Shown here piece by piece: positions 1 through 64,000 of a stretch of DNA of 64,000 nucleotides. Origin of the DNA: Hawksworthiomyces lignivorus (lineage: Eukaryota > Ascomycota > Sordariomycetes > Ophiostomatales > Ophiostomataceae). The first letter of the stretch is position 1, and the number at the start of each line of letters is the position of its first letter. Below the pieces are notes generated by a model that worked only from the letters and a program-made list of their open reading frames with translations, made no database searches and had not been told where the DNA came from. The translations under genes and the position numbers were made by a program. Location of the stretch: contig NTMA01000027.1 in assembly GCA_002917075.1 (NCBI GenBank), positions 186,001 through 250,000 of the forward strand, read 5' to 3'.

Positions 1-3000
1 GTCATGCGCAGCCAGTCCACCAGGACCGCGTCCATAGACTGCATGTCCACTCCAAAGCGGTTGACGATGCTGCCTACCGGCGTGTGGTCGAACCACGCCA
101 CCGGCGCCCGCAAAACGGCCGCGACCAGCCGCTCGTGCATCGTCCGCGCCGCGTACCAGCCTCCTCGCTGGTAGTTGAAGGTATTAAGAACCTGGAGCAA
201 CACAAAGGCTGCGACGGCGCCGACGTAGACAAGGAGGTAAAAAAGGGCGCTGGAAGGGACTGAGCCACCTTCAGCCATTGATCCCGTCCAGATAGAAAGC
301 CAGAACGAAATGGAGAAATAGGCTAGCTGGACCAGGAGTGCGCTGAGAACAGTTAGAGCTGCAGCGGGATACCCACCAAAGAGCAGCATATATTGAAACA
401 CTATTGATCGAAATTTGTTAGAGTTATATCACTAGAATATTAACTAGTTCAAATATTTCACTTCTGAATGTAGACATACCTAATGTACGAGGGACTCGTC
501 CCGAGGCCCGTTGCTCTTTGTGTTCAAACTCTGTTGCATTAACGAAAGATAGACGAATTTGATCCACAGGAGCTAGTTCCAGCACGTCTTCTTGAGACCG
601 GGCTGTCGACGTGGAATTCGAGCGACTGCTGTCTGCAAACATCTTGTGGTCATCCATCTGTAGAGACAGGCCATCGAACTTGGTATTGTAGATAGAAGTA
701 ATTGCGCTTCCGTGGCTCATTGTGACCACCATGCTCGCATCACTCACCGCTGAGGCGAAGTGTGTTATCAGAATGACTGTCCTATCGGCTAACATACCGC
801 TCTGAAAGCACCTCTTGTACACACTGGACGTGGTGTGCGTGTCGAGAGCCGAGAATATATCATCGAGAAGAAGTGTGGAGGCTCGCGAGTATAGAGCCCT
901 GGCTAGTGATATGCGCTGTTTTTGGCCACCCGAGAGTGAGGCGCCGCGCTCACCAACCGGGGTTAGGTCACCCAAAGGGAGTTGTGTCAGATCTTTGACG
1001 AGATCACATGCCTCCAACACGTCTTGGTACCGGGACTCCTCGAACGAGCTGTAGAAAAGGATGTTTTGGCGGATGGTACTGTTTTCCAACCAAGCTGCCT
1101 GGGGAGCATAGGCAACATCCAAAGGACAAGCCGTCCGTCCCGACTCGAGACTGGTCTCACCCAGCAGCGACAGAAGAAGAGACGTCTTGCCACTGCCTGT
1201 TGGTCCTGTGACGACGTTGAGCGCCTTCTCGTGGAAGACGATATTGAGGCCACGCAGTCGGAAGTCAGACTTTGTAGACACGCGGAAAGTCGCGTCGACA
1301 AACGCCGGCGGCCCGTCTTCGTGCTTAAACTTTTTGGTTCCTGAGCCAAGGAACTTATCGACGCGCTGCAGCGATTCGTAACCCTGCGCAACCCACTGTG
1401 CGACCTTGGCCAGCCACACAAACTGTGAGCGTAATGTCTCCGTGATGGCCAGTGCAGTGAATGCCATAGGAGCGCGTAGGGACCGGTCAGTGAAGAGCAC
1501 CAGGGATGAAAACATAACAAGGAGACTGACTAGCGACATCATGTCGCCGGTCATTGAGACGAGCATGGCGGTCAAATTGCGCTTCCAGATTCGCTGTTGC
1601 TCTGTGAGGCGAATGCGACTGATGGCCTCCGACGCGGTAACCTCCCAGGCAAAGTACTTGAGGGTGCGGATCCCGTGTAGATATTCAGAGATCTTTGAGA
1701 GCCGTGCATCGGTTGCTTCCATGACAAACCGGTGCAGGTGCGACAGCCTCTCAGAGAACAGAGCTGGCAAAGGTGTTAGGGCAACGAGAACGGCAACACC
1801 AAGCAGCGATGGCCATCCGAGAATGTGGTATAGAAACGTCATGGCAACCGTAGTGGATGTTATGCTGGCCGTCAAGGAGTAGAAGATGTCAGACATATTC
1901 GAAATAGAGTCAGCATCGTATGATATCAGGCTCTCGGTCTTGATAGAGCTAGACTCCGTATGATTTAACGGAAGCTCAGAGATACCTTCAGGTACTGGAC
2001 CTTCATAAGAGTACTTGACTGTCAGGATATGCAAGCTGTCCTCCATGTGTGACTGGAGCATTTTCTGAAACACCTCTTGGATCACAGTAGCCTTGATTTT
2101 AACGAGGAGCCGTGTGCTGAGGAAGATAGACCGCTGATAGCAAATGGAGCGTGTCATTGGGCCTATAAACAACAGTGCAATCCACACAAATGGATGAATA
2201 ACCGTGTCGCTAATATCAGTCTTCTCAAGATATCCTAGTAGGTGATACATGGCAAACGCGGCAGTATATTCGACAATACCAGTCACAACAGACCAGATCA
2301 TTATTGTACGAATATCTCCCCAAAAAACCTTGCAGAGAGTAAGCATGGTTTTGGCACCTGCAATTCTTGCAGTACCCAGATAATACAGATATATCAGGGG
2401 CGCGTCGTATGCGGGGAGTGACGGCAGGTCGTCCAGGGTTAGGTCTCTAGAAAATCCGCGCAAAATGACGTAGGTGATCCATTCGTAGGAAACGTAATAG
2501 GAAAACCACGAGCACGTCTCTTCTTGGGAAGCAGACTGGATCGATTTCGGTTCTACATTCTCGATGCTTGGTTCCTTGTCTTGTTCTTGACGAGGACAAA
2601 TAAAAGCAATGAGAACCACAGCAGCGAGACACGACAGCTTTGTTGTCGCTGTGGTAATGGGCACATTATGAGAGCCGAGAATGGCAAGCGGCAGCAGTAA
2701 CTGTACGGCCTCAAGGATGGTGATGAACAATGCAACAGCGTTCAAGTTGTGATACACGTCCGCTCTGTCAATACCTGGTAATCCAATGACGCGCACCACC
2801 GACAGGATAAGCAAATAACTCAGAGCCACTTGTTCTTTCCATTTGCTGTGCTGAGATATCTGTACCACTGACAGAGAGAATGCTGATATGGCTGCGATGA
2901 TCTGTGCAGCAGCAGAGGCATAGGGAACCGATTTTCTGCTGCTGGAGATTGGATTCATGTGATGCCTATGTGCCGATAAGGCCGACCAGAACAAGAATAA

Positions 3001-3261
3001 AAGTGACAGCGCTGTGCAGGCAAGATGCCAGTTGCCCTCAGCAATAATGTTCGCCAAGGCTTCAGTGCCATGTTGCCATCGAGCTCTGTATGGTGGTTAG
3101 TCTCTTTTTTGGCCATAAAGCTGCAAGGCCTGGGACTTGGTAGCCCACCTATCTGATGAAACTAATATCTGATCTGGGCTGTCGTTTAAGGTTGCATTGG
3201 CTACTTGTGGCACCAAGAAAGTCTCTTTGAACAGAGTAGAGCTTTGGAAAGAAACCTGCAT
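1..3261 (-). CDS. ABC transporter, ABCC/MRP type (C-terminal part cut by window edge)
   Basis: ATP-driven membrane exporter of the multidrug-resistance-associated family. The visible part has an N-terminal hydrophobic domain, a first ABC transmembrane domain and a complete first nucleotide-binding domain: Walker A GPTGSGKTS, signature LSGGQ and Walker B TLLLDDIFSALD. A phase-1 intron (479-401, donor GTATGT) follows, and then the second transmembrane domain (FGGYPAAALTVLSALL, VAWFDHTPVGSIVNRFG) runs off the left edge, so the second ATPase domain lies outside. The long exon has no in-frame ATG at its 5' end. A short upstream exon (3261-3149), joined across a 63-nt intron (3148-3086), gives a start at 3261 in the right phase, but that exon shows no recognisable motif and the start is uncertain. 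The substrate cannot be read from sequence. It is transcribed away from the catabolic genes and may be unrelated to them. Confidence 0.88.
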
Positions 3262-4064
3262 TTCTATGGAGCTGTTGTCTGTCGGTGGCTGAGAAGCTCT
3301 CGCACAACGTATACAAACTTGATATGAGAAAACTGTTGTGTGGCCCCGGCCCTTCCTTCAAGCGCAACTATTTCTTAACGAAAATATCTGATCTCTTTCC
3401 GCTCGCAAAGGGAGCTAGACATACGTTGCCAGCCATCCGTGTCATCAGCTCTGTTCCCATATTATATCATCTCGGCGAGTCCCGACATATGCCGTTTATG
3501 AACTAACTATGTTTGGGGACTAAAATTTACACTGTGCTCTCAGATGTACTTAAAACATAAAAATGAAGATAAAGTGAAGCATAAAAAGAAGCGAGGGCAT
3601 TTCCCAATTTGGTAACTTGGCTCGGCTGAGCTAATTATTTGCCCTCAGTTGCGTTAGACTCTTATCAAATACTACATAATATTAGTGGGCGCTACGGAAC
3701 CAGAATGCTCCCCGTTTTTTTACGGGCTCTTTTCATTTATTTATTTATTTTTTGAAATTCTATTTCTTCTCACATTATTTTGAGCTTATTTGTAATTGTT
3801 ACCTCCTGTCATATGAATTTTCAGAGTCTGCCTTTCACAACATGTTTCATTTTCAACCCAAGAGATATTTGAAGGAGGAAATTTTCCAGATTGAGGGATT
3901 CCGATGAGGAGTTCTAAGCCCCCATATTTCTCTTTCTTCCTATCTTTCTATTTTATTTTTGATATGCAAATACACAAAATGCATAGTGTTTAAAACAGAG
4001 TGATCTCCGATCCAAAAATAAACAAATAGAATAAAAAGAGTCGTCTAGATAAGGCTCATGTGCA
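3262..4064. other. Intergenic region, AT-rich
   Basis: About 800 nt between the ABC transporter 5' end and the 3' end of the SDR gene. It is AT-rich with T/A tracts (for example around 3717-3760). I see no supported gene and no CCTCGG hexamer. Confidence 0.6.
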
Positions 4065-4901
4065 TTAAATTGCTACACCGCCGTCTACCACAATATTCTG
4101 GCCAGTAATTGATCTGCTCAGTGCCAATGTCTTGACTTGTTCGGCGACGTCTTCTACTCTCGGTAAAGCTCCCAGCGCAGTTTTATTTGTAGCTGCCTTA
4201 ATACCTTCATCCGTGAACCTCTGACCCCTATCATCCACTTTTATTAGCCCCAGAAGTAGAAAATGCCAAAGAGCAAAAGCAGTGCACTTATCTTACCATT
4301 CAGTCATCATTAATCCGGGACTAACCGAATTGCATCGTACGCTTTTACCGCAAATCAGGGCAAGAGATTTGGTCAAGTGAATTTCGGCTGCCTTAGTCAC
4401 AGAGTAAGCCAAACTGCTACCACCAGGGCGAACCCCGGCGAGACTCGCGATCGTGATGAAGCTGCCGGTGTCATCATTGCGCTCTAGATGAGGTTTTGCG
4501 GCATAGAGGAGCCATAGATGAGCTTTGACGTTAACATTGAAACATCGATCCCAGTCATCCTCCACAACCTGCTGCTCCAGGGAGAAAAAGTCAGTCATGC
4601 GAGTCCAGCCTCCGTTGCTGATGACAACGTCAAGGCGACCCATCTTATCAACGGTTTCCTGGACTATGCGCTGTATCTCTGAGCGGCTCGATACATCGCC
4701 TTGGATGGCATGGAATCGGGGTTCATCAAACCCCAAAATGTAAGTGGGAGCTATTGCCTCAGCTTCTTTGATAACCTCTTCCGCTTTCTCTGGTCGAGAA
4801 TAGTAGTTCACTACAACTCGAAAATGGGGGGCTAGAGCCTTGACACAGGCAGCCCCCAGCCCAGCAGAAGATGCTGTCACGAGAGCAACTTTAGCAGCCA
4901 T
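4065..4901 (-). CDS. Short-chain dehydrogenase/reductase (SDR), two exons
   Basis: A predicted NAD(P)-dependent oxidoreductase of 255 aa, the usual length of a classical SDR. Exons are 4901-4297 and 4227-4065, joined across a 69-nt intron (4296-4228). The join reads ...LMMTEW-GQRFTDEGI, which continues the SDR fold after the PG motif. It has the cofactor loop (TASSAGLGAA, residues 9-18, a variant of TGxxxGxG), an NGG in place of the usual NNAG, and a catalytic region with SLAG and YSVTK (Tyr and Lys of YxxxK). The C-terminus SITGQNIVVDGG is typical of the family. It is divergent from the sugar-type MFS gene, and the shared 546-nt region holds two CCTCGG-type sites, which suggests co-regulation with the oxidative genes further right. 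The substrate is unknown. Confidence 0.9.
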
Positions 4902-5058
4902 AGGAATATCCCTTTGTGATTCGCCTTCTCTCTGTATGCCCAGTAGAAAGGAGGTTAGGAAGGAAGTATTACCGGACGAATAACCGGCACGACAGAACTC
5001 TCTAAGATGGATGACAGAGTATTAATTGATGCCGGATGTTTGGCGAGACATCTGCGCG

Positions 5059-5252
5059 CCGAGGAAGAGATTCCCAAAACTAGGGGCTGCAGATTGAGCC
5101 AGTTGCCTACTGTGCTTGCGATAGCGGTGATCTGATTTGTCATCCACTACTGTCATCGACATAAGCTATGCCTTTCATGATCACTAGGGTTTAAGCTTCC
5201 AATGGCCAGTAGTGTCCGGTTATTGACGTTGTGGGGTGTGCGACCGCCTCGG
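5059..5252. promoter_or_regulatory. Two CCTCGG-type hexamers in the SDR/MFS divergent promoter
   Basis: CCGAGG at 5059-5064 and CCTCGG at 5247-5252, about 160 nt upstream of the SDR start and about 195 nt upstream of the MFS start. CCTCGG is the established target of FarA/FarB (Aspergillus) and CTF1-type (Fusarium) C6 regulators. That these copies are bound is inference. Confidence 0.5.
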
Positions 5253-5447
5253 AATGCTAGTGCTATCCGCGGCTCCACAGTACTTCGTGATATCAACAGT
5301 GTAAGAGCGGCCGCGGCAACTCAGTGATTATTTATGTATTTCCTCAGATCCATCCCCAAAGAGCTGCTATGCTGAGCATTTTGAAAATAACGAATTCGTT
5401 TGTGAGTGGTCTTAGAGTGATATCAATTTGACGAAAATTCTTGCAAG

Positions 5448-7055
5448 ATGGGTCTGCTGCCAGAGTTTCGCGGCCGTTTCCTATACCGTTGGATGAGCTT
5501 CATTTGTGGGCTATCATTCATGATGTACGGTGTAAGACCAATCTTGATGCTATTTTGGGGAGTTGGTAAATTCTAACGAATTGCAAAGTACGACTCGGGC
5601 GTGTTGGGTGGAATTCTCCTCCACCCGCCGTTCATAGAAGCGATCGGGTTGGAGAATACCGGTCAATACACAATACCCATGATCGCAAGCTCTTACAGCC
5701 TTGCTGGCACCGTGACCTCGGTGGTAGTAGGGTTCATCTCCTTCAGGCTGGGTCGACGGGGAACTATCCTTATGGGAAATGTGGCCGCCATTTTTGGGAC
5801 AGCCATTCAAGCCTCTGCATACAGTGTCGCGCAGCTCATTGTTGGTCGATGTTGTACAGGGTTTGCCATCGGCTGCATATCTTCAGGCGTCCCAATTTAC
5901 CTTGCTGAAACCGGAATTTCTGCTGGAGATAGAGGCCCAGCACATGCAATCAACGCCATGATGCTAATTGGAGGAGTTCCAGTCGCTTACTGGATAGACT
6001 ATGGATTTACGAAGATGTTCAACCAGGTCTCTTGGAGGATGCCAATCGTGTTCCAAGCTGTCTTTGCCATTGTCGGAGGCGGTTGCATGTATCTCTTGCC
6101 CGACACGCCCCGCTGGTACTATGCTCGCAATCGTTTTGAAGAAGGCGATGCTATACTTGCTCGATTAATTGATGCTCCAACTGCAGATGATCCACGCGTA
6201 CAGCAAATAAAACGAGAAATTCTGCTTTCTATTCAGTCCGAACTCGAAGCTAGTGCCAGTTTGAGCTGGAAGCAGTTCATTACCATGGGCTTTACCGATA
6301 AGACACCTCTTAAAGTTGTTAGGAGGCTGACTATGTGTTTTTGGCTTCCTTTCATTCGAGAGTGGATGGGATCGGGACTGATGGCTACTTATAGTAAGTC
6401 ATCTTCTATGTCTGGGATCAAGTAAGACGCTGACCTTTTCGTAGGTTCTATTATTCTCTCAGAGACTGGAGCGAGCTCGTCCTTGGTTTCTCTTCTTAGC
6501 GGTATACAAAATATTATTTTTGCTTTAGGTTGTGTGCCGCTGTATTTTACGATCGAACGAACCGGCCGACGTGTTACTCTTCTTTGGGGTGCGATTGTAA
6601 TGACCATCTTGTTGGTTATTTTCATCGTACTTGTAGCCATACCACAGCAGCAATCTATCCTCTGGGCATCCATTGCCATCCTTTGGCTATATCTCTTCGC
6701 CATGGGTTACGCCTACCAAGGCATGGTCTGGTTGTACTGTGCCGAAATACCACCACTAGAATACCGCCACATTGGAGGCGCGGCTACATCTACGGGAGAA
6801 TGGCTTGGCACCTTTTTGAACGTTTTCGTTGGACCAATCGGGTTTGATAATTGTGGATGGAGGTACTGGTTTTGGGTGCTCAGCGGTAATCTTACGGCTG
6901 TGGTATTTGTTTACTTTTTGTGCCCTGAAACGGGGGGGAAGACTCTGGAACAGATCGACTATCTGTTTACAAAGACGGGAGGACCAAATGGGACCCAGCT
7001 TGAGGATGCCAAAGAGGAGTGGACTGCAACTGAACAGAATGAGACTGTTGTGTAG
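5448..7055 (+). CDS. MFS transporter, sugar porter family, three exons
   Basis: A proton-coupled uptake carrier of the plasma membrane, predicted at 499 aa, the normal size for the sugar-porter family (12 membrane segments). Exons are 5448-5531, 5589-6393 and 6445-7055. The joins give YG-YDSGVLGG, the conserved first-segment motif, and TYS-SIILSETG. Diagnostic motifs are FRLGRRG after segment 2, VGRCCTGFAIGCISSGVPIYLAE (first residues given) around segment 4, a PDTPRWY motif before the central loop, and the family-end motif PETGGKTLEQIDYLF. It may import the substrate of the neighbouring catabolic genes, but sugar-porter sequences do not reveal substrate. Other members carry quinate, lactose or inositol. 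Confidence 0.92.
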
Positions 7056-7475
7056 TTGGGTCTGAATGAACGAATTGCATCGGAAATTTAGAGGCTGCGC
7101 AGAATATGGCTCTTGGATCACTGAAACTAGACCGACGCATGTACCTCAATGTGCGCTATAGACATTGCTAAGCTCAACATTCTCAGCACCGAATTTTTAA
7201 ATTGAATTAGTGGTAACTGTATGCTTTGATGTCTGGCTGTGCTAGTACAACTTTGATATAATGTACTAACAAATGAATGGGCTACGTATTGCAAAGATTT
7301 TTGTAGAGTTTCATTTCGAGGTCATACTTTGTGAACTAAATGCAAGTAGAGCCTGTTTTAGCTCTAGTCGGTAAACTTCAGCCCTAGTATTGTGTATTCT
7401 AGAATCGACAGCAAAGACCTTATTCCTGTGTATCGGCAGTATCTGCATCTAGTAGAAGTAGTTATCTGGCATAAC
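7056..7475. other. Convergent intergenic region
   Basis: 420 nt between two converging gene ends. I see nothing beyond AT-rich 3' untranslated sequence. Confidence 0.5.
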
Positions 7476-9403
7476 CTAGAGCTTTGGAACCAATCTTTGC
7501 TTCCGATTGTCAGCCTTGGCTCTTTCTTGTGCTCGCAGAACCCTCCTCAAAACTTTCCCACTTGCACTCTTTGGAATAGCTTCTAGGAATTCAATTCCTC
7601 CAGCTAGCCATTTGTGTCTCGACTTCTTGCTCTTGACAAAATCTGTCAGAATTTTCGCAGTTTGGGGATTTGAACTTGTCGTTCCTTTTGGTACAACAAA
7701 TGCTTTCAACACCTCTCCAGCGTAATCGTCGGGTATGCCAATTACTGCAACATCAGCAACGACAGGGTGACCCAGAAGAAGATTTTCAATCTCAGCTGGG
7801 GCCACGGCAACACCTTTGACTTTGACCATTTCTTTCAACCGATCGTGGATCACGAGAAAGCCAGACTGATCCATGAAGCCGATGTCACCAGTGTGCAGAA
7901 ACCCGTCAGCGTCAAACGTCTCAGCTGTCGCTCCAAGTTCGCGGTAATAACCCATGGTGACTTGGGGGCCTTTCGCAAGGACCTCACCACTCTCGCCACA
8001 GCCCAGTATCCTTTCACCTGGACCATCATAATCGGGATCGATGATCTTGATGATTGTCTCGGGAACCGCTTTGCCCACAGTGTGTGCCTTGTCATATGTC
8101 TGATGGGCTGGTGGGCTTAGAGTTAATGCTGAGCAGCTCTCGGTCATACCCCATGCTTGCCTGAGACGAATATGAGGAAATTTGTCTGCTAACTTGTTTA
8201 TAATTTCCTTGGCGAGAGGTGCTGCCCCGGTGTTGAACTGCCGTACAAATTCAAGCTTGTAATTCGTAGCCACGGGATCGTTGACCAGACGAATCAACAG
8301 CGCTATAATTATTAGAAACAAATCTCTGCTAGTTTGAGTGGTGTTGACTTACGCGGCACAAGCCATAGTTCATCGCACTCGTGCTTGACGATGACGTCGA
8401 GCATTTCTTGCATATTGAACTTTCTAATCGAAATGACTTCTTGATTCAAAGCGAGCGGCAATTGTAAAAGTTGGACAATTCCAGTGACTGCTCCGAGTGG
8501 TTAGCTGATGACCTTTACTTCGTAGGCGAAGGTGGACGCACTGTGGTAGAATGGTAGAACAGCTAACAGAGTCTTCGGGCAATCGTTTACGGTCAAAGCA
8601 CGCATTTGCATGAGCTGCGCAATTACGTTATGATGAGAGATCATAACCTAGGTTTTATCAGCAGCCGCTCATGAGATAGACACTGTGAATGGGAGCATGT
8701 TACCCCTTTTGGCAAACTCGTCGTGCCACTAGTAAAGCTCAGATAGGCAGGAATATCTCGGTTACTTTGACCTGGAGACGGAATCCATGCATCGACTTGA
8801 TTAGTTTCGCCTTTTGCCTTGGCTTCTACAATCAAGTCATGCATAGAGATCTTGTCGCTGCCATTATCGGCGCCCGCCTGAGCGCCAACAAAAATGATTC
8901 GATCACTTCCGATGTTCACCTTCTCTGCAGCTCGGCAGGCAAGGCTCCATGACGATGCATCTGCGTATATAAGCTCCGAATCGCTTGTTTGCAGGATGTG
9001 AACCATCTCTTCTACTCCATATTCTGGTGAAGAGGCCGTGACAATTGCGCCTAAGCGGACAGCAGCAAAGATGATGACAGGGTACCAGATGCTGTTTTGA
9101 CAAAAGATTGTTACATGGCTGTTTAGGCCTATGTTAAACCGATTTGCAATCGCAGTTGAGAGATATGTCGCTTCGGCTTTGATGCTGGCAAAGGACAGAA
9201 ATTCTTGTGTTTGAGCGTCTCGAAAACCTCCCTCCTGGCCATTGTTAAAGTTGCAATTTGGAAAAGCTTCGTCGAAAATCCAGTGCCAAATGGAAACGTT
9301 GACAGGAATAACTAACGATATCAATGCATATTAGTTTCAAAGCTATTTCACTGGCAGGGAACGCCAACTTACGATTTGGAAGCTTCTCGCCGTAAGAAAG
9401 CAT
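7476..9403 (-). CDS. Acyl-CoA synthetase / 4-coumarate-CoA ligase-like, peroxisomal (PTS1 PKL), five exons
   Basis: An ATP-dependent acid-CoA ligase of the ANL (AMP-forming) superfamily, predicted at 568 aa. Exons are 9403-9373, 9311-8704, 8647-8542, 8487-8353 and 8302-7476; the four introns are 61, 56, 54 and 50 nt. Joins rebuild conserved text such as LPKG-VMISHHNV and LPFYH-ITGIVQ. Motifs are the phosphate loop SFTSGTTSLPKG (about 202-213), YxxTE-type MTESCS, TGDIGF, the hinge DRLKEMVKVKG, and PKSASGK near residue 537 with the catalytic lysine. The C-terminus VPKL fits a type-1 peroxisomal signal, so the CoA ester is probably made in the peroxisome. It shares a 375-nt promoter with a second PTS1 protein on the other strand. 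The family covers coumarate, fatty and cyclic acids, so the exact acid is unknown. Confidence 0.93.
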
Positions 9404-9575
9404 GGTGTATTTCTGCTAGTGCAAAAGATGAGTGGTCGGTAAGAGAGAAAGTAAATCGCCATTTTGTAATTCAAAATCTCGTTTAAAAACAATTTGAGCA
9501 TGTCCAACCTCATGCCCCTGTAAGTTGTTGATCCCATGCAGCTAAATCGCCTTTCCCCACACACATGTAGGCTTT

Positions 9576-9664
9576 CCGAGGCAGCTCCGCGGTTATCCAC
9601 AGAACTAAGAGTCGGCTATGGAAATAGATACCCCCCAGATACCCCATACCTAGGTAATCTGGGG
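9576..9664. promoter_or_regulatory. Divergent promoter: CCGAGG plus inverted repeat CCCCAGAT/ATCTGGGG
   Basis: CCGAGG lies at 9576-9581. An inverted repeat has arms at 9633-9640 and 9657-9664, with the small palindrome ACCTAGGT in its loop. Both sit between the CoA ligase start (9403) and the reductase start (9779). The hexamer fits a FarA-type site. The inverted repeat is seen in the sequence, and a role as operator is a guess. Confidence 0.45.
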
Positions 9665-9778
9665 TCCTTTCATAAAGTGAAGCTAAAATCAATCTCTGGC
9701 TCAAATGTCTCCATCTCTACCCTCCGTTGATTTTCTCTGTCCTCTAGGTATTTACGACATTCTTTCATACAAAAAACG

Positions 9779-10851
9779 ATGAGAGCCTACCAACTGCAGC
9801 AGCTGGTCCGAGGCGTCGACGACCTGAAATTAGTCGAGTTGCCAGACCTTCCTCCCCATCCAGACAAATACCTTGTCAAAATCCATGCTGCGGCCATAAA
9901 CTTCTTCGATATTTTACAAGTCCAAGGAAAACACCAACAGAAGCCAGAATTTCCGTGGATTGCAGGAAATGAATTTTCCGGCGAAATTATAGCTGTCCCT
10001 AACAGTACGCGTCCCAAAGGGTGGCGTTTCCAGAAGGGGGATCGCGTTTTTGGGGCTGGGCTCGGGGCTTTTGCGACTATGATTGCTGCGCCCGAAGTAG
10101 CATTGAGACCCATACCGAAAGGATGGTCTTTTGTCGAGGCAAGCAGTCTGTTTTACACGGCACCGACTGCCTACGCAGCCCTCATCTTGCGTGCGCAGGC
10201 AAAAAAAGGTAAGCGAGCAGCATGATTTCATAAACGACGATAGATCACTTACTTTAATATTTCTTAGGCGATTATGTGCTCATTCACGGCGCTGCTGGGG
10301 GTGTTGGTCTTGCAGCAGTGACAATTGCAAGAGCGCTGGGTATGAAAGTTATAGCATCTGTGGACACGGAGAAAAAGCGCGAGATTGTAAGACGCTTCGG
10401 AGCGCACTACGTCGTCGACGCCAAAGGCGACTGGCCTTCTATGGCAAGGCAGTTAACGCCTGAAAATCGTGGCGTCGATGTCGTTCTGGACCCCTTGGGT
10501 GTCATTTCTCCGTCGCTTAAATGTATTCGGTGGGATGGGAGACTCTGTGTCATCGGATTTGCTGCCGGGCGCATCGAAAGCATCCCGACGAACAGACTGT
10601 TACTGAAAAATGTCAGTCTCTCAGGTCTCTTTTGGGGAGAATATGCCAATCAAGACCCGCAAACTGTTGAGGATGTTTGGGACAAGCTATTGGCACTGAT
10701 AGACGAAGGCGGCATTGTGCCTCTCAACTACACGGAGAGGACTTTCAATGGGTTGGAGGAGATTCCAGATGCTATGAAAGCGCTGAGCACAGGCACTGCA
10801 TGGGGTAAAATTGTAGTCAATGTCAGAGGGGGTGATATTAGCAAGCTGTAG
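9779..10851 (+). CDS. Zn-less MDR quinone/enoyl reductase-like, peroxisomal (PTS1 SKL), two exons
   Basis: A medium-chain dehydrogenase/reductase of the NADPH:quinone oxidoreductase/enoyl reductase branch, 337 aa. Exons are 9779-10208 and 10268-10851; the join reads AKK-GDYVLIHGAAGGVG. It contains the AAINFFD and GNEFSG segments of the catalytic domain and the Rossmann loop HGAAGGVG, and it lacks the zinc ligands of true alcohol dehydrogenases. The last three residues are SKL, the canonical type-1 peroxisomal signal. It is divergent from the PKL-ending CoA ligase, so both products should meet in the peroxisome. A likely role is reducing a C=C bond of a CoA ester or an enone made there. Quinone reductase is the alternative, but the location makes it less likely. 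Confidence 0.9.
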
Positions 10852-11139
10852 ACAAATTAAGGCAGAAAGAATCGTTACTCTATGATCCTGAGTAGGCTGT
10901 CAGCGATTGAACTGCTTAGGTTCGGATCCAAAACATACAGATGACGCCGTAGCCCTCAAGCAAACCTGGGATTAGCAGACATAGCAGAGTATGCTGGGAA
11001 ATCGTTTACTGAAAGAATGATGCGTTGTTGTTTCATTTACATATTCGTGCAAAAGATAAAAACACCAAGTATGCAGCTTCCAGAAGATCACTCATCAAAA
11101 CATAAGCAATGCTATTAACCGTAGGCCAGGGACGTTCTG

Positions 11140-13599
11140 TTATTCCATACTCTGCGACTGGCCATCCGGAAATTCAAAGTTGTCTAAAATGAAGTCATAA
11201 TTATACAGAATTGGCTCAAAATCCGCAGGCTGCTCCTCTATGGATGAAGTAAAGACGTTTTCCAATGCTATATCATCGAAGCGAAAATTCTTGTGGTCCC
11301 GCGTGGGCACATCTTTCGTCGTGTCGTATGTGTTGCGGCCAGGCGCTGGCGCATCACTGTCAGAGACCGGTCGGCCTGCCCCGATCGATGCAGCCATGTG
11401 TGTCTGGGTCATCAGCTGCGAGTCTGGCAGAAACGAGAAGGCTGGCGCACCCACCCCAAGCGTTTTAGACTGTGTAAACGGCTTTGATATGAGGCTGTCT
11501 TGCCAAACACTGGTGTCACCAAAGCTGGGGAGTTCGCTGGTAGCCATCCAGGCGTAGGGAAAGTAGCTAGATGACGCCGATACGAAATACGGCTCGGGTT
11601 TGAGGACTTGTATTGGTAAGGGAAGCCGGCCCTTCTTGACGACAGAGGCGAGAAAGTTGATTGCAGCATCTGCCGTTGCATACATCCCTCCCATTGCGCG
11701 GAGTACCTGCATGCTCTGGTCAAAGCGGAAGATGCTGGCATCACGCACATCGTCGTTCCCAGTGCGGATGTCGACCATGTGCGACAGGCATGCAGCCAGG
11801 AGTGCCGTGATGCCATTCAGTCCAAGAAAACGCACTTGGCCGCGATGCAGCATCGCCTGTGCAATCTTTGTCACCTTGCAGGCAGAGTCTTTGACTTTTA
11901 GTCTCGATGTTGTCCGGATCGACTGGGCTTCTGCAGTATTTGAAAACGGCTGCAGCGCTTGCGTGCGGTGCAAGACGTTTACCAAGGTAAGGTGGGACAA
12001 GCTCAGCATCGCCCAGTGGACTTCGGAGCAGCTCGTCGAGCCCATCTGCTGTGGTACTGGTGGGGGCCTGTAGATATTTGTAGGGACTTGCTTGAGCCAT
12101 TCGTCAATTTCTGCGTCACATTTTTGGAGTTCATGAGGCTGCTGCCCGTTTCGCTTGGGCACAACTATGGTTTTATGCGAAACAGCCGGTATCGTGCTCA
12201 GTGTCGTGTACTGTGTAGAGAGCACATGGCCGATGCAGACGCATAATTTCGCCAACTCGATACACATCAGCGCAGTGCTTTTTTGCTCTTCCACGTTTAA
12301 AATTGCGGATAGCTCGTGGTCGAACTCAGTCAGCGGCTCAATGCGGAAGTCTTCGAGGGTGAGCATGGTAACATCGAAGTCGTCGTCCCGAATACGCATC
12401 GGTCGGCGAGTTCCAAGCGCGAGCATTCTGTCGCGAATGAATAAGCTCCACCACATTCTTCGCCGGCGGCGCTGTACCTGGTCAGAGCCGCATGTTGAAG
12501 TTGGTTCGCGGTGAAGTCCCATGTTCTGCGCGACCAAGAGGGCCTGCGCTGTCCAGTACGATGTGTCCCTCCATTCGTTGTATTTGCTATACCAGGAGCT
12601 CATCAACAGCAGTGATTGAAAAACAGCGGCGCTGTCTGGCTCGACGTCGAATTCGTAGAGAAGCTTGACGCGCGTGAAGAAGACCTCACGGGCTTGCTTG
12701 GCGGTGTCGAAGCCTAACCGGTGAAGCTTGTGTTGTTCCAGCGAGCTCAGTCCGGCGAACATGACCGCCTGGAACAGCAGCAGACTGACGCGGCTGTCCT
12801 TTCGCTCGTTCAAGAGGGCGTCGACGAACGGCCTGAGGTCTATCATTGGCATGAAGGGATACACGCAGAAGATGTAACCCTTCAAGATCTCTATTCGCAA
12901 TTCAGGCTCTGGTATCGTCAGCGCTCCCTTGCGTGCGAGGAATTCCAAGTCGTCGGTAGGGATTTTATTTCGGAAAGGATGAATGAAGGAGGGGAGCTGC
13001 ACCGTTCCGCCGGGACTTGTATGTTGTTGAAGGGTCGTAGACCGTGAGTCCGGAGACACAAACGTCAGAACTTCGAGGGATTCAGATGGTGTATAGTCCG
13101 CTGTGAGACCAGTGTCGGCAGGCTGTTGATCATTTCCGATGTCCTCGTTCTCGCCTTCGAATGTAACATAGACGGGTAGGTCGCCGCCTGGAGCGGACTC
13201 AATTGCTGTTGGTGCGGTCTCAGGGCTGAACTTGTTATCGTGCGCTGCCCCGTCTGCACCCAGGTTGCGTACAGAATCGGAAGGCTGAAGTGAACCCGGC
13301 TCCGGTCCCGCGGTCTGGCTACAGTCAAGCCAGCGTTCGGCTTTGCCTCTTCTAGAGGCTAATAGTACACACTCCCGGTTGTCTAGTCGGCAGTTCGTGC
13401 AGCCGGATTCATTGCGTAAGACATCGCAGCGCACCTTTCTTGTTCTACAGTACTGGCATGCTCGCGATGCGCGGTATCTACGCGCACCCAATGCAGTAGT
13501 GTCATCATTCGAGTTCTTCCGCTTCCGATCTCCTAAAGGTCCAACTGGCGAACGTAGTTCGGCGTCGTCCGTCGACGCGGTAGCAAGCGGAGAATGCAT
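11140..13599 (-). CDS. Zn2Cys6 transcription factor, FarA/CTF1-like
   Basis: A nuclear C6 transcription activator, 819 aa with no intron. The binuclear zinc cluster is at residues 48-77 (Cys 48, 51, 58, 67, 70, 77; spacing 2-6-8-2-6) with CRTRKVRCDV and CTNCRLDNREC, followed by the basic SRRGKAERW. The middle homology region starts near FLARKGALTIPEP and continues with YPFMPMIDLRPF and a WWSLFIRDR segment, as in fungal-specific transcription factor domains. From memory, this zinc-cluster text and the YPFMPMID region most resemble the FarA/FarB and cutinase factor CTF1 group, whose members bind CCTCGG and switch on fatty-acid and cutin use. That site recurs in the promoters around this gene, which makes it the best candidate for local regulator. 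Orthology is inference. Confidence 0.9.
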   Translation of the reverse strand: MHSPLATASTDDAELRSPVGPLGDRKRKNSNDDTTALGARRYRASRACQYCRTRKVRCDVLRNESGCTNCRLDNRECVLLASRRGKAERWLDCSQTAGPEPGSLQPSDSVRNLGADGAAHDNKFSPETAPTAIESAPGGDLPVYVTFEGENEDIGNDQQPADTGLTADYTPSESLEVLTFVSPDSRSTTLQQHTSPGGTVQLPSFIHPFRNKIPTDDLEFLARKGALTIPEPELRIEILKGYIFCVYPFMPMIDLRPFVDALLNERKDSRVSLLLFQAVMFAGLSSLEQHKLHRLGFDTAKQAREVFFTRVKLLYEFDVEPDSAAVFQSLLLMSSWYSKYNEWRDTSYWTAQALLVAQNMGLHREPTSTCGSDQVQRRRRRMWWSLFIRDRMLALGTRRPMRIRDDDFDVTMLTLEDFRIEPLTEFDHELSAILNVEEQKSTALMCIELAKLCVCIGHVLSTQYTTLSTIPAVSHKTIVVPKRNGQQPHELQKCDAEIDEWLKQVPTNIYRPPPVPQQMGSTSCSEVHWAMLSLSHLTLVNVLHRTQALQPFSNTAEAQSIRTTSRLKVKDSACKVTKIAQAMLHRGQVRFLGLNGITALLAACLSHMVDIRTGNDDVRDASIFRFDQSMQVLRAMGGMYATADAAINFLASVVKKGRLPLPIQVLKPEPYFVSASSSYFPYAWMATSELPSFGDTSVWQDSLISKPFTQSKTLGVGAPAFSFLPDSQLMTQTHMAASIGAGRPVSDSDAPAPGRNTYDTTKDVPTRDHKNFRFDDIALENVFTSSIEEQPADFEPILYNYDFILDNFEFPDGQSQSME

Positions 13600-14724
13600 C
13601 GTGGAGCAGCCGATGACTATATCTGCAAGTTGACGCCAGAATGGATACGTGGAGAGAGGGAGCTTGCACGAGTGATTTCGCTCAGATTCATTTGTTTGGA
13701 GAACTACGAGATGCGCTTCTGTTTAGGAAAACGCTACACGGAAAGGCGCTGGCCATGCCGGGAATTCCGAAGTATGGGGTAAATGCGGAGTCGAAGGCGG
13801 GGATCAGAGCATGGGTGTTAGTCTTTTCTCGTGTAGAGCTCTACATAAGTCTAAGTCTCCTTTGGGATCGCCTACGCAAGAGTTCTTAGGTCAATTGGTC
13901 TGAACATCATCAGTCTAACGTCAATTCATATTTTCCCAAGCGCACAAGATGTGGCGCTGCCTGGGGTGCCTCCCCCAGGCCAAGGGTATATCAACATCCC
14001 CTGCTCCGTCCGTGTCCTGTGAGCGACGCAAGCTAGCGTGCGGGGAATTCAACCAGTGGTCAGAGAACGACCCTATTCACCTTTGGCATAGGTGTTTTGG
14101 CATGGGAAATCCCCTCACCCGTTGTAGCACTATTATTTCATTGGGCCAGTCTCGGGTAATGTTAAGGACCAAACGATGCTTTTTAACTAGCGGGTTTCCT
14201 AGCTCTCCTTCATGATCGAAAATTAATTGGCCCCGTGCTCGTTGATTTGCTACCCTTTGCCGGGTAATGCATCCTTAGCTTCGCAATCTTATCGAGCTTT
14301 CCTCGGCGTTCGTTTTTCATCTTCCTCGGACGGCTATTGCTCCCTTTCTTAGGTAATCCTCAATCAACATTGGTCTGCTCTTCCTCGGGCATGGCGAACA
14401 TCCTCCCCCATGGCCCATGGTTGGTGCAAGTGTACTATAGCTTGTACAATGCATTTTGCAAACATTTTGATACGAAGGCGCGTCCCGATACCGTGGCAAA
14501 CGGCGGAGCTTCGCTGGGCGAAGCGGGACCGCTTGTGTTGCTCTAATACCTGGTTGTAGACGGCTAGCAGCAGTTAAAAGTTGGTCGCGTTTTGGATACC
14601 TCTCGTAATTTAATCTTACAACCTATTCGCTCGTGCCCAAAAATCAAATACACTGCAGTAGCGGTGGTGACTTCATTTTTTTTTAAATTTGTGTGACGAC
14701 TTATCTTTACCATCCACCGCAATC
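13600..14724. other. 1.1-kb divergent intergenic region with hairpins
   Basis: This region separates the FarA-like regulator from the AtuA-like gene. It holds three CCTCGG hexamers (listed separately). It also holds a perfect hairpin of GCCTGGGG (13959-13966) with CCCCAGGC (13973-13980), and a second of GCTTCGC (14508-14514) with GCGAAGC (14518-14524), the latter nested inside a GTCCCG/CGGGAC pair. I see no supported gene. Confidence 0.55.
14301..14388 (+). promoter_or_regulatory. Cluster of three CCTCGG hexamers upstream of the AtuA-like gene
   Basis: CCTCGG occurs at 14301-14306, 14324-14329 and 14383-14388, all on the same strand within 88 nt and 340-420 nt upstream of the AtuA-like start. 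Three copies in 88 nt is far above the roughly one per 3 kb expected at this base composition. This is the densest candidate FarA/CTF1-type element in the window along with the ALDH/cyclase promoter. Confidence 0.6.
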
Positions 14725-16725
14725 ATGGGGAACTCTTGCGACGAGCGTGGCACTCGTCCTGTACGGATCGCAAACTGCTCTGGGGGCCAGATGGAGCCCG
14801 GGTGGCAGATGCGAAAGCAAGCCAGCTTGGGGCCAGTCGATTTTATCACTGGTGACTGGCTTGCAGAAAATAATCTAGCACAGGAACAGGCAGCTATCGC
14901 AGCTGGGACCGGCGAGGGCTTCAAGAGGAATGCTTGGGAAGCACTGCAGCTGAGCATGGACGTCATCGCAGAGAAGGGCATCAAGGTGATCATCGACGGC
15001 GGAGGACTAAATCCGCAAGCGCTGGCCGTGCACTGTCAAGAATTGATCGACAAGCATGGCTACAATCTGACGGTTGCCTTCGTGTCAGGAGACAACATGG
15101 TCGGACAAGTGAAAGCCACGCTCAAAGAACATGGCACGTTGCCGAACACTTTCCAGGACATTAACAAAAGCGCCCACAAGGACGTGACGTTCAAGGAAGA
15201 CGAGGTCCTGGCCTGTAATGCTTATATTGGCGCCAGGGGTATTGTCAAAGGCCTTGAAAATGGCGCCGACCTGATCATTTGCGGCCGTGTTGCCGACGCC
15301 TCGCCGGTCATTGGTGCTGCTTGGTGGTGGTATGGCTGGTCAGACACAGACTATGACCGTCTGGCCGGTGCCTTTTTGACTGGCCATCTGATCGAGTGCT
15401 CTGCCTATGTATCGGGATCCAACTTCTCGGGCTTCCACCGGTACCCCCTGGAGACATTTGTTGACTCGGGCTTTCCAATCGCTGAAGTGGAAGAGGACGG
15501 GTCTTGTATTATCACCAAGCACCCTGGCACGAACGGTATGGTGACGGAAGACACTGTAAAGTGCCAGCTCTTGTATGAGATCCAGGGAAACATGTATTTG
15601 AACAGCGATGTCAAGGCGCTGCTCGACAATGTCGAGGTGCACCAGGTTGGGGAGAATCGCGTTCGCTTCTCTGGCATCGTTGGACGTCCGCCGCCGCCAA
15701 CAACTAAGCTGGCCATTTATTACAAGGGCGGATTTGAGTCACAGAACTTGTCCAACGCGGCCGGGTACGCTACGCGCAAGAAGTACATTCTTTACGAAAT
15801 GCAGATTCGTGCTCGTCTCGAAGAGCAAGGCTTAAGCAATGCATTTACTGTCTTGGACTTCCAAGTGTAAGTTGATGGACGAGAGACCCAAAGTTGACTA
15901 CTTCATCCCTGCTCATTAATTTGTGTATATCAGTGTCGGCTGGCCGCGTCCCAACCCTCGTTTTCAGTTAGAATGCACCACTTATTACCGTATCTTCGCG
16001 CAGGCAACAACACCTGAGCCTCTTAGCGCGCTGAAGCTCTTGCTGGCAGACGAAACTATGCAGCATTTTTCAGGTAGAGTGCACATCCTATGTTCAGAGT
16101 AAAGGCTTGTTGCTCATGGCATCTTACTACAGGCCTTCATTGGTCCCAAGATCTTCGAACGGCAGACCCCAAGTCCTTTTACGTTTATTATCCGTGCATC
16201 GTATCTCAAGAAGAGATCCAGGAAGCAGTCCATATCCTCGGCCCAGGAGGCAAAGTTCAAAAGACGATTACGTGCACTCGCCCCCCCGCATACGAGCCCA
16301 TCGAGGAGCGCGAATCTTACGACACTCGTAACCCGATCGACATTGCATCACTTGGGCCGTTTGTTACAATGCCATTAGGAAATATTGCTCTAGGACGGTC
16401 AGGAGATAAGGGATCCAATATCAACTGCGGTTTGTTCGTGGAACACGCCGAAATATGGGACTGGTTCCGGACCTTTATGACCATTGATAGAATGAAGTCT
16501 CTAATTGGCGGGGATTGGAAAGATGAGTATCGCCTGGAGCGTGTTGAGTTCCCTAAAATATTTGCAGTTCACTTTGTCATCTATGGCATCCTCGGCCGTG
16601 GCGTTAGCAGCTCAACTCTGCTGGATAATCGCGGAAAGGGGTTCACTGACTACGTTCGGACTAAGCATATTGAAATCCCAGAGAGATTTCTCCAGTGGAC
16701 GTGGAAAGAAGATGACGATGAGTAA
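14725..16725 (+). CDS. AtuA-like protein (DUF1446, acyclic terpene utilisation type), three exons
   Basis: A predicted 624-aa protein of the AtuA/DUF1446 family. In Pseudomonas, atuA belongs to the acyclic terpene (citronellol/geraniol) utilisation cluster, but its biochemical activity is unproven. Exons are 14725-15866, 15934-16073 and 16133-16725; the joins give DFQV-VGWPRPNP and HFSG-LHWSQDLRTA. The N-terminal half has IANCSGGQMEPG, VDFITGDWLAE and IIDGGGLNP, and then ICGRVADASPVIGAAWWWYGW. The C-terminal part has NIALGRSGDKGSNIN, which starts the small domain seen in bacterial two-part versions, so this is the usual fungal fused form. The ATG at 14725 is preferred to an earlier non-ATG reading. 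It converges with the 3HCDH-propeller gene. A role in degrading isoprenoid or other branched CoA esters is inference. Confidence 0.9.
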
Positions 16726-16928
16726 TACTTTCAGTCGCAGGTCTCTTATCTTAGGCAAATACAAAGTAGAAGCAGAGTTATCTAACATATACAGATTGTG
16801 TCTCCCAGTCCAGTAACGCTTTCAGTTAGATCGTTGTGACCCCTGTTGGTGCTGCTGCAGTGGTTTTGCTGCAAAGGTAACCACTTTGTAGAAATATAAA
16901 CAATACACTAGGTTTTCCTAGGAAATAA

Positions 16929-18847
16929 CTAGAAAATGGCTATTCCTGTTAATGCTGTGCTTGGTTCATGAAAGATCTTTGTAAAGTGTTTTCCATCCAG
17001 ATCACATCGATAAAGGGAGCCTCCTAGATCTGTCAAGTAGATATGCCCATTCTTTTTGTCTAGTTTGACGCCTATAGCCTCATTCAAATGCTTCACAAGC
17101 ACCTTTTGACTGCCAGGGGTCTCGAAGAGTCCGTTATTGCCCAACTTTGCGGTGTATAAAGAATTTCCTAAAGGAAGCTCGCCGCGGTCCGTCCAGTATA
17201 GTGTATGTGATGTTTCATCGACCTCGAGGTCAATTGGTTCAGGGAGACCATCTAAAACAAGTTGGATATCGGGCCTATCTGCAGCGCTAAAGCCATCCGG
17301 AGTAGTGATGTTGGCACAGAAAATACGCCCCTTGCCCCCTTTGGAGGGACCCTTCTGTGTCCAGTAGAATTTGCCGAGGGCTGGTGCTACGCTGATACCA
17401 ACGCACCACCGCGTGGCATCCGCGATGTCAGCAGCTCTTGTCCAGTCTCCGGTCTGGACCAATGTTTCCAGCTCCGAGCCGTCAAAGTTGCAGCGCATGA
17501 CACGGAGGCCCTCACGGTCGCTAAAGTAAAGCTTTTCGCTTTGCGGCTCCACGACCAGCTGTTTCGGTGTGTGCACGGTACCCTGCGGTAAAATGGTCTT
17601 CATGTCTGATCCATCTCGTTTGGCGGAGTACACAGCGCCGTCATTCTTGCCTGGGGCGCCCATACAAGTCCAGAAGATGCGGCCGCTTGTGGCGTCAACA
17701 TCAATTCCATCTGGGAGAGCCTGCTTAGAGATGAGGACTTTTTCAACCTTGCCTTCGGGGTAAAACTGTAGAACGCGGCCACTCTCGAGCGACGGTACGT
17801 CGGCTGATAGACCGATATCCAAAGCAATAATGCTAGGTGGTGGTGGATACAAGCCGCCTGCAGAGCTCTTCGCGCCGAGTTTCCCTTGGCTGAGATACTC
17901 TTTCCGGAGCCAGTCGACGGGAACCGAGCCCAGTTTGCGTTCTTCGATATAATGGTCTTCAATATAGGCCACAGTATCAAGACCGACCTCTAAAGTTCTT
18001 ATTAGAATCCATGGTAGCGAGATTCGCAAAGGGGGACAAAGAATAGGAATTTGCTTACGATCCATCAGTCGACAGGGTCCCTGGCCACCTTTTGTCATCA
18101 TCAGATACCACATCTGATCTATCTCCTCTGGCACAGATACGCCTTCCGCCAGAATGGTGAGGGTCTCGCGTTTTACGGCAGCCCAAAGGCGATTAAAAAT
18201 AAAGCCGCTTGACTCCTTTCTAGCGACAAAAGGAATTGTGCCGGCTTCTTTCTGGCGGTCCGCCAGAAACGGGAAAATCTCGGGCGCAGTGAAGCCGTCT
18301 GTCATAAGCTCAACTATCATCATGACTGGAGGCATATAGTAGTGGGTGTTGAGAATGCGAGTTTTTGTCCTATCCCTGACCTTGTCTAGCATTTCAGATG
18401 ACCTGTATGATGAGGAGTTGCTGGCCAGAATGGCATCGGCAGGAGCAAGTGCTTCTAGCTCCGCCAGAGTGTCAATCTTGAGGCCCAGTTTCTCTGGCAC
18501 CACTTCAATCACCAGCCAGGCATCATTGACTGCCGCTTCGAGGCTGTCAAATACAAGAACAGCTCCTGACGGGGCTGAAGGGCTGTGCCTGTATTTGTCT
18601 CCTTCTGCCTCGATATACTTGAGGCTTGCGTCTCGTTGCTCAGGGCTCGGGTCGTAGATATTGACATTATACCCCCCTGAGATCCAGCAGGCAGCTGTTG
18701 AGAGGAATATTAGTTTTGAGAATATTAAAGCCATTCATATCCGGAAGGTTATTACGCACCAATTCTGCGTCCAAGAACACCCGCACCAATGACGGCTACG
18801 GGTCGAGACTTGTAGTTGCTTGGTGGCGTCCATTTCGACATTGTCAT
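16929..18847 (-). CDS. 3-hydroxyacyl-CoA dehydrogenase fused to a YWTD-type beta-propeller, three exons
   Basis: A two-part protein of 594 aa. Exons are 18847-18760, 18694-18059 and 17989-16929; the introns are 65 and 69 nt, and joins read RRI-AACWISGGYN and LMD-QVGLDTVAYI. Residues 1 to about 295 form a full NAD-dependent 3-hydroxyacyl-CoA dehydrogenase/lambda-crystallin fold: GAGVLGRRIAA nucleotide loop, ASNSSSY, the catalytic stretch NTHYYMPPVMMIVELM, GFIFNRLW, and the C-terminal helical domain ending KSSAGGLYP. From about residue 310 to the end there are repeated blade motifs of the LDL-receptor type (IFWTCMG, LYFSDREG, FYWTQKG, LYWTDRG, IYLTDLGG), each followed by a blade ending such as CNFDGSELETL. 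The propeller's role is unknown; it may bind a partner or a sugar-like group. There is no PTS1. It lies 3' to 3' with the AtuA-like gene. Confidence 0.88.
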
Positions 18848-20006
18848 TTTGGAGATCTGTAAATATCGCAACAGACTAGACAAGAGTCCTCTGAAATGTT
18901 CAATAAGTGAAATATCTTTATCTTGATGTACAGCAGACAATATCCAACATGAACGAGCCGACAACTAAAGCTTTTATTAAAAACCGAACATTCCTCACAC
19001 TCCTTGGCCACAATGCCTCCTCGCCTCCACGACCTTGCCGAACATCCGCTATAATCGCGAATTACGAGCGAGCCCGATAATGACGATTCTGAATTAGATT
19101 CTAGATGATCTAGAAGGCTTCTACGAAGCTTTTGTTAGCGCATCTCGCGACGTCACAGTGAACGGTCCGCCCGAACCCGATGCATAAGGACCCGTAAATC
19201 TGCTTAGATCCTCGGCATTTGGGTACTGCAATAGCGAACCGTAGTTAAGAGCAAAATTGCATGATGAGCACATTGTAATTCCTTGCGCTCTCAGAGGTCA
19301 GGCAATATAATTACCTCAGCTTGTGCAAAGAGATTTCAGTGGCTGCAACCCAGCAGTTATCGCTGGTCTGAGTGGCAACATTATTAGTGGGTCTGTGCTT
19401 GGAGCTCGGCACGCTGGATGGGCCCCCACGTAGATAAAACGCCACATCATGGAACTCGCCCCTTTTAGCTTCTAAGTGCCGAGAGTGCTTGCAGATGCGG
19501 CTTAGAGCTCTGATAACCTCCTTTTCTTCATGGTCCTCGATATACTCGCGATGCCCTCACATTGGATCAAAAATATTGCTGCGAATTTATCGAATACTTC
19601 TGCACCAGAACACTTCGTTACACTCAGCTACTGCTAGTAATACCGAGATTTCTGCATTTTGAATTCCCAATATTCCGTTTGAAAAGCAATTGTGTAAAGT
19701 GACGCCTGGATGACACAGGGAGGGGTTTCTTTTTTTTTTTTGGTTCTCATTTATTCTTTGTTTTTTTTTTAAATAAAAAAACGTAGAATTCCGCTGAGTT
19801 GGTTGTAACTTGCTGAAGTTACTAAATTCGCAGAAGAAAACCTCGAATAATAACACCTTTTAAGATCAATTCTCAATTGCAAACAAGAATTTAAAATTCT
19901 ATCAATAAACAGATTCTCAATTACATAGCATTTTATCCCTCTAACAAAACGTATTCTCCCTACAACAAAAATATAATGCAAAAATCTAGCCCTATTACAT
20001 ATACAT
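18848..20006. other. Intergenic region with one CCTCGG and poly-T tracts
   Basis: About 1.16 kb upstream of the 3HCDH-propeller gene and downstream of the b5-reductase gene. It has T-rich tracts at 19730-19770. A short reading at 19013 onward starts like a gene but is stopped quickly, and I do not annotate it. Confidence 0.5.
19210..19215 (+). promoter_or_regulatory. CCTCGG hexamer upstream of the 3HCDH-propeller gene
   Basis: A single copy of the FarA/CTF1-type hexamer, about 360 nt upstream of the start at 18847. Confidence 0.35.
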
Positions 20007-21486
20007 TTAGAATAAAAACACCTGGTCATCCATCTTCGATGTGGCTCCTGGCTGCTTAAAGCCCAAGCTCGTCAAAGACTTCTTTGCTGCGTTCACCATT
20101 CCCGGTGGGCCGCAGATCATGATCTTGTTTTCGACGCTTGGAGCTGGGAACTTCTGCGCCATGAGGTCCTTGGTTACGTATCCTTTTCCATACTTCCAGT
20201 TTTGCGGGGGGTTATCTAGCAGATAGAATACCTTCAGGTTTTGGGGATATTTCCTGGCAAAAGCTTCAAGCTCGTGGCGTAAAAGGATGTCGTCTTCGGC
20301 GCGGTTCGCATAGATCAGGCTCACTTGGGTCAAATCTCTGTCGTCCTCACAGATGGCACGGATGAGCTGATACATGGGTGTGATTCCGGTTCCGCCTGCG
20401 AGCATGCCAATCCTCTTGCACAAACCACGGCGGTAACGCATTGCACCCTTGGGTCCACGGAACTGCACTTCGTCGCCTACTTCCAGCTTGGAGAGGTAGC
20501 CGCCCGTCAGCAGGCCATCTGGGTAGGCCTTGATAACGAGCTCGAGAACGCCGCGGTCCGCGTTGTTCGAGATTGGAGTATACGACCTGGTCACTGCCTG
20601 CCCATTGACGGTTGCCTTTATGGCCACGTGCTGGCCAATAGGCAGCCCGAGGATGGCTTCTGGCGTCGGCAGCGCAAAAGCCAACAAGAAGACATTTGGT
20701 GCGATGATCTCTTTTTTCGTAAGGGGAAGCGGGTGGTATGTCGCCGGGTGCAGCCAGCCGTGCTGCGTCAGCAGATCTGGCTGGATAGGCTTTGGTAGTT
20801 TAATATGTCGAGGATACTTGGTGAAGCCGGATTCAATGTGGAGAACCTTGCTCAGTTTTCTCGCAGCCACAACACCGCAAATTGAAGAGATGGCGGATGC
20901 AATGATAAAGCCCTCAGTGAAGCTAGACAGAGGGCGCTCAGAAAGGGTTGGACGGCCTAAAGGCAGCAAGTCCTCTATGCGCAAATTGAACTGACGTTTC
21001 CAAATGGAGCTGATATTGTTAGTGCCAAGAGTAACATAGACGAAGCCCAAGGCTCCAAGTGCGACAACTGTTGTGCCTGTAGTGGCCAAAGCGGCGCTGC
21101 CTGCTTGTTTGCTCGATGTCTGCTTCGCAGGTGTGACGGAGAGGCGAACTGGCTTGGCTGTGCGTTTTTTGTTACCGCCTTTGACTTGACCGATGCAATA
21201 GGCCTTCATGATTTCGTCTGCATCCTCGGAGTGGCCAGCGTTGTCGAATGCTTCAGAAGCATCTGTGCCAGCAGCCTCAATTAGCACATCAGCACCGCCA
21301 GGGTGGTCGTTGATGTACTTGGTGAGATCATACACTGTCATGCTGCATTAGCGTTTCTGTTCTGGCGTAGAGCAGCATTTCCTGGTTGATATTACCTTTG
21401 CCGTGTATCGTCATCCAGGTATCTTCTTTGTCTTTATGCTCTGTTACCTCCTTGGAAGTAAATTCACGGTCTGCAGAGACGGCCAT
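20007..21486 (-). CDS. Cytochrome b5 / NADH-cytochrome b5 reductase fusion, two exons
   Basis: A membrane-linked electron-transfer flavoprotein of 472 aa that moves electrons from NAD(P)H through FAD to a built-in cytochrome b5 haem. Exons are 21486-21396 and 21334-20007; the join MTIHGK-VYDLTKYI falls inside the b5 domain. The b5 domain (about 1-75) has both haem ligands: His41 in HPGG and His65 in NAGHSEDA, with the usual 24-residue spacing. A hydrophobic stretch follows near residues 100-125 and another near 170-190. The reductase domain has RSYTPIS for FAD, GGTGITPMYQ for NAD(P)H, CGPPGM, and the terminal VFLF typical of b5 reductases. It is divergent from the P450 gene, and the shared promoter has two CCTCGG-type sites, so it is a good candidate for that P450's redox partner. 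Confidence 0.94.
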
Positions 21487-21521
21487 GTTGAAATCTGATA
21501 TGAAATTGTGATTGAGACTGC

Positions 21522-21564
21522 AAAAAAAAAAAGAAAAAGAAAAAAAAGAAAAAGAAAAAAAAGG
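21522..21564. repeat. A/G-rich low-complexity tract
   Basis: A purine tract (a pyrimidine tract on the b5-reductase gene strand) about 36 nt upstream of its start codon. Such CT-rich tracts are common in core promoters of filamentous fungi. Confidence 0.7.
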
Positions 21565-21839
21565 AAATGGTCTGTCAAGAAGAGATGTCGTCCGGGTCGC
21601 TAGGCGAAAACAGGGCGAGGGAATATATATTTAGGGATAGTTTCAATTAGAGGATCTGACAAACTGTTACAATCTACGAACTGGAATTGCGCAGACAGCG
21701 TAATTATGATTATTTCGACTAGAGTTTTATTGCATTTATTAGCCCATCCCAGCCAAATGTTATTAGATAGAATATTATTTTGCTTCAATTGCCACGTAAA
21801 AGTCGTAAATAATGGATCCTAATCCGACACTTACAGCAT

Positions 21840-22106
21840 CCGAGGCTCAAGTGGGGCGCAGGATTACGTCGTACAGGCTCCGTTCCGGAACAGTGTTCAT
21901 ACGGCCCGCGCGGCGGTTGATAATTGCAGCCTTCGGTCAACAGCGAAGCCCGACAAGCTGTCCCGAATTTGCCCGACTATTTACCAAACTTTCAAATTGC
22001 CATTCGTGATACCATAAACGTCTATGCCTTCGGCCTCGCGTCTCCGTGTTTCACCCCGATTGGAAATTTAGAGTCCCAAAATACGACTCAGTGCCACTTG
22101 CCTCGG
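21840..22106. promoter_or_regulatory. Two CCTCGG-type hexamers in the b5-reductase/P450 promoter
   Basis: CCGAGG at 21840-21845 and CCTCGG at 22101-22106 in the 911-nt region between the two divergent start codons. They could serve both genes. Confidence 0.5.
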
Positions 22107-22259
22107 CAGAGGCCTATATTGGTCCACTTATCACCGGCTGTCATCCATTATTTTCCTGTCGCTATTACCGTTATCATTGGCGTCGTTGATGTTATTGATG
22201 CTGTCAATGTTGCTGTTGTTATTGACGCCATTCGAAGCTGTAAATAAATAAAAAAATCA

Positions 22260-22269
22260 AACACACACG

Positions 22270-22300
<31 letters not shown>
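22260..22300. repeat. Dinucleotide microsatellite (AC)n-(AT)n
   Basis: An AC run interrupted once by a G, passing directly into an AT run, about 100 nt upstream of the P450 start codon. It could vary in length between strains. Confidence 0.9.
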
Positions 22301-22397
22301 CCTGCGAATTTCCGGGATAGAAATACAGCGATGTTTAACTATGAGTTAGATAACAACTAAACATCAAGACAGATACTGGCTTATCACTCTAGGCGTC

Positions 22398-24169
22398 ATG
22401 TCATCAAAAGTTTTCTATCTTCTCGGCGAGGACGCCTCAGCCGCCACAGAGATCGACATCCCTTCCTCGCTTGACTGGGATGACCTTCAACAGCTCATTG
22501 CTGCCACCTTCGCAATTGTTGATTCAAGTGGTAAATAACCTTGTCCTGTTTAGCGAGTAATCTCGTAACTAACTGAGGTGTCTCTAGGCATTGGTTTCGC
22601 CTCACAAGATGCCGCCTTGACAGCTATTTCTGATGTTCTCTCTGCAGACGGCCACATTGCCATCACAATCGACGGCAAAGCTGTACGGGAGGTGCCTGGC
22701 CCTAAGGGACTCCCGTATATTGGAAATTATCTTGAAATTTACCCAGACCATCTCGGCAACCACGAGCGCCTCTTTGAAAGATACGGTTCTTTCTTCAAAA
22801 CTTCAAACATGGGCAGCGTTGTGTACCACACAAACGACCCAAAGCTTGCTAATATCTTTTTTGCCGAAAGCGATTTCTTCACTAAAAACATTATAAAGGG
22901 CCACCCTCTTTATCCCATCAAGGACAAGGAGGCTGGAGTTTTCCTTGGAGATACAGATACGGAAGAGTGGAGACTAGTCCATAAATTCCTTCCACCAGCG
23001 TTCGGCCCCAAAGCGGTCCGCCATTATTGCCCCACGATGCAGCTAACTGTTGAAGACGCATTCAAAGTCTTCGACGAGCTCGACGAACGTGGCGAGGCTT
23101 GGAATGTCTACGCATATATGCTAAAACTCGGCTCACAAGCAATAGGCAAGCTTGTTCTGGGCATGGATTTTCAGCACTTTGGTAATTTGGATGCACCTCT
23201 CCATGAGATGGTCGGCAGCATAGCGGAACTCCTCTCGTTGAATAAGAAGGTGGCTTCCGTTGGCAATTGGTATACTATGATGCCATTTGGCGACCCCAAG
23301 AGGCTACGGGATGTGAGGCATCGTATCGATGAAATGATCGAAGAGTCGGTCAGGAAAGCTTCAAAAGGCCAGGAAGACTTGGAGCTTCAGGAAGCTGCTC
23401 TACAGGCAGAAAACATGGTTGGTATGTAGCCCCAACACTGATTGCCCTTTTTTTGGGTAAAAACGGCGCTTACATCTGTGTAGATTATATCCTTCATGCC
23501 CGAGACAGCAAAGGGAACAAGCTTCCAAAGGATAAGATCTCGGCTCCTCTGGTAGTTGCTACTGGTGCAGGATTTACAACAACTAGCTCGCTTCTTTCAT
23601 GGCTGATATACAGCCTGGTGACCTATCCAGGAGTGCAAGAACGTCTTCTCCAAGAGCTCGTCGATAACAACTTCAACGAAGACACCCAGATCACTGCTGA
23701 ACTTACCAGCAAACTAACTTTCTTAGAGAAATTCATCAAGGAGACACAGCGACGGCACAACCCCTCCTTCCAACCTGGTCGGACCGCCAAGATAGACATG
23801 ATTCTCCCTGGAGGATACAAGCTGCCCAAGGATGCCATTGTAATCCCCGCGCTTCACCATATACACAATAATGGCAAGGTGTGGGACAACCCGCAGCTCT
23901 TCGACCCAGATCGCTGGGACACGGACAAAGTAAAGAACCGCCCCAATGCGTCTTACATCCCTTTCGCGACTGGACAGCGCATGTGTATCGGCTTCAACTT
24001 CGCGCTGCAAGAGGTCAAGGTGTTCCTGCCAAAGCTGGTTTATCGGTATAAGTTTACTCTGGGACAAGAAGGGCCAATCGAGTACGACCCCATGTTCCAG
24101 CTCATCCGGCCGAATAATCTCTATGTTCGTGCCGAAAAGAGGGTAAAGTGGCCAGCGAAGAGCGAGTAG
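22398..24169 (+). CDS. Cytochrome P450 without membrane anchor, with N-terminal extension, three exons
   Basis: A haem-thiolate monooxygenase of 550 aa. Exons are 22398-22530, 22588-23421 and 23484-24169; the joins give SSG-IGFASQ and NMV-DYILHARD. The P450 core begins at VPGPKGLPYIGNY near residue 85. The helix-K motif is ETQR at about 409-412, and the haem loop FATGQRMCIG has the proximal Cys at about 490. The I-helix reads GAGFTTTS (about 350-357): the usual acidic residue of AGx(D/E)T is a Thr. The first ~80 residues have no membrane segment and alternate short strands and helices (VFYLL, SLDWDDLQQLI, HIAITIDGKAV), possibly a ubiquitin/PB1-like fold. The core looks closest to self-sufficient CYP505-type P450s but has no reductase domain. 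It is divergent from a b5/b5-reductase fusion that may supply electrons. Confidence 0.92.
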
Positions 24170-24634
24170 TGCTACTCCCCAGCATTTAGATGGCTAAAGA
24201 CAAGCATATTACAAATTTTTTCCTGTTGGCGGCGTCTTATTCTCAGTACTTATTCTTGAAGCAGTTAGGGAGTTGCCATAGACGTGAATGACAGTACTGC
24301 ATATTTGTGTATTATAGTACGAAGCCCTCATTAAGTAAGTTGGGATAACCCAAAAGACGTTCTCTTCTCCCTACGTGCCCACTTTTTCTTCGTCAACTAT
24401 CACAACGTCCCCGCCTTCAGGTGCGAGGACATGCAACTGAAATTCGGTCGGGCCATTCTAAGTTTTTGACATATCATGTAGCAGAGTCTCACATAGAATA
24501 AATGTGAGTCATTTATCCACAGTCATGAATTCTGTAGAACGTCATGACCTATGAATACATATTCAAGTCAGATTTATCACAGCTGTTAGTGCAGGTGTCG
24601 CATTTTAACAAGGCCACTCCTCCTCCAAGCATCC
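24170..24634. other. Convergent intergenic region
   Basis: 465 nt between the P450 and the second C6 factor, both ending here. I see nothing beyond 3' untranslated sequence. Confidence 0.5.
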
Positions 24635-27384
24635 TTACTCAGTTTCCCATATACAGTTTTCAATGATAGCTTTGGAAATCCATTCCACATCTTCTCTGCC
24701 TATTGAATTCGCCACTGCCATAATCTGTTCAGTCGTGAAATCACCTCCATCGCTACCATCTGTTTCCCCAATATCGAAATGCAGGGGGGCCGTCCCATCC
24801 TCTATAAAGGGTGACAGTGTCGCAGGAATAGCCACTGGGCCTGACGTGGCTGCTACAGCTAAGCGAAGTGCTGGTACTGTTATCGAAGTGTTTGTCTGAG
24901 TTTGTTGTTGTAATATCACGGCCTCTTTAAGATGCGACTGAGGCTCTGAGGTTGAATTTGAAAGATTTGTTCTGTTATTTATTGTACTATTGCTGTTACA
25001 GGCTGTGGTGACGTGCTTAAGCATGCTGGCTAGTTTTTCGACTTCTGCCTTGCGGAACTCGGCCACTAGGTTACCGCGAGTGATCATCTCATCGAAGAGC
25101 GCATAGGCTTTGTCCTGCCACTTGGGCAAATTGCTGCTTAGAAGCTGCGCGCTGACAACACTGCCGACTAGGAGCACGATGGTAGTCATAAATAAGGAAT
25201 CGAGGTCGAAAGGCAGAAATGCCTCTATTGAGTGGAGTCATCAACATGTGCAGGACGCAAAACTATGTGTGGTGGCAGACTTACCCAGCAAGCCTTGGCT
25301 CTGCAGGCCGTCAAGAATATATAGAATCTGTATGGAAGAGTCGATGCACATAGCAAGAAGATTCTGGACCTTGCTTGGGGGTGCTATTAGGGATTGTAGC
25401 ATGGCAGACGGCGCTTCGTATTGCATGTTGAGACAGCAAAATAACATTGGCCTGGTAGCGAGGACGATGCACTAAGCGTATTGTTCGATGTTAATGATTT
25501 TCACATTTCAGCTTTGAGTCCTCGCATAAAAATTATGCCTTGCCTGGTGATAGAGCAAATGCAAATGTGCAGACATCCTCGAGACGCCGCCAAAAGACCT
25601 TTCCGACTGCAAGGGAAATGTCTCTCGCAACTCATCGGCGAGTTGAGCAATTCCCTCGAGCACAGCTTTGGTGCTCGTCAAAAATTTCTTTCGCAATCTC
25701 CCGCTGGAACCGTACACAGCTGAAATTGGTTAGTGCCATGGACGATGCTATAACCTGAGCCAATGTAGCGCTTACTTCCGTTTATGATGGAAATAACCTT
25801 CGCCAGTTTTACCTGCATCCCTAGTGCAGCTGTCCGCTGCACCGACCCGGCAAACGTCGGCAGAGAGCAGTACACGTCGTCGTCGCTAATAGATGAGGGG
25901 TTACCCATGAGGGATGTCATCTGCCGATCCAGAATATACACTGTCCACCAGATTTTTTGGCATCTTTGTACAAGATTCTCTCCGAGAATGCGTACTGGCA
26001 TGTCAGTGTTCATACCGTAGCCCATGGCTGTACGCATGGCTTGTCCGATCTATACATAGAATTATTAGCATTTGTCTCAATTATGGCACCTGGGAGATGA
26101 TGTCTGACAAAGACGTCGGCAGAATTACGAAAATCGAGCGATTGAAGATAGAGCGCAATACAGCACAGGATCTCAGTTGCCTCGACTGGTTCTCTACAAA
26201 GAAATGTAATGTCTGGAAGAAGGTAGAGTGCTTTAGCGATAAAATCTGCGCCGGATGGCCTTTGGCCTTGGTTCATCTGCAATGTGAACGATTTTCCAAG
26301 CGCCAAGACAGTGAGAAAGTGGATATACCATATGCCAGCACTGTCTGGTCGATCCAACCGGCTCATATAGAATCTATGCATGTTGGCCATGAAGTCGTCC
26401 TCGTCGAAGAGGTGAAAAAGCTGACCGCAGTGGAATTTGACCGCATTGATGAGATATATTGCATGATCTGGGCTCGGCAAGACAGGGTCAGGAGGACCAG
26501 GGCTGGACCGGGACCCATCCCATCCGATGTCATATGCAAAGCCATCAAACAGCAGAGAACTGGTAGGAAGTGGTTCATTGTACACGTATTCATGAGTAAG
26601 ACTTAAGACTTTCCTAGAGAACGACCAGTTTGAGGAGGTGCCCAGGTAGACTGTCTTTTGCATCAGATTACATCAGACCGGCCATAGGCTACAGCAACAG
26701 ACAACTTACAGGTCCTTCCATTAGATGCAGACATGTACGTCGATGGCATAACAGTCAAAGGGTTTGTTAGGTCAGCAGCCTCTGGGGACATCACTTTTGT
26801 CTTGCCACTCGGATCATGTTCACTCGAAGGGCCCGACTGGGTGGTCACAACCGTCGTCGAACCATGTTGACTTGTGCCGGGCGTTGCTGCTCGTTGTTAA
26901 TGCCTATATGACAAAAAAATAGTATACAGATAAAACACATACCTGACCGTGTATCTCCATCATGATCATCGTGGCTTAGCTCTGACGGTGCGTATGATTG
27001 TGTCTGCTGTTTTTCGAAGTGAGAGAGCTTCTGTTGCAGATCGGATAGATAACTAGATTAATCACTTAGAATACGACTGATATACATCGAAATAGTATCT
27101 ATCTATCAGCTCTCGCATGGTGGCTTACCCTTGTGTGACCATTACCTTGGTATCACGGCCATCAAACACGCAAATTAACTTGCGCTTGCTGCAGCTGTCG
27201 CACGGCTGCCGACCAGAGCATTTGATCTTCTGTCTCCGGCATCGCGTGCAACTGTAGGCGGCAAGGTACTGGGTTAGCTAAAGTTGTGGTAAGGGGAGAT
27301 AAAATCATAGAATTGGGCCAACAAAACATACGCACTGGGTGACCGCTTCGTCACCCGTTCCCGCGAGGTTCTGGTCGGCTCCAT
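24635..27384 (-). CDS. Zn2Cys6 transcription factor with fungal_trans domain, nine exons
   Basis: A C6 regulator of about 743 aa. Exons are 27384-27332, 27251-27129, 27052-26943, 26886-26710, 26650-26109, 26049-25776, 25719-25544, 25471-25285 and 25224-24635. The zinc cluster is at residues 19-45 (Cys 19, 22, 29, 35, 38, 45; CTRCRRQKIKC and CDSCSKRKLIC) followed by YLSDLQQKLSHFEK, a short coiled coil. The middle domain shows INAVKFHCGQLFHLFDEDDF, then IGQAMRTAMGYGMNTD and CQKIWWTVYILDRQMTSLMG. One intron (25543-25472) uses a GC donor, and the join YHQ-CIVLATRPMLF is the conserved family text. Another donor (26108, GTCAGA) is weak but is the only one I found that keeps frame. It converges with the P450 gene, but its targets are unknown. 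It is a separate type from the FarA-like factor. Confidence 0.85.
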
Positions 27385-28317
27385 GATATCGGGACTGCTA
27401 GCCGGGCAGTCGGCTTTGACATTAGTAACTGAATAACTCGTTGATATAAACCCTCAGCATGTTTGCATTGACGCAGATCGGCTAGAGGTGAGGGGAACTA
27501 ATCTCGTGGTGCGTATGTGATACTTGTATTAGTGGGTGACGTCGCTTGTGGGTCGGCAAAGGCCAAGATAAGGATGGATACTGCCGTCATCCAATGGAAT
27601 ATGCGTAGAGATAAGGGTGATCCATCACCACTGTCGACAAGCTTTAGCATCCTACGTGTAAGGTGATTCTAGAAGACCCTATTCCAGATGTGAGGACTTT
27701 GGAGCGAGAGTTGAGTTAGCGGTACAATTAGTTCCCAGTTATACGCTGTTGTGTTGGTGAGAACGGCTATTGGGCTTGAGGTTAACGCGCTGTCCGGGGG
27801 TTGATTAAAATGGGGCAGACATTTCGACGTGCAAGACACAGAAAGCGAGTAACGATTGGGTTTCCTTTTTAGGCGCTGGCAACCATGTAAGAGTAACTCA
27901 ACAAGATATAGTATATTGTGAATTCTGCTATGATAATTTGTGATATTATCTCCTATTTATTATATTCATAATGGCACTTCTTGTCACAAACAATTGGCCT
28001 GCAACAACTAGCTGTCTCTTATATACTACTCACCCTATATTCGTATTTTAGCAGTCTTTACTTTTAGGTGGTAACTCTGTGATCAAATAGATAACAGCCG
28101 TCACCGTACCTGAAAAATGAATTAACGTAGGCTCAAATTTTTAACTAGTTCTCTCAGATTTCGCGCACCGTCTGGTGGCTAAGCTAAGTCCTTGGCGAAT
28201 CTTGTTTACATGCAAGCAACATCGCCAGCTTCCTGGCCCACATGGAAATTTTGAGACATCCTGTGCCACTTTCCTCTATTCTTTCCTATGCTGATCGATT
28301 ATGCCACTGTGTTTATG
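27385..28317. other. Intergenic region
   Basis: 933 nt upstream of the second C6 factor and downstream of the DUF885 gene. I see no gene and no CCTCGG hexamer. Confidence 0.5.
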
Positions 28318-30036
28318 CTAGAAATCGTAAAATTTCCACTTTGATACAAAATCCGGCGATAGCTCATCGCCGAGGATCAGGGCCTTAACCATCTCTATGG
28401 GCATCATGTTAGTGTGCAAAATGGTGTCGTGGAATTCCTTTTCTGAGAGCCGACAGGTATCGACGACCATCTCGCGCAGCTTCCAAAGCTGCAGGGCGCC
28501 GAGCATGTAGGCAGCCTGGTAGAGTGGTGAGTAGGAGCCCTCAACGGAACGGCGGACCTCACCTTCGGCGTTGCTGCGCTCGTGGTGGATCTTGTCAACT
28601 AGCAAGTCAACGGCCTCCTGGGCGGTCATCTCACCGAGGTGGAACTTCAGCGAGAAGACGATACGTAGACAGCGGTGCATGCGCCAGAAGAGAGCGCCGA
28701 TTCGGTTCTGCGGCGAGTGATGGAAGTCGTCCCGTGTATACAGCACAAACTCCCAGTAGAGCGCCCAGCCTTCGACGTAGAAGGGCGTGTCAAATAGCTC
28801 CTTGCGATGGCTGTTGTGGCGGTCTGCCATATACAGCTGCAGACGGTGGCCTGGGAACATCTCGTGGAAGGCTGTAGCGCGCGCATAGTGCTTGTTGTTG
28901 CCGCGCATCACCATGAGCTTCAGCTCCTGGTCCATCGCCGCCGTCGGATACGACACCTGGATCCTTGGCCCACCTAGGAAAAACGGCGACACCTTCTGCT
29001 TCTCTGCCTCGATCATCGTCATGCGCCACGTCGCCCGCGCCAGCGCCGGGACCGTCACCAGGTCGCGTTCGGTAACATAATCCGCGCCTTCGTCAACCAG
29101 GTGCTTGACATACTCTGACTGCCGACCTGGCTCTACGTAGTCGTTCTTGACCAGCTCGAGAGCCGATTTCCAGTCCGTTCCATAGCCAAGCGCCTCCGAT
29201 TGTCTGATCATCTCGCTCTCGCACCATTGGAATTGGCGGTCGGCAATCTCCAGCAACTCCTCCGGCGTATATGGGATCATCTCCGCCTCCAACTCAACTA
29301 GCAGCCCCGCGCGGCCGATCGGCTCGCCGACAATAGCGTCGCCATGGCCCTCCTCCAGATTCATGCCGGCCAAGTCGCGCTGGACCACGCCAAGATACTC
29401 GCTCAATGCTGTGTACGTGCTCTCCAAGATGGCCGCCACCCAGTAGTCGTACAGCGGATCGTACGTCGCATAAAAGGCAGACCACTCCCGAAGATTCTCT
29501 AGGAGGCCCGTAATGGCTTTCGCGGTTAGGTACCCTGTCGTCGTCGTCACCTTGAAGTCGCCACTCTCAACCTTGCTACGGACTTGTGCTATGGTCTTGC
29601 TGGCGCTGCTGAGCTTGCTAGCAGCCGCCTTTGCGTCTAGCGGCTTCACATCCTGGCGCGCCTCCAGCAGGGCGACTAGTACATCAGCGAATGGCAACAA
29701 CGGCGCTAGCTTCTGGTACGACTGTCTCTGCAGCTTCAGCTGGTTCAACTGTCGCGTGTGGAAAGTTTTGAGCAAAATATAATCAACTCGACCCTCTTGG
29801 TCTAGAGACACGAAGTCTACGCCGGTCAGCGTCGCCTGCTCGGCTCGGTGGTACCTCTCCAGAGCCTCGTAGCGGCGTGGCGCAATGTCGATGCTGTAGA
29901 AATTGTTCAGCTCGCGGAGATCCGCCTCCGTGCGCCGCACTTGATCGGCCATGAGCGTGCTCGCTGCCCGGTCTGCCGCTGGCGCACGTGGCGTCCTCGG
30001 CTCAGCTCGGCGCCATGCAAGGGTTGACCGTGTCAT
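28318..30036 (-). CDS. DUF885 family protein (putative metallopeptidase-like)
   Basis: An intronless 572-aa protein of the DUF885 family. Fungal and bacterial members are uncharacterised but carry a gluzincin-like HExxPGH motif, here FHEMFPGH near residue 390, followed by RLQLYM. Other typical parts are LSQEGRVDY-like LDQEGRVDYILLK near residue 80, the long helical middle, EGWALYWEF near 430, and ILHTNMMPIEMVKALIL close to the end. The ATG at 30036 is used. No upstream ATG is in frame, and the reading further upstream opens with a TTG only. No signal peptide is visible, so it is probably intracellular. It is divergent from an OPT-type peptide transporter across 755 nt, which suits a role in using imported peptides or peptide-like compounds. 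Confidence 0.85.
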   Translation of the reverse strand: MTRSTLAWRRAEPRTPRAPAADRAASTLMADQVRRTEADLRELNNFYSIDIAPRRYEALERYHRAEQATLTGVDFVSLDQEGRVDYILLKTFHTRQLNQLKLQRQSYQKLAPLLPFADVLVALLEARQDVKPLDAKAAASKLSSASKTIAQVRSKVESGDFKVTTTTGYLTAKAITGLLENLREWSAFYATYDPLYDYWVAAILESTYTALSEYLGVVQRDLAGMNLEEGHGDAIVGEPIGRAGLLVELEAEMIPYTPEELLEIADRQFQWCESEMIRQSEALGYGTDWKSALELVKNDYVEPGRQSEYVKHLVDEGADYVTERDLVTVPALARATWRMTMIEAEKQKVSPFFLGGPRIQVSYPTAAMDQELKLMVMRGNNKHYARATAFHEMFPGHRLQLYMADRHNSHRKELFDTPFYVEGWALYWEFVLYTRDDFHHSPQNRIGALFWRMHRCLRIVFSLKFHLGEMTAQEAVDLLVDKIHHERSNAEGEVRRSVEGSYSPLYQAAYMLGALQLWKLREMVVDTCRLSEKEFHDTILHTNMMPIEMVKALILGDELSPDFVSKWKFYDF

Positions 30037-30791
30037 ATCTCAGATTGAGATAAAAGAAAGAGAGAGACAAGTGTCTGATAATCAGAAGCTTCAATTGATG
30101 GAATTTGCAAGCTGTTGTCCAGTTTATCAAGTGTCAAATAGCGTGAGTTATTCTTGGCAAGCCATCCAACCAGCTCTTCAGGTCGCATCCGAAGCTCTCT
30201 GAACGTCGTAATCAGTCTGATGGTCGCTGCAACGCTGGGGAGGTAGTTATCTGCCAAGATTCCCCGCTCACACGGCAATGTTGACCATACTTATCTTATC
30301 GCATACATTGCCCCTTGTCCTTGTCCTCGCTGTCTATGAGCCGACTCTATGACAACCACCGAGTCGCGATCATCGTATTCTCCCTAGCTAGCGCATCGGG
30401 AAACCTCCCGGATTAAAGATAGTCTCGGAAACCCTCCCGCAGACTCTTATCTGCGATTAAGAGAGGCGGTATCGTATGCTGTTCTGGCTTGAGAGGGAAG
30501 GGATGGCATTCCGGCTAAAAGAATTGGGGCGCATGCAAACTAAGAAGGATGTAACGTTTATCGGCGGGCGTTTATCTGTTTCCTAATTCGGGCTTTGCTT
30601 TTGCCTTCCATCTTGTTCGTGACCTTCCTTTTTCAATAAGAGAGTAGATTGCCAAATGGCAAAATAGTCAGGTAGATGCAGCGAGACGAGAAATCCGACG
30701 ATACCCATGTGCCACCATGTTCTAAGAAGATAGTAATGCCAAGCTCCCACTGCTCGGCTATATATCTTGTTCCCTGCCAGGTGGCAGCCAT
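30037..30791. other. Divergent promoter region, DUF885/OPT
   Basis: 755 nt shared by the two divergent genes. I see no CCTCGG-type site here, unlike the neighbouring oxidative genes, which suggests this pair is regulated separately. Confidence 0.45.
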
Positions 30792-33236
30792 ATGTCTCGC
30801 CTCGGAATACAATTCGTCACCGCAAAACTTCTCGAAATGAAGAACCCATTGTCTCACATGGATGCCGTGCAGGGCGCTCCGGCGGCGCTCACTGGCGCCA
30901 CAGAACACTCTGCTTCGCCAACCGAAAAAGGCCCAACCAAAGATTACGTCGCCGAGGTAGCCACTATACCGCTTGACCTTCGTGCTTCCGAGTCCCTCGA
31001 CGATGACGAGGAGGACTCTCCTTACGATGAAGTCCGTGCAGCCGTGCGTAACACAGACGGCGGAGAGATGGCCAACACGCTGCGGGCCTGGATTTTAGGA
31101 ACCCTTTTCGTCACCGTTGCCTCGTCGCTCAACATGTTCCTGAGTATGAGGTGGGCGTTCATCTCCCCTAGGGCTGATCTTGCAGCCATAGATATTACTA
31201 ACTTCTTCCACAGGAGCCCTGCAATCAATTTCCCGGCGCTAGTGGTCCAGCTGCTGGTGTATCCGCTCGGCTGCCTCTGGGCCGAGACGATGCCGACGCG
31301 CGTCTTCCAGACGTTTGGCATCCGCTGGTCGTTTAACCCCGGCCCTTTTACCATCAAGGAGCACGCAGTCGTCACGCTCATGGCCAACGTCTCCATTGGT
31401 TACGCCTACAGCACAGATGCTCTGCTTGCACTGCAGGGCAAGCCATTCTATAACATCAACCTCGGCTGGGGCTTCTCGTTGCTATTCACGCTCAGCTCGC
31501 AGTTGATTGGCATCGCCTTGGCTGGTCTGTTCCGCCGCTTCCTCGTCTGGCCAGCTGCCATGATCTGGCCCGGTCAGTTTTCTAATACCTCGCTGTTCTA
31601 TGCGCTCCACGACAAGAGTAAGAGCGACGGCGTCCACTCTAACGGCTGGCGCATCAGCCGCTACCGCTGGTTCGTTGTCGTTGTCGCTGCGATGTTCTGC
31701 TACTACTGGATTCCCGCCGTCCTGTGGCAGGGCCTCTCCGTATTCGCCTTTGTGACATGGATCCGCCCCAACAATGTCGTTCTCAACCAGCTGTTCGGCG
31801 GCTTCACCGGCCTGTCACTGTTGCCCATTACCTTCGACTGGACTTACGTCACCGCCTATCTCGGTGATCCTATCCTTGCGCCCACCATCTCTCATGTAAA
31901 TACGCTTATCGGCCTCTTTGTCTTCTTCATCCTCACTTCCATCGGCATGCTCTACACCGGCGCCCTCTACTCCGAGTACCTACCCCCTGTCACTTCGCAG
32001 ACCTATGACAACACGCAGAACTATTACAACGTTAGTCGGATCCTTGGCGACAAGTTCACCTTTGACCTGCAAAAGTACGAATCTTATTCGCCGCTCTTTC
32101 TGGCACCCACACTCGCCCTGAACTACGGCCTCTCCTTTGCCGCCCTGACCGCCACCCTCGTCCACACTGGCCTCTACCACGGCAAAGAGATCTGGTACCG
32201 CTTCCGCACTGCCCGCAACCAGAAGCCTGACATCCACCTCAAACTCATGAACAAGTACAAAGAAGCTCCCGACTGGTGGTATGTCCTGCTCTTTCTCGCC
32301 TCTATGGCCCTAGGCTTCGGCACCATCCGGGGCTTCGATTCGCAGCTGCCATGGTGGGGTTTTATTGTCGCCGTCCTGCTCGCCGTCGTCTTCATGATCC
32401 CCACTATCATGATTCTCGCTGTCTTCAACATCCTCATCAGTCTCAACGTAATCTCGCCCTTCCTTGCCGGCTTCATGATTCCTGGCCGCCCCATCGGCGT
32501 CATGGTCTTCAAAGTCTACAGCACCATCATCCTCGGCCAGGCCCAGACATTCTGTGGCGACCTTAAATTGGCACACTACATGAAAGTGCCCCCGCGCGTG
32601 ACCTTTTTCTGCCAAGTCGCCGCCACCATCTGGGCCGTCTTCGTCCAGATCGCCACTATGAATTGGACCCTGGGCACCATCGACAATGTCTGCAACAATC
32701 TTCAGAAGAACCACTTTACATGCCCCAATGGCCGCGCCTTCTTCTCTTCCAGCATCGTCTGGGGCGTCATCGGGCCCCGCCGCATGTTCGGTGACGGCAG
32801 TACTTACGCCGCCTTCAATTGGTTCTGGCTCGTCGGCGCCGCTCTGCCAGTCCTCTTATATGTCGCCACCAAGGTGCTCAAGATCCGCTTCTTCCGCCAC
32901 TTCAGCGCCCCCATCATGCTTGGCGCCATGGGCTGGCTGCCTCCTGCCACTCCGCTGAGCTTTTCCACCTGGGCCATCTTCGGCTTCATCTTCAACCACT
33001 GGATCCGCAGAAAGTGGCACGGTTGGTGGTCCACCTACGCCTACACGACTGCAGCCGCTCTGGATGCAGGCCTGGTCCTCAGCACCATCATCGTCTTCTT
33101 CGCCATCACCTTCCCCAACGTCACTATTCCGCAATGGTGGGGCAACGTCAACGTCTTCGAAACGCTGGATGCCACTTCCAGCGCCGTTCTAAAGACGGTG
33201 GCCGATGGCCAGACGTTTGGTCCAAAGCAGTGGTAG
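30792..33236 (+). CDS. OPT family oligopeptide transporter, two exons
   Basis: A proton-coupled importer of small peptides or peptide-like compounds (glutathione, siderophore relatives) in the plasma membrane. The gene reads as one open frame of 814 aa, but positions 31151-31213 are best taken as a 63-nt intron (GTGGGC...CCACAG) with no stop codon. Removing it restores the conserved family text LNMFLSMR-SPAINFPALVVQ and gives 793 aa. The acidic N-terminal tail includes SLDDDEEDSPYDEVRAAV, typical for the family, and there are about 14-16 hydrophobic segments. Other landmarks are GFDWTYV-like FDWTYVTAYLGDP and NYGLSFAALTA. ATGs at 30838 and 30858 are alternative starts. The substrate is unknown. 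Confidence 0.93.
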   Translation: MSRLGIQFVTAKLLEMKNPLSHMDAVQGAPAALTGATEHSASPTEKGPTKDYVAEVATIPLDLRASESLDDDEEDSPYDEVRAAVRNTDGGEMANTLRAWILGTLFVTVASSLNMFLSMRWAFISPRADLAAIDITNFFHRSPAINFPALVVQLLVYPLGCLWAETMPTRVFQTFGIRWSFNPGPFTIKEHAVVTLMANVSIGYAYSTDALLALQGKPFYNINLGWGFSLLFTLSSQLIGIALAGLFRRFLVWPAAMIWPGQFSNTSLFYALHDKSKSDGVHSNGWRISRYRWFVVVVAAMFCYYWIPAVLWQGLSVFAFVTWIRPNNVVLNQLFGGFTGLSLLPITFDWTYVTAYLGDPILAPTISHVNTLIGLFVFFILTSIGMLYTGALYSEYLPPVTSQTYDNTQNYYNVSRILGDKFTFDLQKYESYSPLFLAPTLALNYGLSFAALTATLVHTGLYHGKEIWYRFRTARNQKPDIHLKLMNKYKEAPDWWYVLLFLASMALGFGTIRGFDSQLPWWGFIVAVLLAVVFMIPTIMILAVFNILISLNVISPFLAGFMIPGRPIGVMVFKVYSTIILGQAQTFCGDLKLAHYMKVPPRVTFFCQVAATIWAVFVQIATMNWTLGTIDNVCNNLQKNHFTCPNGRAFFSSSIVWGVIGPRRMFGDGSTYAAFNWFWLVGAALPVLLYVATKVLKIRFFRHFSAPIMLGAMGWLPPATPLSFSTWAIFGFIFNHWIRRKWHGWWSTYAYTTAAALDAGLVLSTIIVFFAITFPNVTIPQWWGNVNVFETLDATSSAVLKTVADGQTFGPKQW

Positions 33237-34008
33237 TAATGAGCTTGCTGGTAATATCTAACGATTTCCGTAAGCAAAGCGTTTTAAGGTGTCGTGGGAT
33301 TCTCATAATGAAAATAAACAACAGAGATAGATTCTTTGCTTCCAATTTATTGACGTGAAAACAACTGCATATCTAATTCAGTTCTTATTCCCCATCTCTC
33401 ATCATCTAGTCAAATATCTAGAATGGGACTCTAAAATCGACTGTTTTACGAATGAATTTCGTTCTAGATCTTCTCAAATCCATATCAGTTCTTGAAATAA
33501 GTTTAGCGTCAGGAATTAGCTAATTAACTAAATTGTCTGCAAGGTAATGTCTCAAGCAGGTGGTGAGACCGCTGAGAAGCAAATCCTGGTTATCATGGGT
33601 TCGATATTGAAAAAATCCAGAAAATCAGCAGTTGCTACAACATATTCTGTTACCAAGCTGTCATTGTATTAGTAAAGGCCAGAAATTTTGTTATCAATGC
33701 GAGCCCACGAGAAGCTTCTGGCCCGGCATGTTCCTCGGAATTCGGGGTGTAATTCTGGGTGCAGCAATGCAGCCCGCGGTTATGCTAGACACTTCTATGA
33801 TTAGCGCTTAATATAGGCGTCACACTTCACTACGAACCGAATTACGTGCGCCTTTCCAAAAAGAGTTCCTCAAGATTCGACAACAGCAAGCCTTATGTTC
33901 TTAGAGCTTCATTTAAGACCTAATTCCGCCGTTACACACTGTTAGCCACAAAAATACTTTGAGAAGCATACATTTCTACTTCACTTCATTTTAAAAACTT
34001 TTGACAAT
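33237..34008. other. Intergenic region upstream of the ADH gene
   Basis: 772 nt. It contains one CCTCGG (listed separately). Nothing else is recognised. Confidence 0.5.
33733..33738 (+). promoter_or_regulatory. CCTCGG hexamer upstream of the alcohol dehydrogenase
   Basis: A single FarA/CTF1-type hexamer about 275 nt upstream of the ADH start codon. Confidence 0.4.
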
Positions 34009-35115
34009 ATGGACGCTCCCCCTAAGACTATGAAAGCCGGCCAATGGGATCCCAAACAAGGGAAAGTTGTCATCAACACCATTCCTGTCCCTGTGCCCGG
34101 CCCAAACGAAATGCTTGTTAAGATCACATCTGCATCTCTGTGCCATACCGACGTCATCTCCATTGAGAGGCCGGATATAGAGGAGCCCTTCACACTGGGC
34201 CACGAAGGTGTTGGTATTATTGACAGCATTCATTCCTCCGCAGAAGGAAAGGGCTGGAAGGTTGGGGACGCAATCGGATTTTTGTACATTCTGGGATGTT
34301 GCTTTGAATGCGAAGGATGTCAGGTTCACAACCTTCTCTGCTTAAATGGCAAGCCTGAGCTATCTGGGTTTACCAAACCTGGATTCTTTGCCGAATATGC
34401 CATTGTCGATCATCGAAATTGCATTCATTTGCCAAAGCATTGGAGCCTGCAGACTAGTTCCGTCTTTTTCTGCGCTGGCATGACCGGTAAACGACCCTCT
34501 GTTTGGGCTGAGTTGCATATTTGTGATACATATAATATGCTAACAGATTTATCAGCATTCAACGCCGTCGATTCGTGTGCACTGTCACCTGGGCAGTGGT
34601 TGGCGGTAATTGGTGCCGGTGGCTTAGGGCAGATCGCTACTCAATACGCCAAGGCAATGGGTTTAAACGTCGTTGCTATCGATATCAACGACAAAACACT
34701 CGAAGTTTGCAAAGGACAAGGAGCCGACGCCATATTCAATTCAAAGACTGATCCGGAATATGTATCTAAAATCAAAGCTTTGACCGGAATAGGAGTCCAT
34801 GCTGCTGCGGTCTTCAGCAATGCTAAGGTTGCATACGACAATGCCCCTAAAATCATCCGACCAGGCGGGCTATTGATGGCAATTGGCTTGCCCTACGAGC
34901 CATTGGAGATTCCGGCTATGGACTTGGCGCTTGGGAAGTATAGAATTAAGAGTGAAGCTCCTGGGATTCCCCAGCGCCTGAAGAAAGCCGTAGATTTTTC
35001 GGCTAAGCACAACATTGTTCCGGAAGTTGAATTTAGGAAGCTAGATGACCTTGACGACATGGTGAAGGAGATGCGGGCAGGGACAGCGACTAAGAGACGG
35101 GCAGTTGTATTTTAA
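34009..35115 (+). CDS. Zinc alcohol dehydrogenase, two exons
   Basis: A zinc- and NAD(P)-dependent alcohol dehydrogenase of the MDR family, 348 aa after removing a 60-nt in-frame intron (34487-34546; donor GTAAAC, acceptor TAACAG). The unspliced frame has no stop, but the spliced join CAGMT-DLSAFNAVDS follows the family pattern. Catalytic zinc ligands are Cys in SLCHTD and His in GHEGVG, with a further Cys in the CAGMT segment. The structural zinc loop is CCFECEGCQVHNLLC, and the NAD loop is GAGGLG. It is most like the yeast-type Adh1/secondary alcohol group. It sits next to an aldehyde dehydrogenase on the other strand (convergent), so the two could oxidise an alcohol to an acid, possibly the product of the nearby P450. 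Confidence 0.92.
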   Translation: MDAPPKTMKAGQWDPKQGKVVINTIPVPVPGPNEMLVKITSASLCHTDVISIERPDIEEPFTLGHEGVGIIDSIHSSAEGKGWKVGDAIGFLYILGCCFECEGCQVHNLLCLNGKPELSGFTKPGFFAEYAIVDHRNCIHLPKHWSLQTSSVFFCAGMTGKRPSVWAELHICDTYNMLTDLSAFNAVDSCALSPGQWLAVIGAGGLGQIATQYAKAMGLNVVAIDINDKTLEVCKGQGADAIFNSKTDPEYVSKIKALTGIGVHAAAVFSNAKVAYDNAPKIIRPGGLLMAIGLPYEPLEIPAMDLALGKYRIKSEAPGIPQRLKKAVDFSAKHNIVPEVEFRKLDDLDDMVKEMRAGTATKRRAVVF

Positions 35116-35337
35116 TCTCGAGGGGCGGGATGGAGTGCATTCACTGTGTCTAGTTCCATATTTTTGCAGAGTCAGATAAAACCATTTATACAAATAAAAG
35201 CACTCAACTTTCCACCACATGTGTGCTCTTGTCTATCACTGCACACATTATTCTATATCTTAAATTTAATTTTTAAAAATTTAAAAAAGATATCTCCATT
35301 ATTTCATACTATGGCCGTTATATTAATAGAATAATCC

Positions 35338-36908
35338 TTAGTCTGTCAAATTAATCATGATTGTCTTTGGTTCAGTGAACGCAACTAAGGCCCCCTTCCC
35401 ACACTCACGCCCCAGACCACTTTGTTTACTGCCACCAAACGGAGTTGTCAAAAACGACAAGCTAACGCAATTGATTCCTACCATGCCCGATTCGAGTGCA
35501 CTAGCCACACGCAGGGCCCTGTTGATATCCTGCGTGAAAACACCTGCCATTAAACCGTATTCTGTACTATTAGCTTGTTCAATAACCTCTTCTTCGGTCT
35601 TAAATTTGTTGAGAATAGCAACAGGCCCAAAGATCTCCTGCTGAAATATTTCTTTATCTGAAGCAACTCCTTCAAATACGGTGGGCTGCACGTAAAATCC
35701 TTTGTCTCCCACGCGCTGTCCGCCAGTAAGAAGATTTCCCTGCAATAAACCTCGCTCGATAAACCCAGTTACCCTCTGGAACTGTGCCTGGTCGACCAAC
35801 GGGCCCATTAAAGTATCGGGTTTCTCTGGATCGCCAATGAATTTCGCGCGCTCTTCCAGAGCGTCCTTGTACCTTTTAACGAATTCTTCGTAAATGCCAT
35901 CTTGGACGTATACCCGCGTAGCTGCAAAGCAAACCTGTCCACTGTTGGTAGCAAGAGCATTAACTGCCCACGATATCGCGTTCTCTAGGTTACAATCATC
36001 AAAAAATACGGCTGGAGACTTTCCACCTAGCTCCAGAGTGACGCGCTTTAGATTTGACTTCGCTGCCATTTCTTGAATCTTTTTGCCCGTAGCGATTGAG
36101 CCCGTAAAGCTGACCTTGCGAACACGCATATGACTGGCGATCAAGGCACCGGTGGTGCCATCTCCGGACAGAATTTGAAAGACGCCAGGGGGAAACCCTG
36201 CAGCCTGGATTAAGGGGCCCAAGGCGAGCGCAGCAAATGGTGTCTTCTCGGACGGTTTTAAAATGAAGCAATTCCCAGTAGCCAGTGCTGGAGCAGCTTT
36301 GAGTCCCGAAGTACCGAGCGGTCCATTCCAAGGTACAATTCCGGCTGTTACACCTAGGGGCTCGTTGCGTGTGATTTGCATAAAACCGCCATCTTGAGGC
36401 ACTGCTTCTCCCACGAATTTATCAATCCATCCCGCGTTGTATCTGAAGGACTGAAAATTCGCATATGTAATTAGTATGGAACCATTATCTTTTCAAAAAG
36501 GTAGCAGCAGCGACTTACTTCGGCCGCCAAGCCAATCTCAAATTTTCCGAAGGTGGCATACGGAGCACCAAGTGTAATTCTGCTCAGTTCAGAGAGAGCA
36601 CCCGCATGCTCTTCGATCAACGCAGCAAATCTGAACATGATATCCCTTCGCTCATTTGCGGCCAATTCCCTCCATTGTGGGAAAGCCCTTTCTGCCGCTT
36701 CAACTGCAGCATCGACATCCTCCTGTCCTGCTAGGGGAATATCATCTGCCACGAGCGAGCCGTCTTTGGGATTGCAAACAGATAACTTCGCAACACTTTT
36801 CGCATCAACATAATTGTTATCGATAAACAGCTTGTTTGGCAAGTTGTTAGCAGAGAAATTGAACGGCAAGGCCGTGCCGCTCAAATTAAGATTTTTCAAA
36901 TCGGCCAT
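35338..36908 (-). CDS. Aldehyde dehydrogenase, two exons
   Basis: An NAD(P)-dependent aldehyde dehydrogenase of 500 aa, the standard family length. Exons are 36908-36519 and 36450-35338, split by a 68-nt intron (36518-36451); the join EIGLAAE-SFRYNAGWIDK is canonical. Motifs are IVPWNGPLG, the general base Glu in LELGGKSP, the catalytic Cys in NSGQVCFAATR, EIFGPVAIL, and FGGSKQSGLGRE near the end. There is no targeting signal, so it is likely cytosolic. It should oxidise an aldehyde, perhaps from the neighbouring ADH, to the acid that the CoA ligase activates. It is divergent from the cyclase-type hydrolase with three CCTCGG-type sites between them. Confidence 0.94.
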
Positions 36909-37137
36909 GACAGTATTGCAATCGCTGTTGACACCAACTCCAACACAAGATAAAGTGTGAAGATATTTGTGTTGTTAAAGATAGTAAAGGACACCGGGGT
37001 TTCTCGTATCTCTAAGTTGTTTTAGATATCTTCAGCCCGACTCCCTTCCCCGGGCCAACGGCCCTTGACTCTAGAGCATCGCAATTCAGTACACCAAAAA
37101 TCTTGAAAAAGTTCGAGCAATAGAAATATGAGAAGAT

Positions 37138-37256
37138 CCGAGGAGGCTTTCCGGATATCAGCGACCTGACGCCCCACATCGGCCCCCCCGAGGAAATTCA
37201 GAGGTCCGCGGCAACGCTCCCCCGCACCGCGCTTTAGTTCGCCTTCCATTCCTCGG
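37138..37256. promoter_or_regulatory. Three CCTCGG-type hexamers in the ALDH/cyclase promoter
   Basis: CCGAGG at 37138-37143 and 37188-37193, and CCTCGG at 37251-37256, within 119 nt of a 513-nt divergent promoter. Two face one way and one the other. Together with the AtuA promoter this is the strongest cluster of the motif. Confidence 0.6.
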
Positions 37257-37421
37257 GGGGAACTATCAACGAGGGATTTGACATAGCCGGATTAATCAAT
37301 AATTATTTCTTTTAAATGGTCAATGGAACAATTGCGATGGACAAATTCATTTGCCTATTTGAACTTCTCTACTATACTGAGCATAGAATTTCCCGAGACG
37401 TTTGACAACAATTACATCACG

Positions 37422-38460
37422 ATGTCGTTTGCTGATTTACCAACTTTTGACGAGCTTGAAGACAAGAAGCGCTTCTGGCCAGCAAAGCCGGGGAGCAGAG
37501 ATGAAGGACTCGGAATGCTGAGGTATCTGACGCCTGATCATGTGGCGAAAGTCGTTGAAGAAGAAGTGAAGACAGGGGAGCGCGTGTGCTTAAATTGGGA
37601 TATGACGAAGTTAGAGACGCCAGGTATGTAGCAAAGTACCCTGTACGAAGTATTTCAGACATTGCTTTCTGACAGACGGCATAGGCTTCAATCGGTTTCC
37701 GTGTCAGCACGACATAGTCCCAATTCCGAACTACGAAGGCATAGCCTGGGATGATATTTGGCGCTTCAATCCGCAAGCCAGTTCCCAGTGGGACGGCTTT
37801 CGCCATTACAGCATGGAGATCGAACCTGGGAAACGGGCGTGGTACGGCGGCACCCCTTCTGAGGATATTTCTAATCTAGGAAGCGACCGGATCGGCGTTG
37901 GCCACTGGGCGCAGAATGGTATAGCCACGAGGGGATTTCTGATTGACTACGTTTCTTACATGGAGGAGAAGGGCTTAGAAGCCAATGGCATGAATGGACA
38001 TGCGGTCACATTGGAGGAGGTTAAAGAGATCGCTGCTCGGTGCAATATTTCGTTCCAGCATGGAGACATCTTCTTCCTTCGGTGCGGCTTCACCAAAACG
38101 TGGGAGTCGCTCACCCTCGAACAGAAGAAAGAATACCGTGCGGCCACGGCAGAACACAAGCACAAACACAGCGGACTTATTCAGAGCGAAGCCGTTGCTC
38201 GCTTTATGTGGGAGAATCACATTGTCGCAGTAGCGGGCGATGGGGTCAGTTTTGAAGTGCGACCGAATCGTGATAATGAATGGAGCATGCACCACTATCT
38301 TCTTGCCGGCTGGGGGGTACCGATAGGTGAAATGTTCGATCTGGAGCGACTGGCGGAGCTTTGTAAGAAGCTAAATAGATGGACTTTCTTTGTCACCTCA
38401 AGTCCTCTGAATCACCCCCGGGCAGTTGCATCACCTCCCGCTTGTATGGCACTTTTTTAA
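37422..38460 (+). CDS. Cyclase family protein (kynurenine-formamidase-like metal hydrolase), two exons
   Basis: A 328-aa member of the cyclase family (PF04199), which includes bacterial kynurenine formamidase and isatin hydrolase. Exons are 37422-37623 and 37676-38460; the join LETP-DGIGFNRFP fits fungal homologues. It shows QWDGFRHYSM, the fungal counterpart of the metal-site region, then GVGHWAQNGIATRGFLIDY, HGDIFFLRCGF and AVAGDGVSFE. The C-terminus FFVTSSPLNHPRAVASPP is typical. The family opens cyclic amides or related rings. In this setting it may hydrolyse a ring or ester intermediate, but fungal members are poorly characterised. It is divergent from the aldehyde dehydrogenase with shared CCTCGG-type sites. 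Confidence 0.9.
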
Positions 38461-38676
38461 GCGTGATAGTGAAGATTATTAAAACGTCCTTCAACGATTA
38501 AAAGATAGTGGTAACACTTTAAGACTTCTGATTAGATCCATAGCATGAATCACTATGGGAGGAACAAAAGACGTTTATTCTGTGCTTAGAATAAGCTGCA
38601 TTTGGACGTAATCTTTGTTTGTATAATCATGCCTACCCTAGATATACACAACCAACTATCGAATGCTTGTGCGTGT

Positions 38677-39669
38677 TTATGAGCTGAGAAAATCTGCTAT
38701 CTGTTTGTCCATCCACTGCATATCCACTTTGTTGGCCCCGCCTCCGGCTATGTGGCCCCAGATCGAAGGAATGACTTTCAGTGTCGCATCTGGGATCTCC
38801 TTGGACTCTCTTTCAGACACCTCCCATCGAAAATATTGATCTGTCTGACATGGCATCAACAGCACACGCGATTTTATTTTCGACAGCGCAACGTCCAATG
38901 AAATCTCTTTGCTGCCTCCGATATGAGCAGTAATATCACCTCGCTGCCACATTCCTAACATAATCAAGAGGTCATCCGGGTCCCAGCCGTTGTAGCCAAC
39001 TCCTGTGGTAACATCATCCCAAGCCTGCAAGGTGTCAAATCCTAAGACCTTGTACTGTTCTTGCTCAAACCATTCAGCACTTGTCAGCCAGGCTGAGTAC
39101 GCCTTGCCGAATGCCCGCACACCGCGGACACAGCTTGCGCTCCCGGCAGTACGGGATGCAACGGGAATATAGTCGGCCGAGTTCTCCAGAGCAGCTCTTG
39201 GGCCCTCGAGGAATTGGTAGTTGTGCCTACTCGTCCGAGATGAAGAACAGATGATAATGGCATTCTTCACCACGTCTGGATACATGACAGTCCAATGGTA
39301 GGCCGCCTGACCGCCCATGGAAAAGCCCACTACGGCGTCAACGGTGTGGATGCTGAGCTTGTTGACGAGCAGATCGTACTGGGCACGTATGCAATCTGCA
39401 TACTCTAGAGTTGCCGGAAAAGAAGCTGTGTTTGACGGGCTGGACGATTCTCCATTGCCGAGAAGAGCCACCACAATAACGCGATGGCCCTTCAACGATC
39501 CGGACGAGAATGCGCAAGTTCCCCGCAGCCGCCCACGGAAGCAAGTGATTACTAGCGCTGTTTTCGTGGCCGTTGGATTGATATCTAAGTAGGCCACGGA
39601 TACGGACGGCAGGGTTGTGCCATCTTGGAAGACGAAATTCTCGATCTTGTGGTATTGAATGTCGGCCAT
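38677..39669 (-). CDS. Alpha/beta hydrolase, homoserine O-acetyltransferase (MetX)-like
   Basis: An intronless 330-aa alpha/beta-hydrolase. The nucleophile elbow is GFSMGG with Ser117, and the fold opens with TCFRGRLRGTCAF and VVALLGNGESSSPSN, signatures of the fungal MetX-like group. The likely acid is Asp in CQTDQYF, and the likely catalytic His is in WGHIAGGG near residue 309. The typical anabolic MetX is longer. Members this size are often called homoserine acetyltransferase family but occur in catabolic and secondary clusters and may be acyltransferases or hydrolases. It lies just downstream of the cyclase, tail to tail. No CCTCGG was found upstream, so its membership of the regulon is uncertain. 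Confidence 0.88.
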   Translation of the reverse strand: MADIQYHKIENFVFQDGTTLPSVSVAYLDINPTATKTALVITCFRGRLRGTCAFSSGSLKGHRVIVVALLGNGESSSPSNTASFPATLEYADCIRAQYDLLVNKLSIHTVDAVVGFSMGGQAAYHWTVMYPDVVKNAIIICSSSRTSRHNYQFLEGPRAALENSADYIPVASRTAGSASCVRGVRAFGKAYSAWLTSAEWFEQEQYKVLGFDTLQAWDDVTTGVGYNGWDPDDLLIMLGMWQRGDITAHIGGSKEISLDVALSKIKSRVLLMPCQTDQYFRWEVSERESKEIPDATLKVIPSIWGHIAGGGANKVDMQWMDKQIADFLSS

Positions 39670-40742
39670 ACTGCATGAAGCGTAGCTTTTAAGGAAAAAA
39701 CAGAATTTTGTAAGCTGCTAGGCGGCTTGGAGCATTGTTTGGATGTGAGGATGATGTTATCGAGGACCAATCCTTAATTTGCTCCTATCTGGTCGGTTGC
39801 TCCATTGGTTGCATTACGTCGGACGTGCTGGCCCGACATCGGGTTAGCGGCAAACGGATATCGGCAAACATACATACTCCAGTCGGAAGCATGCAAGCTG
39901 TCTCTTTAGTGAAACAATATACAAGTAAGAGTATATTCAACCAAAACATTCAAAATTCTGTAGATGTCATATGGAGCATTGCAAAGTCTCAACTGCATTT
40001 TTATTCCTTTCTAAGAAATTATAAAACCGCCATCAGGATCGGAGAGGCTCTCCTAGAAGTAGTCATAATGTGGTCTCTCAGGCGGATTAAATCGCTAGCG
40101 CACAGCAGTACAGCCTACTAAAATTGGAAGACCTGCTGTGTTGCCCTACTTCCCTTCTCCAATCGGATAATACGCAGTAATCTAGGAAAACACTAACAGC
40201 AAGCAAAATTTCTACAATACCTTGTTGTGCAACTCAAATGTTAAGGCGAGAAGAACCTCAGGTCATGGGAAACTTGCATACAATTTTAGTTGGTTCGTTC
40301 TTGTAGAATCGAGTCTGTGACCGACGTATTATTTAGCCCAACATAGAAAAGGTAAAAAAAGAAGGAAAAAAAAAAAAAAAGATTAGTAAGAACCAAGAGT
40401 CATGAAGAGTTCACGAGATAACATTAAGCAAGGTTTTTTTGTTCATAAAGAAAGTATCAATTGTTTGAAGTATGTTCAATGACGTTTTATCTAAAAGTCT
40501 ATAATTAAACCCAAGTCCTATCCAGGTGCCGTGCCCCTTTTGAAAATGCCTCGATACTTTTATGAAAATGCCCAGAAATCTATAGGATATCTTAAACCAA
40601 AGGCTAACCGAAAATATTTTTTGAACGCCAGTAAATGTAGAAAAGCAAATGCCACCCGAAACTTGGTATTAATGCGCCGCGCTGTGAAATTCAAAATATA
40701 TTTGTTTGTTTTTATTAGTTGATTGGTTCATTGGTTGATTGC
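39670..40742. other. Intergenic region
   Basis: About 1.07 kb between the MetX-like gene start and the peptidase gene end. It has an A-rich run at 40365-40380. No gene is supported. Confidence 0.5.
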
Positions 40743-41552
40743 CTAGGAATGCTTGATAGTGATCGAGTCGGTGCTGGAAATCGCAGCAGCGCCGACCAAC
40801 TTGTTGCTTTGGACCATGCCAAAGACAGTAGCATCGGACAAGGGAACAGTGCCGCAAATAGAAGAAGCAGAGGCATCGGTGAACTCGACAGTGCCGAAGT
40901 TGGCCAAGGGGACCATGGCGCCGTTCATCTTGTAATCCTCGACGATCCACTCCGCATTGGTCTGGCAGAGCATGGCCGTCTCAGCAGTAAAGCTCTGCGA
41001 GACGCTCTTGCCAGTAGTCTGGTTCTCAATGGTGACGTTGCCTGCGGTGCCAGACGAGACGGTGGCGGTCAGGGTGAGGACGTCGCCGGCGCTGATGGTG
41101 AAGCCAGCCCAGTTGTGGGATGCGCCGGGATACCACTCATACCAGGGAGTGTAGGTGACGGTGTCGCCCAGCACGTTGAAGTCGACGCCCGTCTGCAGGA
41201 TGGCCGAGGCGCAGGTGTCGCCGTCGATGCCGACCCAGGCGCTGGCGTGGTAGGCGGTGGTGGCGGAGCCGCCTGCGGGCGTCTGTGGCTTTGGGACGGT
41301 GAAGGTGCCAGTGACCGAAGTGAAGCCGTTGCCGATCAGAACGGCACCGGCCCAGTTGTTGCTGTAGGTGGTGTGGTAGGAGCCTTCATCTTCGCTGCGC
41401 CGTGCAAGGTCGGGTACGTTGGTGACGTTGACGGCGTAGGGGCGGTGGCTGCTGCGCATGCGGCGCGGCTCACGTTGGATGAGCTGCACAGGCGAGGCAG
41501 CGGTGAGAGCGACCCCGAACAGAGTGACAATGGTGAGGAAGGTGAACTGCAT
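40743..41552 (-). CDS. Secreted glutamic peptidase (eqolisin, family A4/G1), preproprotein
   Basis: An acid endopeptidase of the aspergilloglutamic/scytalidoglutamic type, 269 aa and intronless. It has an N-terminal signal peptide (hydrophobic core TFLTIVTLFGVALTA) and a basic propeptide with dibasic sites (PRRM near 30, ARR near 50-52). The mature domain starts near SNNWAGAVL, followed by WVGIDGDTCASAILQTGVDF and YEWYPGASHNWAGF. The catalytic pair is most likely Gln120 (ILQTG) and Glu201 (AEWIVED), as in characterised eqolisins. Four Cys residues are visible in the mature part (114, 196, 233 among them). It acts outside the cell at acid pH. It appears unrelated to the oxidative cluster. Confidence 0.95.
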   Translation of the reverse strand: MQFTFLTIVTLFGVALTAASPVQLIQREPRRMRSSHRPYAVNVTNVPDLARRSEDEGSYHTTYSNNWAGAVLIGNGFTSVTGTFTVPKPQTPAGGSATTAYHASAWVGIDGDTCASAILQTGVDFNVLGDTVTYTPWYEWYPGASHNWAGFTISAGDVLTLTATVSSGTAGNVTIENQTTGKSVSQSFTAETAMLCQTNAEWIVEDYKMNGAMVPLANFGTVEFTDASASSICGTVPLSDATVFGMVQSNKLVGAAAISSTDSITIKHS

Positions 41553-41651
41553 GGTGACTGATTGGTTCTAAGTTGGGTAGCTGAGAGGTGGATGTTGTGG
41601 ATGTTGTGAATGATAGAATGGAGTGATTGATCGACAAGGGTGGATTGAGGT

Positions 41652-41664
41652 AGATATATATAGC
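41652..41664 (-). promoter_or_regulatory. TATA-like element upstream of the glutamic peptidase
   Basis: A TATATATA run on the gene strand about 100-110 nt upstream of the start codon, a normal position for a TATA box in an inducible secreted-enzyme gene. Confidence 0.45.
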
Positions 41665-44315
41665 CATCTTGGAGACGGCTTTTTCGACAAATTTAACACT
41701 TTCGATCTCACTCTCTGAAAAACTAATGTTAAGCTGAAGATTTAGCATGGCAAACAAATTTACCAAAATAATTTTCGGTCCGTGAAAAGTGGGTAAAACG
41801 GAAGAGCTAAGGCGGTTAACTCGCTACCTCATGGAGGAAGCCGCGGAGACGCTGTTCCTGAAGTAAGCCTCACCCAAGAGTAACAGAGTTGGATTAGTGT
41901 TTATATCCGCACTGAATCCTAACAAAGAAAAAAATCGGCCGAACTATTTGTTGCGGCACCAAAAATTTAAATTTAAAAAGCATATACCGGAATTCATTTG
42001 TGCTGTATCAGGCACCGATTTTGACATTCTGTTGCGTTGATAGGACAAACACAAGACAGAGACGGATCTTGGAACGGTATCATAGATATTTATATAGAAA
42101 GAGGAGAACGAAAAGAGGTTTGAGATAGCTCTATAAAAGCGGAGTCGTCTGCCTTGTAAGGCAGAGTGTATGTGGGTACGTTATGTGGATGTCGGCTCGG
42201 AGCGTACTCGAGGGATCGACTGTAGCTTAGGAAGTCGGCGATTCGGTGATCGCGGCGAGCTCTCGCTGAGGATAGGAAAATTTGAAGTAACAAAGACTCT
42301 CATATTTTGCATGACATTCGAAAACACACAGTAATCGGGACAAATTAGCTGGTAGTGGACTGCCAAGGACCGGGACCAATTCAAACAACTCCCGAGTTTT
42401 CCCCAGCCGGCGTGGGAGGCAACCAGACTGTTGGTATGCCGGAAACAACGTGGTCAACGTGGTGCTGAAAATAGATGGTCTACGGGGATCGGGATTCACC
42501 AAACAGCAAAATTTTGCCCAGTCTGATGACTGAGTTGCCTGTTAGGGATTTGTTTCACACGTGGCCCCCATGTGAGAGGTTTCGCATTATTCCGTAGTTA
42601 ACTCTAAGGATACCTTCTTCCACACTTTTGATCCACATTATTTGTCCAATAGGATTACACGGCACAAATAAATTAAACTTATATACGCATTCCACGAGGC
42701 CTGGCTGACTCGCTACATCAACGACCATTGTACTAACCATACCTCCGAACTTCCGCTAAGGAAATACAGAATTCCCTGGAGCACCTTATTTCCACCGGAG
42801 AAGAAACTTCACTGTTCCTGTTCCAGAACACCTCCGTTGAATCTAAAAAGAGCCCCGAATTTGGCCCCATAGTAACGCGGCTCCGGGATCGATTTTTCGT
42901 TATTTAACCCAGATTTCCGAGATCTTGACCCTGAGATCTTGCCTCTGAGGTTTTGCCCCTGGGGTCATACTAACTTTCGTCCGCGCCGGACGCACTCGGC
43001 AATCTGGATTTGAAGATAATTTTGACTGAACGTTTTCTAAATCCAGTTAATGTCCGGTGCAATGCTGTAGCCTGCGGCTGATTTATACCCGAATGACACG
43101 ACCACCACATGCAGCCACATCTGTGGCGAGTGGCACAGAAGATTAGCTTCAGTATTCCCAGGAACTTCAAGAAATAACAAGACACTTTTGATATTTTAGT
43201 TGACCAACGGGGGGGAACACCGGATGATGCGCCAGGGGTTATTTAATTTCTCGCGTCGCCATTGTCACGATGCATTACCGAGGCATTAGTACAATGTACT
43301 AGTGATGGATATTTGTAAAATCAGATTCCTAGTAGTAAGATGCATAATGTAGCGTAAGAATCAAGGAAGTATGCATCTATAATTTGCTGCAGGACAATCA
43401 TTGTTAGATCTTATATAGCTGTGGAAATAAGACAGGACCTCGGGTGGCCAACACTAAGATAGTATCATATAGCGAACCAACCATTGAATATCAACATGCA
43501 ACATCTCCACCAAGAAACACCCGCTTTCTAGTTTCCCCGTTTGGTGATCTAGGAGCGGGGAAAGTGGGAGGCGAAAATGCGGAGAGAAGGATATAGCAAG
43601 CCCCAGAAGCTTCGGCAGCTTTGGTTCTGAAACCTTAGTTTTTTCGTATTTCTAAACAGGAATGTATTATTTCTTTACATCACAACATATAGAAATCAGT
43701 AGGACGTACTAGTATCTGAATATATTTAAACTTAGCGCGTTGAGACTTACCTTGTCCAAGAGCATGAAGTTGCTGTCGAGGAATTGAGTTGGCATGAAAA
43801 GTAGAAAAGAATACAATATTGCATTATCGCTTGGCTCTTCAACTGCAGTTGAGTAATTAGAGCATTGTATAAACTCGAGGCTCTAGATAAATAATTATTT
43901 CTAATCTCTAATGGAACTTGGAAAGATACGGACAAGTCTAGGATAACTTTACGCCGCATCTTCCACGAAAGCCGCAAACACAACAACTTATAGGCTACTT
44001 CATGAACAATTAACGAGGACAGGAAATTTTATGAGAGAGGTACATCAACTTGACCTGATTACACATCGTTTTGGGAGAAATAATGAAGTTACTGATTGAC
44101 CTAAGTACGAAGAGGGTGAAAAAAAGACGTTAAGCGAAGCATGGTGATATTGATTCTAAGCTCCCTTCTGTCATCTACACACTCTGCAAGGCGGGAGCAA
44201 GATCAATAGCAAAAATAAGAGCATATTTCCACAGCAACTTATCACAGGCTATTCGGTATCCCATTTGTCGAAATTTCGGATTAAATCTAGACAAAAGAGG
44301 CTTGTAAGCTTGCGG
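41665..44315. other. Gene-poor spacer with short repeats
   Basis: About 2.7 kb with only short, unsupported readings. It contains a three-copy 14-nt imperfect tandem repeat (42919-42960) and a near-palindrome TAGTACA-a-TGTACTA (43287-43301). Two isolated CCTCGG-type hexamers (43278, 43438) lie far from any gene start. It may hold decayed mobile DNA, but I cannot name a family. Confidence 0.45.
42919..42960. repeat. Three-copy 14-nt imperfect tandem repeat
   Basis: The units are GAGATCTTGACCCT, GAGATCTTGCCTCT and GAGGTTTTGCCCCT in direct succession. Confidence 0.7.
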
Positions 44316-46171
44316 TTAAACAGGATGCACTGCCATTGACAAAACAAACTTACCATAGTAAAGCCGCATGCCCTCGAGATGAGCCGTCATTTCCATTCGC
44401 TCATCAATCGCATGCGCGTTAAGCCTCGTTCCGTCGCGCGATGGTGTGTAGCGGTATATGTTTTTCGTCACGTTCCAATAATGAACCGTGTCCGTATTGC
44501 CGGTCATGATGTTCCCAACTGGGACAACCGTCTTGCCACGTCCGCTCTCTGTGGTTTCAAATACATGCCGTAGAGTTCCACTGAACACAGCCCACACGCC
44601 ATTGTTGTCCGTCGGGGATATCGGCGCCGGGTCAAGCGTCTGTGTGGCCATCATGGAGAGGACGCCAGCGTTTCCTGCCGTCTTATTGTCCACACTGTGC
44701 TTGCCGGACGCTGCGAGGCCTCTAAGGTCGAGATTGTATTTGTGCGCAACTCTGCCGAGGGTATCATAGATGTGCTGATTCACGAATTCGACCGATTCGT
44801 GCAGTGCTATCCGGTGGTTGACCGTGATCTGTACCGTTTCAGGAAGCGCGTTGACCTTAATGCCGCCGGTGATGACGTCGACGGCCTGGCTCGTCTGCAC
44901 CAACCACTGCTCGTCGGTCGCCTCCGCGGCGAGTTTCCTGGCGATCGCGTGCTCGTCAGCGTGGCGCAGCGCACGGCGCAGCCACGGCTGGACCCGGCCG
45001 GGGGAGTATTTTGCGCGGCACTCTAAGACGCGGCGGAAAGGACTGGTCTGCGGCAGCCGTGGGACGTAAGGGCGGGCCTCCAGCGCGCGCACGGCGTCTG
45101 CCATGATGCCAATGCCCGTGTGTGGCGGCGGACGCGAGCTGTGGCCGCCCTGGACGGCGAGCGTGAGCTGGACGTCGTGGTACCCCTTCTCGCCGACGCC
45201 CGGGCACGCGTACAAGACGTCGTCGCCGAGACTCTGCACGCCCATGCCGCCCTCGTCCAGGGCGAGCAGGAAAGCGCCGCGGCCCCATTCAGCAACCAGC
45301 GCGGCGCTCAGCTCTGTCGCGCCCTGTCTACCGCCTGTCTCCTCGTCGAAGCCAAAGGCCAGCACAATGGTGCGGCGCGGGGAAAAGTCTTGCGCGAGAA
45401 GATCCTCGATGGCAGAGAGGACGCCGACGAGAACGTTTTTGCAGTCTGCTGAGCCGCGACCCCAGAGGAAAGAGCCATCGTAGTGGCCAGCATAGGGGGG
45501 ATAAGTCCACGGCGACGAGGCGTCCGCCGGAACGACATCCTGATGGGCCATAAAGAGGATGGGTTTCAGGCCAGAGACGCTGCCCTTGAGCGTGTAGAGA
45601 AGGCCATAGCGGTTGATCTTTTGCAACTGGAATTGCGCGTGCCTGTAACCGGATCAGTTCCATACATCATTTTGAGCGAGATGAAACGCAAGTTGAAAGG
45701 ACGGGCGGATACGCGCACTTACACAAGCGGGAAGAGCTGTTCCAAGACACGATGGAGTTCTGCAAAGACGGCCCACCGCGGATCCTCGTCGACACTTCCG
45801 TTGTCATCGTAGCTCTCAGTCGGCACCTGCACAGCAGCAGAGAGACGCTTGACCTGCAGCGCCAGCTGAGCAGGCCTCATCAAGTGCTCGCTTGGCTGGA
45901 GGCCATCGTCTTGAGGGAGAAAAACTCCTGGTAGTGGGCACCAGCTATCATCCCCAGGAGCGTGATGCGGCACACCTGAAAACTCCGTAGTACAGTGTCT
46001 GATTCTCGAGATTAGAGAAGAAGCACCGCGTGCGGGAAATTGAAAGAGAACAGCGGTGGTACAGAGCAGGAATAACAGCAAAAGTAGACGCCGACGCTGT
46101 GGCTGCTTGCTTCCCCAAACAGGCTGCTTGGCACGGCCAAGACCAAGCTCTAATTGAACTTTATCCATCAT
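44316..46171 (-). CDS. M20 peptidase, vacuolar carboxypeptidase S-like, two exons
   Basis: A zinc carboxypeptidase related to yeast Cps1, 591 aa. Exons are 46171-45723 and 45642-44316, joined across an 80-nt intron (45722-45643) to read LFPLV-HAQFQLQKIN. A basic N-terminus is followed by one membrane segment (RRRLLLLLFLLCTTAVLFQF), giving the type-II signal-anchor layout of carboxypeptidase S, which is sorted to the vacuole. Metal and catalytic residues are in MAHQDVVPA, WGRGSADCKN (bridging Asp) and DEETGG (general base Glu). The dimerisation domain starts at QGGHSSRPPPHTG, and the last metal ligand is probably the His in NAHAIDERM. It releases C-terminal residues from peptides. The coding GC content is higher than in the flanking spacers. 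Confidence 0.92.
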
Positions 46172-47880
46172 TGATTTGGTATCCCAAAGAAGATACCATG
46201 CGTACGAATAGGGAGCAGTGTACCTCGTTGTCTCTAAATCTGTAGTTGCGGGGGTAGTGTCCTTCGGCTAGCGAGCACGCACCCTTCACCAAAGAAGAGC
46301 TGGGCGTGCTGTGGAATAGATGCTCGTAATTCCGGCCGATAGAGGCCCTGTGTTGGTGTGAAGAATCAAATGTACGAAGGATGAGATATGAGCAATAGCG
46401 GGTCCCACTACGTCACATGCGAACTACGAGTAATACAGCGGATACGATTTCACAAGTACGTGTACCGACGCAATTTCCTAAATAGGCAAGTCGCAAGTCC
46501 TTTATGATAGATGGAATCCCACACGGTGCGATTCGCATTTATGAAATTCATGATGGCCTTTATCGGATACACAAAGCTACTCTCCCCGCTTCTAGGGATG
46601 GTGGTGGTGAAGCAAACACAGCATCCAATGAGGGTGTGATCGGCAAACTTGGCTCTAATTGGAAGAGTAAAATGCGTGGCTGATTTGGGCCACAAAAGTT
46701 TCTCGGAAATTTTTTGGATCTTTTTCCTTACCTGGGCTATTCCTACTTCTCCTACCCAGCCTTGTATTCTTTCGGCTCCAAACAATTCTCTATATTTTGC
46801 TTAGTCATTGACAGTAGCTTGTTCCTCTATCTGTGGGCACTGCTGTATCCTTGGGACACTTGAAAAGTATTATTCACAAATAAGTCAGCGAAGGCTACTC
46901 CGACTTCATCTCTCTTCCTGTGTCAACTTTTCTAGCTTTATTTTTTATCCTCTTAAAATAGAACCTCTAGGATATTTGATAGGGAAAGCATTTTAAATTC
47001 CACATTTCTACAGGGTTTCCGCTCTTCACGCAACATATCTGAACTCAACAGTATTCCTCATATTATGCAAACAGTATTAGCATGACTATGTCAGGTGACC
47101 TATTGGTGACTAGGCATAATCTCAACAGGTGAAATACGTGTGTTTAACCGGAGTACTCTTCATTGTTGTAAGCATAACGTGTGCGTGACTTGTCAAGTCA
47201 GTTTGAGTAGAGCCATTGATTAGGAGAGGCCAAAAGAGATATCCTAGAGGGAGGCAGAGCGAGGAGCCCTCTCTATATAGTGCTATATACAGTGTATCAC
47301 CACGGTATTCAAGTGATAGGCATACGGTATCAACCTATAGGCATGGTATTATATAAGCACTGCTCAACAGAAGGAAGGGAATGGAGAAAGGCACCGTCGG
47401 AATGGATTGCTTCAAGCCAGTCTTCTTTAAAACAAGATGCAATAGCACACTTGCAGAAAGTTATGAAGAAGAACCTACGCGACTTAGTTTTGCATAGAGA
47501 CAAAACGCGAAGAAATTTCAATAAAGCAATTTGGTCCAGCTTATCTGCGGATCTAACACTAGGATGATTTCATCGAGAGCTGCAGAATATGCATCTATGG
47601 GGTCAATGCCCGGATATCCTGGACCAGCCATGGAGAAGCCCCTGTAGAGACGGAAGGCTCAGCCTAGATTGATATTATAAGAAAATCGTATTTGTTCTCT
47701 CGTTATTCCGCTAGCATCGTCTCCTAGATTTTATAAAATTAAAGTGACCTTCACGCCATAATACAAGACAGAAGATTACGTGCAGTTATTATAAGTTTAA
47801 ATACACTATTTTAACTACAGAAGTAACGAAGACCTTAATTTTCATAACATAATGCAGAACCCTGCTGTAATCCCTGCGCT

Positions 47881-47900
47881 GTAGCGTCGTGAGACGCTAC
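47881..47900. repeat. Short perfect hairpin GTAGCGTC-GTGA-GACGCTAC
   Basis: An 8-nt stem and 4-nt loop in the gene desert, G/C-rich compared with its surroundings. No neighbouring gene end makes it an obvious terminator. Confidence 0.5.
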
Positions 47901-48476
47901 GGCTCTACACCCGCTTTTAATTCAACTCGTATACTACCCAGGGAGTCTCATTTTACGCCTCCCCAATTTTCAATTTTACATGTCAGAAGTAAGGGGACTC
48001 AAAAGACATTGTTGAGTAAAATCGTCAATGATAAGAAGGGAGTTATTTTGGGTGGGAAACCCCTGAGCAGACAACAGATTGATACAAGTCTTTCTTGTTA
48101 GCCTAGGGAAGGGTGAGGTTCCAAAAATGGATCTGCCGCTCAATAATCCAATTACACTTCAAGTAGAGCCGCTGTTGTAGCTGTGGCTTGCCCAGTCTTT
48201 GGCAAGATGGTTATTAGCACTAACCGAAAACAGAATTGTTCAAATGATAAAATACAGCGGCTGACCACGGCAAAATGCAGCTAAGAATTCTGTCCTTGCG
48301 GACGCTTGCTGTCTTGGGACAAAAGACGAGCAAGCAAGTTTAACTTTTATCTAAAAAATGCAAGACCTATTTGAAGACTCTAAGCATATGGTCCACAAGA
48401 TGCTTGTGCAATGTTGCTCAAAAGACTTTTGAAACTCGGGTGCGTTTTCCATTGGACCTCTTGATTTTTGGATCAG

Positions 48477-48645
48477 CTAAGGTGGAGGGAACCGCCCACC
48501 CTCTACACAAAAAGGTTGAGACACCCAAATATATATTTTTCCCTCTATAATACTCTAGTATCCTGACTTTCGACCAGCTACTAGGGGAAAATAGGGCGAT
48601 CGATTTGGGTGTCTCAACCTTTTTGGGGGAGGGGTGCCGCCTTAG
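48477..48645. mobile_element. MITE-like non-coding element with terminal inverted repeats
   Basis: A 23-nt perfect inverted repeat has arms at 48508-48530 and 48603-48625 (core GGTTGAGACACCCAAAT and its complement). Outer ends CTAAGGTGG (48477-48485) and CCGCCTTAG (48637-48645) also pair with one mismatch, and the inner part pairs imperfectly (TTTTTCCCT against AGGGGAAAA). The element is about 169 nt, non-coding and able to fold along its length, as miniature inverted-repeat transposable elements do. I do not see a clear target-site duplication, and the exact ends are uncertain. Confidence 0.6.
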
Positions 48646-50763
48646 GCATTGTGTTGCCACCTCAGAAGTAATGAGGCTCAACAAAGTGGGTCCAAGAACA
48701 TTGCTCGAATTAGCGCACGGTGGCGTTTTTGCGCCTATTTTACTGGCGATAGTGATAGACTACGCTTGCCCAGTATGAACGTCCGCCTCAAATAATCCCG
48801 TTTTCAATATTGCAACCTTGACAAGATTGTTTGTTTGAGCCATTAGCTTTGCATCGTGTACAAGGATCGTGGAAGCACCGAGTGGAACGGAAAAAAACTT
48901 TCTACCAATCATAGTGAAAGGCTCAAAGATACGCATGGTTATAAATACAGAGAGAGCGAGGTTGAAGGACACTATGGGCTACATTGCGAAAAACTATGCT
49001 CGCCTTCATTATCAGTGCCTCCATTTCCACCATGAGCATCCCAGTTTCATCATTACTACTATCTTAACGTTGAAAATGAGGAAAGTAGACCTAGGGCTAT
49101 TTCTCTAGCTGTCAGGTTTATAGCGTAGCGAGAGGATCTGAAAGCTTTGCACGTACCAAAAAAAAAAGTAGAAATGAGAGCGCGATCTAGATCGCATCTT
49201 CTCGACGACCTCAACCAATATAATATTTCCAATACCTTCATAAATAATACTTTATTATCGCTAGTCTCAGGGAATAAACAGAAATATGCCTACAGGTCTT
49301 ACAATTTGAGGCTACTATAACGGAAACCCTTATCGGAAACAGCGTCAACACTCACAAGGATACCGGAAGAGATTTCTGAGCACAACATCAGCGCACAAGC
49401 GTTTCTAAGAGTACAGTGGCAAATCTATCAAGAGAATAGAGAAATAATGGGCAATCCGTCACTAGAATTTGATCACTAGAATTTGAGCTCTGGACATCCA
49501 TCTTGCATATGCTTATTTCCTGCTCTATTATTAACCTCTCCTACAGTATACAAAATGCATCTAGTACAGTTTGGTTGGGCAACCCTGAAACTAATATGCA
49601 TAATATTTGTTATGCGTGCGAATGGCTTTCGGCTCTTGAAGCATGCGATAGGCCGCAATGGACATGGTTGTATTCTTAAACGCCCCGTCTTGCACTAGAC
49701 TTTATTCGGTAGAGGACGCCCATTACCAGACTGCGAATAAAACGAATTAGTATGGAAAAGATGTCGCGCGAAGATTTTTTTCCTTTCTTTCCTCCCCCAA
49801 AGAGCTAATCATGCCGATATGAATTCCATGTATTTATAGAAATTAGAGAACCTAATGGCAGACTTTGTTGCCGCCAGAAATCCCCGGGAGGCTATTTGTT
49901 GTTGCGCTTTCCTAGTTATCCTACCCAGATCTAGGTCTCTTAGGCTGACCAAGGCGGACCATGGCTACGACTATATCGTAGGATCGCGTTGATTGCAATT
50001 TCGAGGCACTAAGGTGTCTGCCTTACACTTGCGCTCGTTGTAAAGTAGACTAACATTTTCTGTTGCCAGACACTAATTTTCTTCGGTACCTTTCCTTTGC
50101 CATGAACGAGTAGACTGCTGCAGGGCTAGCTGTTTTGAGTATGGGTTTTAATCGTTGCTTTCTTCCCTTCCTATCATGTTTGGTACTTCAAGTTCAGCTG
50201 ACAGGGATGTGTTGACGCCCGTCAATAAATGTAGGGATGGATTCCACCCTACATATCTTGAGCTCTGTACTTCCTTTCGACGTCTTGCCAATACGCATCG
50301 TATCATATCATCTAAGTGAGAGTGTGTACCGGGATTGTGGCCCGAGAGTAGTCCCTTTCTCATAAAATCAAAGACACGAAAATACTTGTCCCGAAACGTA
50401 GTTAAATTATTCTTGACTTCTGTGCTAAGGTTATTTTGTCTAACCCCCCTTCTCCCTCCCTCCTCCTCGTGCCTTTCGTTTCTGCTCTGTCTGTTATCTT
50501 GCCGCTAGTAGGTATTTTCTCTGGGTTTAAAGAGAAGACATCTACAACCTTCTTCATCTCTTTTGATTTCTTTCCTTTCTTTACTTCTTCCAAAATTCTG
50601 TGCTCTAAGTCGTGGGCAGCGACAGTTGAACGAGGCAGTTCATTTCATTCTTTATTGTTTACACCGCCTTTAACTTGAAATATATTTGCTACCCAACTGT
50701 CTCACATTTTCAAGTATTCGCTTTCTATTCAAACCTTGGCTGTTCCTCGGTCATCTCGCAATC

Positions 50764-52955
50764 ATGTTGTTCCGAAATCCACAAGCCCTCTTGTGGCTTC
50801 CATTACTTGGATCTCTAGTACAGGCAACCGATATTGTATACGTCACCGACCTTGCTATCTACACACTTTTAGTGAGTGCCGACAAGTAAAATATCATGAT
50901 GTAGAATATTCAATTGCTGATGAATCGAGGCAATAGGCACCATGCGCCAGAGGTCCTATTAGCATTAATGTTATGGAGATGACATACCAAAATTGCCCCG
51001 AATCTGTCACAGATCTCCAGTCATGTGTCTGCTCTAAGAACAACTACTTCGCTTCCTTATCCGCTGCCATAGCAGCTGGCGTCAGCAATGATTGTGGGTC
51101 AACTGCCAGTGCTGACCAAAGCTCTGCTTCGGCTGTCTTCAGCGCCTACTGCAACCAGGACCATGTTGTTACATTTCCAACCCCATCTATTCCAGTGAGC
51201 CAATATATCACTGACATCCCGGAAATTGCTTACCTCGCGCCATGTGCCAGAAGCGAGGTATCAATTGCTGTTATGGAAATGGTATAGACTACTTGATTCT
51301 TGTTGTGTTGCATTATGTGTTCTGTATTCCTACTCACGTCCTTATAGCCATATACACTGTGCCCTCGTGATGCGCCCGACCTAGCCACCTGTGTGTGCCA
51401 GAAGAACCAGAACTCACTCATGGTCAGCCAGAGCATTAATGCAGGGGTTGCTACCGCATGTTCGTCCCACAAGGCCGATATCTCGTCGGCCCAGGCCTTC
51501 TTTGCAGCCTATTGCGATCTTAACTCGGGAGATTCGAAGTTTCCTGTAGCATCTAACCCACCTGGCGACAGTACGACAATAACACAAAATCCTTACCAGC
51601 TATTGTGTAGCAACTGCTAACTTTCGGCAGTGTCGTACTATATTACCGATATGCCTCAATACAGCTCTTTAGTTCCGTGTGCTAGAACTGCAGTATCCTT
51701 GGCATTACTTTATGTACGATTTTAGCCCAGCAATTGCTTTGCCCTCTTTACATCCATAACATATTTCATAAGCTAATAGCGCAGAACATAAACCAACTCT
51801 GCCCTAACGGACCGCAGCAGCTTGCGTCTTGTGCCTGCATTAAAGAAAGCATGTCTGCCTTCGTCTCAAATCAACTCACAGTTAATATTCATGGCCAATG
51901 CTCGACCAATGATGTGGCCGACGTTTCATCTGCTTTAAATGTAAGATTGATGGCAAGAATAATATTCTCAAGAATGCACTAACTTTCTTAAGGTCTTGGG
52001 TCTTTATTGTAGCGCTGCTAAAAAGCAAGCGGTCGTTACTGGTGTTACAGCATCTGGTAGGGAAGAGGCCCCGACTTCCTACTTTGTTGAAATAAATGCT
52101 AACTAGGCGGTAGTCTCTCAAACACTGCCATATGCCGCACCGACTGCCACTAGTGGAGGATCAAGCCCCACAAGCACTTCTGGCAGTGCGCCGGGAGGAA
52201 GCGAGAGTGGGAGTGGGAGCGGAAGCGGCAATTCCAGCGGTGGCAACAGCAACGGGGGTTCCAGCGGCAATGGCGGTGGGACTTCCAAGTCTCACACGGG
52301 CGCTATTGTTGGTGCTGTCGTTGGCGTCGTGGTCGGCTTGAGTGCCCTTGGTATCGTCGGCTATTTTGTTTTTCGCCATTCCCGACGAAACAGAAATCGG
52401 CCACCAGCAAATAACATGCAGCAGCAAGCCAACCTGTCTCCCCCAAACAACTCGGGTGGTATAGCTGAATTGGCCAGGAAGCCTGTAGTCGGCGCAGAGA
52501 TAATCCCACCGAGCCCCGCTGTGGCGGTCGGAAAAAGCATCCATCCTCAGTCGTCTCCCATGCCTAGCATCTCCCCTGTCTCAGGTTACCAAAGTCAAAG
52601 CTCGCCGCCTCCTGTCTACTCACAAAACAGTGCATATCCACAACCACCGCTTCCTTCACAAGCCGAGCTGCAAGGCCAGATGTACTCCCCAAATGGTGCC
52701 GACCTAACGCAGAGCCATGCCGAGCTCCAGGGTCAACAGGCGCCGAACGTCGCGTCGCAACAGGCTGAATTGCAGGGCCATCCAGTATATAGCCAAGCTG
52801 TCTCGTACGCTCCGCAACAACAGCAGCCGATATACCAAGCCGACTCCATACCGATTCAACCACACAGCGAACTTCCTTCGACGTCAGGAATGCCAGCTAG
52901 CTCAGGATCTGTGCCGCAATCTTACTCAGAGTTGGATAGTGCTGGCGGTCATTAG
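50764..52955 (+). CDS. Membrane protein with three tandem Cys-rich ectodomain repeats and a proline/glutamine-rich tail, seven exons
   Basis: A predicted single-pass cell-surface protein of 606 aa. Exons are 50764-50871, 50937-51281, 51348-51570, 51631-51713, 51785-51940, 51993-52056 and 52114-52955. A signal peptide (LLWLPLLGSLVQA) is followed by three copies of a module that begins Y-(I)TD-hydrophobic, then L-x-PCA, CP, LxSCxC, a further Cys, and a YC end (modules near 26-120, 130-235, 240-330). A Ser/Gly-rich linker then leads to one membrane segment (GAIVGAVVGVVVGLSALGIV), a basic stop (RHSRRNRNR) and a cytoplasmic tail rich in Pro, Gln and Ser with three AELQGQ/H motifs. This resembles an unnamed fungal surface-protein family. 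The module is not a CFEM domain as far as I can tell. Function is unknown; adhesion or wall sensing would fit. Confidence 0.82.
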
Positions 52956-53701
52956 CCTCATGTTTAATGATTGCTGAGAATATTTCGAGCATATTTTTCC
53001 GTTGGTGTGTAAAATATTTTCTCTGTACGGGCTACTTATAACTATATAATATATAATAATACATGAACCCTCGCGTGTAGCTTTGCATTCTATAGGCTCC
53101 AATTACAAGGCCAGCAGCGAGCAGGTCCGTATTATACACCGTTAGCGCTGTCGAAGAAGTCTTTAGTAAGAGTACTTGGAAGACTAAAAATGAATCTATA
53201 CGTGATAGAGTGTGGTGGCAGCTGCGGAACACGCTACATTCGAAGAGAGGCAAAAGGAGGATTACGAGTGATTTCGCAAACGGATCTTTTTAATATGTAT
53301 ATTTATAGTTTCGTTCCGTTATAAAATGAGTATTGAGAGCTTTATTCTCTAACATCTTGAGGGTGTCTTTCCAATATGACAGAAATGTAGTGTAGTAAAT
53401 TATGCAGATGAGAAAGCAACCAACATATTTAGGCGAAAATGTAGAAAGTATGAAAACCAAAACCATTAGGCAGAATGTGGAAAATAAAACAAAAAGAAGT
53501 AAGTAAAAGAAAAAATTGTATCAAAAATGGTATACTCAAGTCATCAAGCATATCTCATGAAACGCATTGCAGACTTCCGACATTTTCATCGCCGACCGTG
53601 TGGTCGATCTAATCGTGTCTTTTCTACCGCTTCATTCTAGGGTCTCTGCGGCTAAGTAGCTTAATGTCCTGTTCTCTGACCCCGATCACGTCTTATGGGA
53701 T
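52956..53701. other. Convergent intergenic region
   Basis: 746 nt of AT-rich sequence between two gene ends. I see nothing recognisable. Confidence 0.5.
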
Positions 53702-56007
53702 TTAGTGTGCAAATCGAAAATCCAGGCGCCGGCTACCCTCTAATCGCGTCGTCTTCCGGTAGTGGGCCTGCTGCTCGAGCGTCAGAGCGTTCCAGATGCG
53801 CTCACGTTGGCGGTTGCGATAGACGTAATACAGCTTGGCCAAGACAATAAGGATAATCGATGCTATATTGATAATGAGCAGCGTGGAGTTGCCACGGTGA
53901 TACAGCGGCTTGTCGTCTTCGCGATATACTGTTGACGCAAAGATGCTTCCGGTCTGGCAAGCCATCTAGAGAGGTTATCAGTGTGTGCTGTCCCTACTAT
54001 TCGCTCTGATAAACTAAAGGGCAGCAACTTACATTATAGAGAGCAGCAGATACTGTGCGTGTTCCGACGTTGTTGGAGTTCTTGGAGCACCATCCAACAA
54101 GGATGGCATCTAGAAGAAACCATGAGTCAGCCGGATTATATAACAAACGAGATGAGAAATAATGAAAGAAAAAAAAAGGAACAACGTACGGCAGTACGGG
54201 TAGGACAACAGCACCATCACTAGTGCGTACGTCCCCCACTTGTCCTCAAACACGCCGGGCCAATACCGTAGCGCAACAAGGCACGGCAGCGTCCAAAGCG
54301 GCTGCAGGATGGCCAAGAAGGCTCGCTCGTTCCATCGCTCCGACAGCCGTGTCACCAGGATCAGGTTTGCCATGTGCGCTACGTCAGCCGGGATCGTTAG
54401 AAGATTCGTCGAGAAAGTGCTGAAGCCCATAGCCCGCAGAGTCAGCGTCAGGTATGTTCGGACGGGGCTTGTCGGCACGTGTACGATCAGGCCCATGGCA
54501 TACAGCGGCCACAGGCCGTAGTCCTTGAGCGCCTCCCACAACCGCTGGGGCGTCAGGGCCTCACGGTTATGCATGTCGCCCTTAGATGGGTCGTCGCGTA
54601 GCACACGGTTGACGACGATGGCTACCTCGCGGTCGGTGAACCAGCCGCGGGGACGGAACCATGTCTTTGTCTGCACGGCCGAGGCCGGCATCATAAAAAA
54701 GGAGGTCAAACCGACGAGGAGTGTAATGAGGCCCTCGATCAGAAAGAGCCATCGCCAGCCTGCCCAACCTGCAACGCCGCGCATGTGCAGGAGCACAAAA
54801 GCCCCAACCGATGTGATGATGCCGGTGACAGAGAGAGTGGTCCAAAAGTAACTGAGCCGGATGGGCAGCTCGCGAGATGTGTAGAAATAGGATAGCCATA
54901 GGACGAGGTCAGGGATGAAGCCCCCCTTAGAAGCAACATGTTAGTTCATGAACCAGGAACATGCCGTACCACAGCGCGTTGGGGGGGGGAGTGCCAAGGG
55001 GAGGGTTGTATCAACGGCAGCCGGTACTCACCTCCAGAAGTCCCAGTAGACTTCGAGTGAGGAAAAAGGAGCCGCGGCCGGTCAGAGCACACTGAGAGAT
55101 GGCAACTAACGACCAGGCAACCATCTGCATGGGGATCCAGCGGTCAGGGCCGAGCGCCTTCGAAACCAGCTGTGATGGTAACTCCGCCATCAAGAAGGAG
55201 AATAGAAAGATAGCATGTCCGTAGTTGTAATCTGCCAGAAGACGGTTGTTAGCTCAGTGTATATCGAAAGCGTAGTACCAGAGCAACAGAGGTCCATCGT
55301 ACCATTTGTGTTGAGGCCCAGATCATCCAGCATATTGTCCGAGACGGCCTGGCTGAGATTGCCTCTGTCGACCTGCAGACCAAAGAACATAACACACTGT
55401 GAACAAGAGAGTCAGCAAATCTGACCAATCTCATCTTCGCCGATCCCTTTCCAAGAGAATCGTTGATACCCACCGCCCACAGACAGACCCGGGCATCTAG
55501 CTTGCGGACCAGTCGCCGCTCTTCTGCCGCTGACCATGTCAGTTTGGGGTCGAACTCGTGTCGACACTCGTATTGACTCCGCTCGTATACCTGCCGCCAG
55601 TGGTCTGCCGTCGCTTCATCTGAAAACGGGTTATCCGTCTTTTCGATAACGCCCGCTGCACCGAGCTCCAGTGGCTCGCCCACGTCCGATGAGTCGGTTG
55701 AGCCATAGCTGTTAGTTTCCTCCGGGTCGTTGGAGGCGAGGGGCTTGTAGGAGGGCATCGCGGTGGTGGCACGTAGCTCGAACCAGCTACCACTCTCGTA
55801 TGTGTCGTCGATTTCGCCGCTGTTCCGACCGCCGAAGCTGTTTGCCCCGTTCTGCTCTAACAAGGGCTCACTATTGTTGCCGTCGTCTTGGGCGCTGCGT
55901 CGATGTCTGTTGCTCGTAAGTTCTGTGCGTCTGGGTCGTCCCGCCGTAGAAGTATCTTGCTGAGGACCAGCGAATAAACTCCTACGGCTGCGACGATGGC
56001 TATCCAT
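53702..56007 (-). CDS. MFS transporter, Dal5-like anion:cation symporter family, six exons
   Basis: An MFS carrier of 634 aa. Exons are 56007-55474, 55396-55303, 55231-55032, 54925-54190, 54109-54033 and 53965-53702. Joins restore the family text: [55 protein letters not shown] and [24 protein letters not shown]. The last stretch, and NRGN-type DRGNLSQA near segment 1, place it with allantoate/Dal5, pantothenate and nicotinate-type permeases. The first ~175 residues are a hydrophilic, Ser- and Arg-rich tail with an acidic dileucine-like EPLLEQ, longer than usual, which may control sorting. It lies next to a C6 factor on the same strand and a second Dal5-like carrier beyond it. The substrate is probably an organic anion. 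Confidence 0.9.
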
Positions 56008-56414
56008 GTTGGCGGATAGAGAGCAGCTGCCATTAATAGCGCTGTCGCGAAATTGGAATGGAGATGGACGTAATATGCGCTGCTAAGACGCAATAGGCCA
56101 CACGAGTAAGATGACGTGCTCGATTCGCGATGGCACAAGACACCCTCCCAACCTACCCCCCCCCCCCCAAAATAGAGACGAACAGCGTGTCTGGCGCAAA
56201 TTACGTGCAAATGTCGTTTGACGTATTTCTAAGACAAGATTCACATATTTTCACCAGTCTTACGCGAGCAATCTCTGCTAAATGAAATACTATGTGGCAT
56301 GTCACGATAGCATATCTCGACACGAAATCGAAAGAAAAGAGGCGCACTGTGTAAATACTGTACTACTCTGCAGATCTGGCTTGCCATAATTACGAGCCCC
56401 AGGCATTTGCAGCG
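56008..56414. other. Intergenic region with a poly-C run
   Basis: 407 nt upstream of the MFS gene. A run of about 13 C residues at 56156-56168 lies about 150 nt upstream of its start. Confidence 0.6.
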
Positions 56415-58400
56415 CTATATTATAAACATGCCGGTAGTCTGCCGCATGACTTCTAGATAGTCTACGCGGACGCCTTCTCTGCTCTGGCGCTTGATGACGT
56501 GCTCTAGTAAGAGGCGCGTCTTGCCAAAGTTGACGCCCCAGAGCTCGGCGTCCGCAAACTGCTTAACGATCCAGTCCTGGTACACCAGGTCCGTCGTCTC
56601 GATCCCAGCCATGAAGAGGATGCGCGGCCAGATGTTCTGCGGCGAGGGCGGCCGCAGGCGGGCGACCCACGACGCGATGCGCACGATGCGCGTAGCAGCC
56701 GTCTCGGCCGTGATGAGTCGTGAGGTGCCCGCGGCCCTGCTGGCGTCGGCTAGCGCGACGCGGTGGAAGCTTATGATGAGGCTGTAGCACGCGGCCAGCA
56801 GCAGCAGATAATTAAAGCACGCGGTCGTAATCTTGGTCGCAGGGCCCGACCGCGCCGGCTGAACATTCTGACCGCTGCCGCCAAAAATGGCTGCCAGGAT
56901 GGGCGCCACGGCACTGTGGCATTCAAGCTGCTCCTGGATCATCAGGAGGTCGGTCTGCGCGGCGGACCAGATGCCTACCGGCGGCGCGATCTGCCGGCGA
57001 TGCAGCTGTACGATGCGGCCTTCGACCGTATCAAACTGGACCGTCAGCCGCAGGAACGGTTTCAGGTCCACCGGGTTGGCCGAAGATGCCGTCTCTGAGG
57101 CAGAGACAGCTTCCGTCATCGGGGCCGCGTCTGGAAAGGCAAGTTCAAGAAAGTCATACTCGGCGTAGTAGAGCTCGATGTTTTGCAGCAGGCACCCGGA
57201 GCCCCCCACCCAAGAGGCGCGAGCATCGTAGGTGCCAAGCCAGATGAGAACGCGCGCGCCGATCTTTCCTAGCGGGGCTGCTGTGCCGCCAGCCTTCTGG
57301 TGCCGGCGGTGGGCGTCGACGAGGTCTGCGGTGAATTCCAGATGGCGGCAAAAGGAGTCGATGCCGCGCGCCGCCAGCAGCTCGAACTGCAGAGCGAACC
57401 AAATGGTCACGAGCGAGAGCTCAAAGTGGTGTGCAACATCTTGGTCCTGGTGCATCAAAGAGATTGCGTGTGCGTATCGGAGCTCCGCCATGCTGATCTT
57501 GTCCGCCTCCATGCGTGTCTGCCCAAGGTGGAGTGCTGTCCATGCCATAATGGCGTGGTAGAGCGGGGCGAAGAAAAGAGCCATATTGCTAAAGATTTGC
57601 GTGTATATATTTTCGTCGCCGGATCCACGAACCTTGGTGTACTGCGTCATAACATTGAGGTAATGTTGAATCAGGCCGTGGTCATCACGACCAATAACAA
57701 CAGCAGACTCGTCGGAGCTGCTCGTTTCAAACTCGATCGCACTAGATTTTTTGGCAGGTGGCAATGATACCACATTCGTAACAGGAATCTCTTCTAACGG
57801 CGTCGCCGGTACAGCCAACCAGTCCCCGAGAAAATCGAAATTCATGTCTAGATTAAGAGATACCGGTATGTTGTTTTGGTGTGCTTGGATCTCAGTAGCT
57901 ACATCTGGCATTTCCGGAGCGAATGGCGCTGGACTGTAACCTACGTCTGCCACATCTGAGTAGTTCGGTCGATAGGACGGAATCGGATCAGCAGCTTGAT
58001 CCACCACCCCGGACGAAGCGAGGTATCGCCGTGTGGGATCCCCGTCTGAGTGGCTCTCATCGGTAGGTATTGTGGAGTTTGGGGTGAGTTGATTAACCAC
58101 GGCCACTGAATTACGTTTAGGTAGCTGTACAGCTTGAGTGGACGGCCTGGCTTCCGTACCCGGCGGCGACGATACTTCTGTCTGTGCATTTCCCGGCCGC
58201 TGCTTAGCATTGTATGGAGAATTGACGAACCGAAACCGGACACGTGACGTTTCTACCGGCCCCGCAGGCGCGCCGGGCCGGAATGAGCATTCGAGTTCAA
58301 GACGGTCGCAGGCTCCGCATATGGGAGCTCTCATATCACACCGCACTTTGCGGCGGCGGCACGTTTGGCACCCTAGGGATAGTCTTAGAAAGCTCGGCAC
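56415..58400 (-). CDS. Zn2Cys6 transcription factor
   Basis: An intronless C6 regulator of 661 aa. The zinc cluster is at the very N-terminus, residues 11-38 (Cys 11, 14, 21, 28, 31, 38; CQTCRRRKVRCD, CGACDRLELEC). The long C-terminal part contains the weakly conserved fungal transcription-factor region found in many C6 proteins with AWTALHLGQTRME and LVTIWFALQFELLAARG. The mRNA is transcribed toward one Dal5-like MFS gene, while another starts 0.7 kb upstream on the opposite strand, so it likely controls one or both carriers and possibly the amidohydrolase beyond. The effector is unknown. Confidence 0.88.
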   Translation of the reverse strand: MPSFLRLSLGCQTCRRRKVRCDMRAPICGACDRLELECSFRPGAPAGPVETSRVRFRFVNSPYNAKQRPGNAQTEVSSPPGTEARPSTQAVQLPKRNSVAVVNQLTPNSTIPTDESHSDGDPTRRYLASSGVVDQAADPIPSYRPNYSDVADVGYSPAPFAPEMPDVATEIQAHQNNIPVSLNLDMNFDFLGDWLAVPATPLEEIPVTNVVSLPPAKKSSAIEFETSSSDESAVVIGRDDHGLIQHYLNVMTQYTKVRGSGDENIYTQIFSNMALFFAPLYHAIMAWTALHLGQTRMEADKISMAELRYAHAISLMHQDQDVAHHFELSLVTIWFALQFELLAARGIDSFCRHLEFTADLVDAHRRHQKAGGTAAPLGKIGARVLIWLGTYDARASWVGGSGCLLQNIELYYAEYDFLELAFPDAAPMTEAVSASETASSANPVDLKPFLRLTVQFDTVEGRIVQLHRRQIAPPVGIWSAAQTDLLMIQEQLECHSAVAPILAAIFGGSGQNVQPARSGPATKITTACFNYLLLLAACYSLIISFHRVALADASRAAGTSRLITAETAATRIVRIASWVARLRPPSPQNIWPRILFMAGIETTDLVYQDWIVKQFADAELWGVNFGKTRLLLEHVIKRQSREGVRVDYLEVMRQTTGMFII

Positions 58401-59087
58401 CTAAGAGAGGTGTGGGGATTGAGGCTCCATGCTACGATACCTGTCTTAGATCTCGTCACACGTGGACTGGCCATGCTCAACCGGCCTCTCTCGTTGTGGG
58501 GTTCAATAGAGTGAGCAGCTGGCGGAAAACTGCTTATGTCCCTTTCGCTCGGACCAGGACAGCGGAGCGGGATTTGAGAAGGACAGAGTGCAAAGCGAGT
58601 ATTCTACCGTTCTTGGATTGTGCATGCAAGTAAGAATGCCATCAAAGACAGGAAAAATGCGTAAACGAGGGAGAGACTATGGCTTTACTTCTTTGTGGCT
58701 GGTTCGATATAGCAAGCGGGCGTAGTCGCCTAATCTTCCGTATTCGGCGTACGGCTCGTGCCGCTAATAAATTAGCCAAGGTCAGCGACCCCAGAAACCC
58801 ACAAAACGAGCCGATGATAGATGCTCCGCAGATAAGAATCGACAAATTTTATTTTCTCGGCCCATGCAACGACTCATAGAAGAGAGGAACGATAGCTAAC
58901 GAAATGGAATATCCTTCTGCGGCGAAGGGTTGTCTTGCTGATAAGGCCGAGCATGTTGATAACAAGTTTATTAAATAACCTTAAATCGCCTTCGCCAGCA
59001 TGGCATCTCAATAGACCTGTGTGGATACGCTGTCTCTTAAGCCCTCATCTTTTTAGGAATTTCCGACGTTTGACTCGTTGAGACATC
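58401..59087. other. Divergent promoter region, C6 factor/MFS
   Basis: 687 nt between divergent starts of the regulator and the second Dal5-like carrier. I see no CCTCGG and no clear repeat. Confidence 0.5.
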
Positions 59088-60960
59088 ATGGAGAATGCCA
59101 AGGCTTCAGCTGAAGCGCCTGCCGAGAAATTCGGCATCGAGCCGGCAGCTCAGAAAAGCTCTATTTCGCTCGACGAAGGTGTCGACATGGCTTACCGCTT
59201 TGCAAAGGAGCATCACGTTGAACCTTTGAGCGAAGCCGACAATAAGCGTATCTTGCGCAAGATTGATACCCATTTGTTGCCTCTAGTATGTTGTGCTATT
59301 ATTGTCCACGATTGTGGTTTTCCGCACAAGTGCGCTGACAGCAGCTAAAGATGATAATCACCTACACGCTCAATTTCATGGACAAGAATGCCCTTTCATA
59401 CTCAGCCAACTTTGGCCTGACTACGGATAATGTATATGACCATGACTTCTTTCCAACTACTGGGTGATCCAAAGTCTCAGTTGGCTTGTTGCTGACTATT
59501 ATGTTCTATAATCAAGCACCTGGTTGGAAATGAGTACAGCTGGGCATCTGGTTCCGTATTCTACCTTGGTACGTGGCTCAACATTCTATTCCACTTAACA
59601 CCCCCTCTCTACGCTCTCCTGTGTATGCCTTGTTATATACGCGCATAAAGTCTGCAGGCAAAAACTGACCTGCGGTTTACAGCATACATGGTCTCCCAGC
59701 CAATTGTGGCACGGCTTATCGTGCGGTTCCCCCTTGGACGCTTTGTCGCCATCGCAACTATACTCTGGGGCGCTGTTCTCATGACAGTTGCGGCTTCACG
59801 CTCATTTGCCAGCCTTATGACTATTCGTGCCATCCTAGGTTGTATGGAGTCGTGTATCAACCCGGCATTCATCGTTATATCTTCCCAGTGGTGGACTCGT
59901 GAGGAGCAGCCTCTGCGCATCACTTTCTGGTACCTGGGTAACTCGATCGGTCAGGTCTGCGGCGGCCTGCTCGGCTACGGTATTGCACACATCACCTACA
60001 AAGCCGTCCCAGACTGGGCCTGGTTCTTCATAATCTTTGGCGCCATCACCATCTGCTACGGGGCTTTCATGTTCTATTACTTGCCTGACTCGCCCATGAC
60101 AGCACGCTGGCTGTCAGATCACGATCGAGCCCTGGCAGTTGAGCGCGTGCGCAGTAATCGCACCGGCGTGGCAACCCCGGTATGGAAATGGTCTCAGTTT
60201 AGGGAGTGCATTTTGGACATCCAGTGCTGGATTCTTGTGGCTACTTTCTTCCTCGACGACATCCCGGCCGGCGGGGTGGCCTCGTTTGGCAGCATCGTCG
60301 TCAAGGATTTTGGTTTCAGCACACTCTATTCGACTCTTCTTCTAGTGCCTCTTGGCGTTATACAAGCAATCTGTATCCTCTTTGGCGGAGTGATGACAAG
60401 AAAATTCAAGAATATTCGGCTGTGGCTAGTTGCAGGTATAGTCTTTCCACAAGCCACCGTCTGCACGACTTCTCTGAACGACTTAGAACTAAAATATTTC
60501 TGTCTCTTCCACAGGTTGCCAAATTCCAGCTCTGATTGGCGCTGTTCTTCTTTATACTTTGCCTCGCTCCAATAAGCGTGGCCTCCTCGGCTCTTACTAT
60601 GTGGTGCAGACTCACGGCATCGTGGGCACGCTCACAATGTCACTGGTCTCGAGCAATTTCGCAGGCTATACCAAAAAGGCCACGGCATCCGCCATGATGT
60701 ACGTAGCATTCTGTGTTGGACAGGTGGTTGCGCCACAGCTCTTCCTCAGCAAGGAGGCGCCCGTATACCAGACTGCGTTTCGAGCAGCCTTCTGTTGTCT
60801 TGCGATCAACATCGTGATCAGCATTGTTTTACGATTCTACCTCATCTGGGAGAACAAACGGCGCGACAGCAACGCGATTGAAGCGCCTGCGATTGAGGGC
60901 GACGAATTTTTAGATCTTACCGACAAGCAGCAACAGAGCGTATTTAGGTACGTGTATTAG
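59088..60960 (+). CDS. MFS transporter, Dal5-like anion:cation symporter family, five exons
   Basis: A second Dal5-like carrier of 511 aa. Exons are 59088-59285, 59345-59431, 59517-59568, 59683-60435 and 60515-60960. Joins give THLLPL-LKMIITYTLNFMDKNALS, the conserved DKNALSYA-type start of segment 1, then SVFYL-AYMVSQP and LVAG-CQIPALIGA. Middle motifs are FPLGRFVAIATILWG, RAILGCMESCINPAF and YLPDSPMTARWLSD. The second half has SSNFAGYTKKATASAMMY, typical of this group. The N-terminal tail is short, unlike the other Dal5-like carrier in the window, so they are not recent copies. One acceptor (ATCAAG before 59517) is weak but keeps frame. The substrate is unknown; small carboxylates or ureides are typical. 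Confidence 0.92.
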
Positions 60961-61592
60961 GTATTACGGTACTGGTATATAAATATGAACAACATTTTGT
61001 CTATCAGTAGTCTTCACCCTGGAGTAGTACATTGAGGTTTTATATATTATGTAGCAAATTAAGATCAGTAAGCTGGGTGAATGACTCCGAAATACTGTAC
61101 CACTTGGATACTTTAGTACCGGTAAAACTTTTCGCATCTCTCATACTACGATTGAAGTCAAAACGTCGTCCCACGCTGTAGAACATATGCATGACACTGT
61201 GCGCCTTTGCCAAGTGAAAATTGATTGGCAGTGCTGGAAATAACTCTTGCTCCAGAGTTACTTATCAGTGATCTACATTAGCTTCAGTATCATTGCCGCC
61301 GAGCAGATTTCCTATCTAGGTCATATATTAGCGACGGCCATTGCCCCACGACTAATACCGCCGCAAATCGGAAGACAAACAGGAAAGCAAACTGGAGAGG
61401 AAGCGGTCTATGTGGAGCACAGTCGTTTATTGTGCCATGAACTCTTGGCTGGTGAGAGCTTGAGCTGGTGAGAGCTTCGGCATCCAGCGCTGTGTGTTCT
61501 TAATATGAATTGCTGGCTGTGGAATGGTCTTGGAGGAAGAATATCGAGACGCACAATGTCGCATTATATCACTTGTTGCTGCATAAGAGACA
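60961..61592. other. Intergenic region
   Basis: 632 nt between two genes on the same strand. I see nothing recognisable. Confidence 0.5.
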
Positions 61593-64000
61593 ATGGAGAA
61601 AATCAACCAGAGGCGGCACGCTCAATGGGATAGTCTTTACGAAGATGGCGCGCAGCCAAGGCCGTTTCTGCTTTCTAACCGCCACAAGCCCATACTTCTA
61701 AGCATCCTAGTCGCTGTTCTGACAACTTTCTTTCTTTCAAGCCAGTGGTTCTCAATTCAACAACATGATGCTGATGCAGATAGCATCTTCCACATTTCTG
61801 CTGCCGAGTTGGAGTATGGCCTTTCCCAATGCGCTCTCAACGTACAGCGTCCTGTCGTAGACGAGAGCCTCCCAAACACCCGCCTTGCCCAGCTTAGCCC
61901 TGCCAGGGGCGCTCGCACGGTGCTGCGCAATGCGACCCTTATCGACGGCGATGGCAAAGTTACAACTGGTTGCCATATCGAGATGAAGAAAGGAATCTTT
62001 ACCCGAGTCTATACCAGCAATGACGCTTTTCTAGAAGAGTTATCACATAATAAGGATGTTTCCGTGGTGGACTTAGGAGGCCGCATTGTGACACCGGGCC
62101 TAATCGACATCCACTCTCACGCTGGTGTACGCGTGACGCCTCAGCTCTGGTCTACCGAAGATGTGACTGAAACCTCATCGCCAGTCACTCCCTGGGGTCG
62201 CGCTGTTGACGCCCTTAAGCCGCATGACCCTGCCATCCCAATTATTGCGGCTGGCGGTGTGACGACGTCCCTAGTCCTAACAGGCGCCAAAAATCTCATC
62301 TCTGGCGAAGGCGTTGTCATCAAAATGAAGAAAGCCGACTCCATCCTCGGTTTAGTCCTCCGAGATCCGTTAAGCAGCAGCAGCAGCAGCGCCGACTCTG
62401 TACAGTTACGTCAAAAGATGCAGCATCAGCCAAAGCCACAGCGATACTTGAAGATGGCCGTCGGCGAGAATCAGAAGCGGCAGTTTCAAAATACCCCCGG
62501 CGGCCCCGTGAACCGAATCGGCGAATCCTACTGGATGCGGAAAGCGTTCGATGCCGCTCGTCGTGTCAAGACGGAGCAGGACCGGTGGTGCATGGCGGCG
62601 GCGTCGCCGGGGAGCCGCCGGCTTCTGACTAGCGAGTACCCGCGCTCGCTCGAGTGGCAGACGCTCGTCGACGTCCTGCGTGGCGACATGCGCGTCAATG
62701 TGCACGGCTACGAGCCTGAGGACCTCCTCGCCGTGCTGGACCACGCCGACGAGTTCGCCTTCAACGTCACAGCATTCCATCATGCGCTGCACTCGGATCA
62801 GGTGGCGGCCGAGCTCAAGTCGCGCGGCATCGCCGTCGTCGGCTTTTCGGACTCGTGGGGCGACAAGCAAGAGCTGTACAATGTGAGCTCATACTTGCCC
62901 AAGCGCGTGGCCGACTGGGGCATTCCCTTCGTTCTCACGCGCGACCACCCGGCTGAGCACGGACGGTGGCTTGCGTATGAGGCGCAAATCGCGCATCACT
63001 TTGGACTGGACACAGAACACGCTATCGCGTCCGTCATCGGCGAGCCGGCAAAGCTGTTGGGTCTGGACAACCGGCTCGGCTATGTGCGACCTGGATACGA
63101 CGCAGACCTCGTCGTCTGGGACCGTCACCCGTTGCGGGTTGGCGCCATGCCTTTGGAGGTGTTTATCGATGGTGAGAGCGTTGTACGCGCCTCGGATAGA
63201 TTTTGGAGCGCCTCTGAGGGAGCATTATACGACAGGAAGGCACCGGCATCAAGACCGACAGGCGAGGATGAAGGAGAATGTCGGATCGGCCAATCTGATT
63301 TAGTGATTCACGGCGTCACAACAAGTTTTCTAGGCGTGGCCGGCACACAAACGGAGATTAGTGGCAGCAATCTATCCGTTGTGATTCGCTCAGGTGAAAT
63401 TTTATGCGTTGGACAAGGATCGTGTCAAGATGTGGCCAAACAGGCCGTTGCTGAAGGCGTTCCGTCCGTGAATATTAACGATGGCCGCATTCTTCCAGTA
63501 CGTATGACATATTGCATATATACGTTTCATATTTGAGCTGGCAAGGAAGCTAATTTGGTTAATTGCAGGGCCTCACTATAGTCACACGCCAGCATGGCCT
63601 TGCCGAGATGCGCCAGGAGCCGAGTACTACTGATGGTTATTCCGATGGCAGCGAGCTAGCTCACCCCTTATCGGCGAAATTTGGTATCAAATTCGATGGT
63701 ATTCATCTTGAGAGAAGTTATCGCGGCGGAGTGACTCGCATTGTGACGCCACCACTTACTACAGGCTTCCTGCACGGTATCAGCGCCTTGTTTCGGTCAG
63801 GAGCAGAGAGCGGTATGCAGACCTGTGGTGCTCTTAGATATGCGAAGAATGAGTCCAAAGACATATACTTATTATGGGTCGGGACTAACTTGCAGTTTTA
63901 GTTCTTGATGCTGGAGCCATTCTTAAGCCTGATTCCGCTCTACATTTCACGATAGGACATGATGGCAAAAGTAAGTACATAAGGACACCCAGATGCTCAA
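61593..64000 (+). CDS. Membrane-anchored amidohydrolase (fungal 'CE9-like'), 3' end cut by window edge
   Basis: A metal-dependent hydrolase of the amidohydrolase superfamily. Exons visible are 61593-63497, 63569-63812 and 63902-63970, with a GTAAGT donor at 63971, so at least one more exon lies outside. A cytoplasmic tail is followed by one membrane segment (ILLSILVAVLTTFFLSS, about residues 35-51). The catalytic barrel has LRNATLIDGDGKV, GRIVTPGLIDIHSHAGV (first metal-site HxH), VNVHGYEPED, AFHHALHS and a late RPGYDADLVVWD. A second copy of the start-like pattern (DLVIHGVTTSFLG ... GRILPGLTIVTRQHGL) follows, as in the ~900-aa fungal proteins often labelled carbohydrate esterase family 9. A run of six Ser (AGC repeats near 62373) lies in a loop. 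It may deacylate an N-acyl or cyclic amide substrate brought in by the adjacent carrier. Confidence 0.88.
62372..62390 (+). repeat. AGC trinucleotide run coding poly-Ser
   Basis: A short AGC repeat inside the amidohydrolase coding region, giving about six Ser residues in what looks like a surface loop. Confidence 0.8.

Follow-up and report, generated by a model that had tools for sequence, protein, structure and literature searches.

The 64-kb window analysed here (the whole stretch of DNA, 64,000 nucleotides from Hawksworthiomyces lignivorus) holds a ~33-kb gene cluster with a Far/CTF1-family Zn(II)2Cys6 regulator in its midst, which raises the question of whether this resident factor controls its neighbours through CCTCGG words in their promoters. 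Far factors are established global regulators of fatty acid use. CCTCGG is the reported site of FarA/CTF1-alpha in the available parts of two studies (PMC4117967, PMC5068947). The targets of FarA/CTF1-alpha are scattered genome-wide, whereas the candidate targets here adjoin the regulator gene. No published description of CCTCGG enrichment in such a cluster was found in the literature searched, which covered few subscription papers.

Gene content and candidate pathway

In map order there are first a short-chain dehydrogenase (SDR; 4068..4901, minus strand; PF00106/PF13561) and a sugar-type MFS transporter of several exons (5449..7055, plus; PF00083). An acyl-CoA synthetase of the 4-coumarate-CoA ligase/luciferase group (7476..9403, minus; PF00501/PF13193, PDB relatives) and an MDR-type quinone oxidoreductase/enoyl reductase-like protein (9779..10851, plus; PF08240/PF00107, PDB relatives) follow, with the peroxisome-type C-termini PKL and SKL, respectively; these two genes flank the promoter with the site at 9576. 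Beyond the regulator (11140..13599, minus) lie an AtuA-family protein with an AtuA ferredoxin-like domain, encoded in two exons (14725..16725, plus; PF07287, PF23544), a 3-hydroxyacyl-CoA dehydrogenase (3HCDH) with a C-terminal LDL-receptor-type propeller stretch (16929..18847, minus; PF02737/PF00725), a cytochrome b5 - cytochrome b5 reductase protein (20007..21486, minus; PF00173, PF00970, PF00175) and a cytochrome P450 (22399..24169, plus; PF00067). A DUF885 protein (28318..30036, minus; PF05960) and an OPT oligopeptide-type transporter of uncertain start (30858..33236, plus; PF03169) are doubtful members of a regulon, and after them come a zinc alcohol dehydrogenase (34009..35115, plus; PF08240/PF00107, PDB relatives), a two-exon aldehyde dehydrogenase (ALDH; 35338..36908, minus; PF00171, PDB relatives) and a cyclase-like protein whose 3' end is not settled (37422..38460, plus; PF04199). 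No solved structure was found by sequence for the regulator or the AtuA protein, and the acyl-CoA oxidase family PF14749 had no match in this genome.

This gene set suggests a catabolic route leading from uptake to reactions resembling beta-oxidation. The substrate would be taken up, oxidized by the P450 and b5 reductase, and passed from alcohol through aldehyde to acid before CoA activation, and the last steps would be beta-oxidation-like and partly peroxisomal.

CCTCGG in the cluster promoters

The original prediction, read from the sequence by eye, placed about 13 copies of CCTCGG/CCGAGG in seven intergenic regions of about 5.4 kb, where about 2 were expected, and proposed a count controlled by shuffling. 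An exact count on both strands gave 13 in 5,401 bp, with the predicted number in every region (2, 1, 3, 1, 2, 1, 3); the enrichment was present against dinucleotide shuffles (mean 1.61, maximum 8), none of 2,000 reaching 13. Because these seven regions had been picked as site-holding, the count was repeated motif-blind, taking every start-side intergenic region of the gene models from 4902 to 37421 (eight regions, 6,222 bp); it gave 14 sites, 2.25 per kb, with every region occupied; shuffles of this set averaged 2.00 with a maximum of 10, and again 0 of 2,000 attained the observed number. CCTCGG ranked first among 2,080 hexamers in the motif-blind promoters, and 59 composition-matched hexamers occurred there at most 7 times (mean 1.95 vs 14).

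Two sites lie between the SDR and MFS genes (5059 reverse and 5247 forward; 5059..5252), one between the acyl-CoA synthetase and MDR reductase genes (9576..9581, minus), and three in direct orientation (14301, 14324 and 14383; 14301..14388, plus) at 342-424 bp before the AtuA gene and 702-784 bp before the regulator. Single sites precede the 3HCDH gene by 363 bp (19210..19215, plus) and the alcohol dehydrogenase by 276 bp (33733..33738, plus), two stand between the b5-b5R and P450 genes (21840 reverse and 22101 forward; 21840..22106), and three between the ALDH and cyclase-like genes (37138 and 37188 reverse, 37251 forward; 37138..37256). The fourteenth (30800..30805, plus) is 58 bp before the OPT start codon and belongs to a promoter only if the gene starts at its third in-frame ATG (30858); with a start at ATG 30792 it is coding, and the tally drops to 13 sites with one of the eight regions empty. 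Promoters hold up to three sites, at 58-424 bp upstream of the start codon. The description of the targets as oxidative genes proved too narrow, since sites also face the sugar-type MFS transporter, the OPT transporter and the cyclase-like gene. CCTCGG was absent from the six convergent intergenic regions (1,814 bp) and from the gap at 26673-28317 (1,645 bp), a possible promoter of an unassigned minus-strand gene inside the span.

The promoter excess of CCTCGG is real and beyond chance. The genome as a whole has 24,742 copies in 43.7 Mb (0.566 per kb), and the whole window, with 37, is average overall owing to the numerous copies in coding sequence; only the promoters show an excess. For the genomic background, promoters were assigned automatically to ORFs in 100 kb of DNA sampled at random from the same genome. 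With 600 bp per promoter, 33 ORFs yielded 2 sites in 16.5 kb; with 1,000 bp, these ORFs yielded 11 in 24.4 kb; and with 800 bp, 42 ORFs yielded 6 in 23.4 kb. Under the same three rules, the 4.05-38.5 kb part of the window had 10 sites (8.5 kb), 14 (9.9 kb) and 13 (10.0 kb), with Fisher p = 0.0006, 0.006 and 0.0006, respectively, and the 38.5-64 kb part had none in 5.0, 6.3 and 5.9 kb. The count by eye of about 2 sites in the other ~14 kb of intergenic DNA was roughly right: ORF-free DNA at 38.5-64 kb had 2-3 sites in 6.4-13.2 kb, a span that varies with the ORF cut-off, non-coding DNA being defined by ORF masks that replaced a home-made coding/non-coding segmentation found to drift.

Besides the cluster copy, the genome has 16 further AtuA loci, whose upstream regions, several of them beginning within the domain and so containing coding DNA, hold 4 sites in 19.2 kb (Fisher p 3e-6). 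With so few, the excess is not inherent to AtuA genes, and AtuA promoters in general were rejected as Far targets. Random own promoters and AtuA upstream regions together ranged from 0.12 to 0.45 per kb, against 2.25 in the cluster, and ORF-free DNA at other transcription factor or pattern loci, some chosen for their CCTCGG content, reached up to 0.57 per kb. Isocitrate lyase, PEX11 and thiolase, intended as positive controls, had single sites at some loci, with one site each in two of four thiolase upstream regions (3.2 kb). The higher CCTCGG density in target promoters than in background that is expected of a Far regulon was found for this cluster.

Of the 14 sites, 9 have T and 5 have G as the base immediately 5', and none has T on the 3' side; background sites also show G, C, T and A at 20, 16, 15 and 8, and for this reason no extended motif is claimed. 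Inverted repeats of CCTCGG with an arbitrary 8-base gap occur at 7 places genome-wide and were uninformative.

Affiliation of the resident regulator

The resident regulator carries PF00172 (Zn_clus) and PF04082 (Fungal_trans), both above cut-off, which is Far architecture in the wide sense. Its zinc cluster retains the RKVRCD...CTNC core and is identical to that of a Eurotiales Ctf1B at 30 of 50 residues and to that of a FarA/CTF1-alpha at 23 of 50, those two agreeing with each other at 25; the predicted FarA/CTF1-like zinc cluster is thus borne out as Far-type. Membership of the FarA/CTF1 clade, also envisaged by the original prediction, did not hold for FarA/CTF1-alpha: in a quick tree with long branches, this clade (10 rows, SH-aLRT 100) includes a protein of the same genome from contig C133 and excludes the regulator, which falls in a separate, strongly supported clade. 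The C133 orthologue (75% to Sporothrix bragantina, 70% to Colletotrichum) has a zinc cluster whose second half looks intact, and several more Far-type zinc-cluster proteins are encoded in the genome.

The nearest named relatives of the regulator are CTF1-beta/Ctf1B proteins (36-42% identity), which, with the zinc-cluster match, likens it to FarB/CTF1-beta and Ctf1B. In the tree it lies towards Ctf1B, yet outside the clade that Eurotiales Ctf1B form on their own, the references being proteins named Ctf1B or CTF1 beta; P0072, a protein named CTF1 beta, falls within the regulator's clade, whose partners are Sporothrix, black-yeast and Dothideomycete proteins. Judged by homologues, trees and zinc-cluster comparison, the regulator is a Far-family paralogue and not the FarA/CTF1-alpha orthologue. 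As an extra paralogue it resembles Aspergillus FarC and FarD, although these are without a zinc cluster in the available parts of their descriptions (PMC5068947, PMC10512302), whereas the regulator has one. FarD works with FarA on hydroxycinnamic acids, according to the accessible part of PMC10512302.

A candidate local regulon and its possible origin

Taken together, these sequence data favor, with a probability of about 0.6, a reading in which the resident Far/CTF1-type regulator binds CCTCGG promoter elements and jointly activates the surrounding catabolic genes. The CCTCGG words would then be functional promoter elements of a local regulon, and the inducer would probably be a hydrophobic acid or CoA ester. 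The cluster genes are probably switched on together, because nearly every promoter has the family's site and a relative of the Far regulators lies inside the cluster. Pathway-specific C6 regulators, such as the activator of the quinate cluster, are likewise encoded beside their pathway genes and have sites in the cluster promoters; unlike them, both the regulator and the site here derive from the Far family, which as a rule controls fatty-acid use globally. With FarA/CTF1-alpha the regulator shares the Zn(II)2Cys6 and Fungal_trans domains and CCTCGG as a candidate site, and the cluster sites lie mostly within about 450 bp of the gene starts, as do those of many Far-target genes of A. flavus (PMC5068947, Table 1).

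It is possible, if doubtful, that the main user of the sites is the FarA/CTF1-alpha orthologue on C133 or another Far-type paralogue, and that the resident factor has shifted to a different site or is a mere modulator. Such proteins exist in the same genome, CCTCGG is FarA's reported site, and 27 of the 50 zinc-cluster residues of the resident factor differ from FarA. The resident factor nevertheless keeps the zinc-cluster core, the density and multiplicity of sites in the cluster exceed those of the thiolase upstream regions, and a dedicated regulator within the cluster is a simpler reading. An unrelated regulator acting through CCTCGG is very unlikely: CGG-containing words are common targets of zinc-cluster proteins, but the Far-type regulator alone among the resident factors of the 33 kb has a clear zinc cluster. 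Also very unlikely is an accident of chance or composition without regulatory role, since CCTCGG, although common genome-wide, picked by an earlier reader after viewing the sequence and of only moderate significance in some background comparisons (weakest p 0.006), heads the hexamers of fully occupied motif-blind promoters, outnumbers every shuffle, avoids convergent regions and was the site predicted beforehand from the regulator's family. Most likely, a Far-family paralogue resident in the cluster, perhaps together with FarA, would co-activate a partly peroxisomal, CoA-dependent catabolic cluster.

A Far paralogue encoded amid site-studded promoters would show how a global circuit can become cluster-specific. 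Loss of this one gene would be predicted to turn off some dozen neighbouring genes when the appropriate substrate is supplied, and the regulon would help to indicate which compound is broken down by a catabolic cluster that includes an AtuA protein. A terpene-responsive 30-gene cluster is described in the accessible part of a report on Grosmannia clavigera (PMC3680317), which probably belongs to the same order; the present locus resembles it as a large catabolic cluster, a likeness of description and not of gene lists, and AtuA is a terpene link between the two by family name only.

As to origin, it appears unlikely that Ophiostomatales gained the Far paralogue laterally from a black-yeast-like donor, and that it then became the dedicated regulator of a peroxisomal cluster while the ancestral CCTCGG spread to every promoter. 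Joint transfer of the whole cluster is unsupported, because the named relatives of 3HCDH, the one other cluster gene whose ancestry was checked, are mostly from Aspergillus, Penicillium, Trichoderma and Colletotrichum among the 120 of 1,311 matches listed. On that reading of the origin, a global fatty-acid circuit would have been copied and made local, and other places in the genome where Far-type zinc clusters recur next to AtuA genes would represent further copies of this arrangement.

CCTCGG sites in the cluster promoters

The window (bases 186001-250000 of the 440-kb contig C112, in a genome of 43.7 Mb and 191 contigs) contains 37 copies of CCTCGG/CCGAGG, or 0.58 per kb, a density equal to that of the whole genome (24,742 sites, 0.566 per kb; 21,084 for the reversed control word); therefore the location of the sites, not their total, is what counts. 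The original prediction of about 13 copies in about 5.4 kb of seven intergenic regions was reproduced by exact counting (13 sites in 5,401 bp), and enrichment over shuffled sequence was confirmed: the order-1 expectation was 1.6, and 13 was reached in 0 of 2,000 dinucleotide shuffles. The word ranked second among 2,080 hexamers in these regions, behind AAAAAA.

To remove motif-driven choice of regions, the count was repeated from 4.9 to 37.4 kb over all eight start-side intergenic regions (upstream of a gene start) of assigned genes. This set held 14 sites in 6,222 bp with all eight regions occupied, provided that the OPT transporter starts at ATG 30858; a start at ATG 30792 would render site 30800 coding, leaving 13 sites and seven of the eight regions. 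CCTCGG ranked first of the 2,080 hexamers, and among the 60 of the same composition its 14 copies were followed by 7 for the runner-up, an overlapping shift of CCTCGG itself (mean of the others 1.95). Sites lie 58-424 bp upstream of the nearer start codon, with start codons taken from ORFs and four inspected in the sequence. CCTCGG was absent from the six convergent intergenic regions and from the 1.6 kb between 26673 and 28317, which may be an unassigned gene's promoter.

ORF-free DNA at 4.0-38.5 kb of the window carried 0.80-1.27 CCTCGG sites per kb, compared with 0.20-0.21 in 100 kb of random DNA from the same genome and 0.27-0.57 at other transcription-factor or pattern loci (four loci picked for holding CCTCGG). 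Promoters drawn by an automatic rule at three settings gave 10 sites in 8.5 kb, 14 in 9.9 kb and 13 in 10.0 kb across the cluster span versus 2 in 16.5 kb, 11 in 24.4 kb and 6 in 23.4 kb of random DNA (Fisher p 0.0006, 0.006 and 0.0006), and none in the 5.0-6.3 kb drawn from the window downstream of the cluster. A site was present in 5 of 29 random promoters, and 1.2 kb taken upstream of each of the other 16 AtuA (PF07287) loci, 19.2 kb altogether, yielded 4 sites, no locus having more than one. Given these low counts in promoters and AtuA loci of the same genome, the excess is a property of this cluster, not of promoters or AtuA genes generally. As weak positive controls, two of only four thiolase upstream regions had one site each, and the isocitrate lyase and PEX11 loci had single upstream sites, given the strand as read here.

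Family and ancestry of the regulator

The regulator (11140-13599, minus strand) combines a zinc cluster with a Fungal_trans domain. Of 50 residues in its zinc cluster, 30 are identical in a Eurotiales Ctf1B protein and 23 in a FarA/CTF1-alpha protein; between those two proteins the number is 25. CCTCGG is the reported site of FarA, FarB and CTF1-alpha (PMC5068947, PMC4117967). This reported site and the zinc-cluster likeness make CCTCGG plausible, on sequence grounds, as the putative binding word of the regulator.

Trees were built of 76, 40 and 21 proteins; the first two are quick ones in which some branches are long. In them the regulator grouped with Sporothrix, Capronia, Exophiala and Phialophora proteins and those of several Dothideomycetes, separate from both the Ctf1B group and FarA/CTF1-alpha. 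The latter includes the genome's own protein on contig C133 (75% identity to a Sporothrix bragantina protein and about 70% to Colletotrichum proteins), identities that point to a filamentous ascomycete, probably close to Sporothrix. The predicted FarA/CTF1-type factor thus belongs to that family in the wide sense, and lies outside the strict clade. Two further Far-type regulators, one with a Fusarium-like zinc cluster and the other with a diverged cluster, adjoin at C169:22914-30820 (L005, L008).

A constraint uniting the members of the regulator clade other than the window and Sporothrix proteins, a group defined after seeing a tree, was rejected (AU p 0.00075, 21 rows). The regulator and its Sporothrix relatives therefore nest among proteins of black yeasts (Capronia, Exophiala, Phialophora); the rows concerned are P0001, P0003, P0008, P0009 and P0048, the close row P0001 carrying no name. 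Old paralogy with losses fits this nesting, and lateral transfer of the regulator is also possible from the topology; the homologues sampled were among the matches listed (120 of 261).

Gene content, proposed control and putative substrate

From left to right, as assigned by domain family and in part by PDB relatives, the cluster comprises an SDR, an MFS transporter, an acyl-CoA synthetase, an MDR reductase, the regulator, AtuA, a 3-hydroxyacyl-CoA dehydrogenase, a cytochrome b5-b5 reductase, a P450, an unassigned stretch (24.6-28.3 kb), DUF885, an OPT transporter, a zinc alcohol dehydrogenase, an aldehyde dehydrogenase and a cyclase-like protein. In the best reading, the cluster-resident Far paralogue would act on CCTCGG in the promoters of the cluster. 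Its own promoter region is common to AtuA, with three sites 342-424 bp from AtuA and 702-784 bp from the regulator. It is possible that FarA itself, not the resident paralogue, works the sites.

The enzyme set suggests that a hydrophobic compound is terminally oxidised, activated with CoA and taken through beta-oxidation-like steps. The acyl-CoA synthetase belongs to the 4-coumarate-CoA-ligase/luciferase group and ends in PKL, a variant of the classical peroxisomal signal SKL in which the MDR protein ends; their genes have a common promoter with a site at 9576. Terpenoids as substrate are no more than a guess, prompted by the name AtuA and by the order to which the fungus probably belongs. In Grosmannia clavigera, a 30-gene cluster reportedly responds to terpenes (PMC3680317).

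The 3-hydroxyacyl-CoA dehydrogenase (16929-18847) has a C-terminal stretch resembling LDL-receptor propellers, and equally long relatives are frequent among the ascomycete matches listed. In Diplogelasinospora grovesii, a single protein model (P0164) runs from a b5-b5 reductase into a cluster-type 3-hydroxyacyl-CoA dehydrogenase (compare 16929-21486 of the window), which suggests that the two genes adjoin in the same order there too. The mid-cluster stretch 24635-28317, which lacks CCTCGG, holds open frames at 24638-25237 and 26013-26672 (minus) without a Pfam match and could represent either a gene in decay or one divided into several exons.

Across the genome, CTF1-type or related zinc-cluster matches are found no more than about 16 kb from an AtuA gene at 4 of 17 AtuA places (on contigs C112, C154, C182 and C136), versus 0.26 pairs expected (P 1.6e-4, with approximate positions and a distance chosen post hoc). 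At C142:182171-187011, an AtuA gene lies about 2.5 kb from a thiolase gene.
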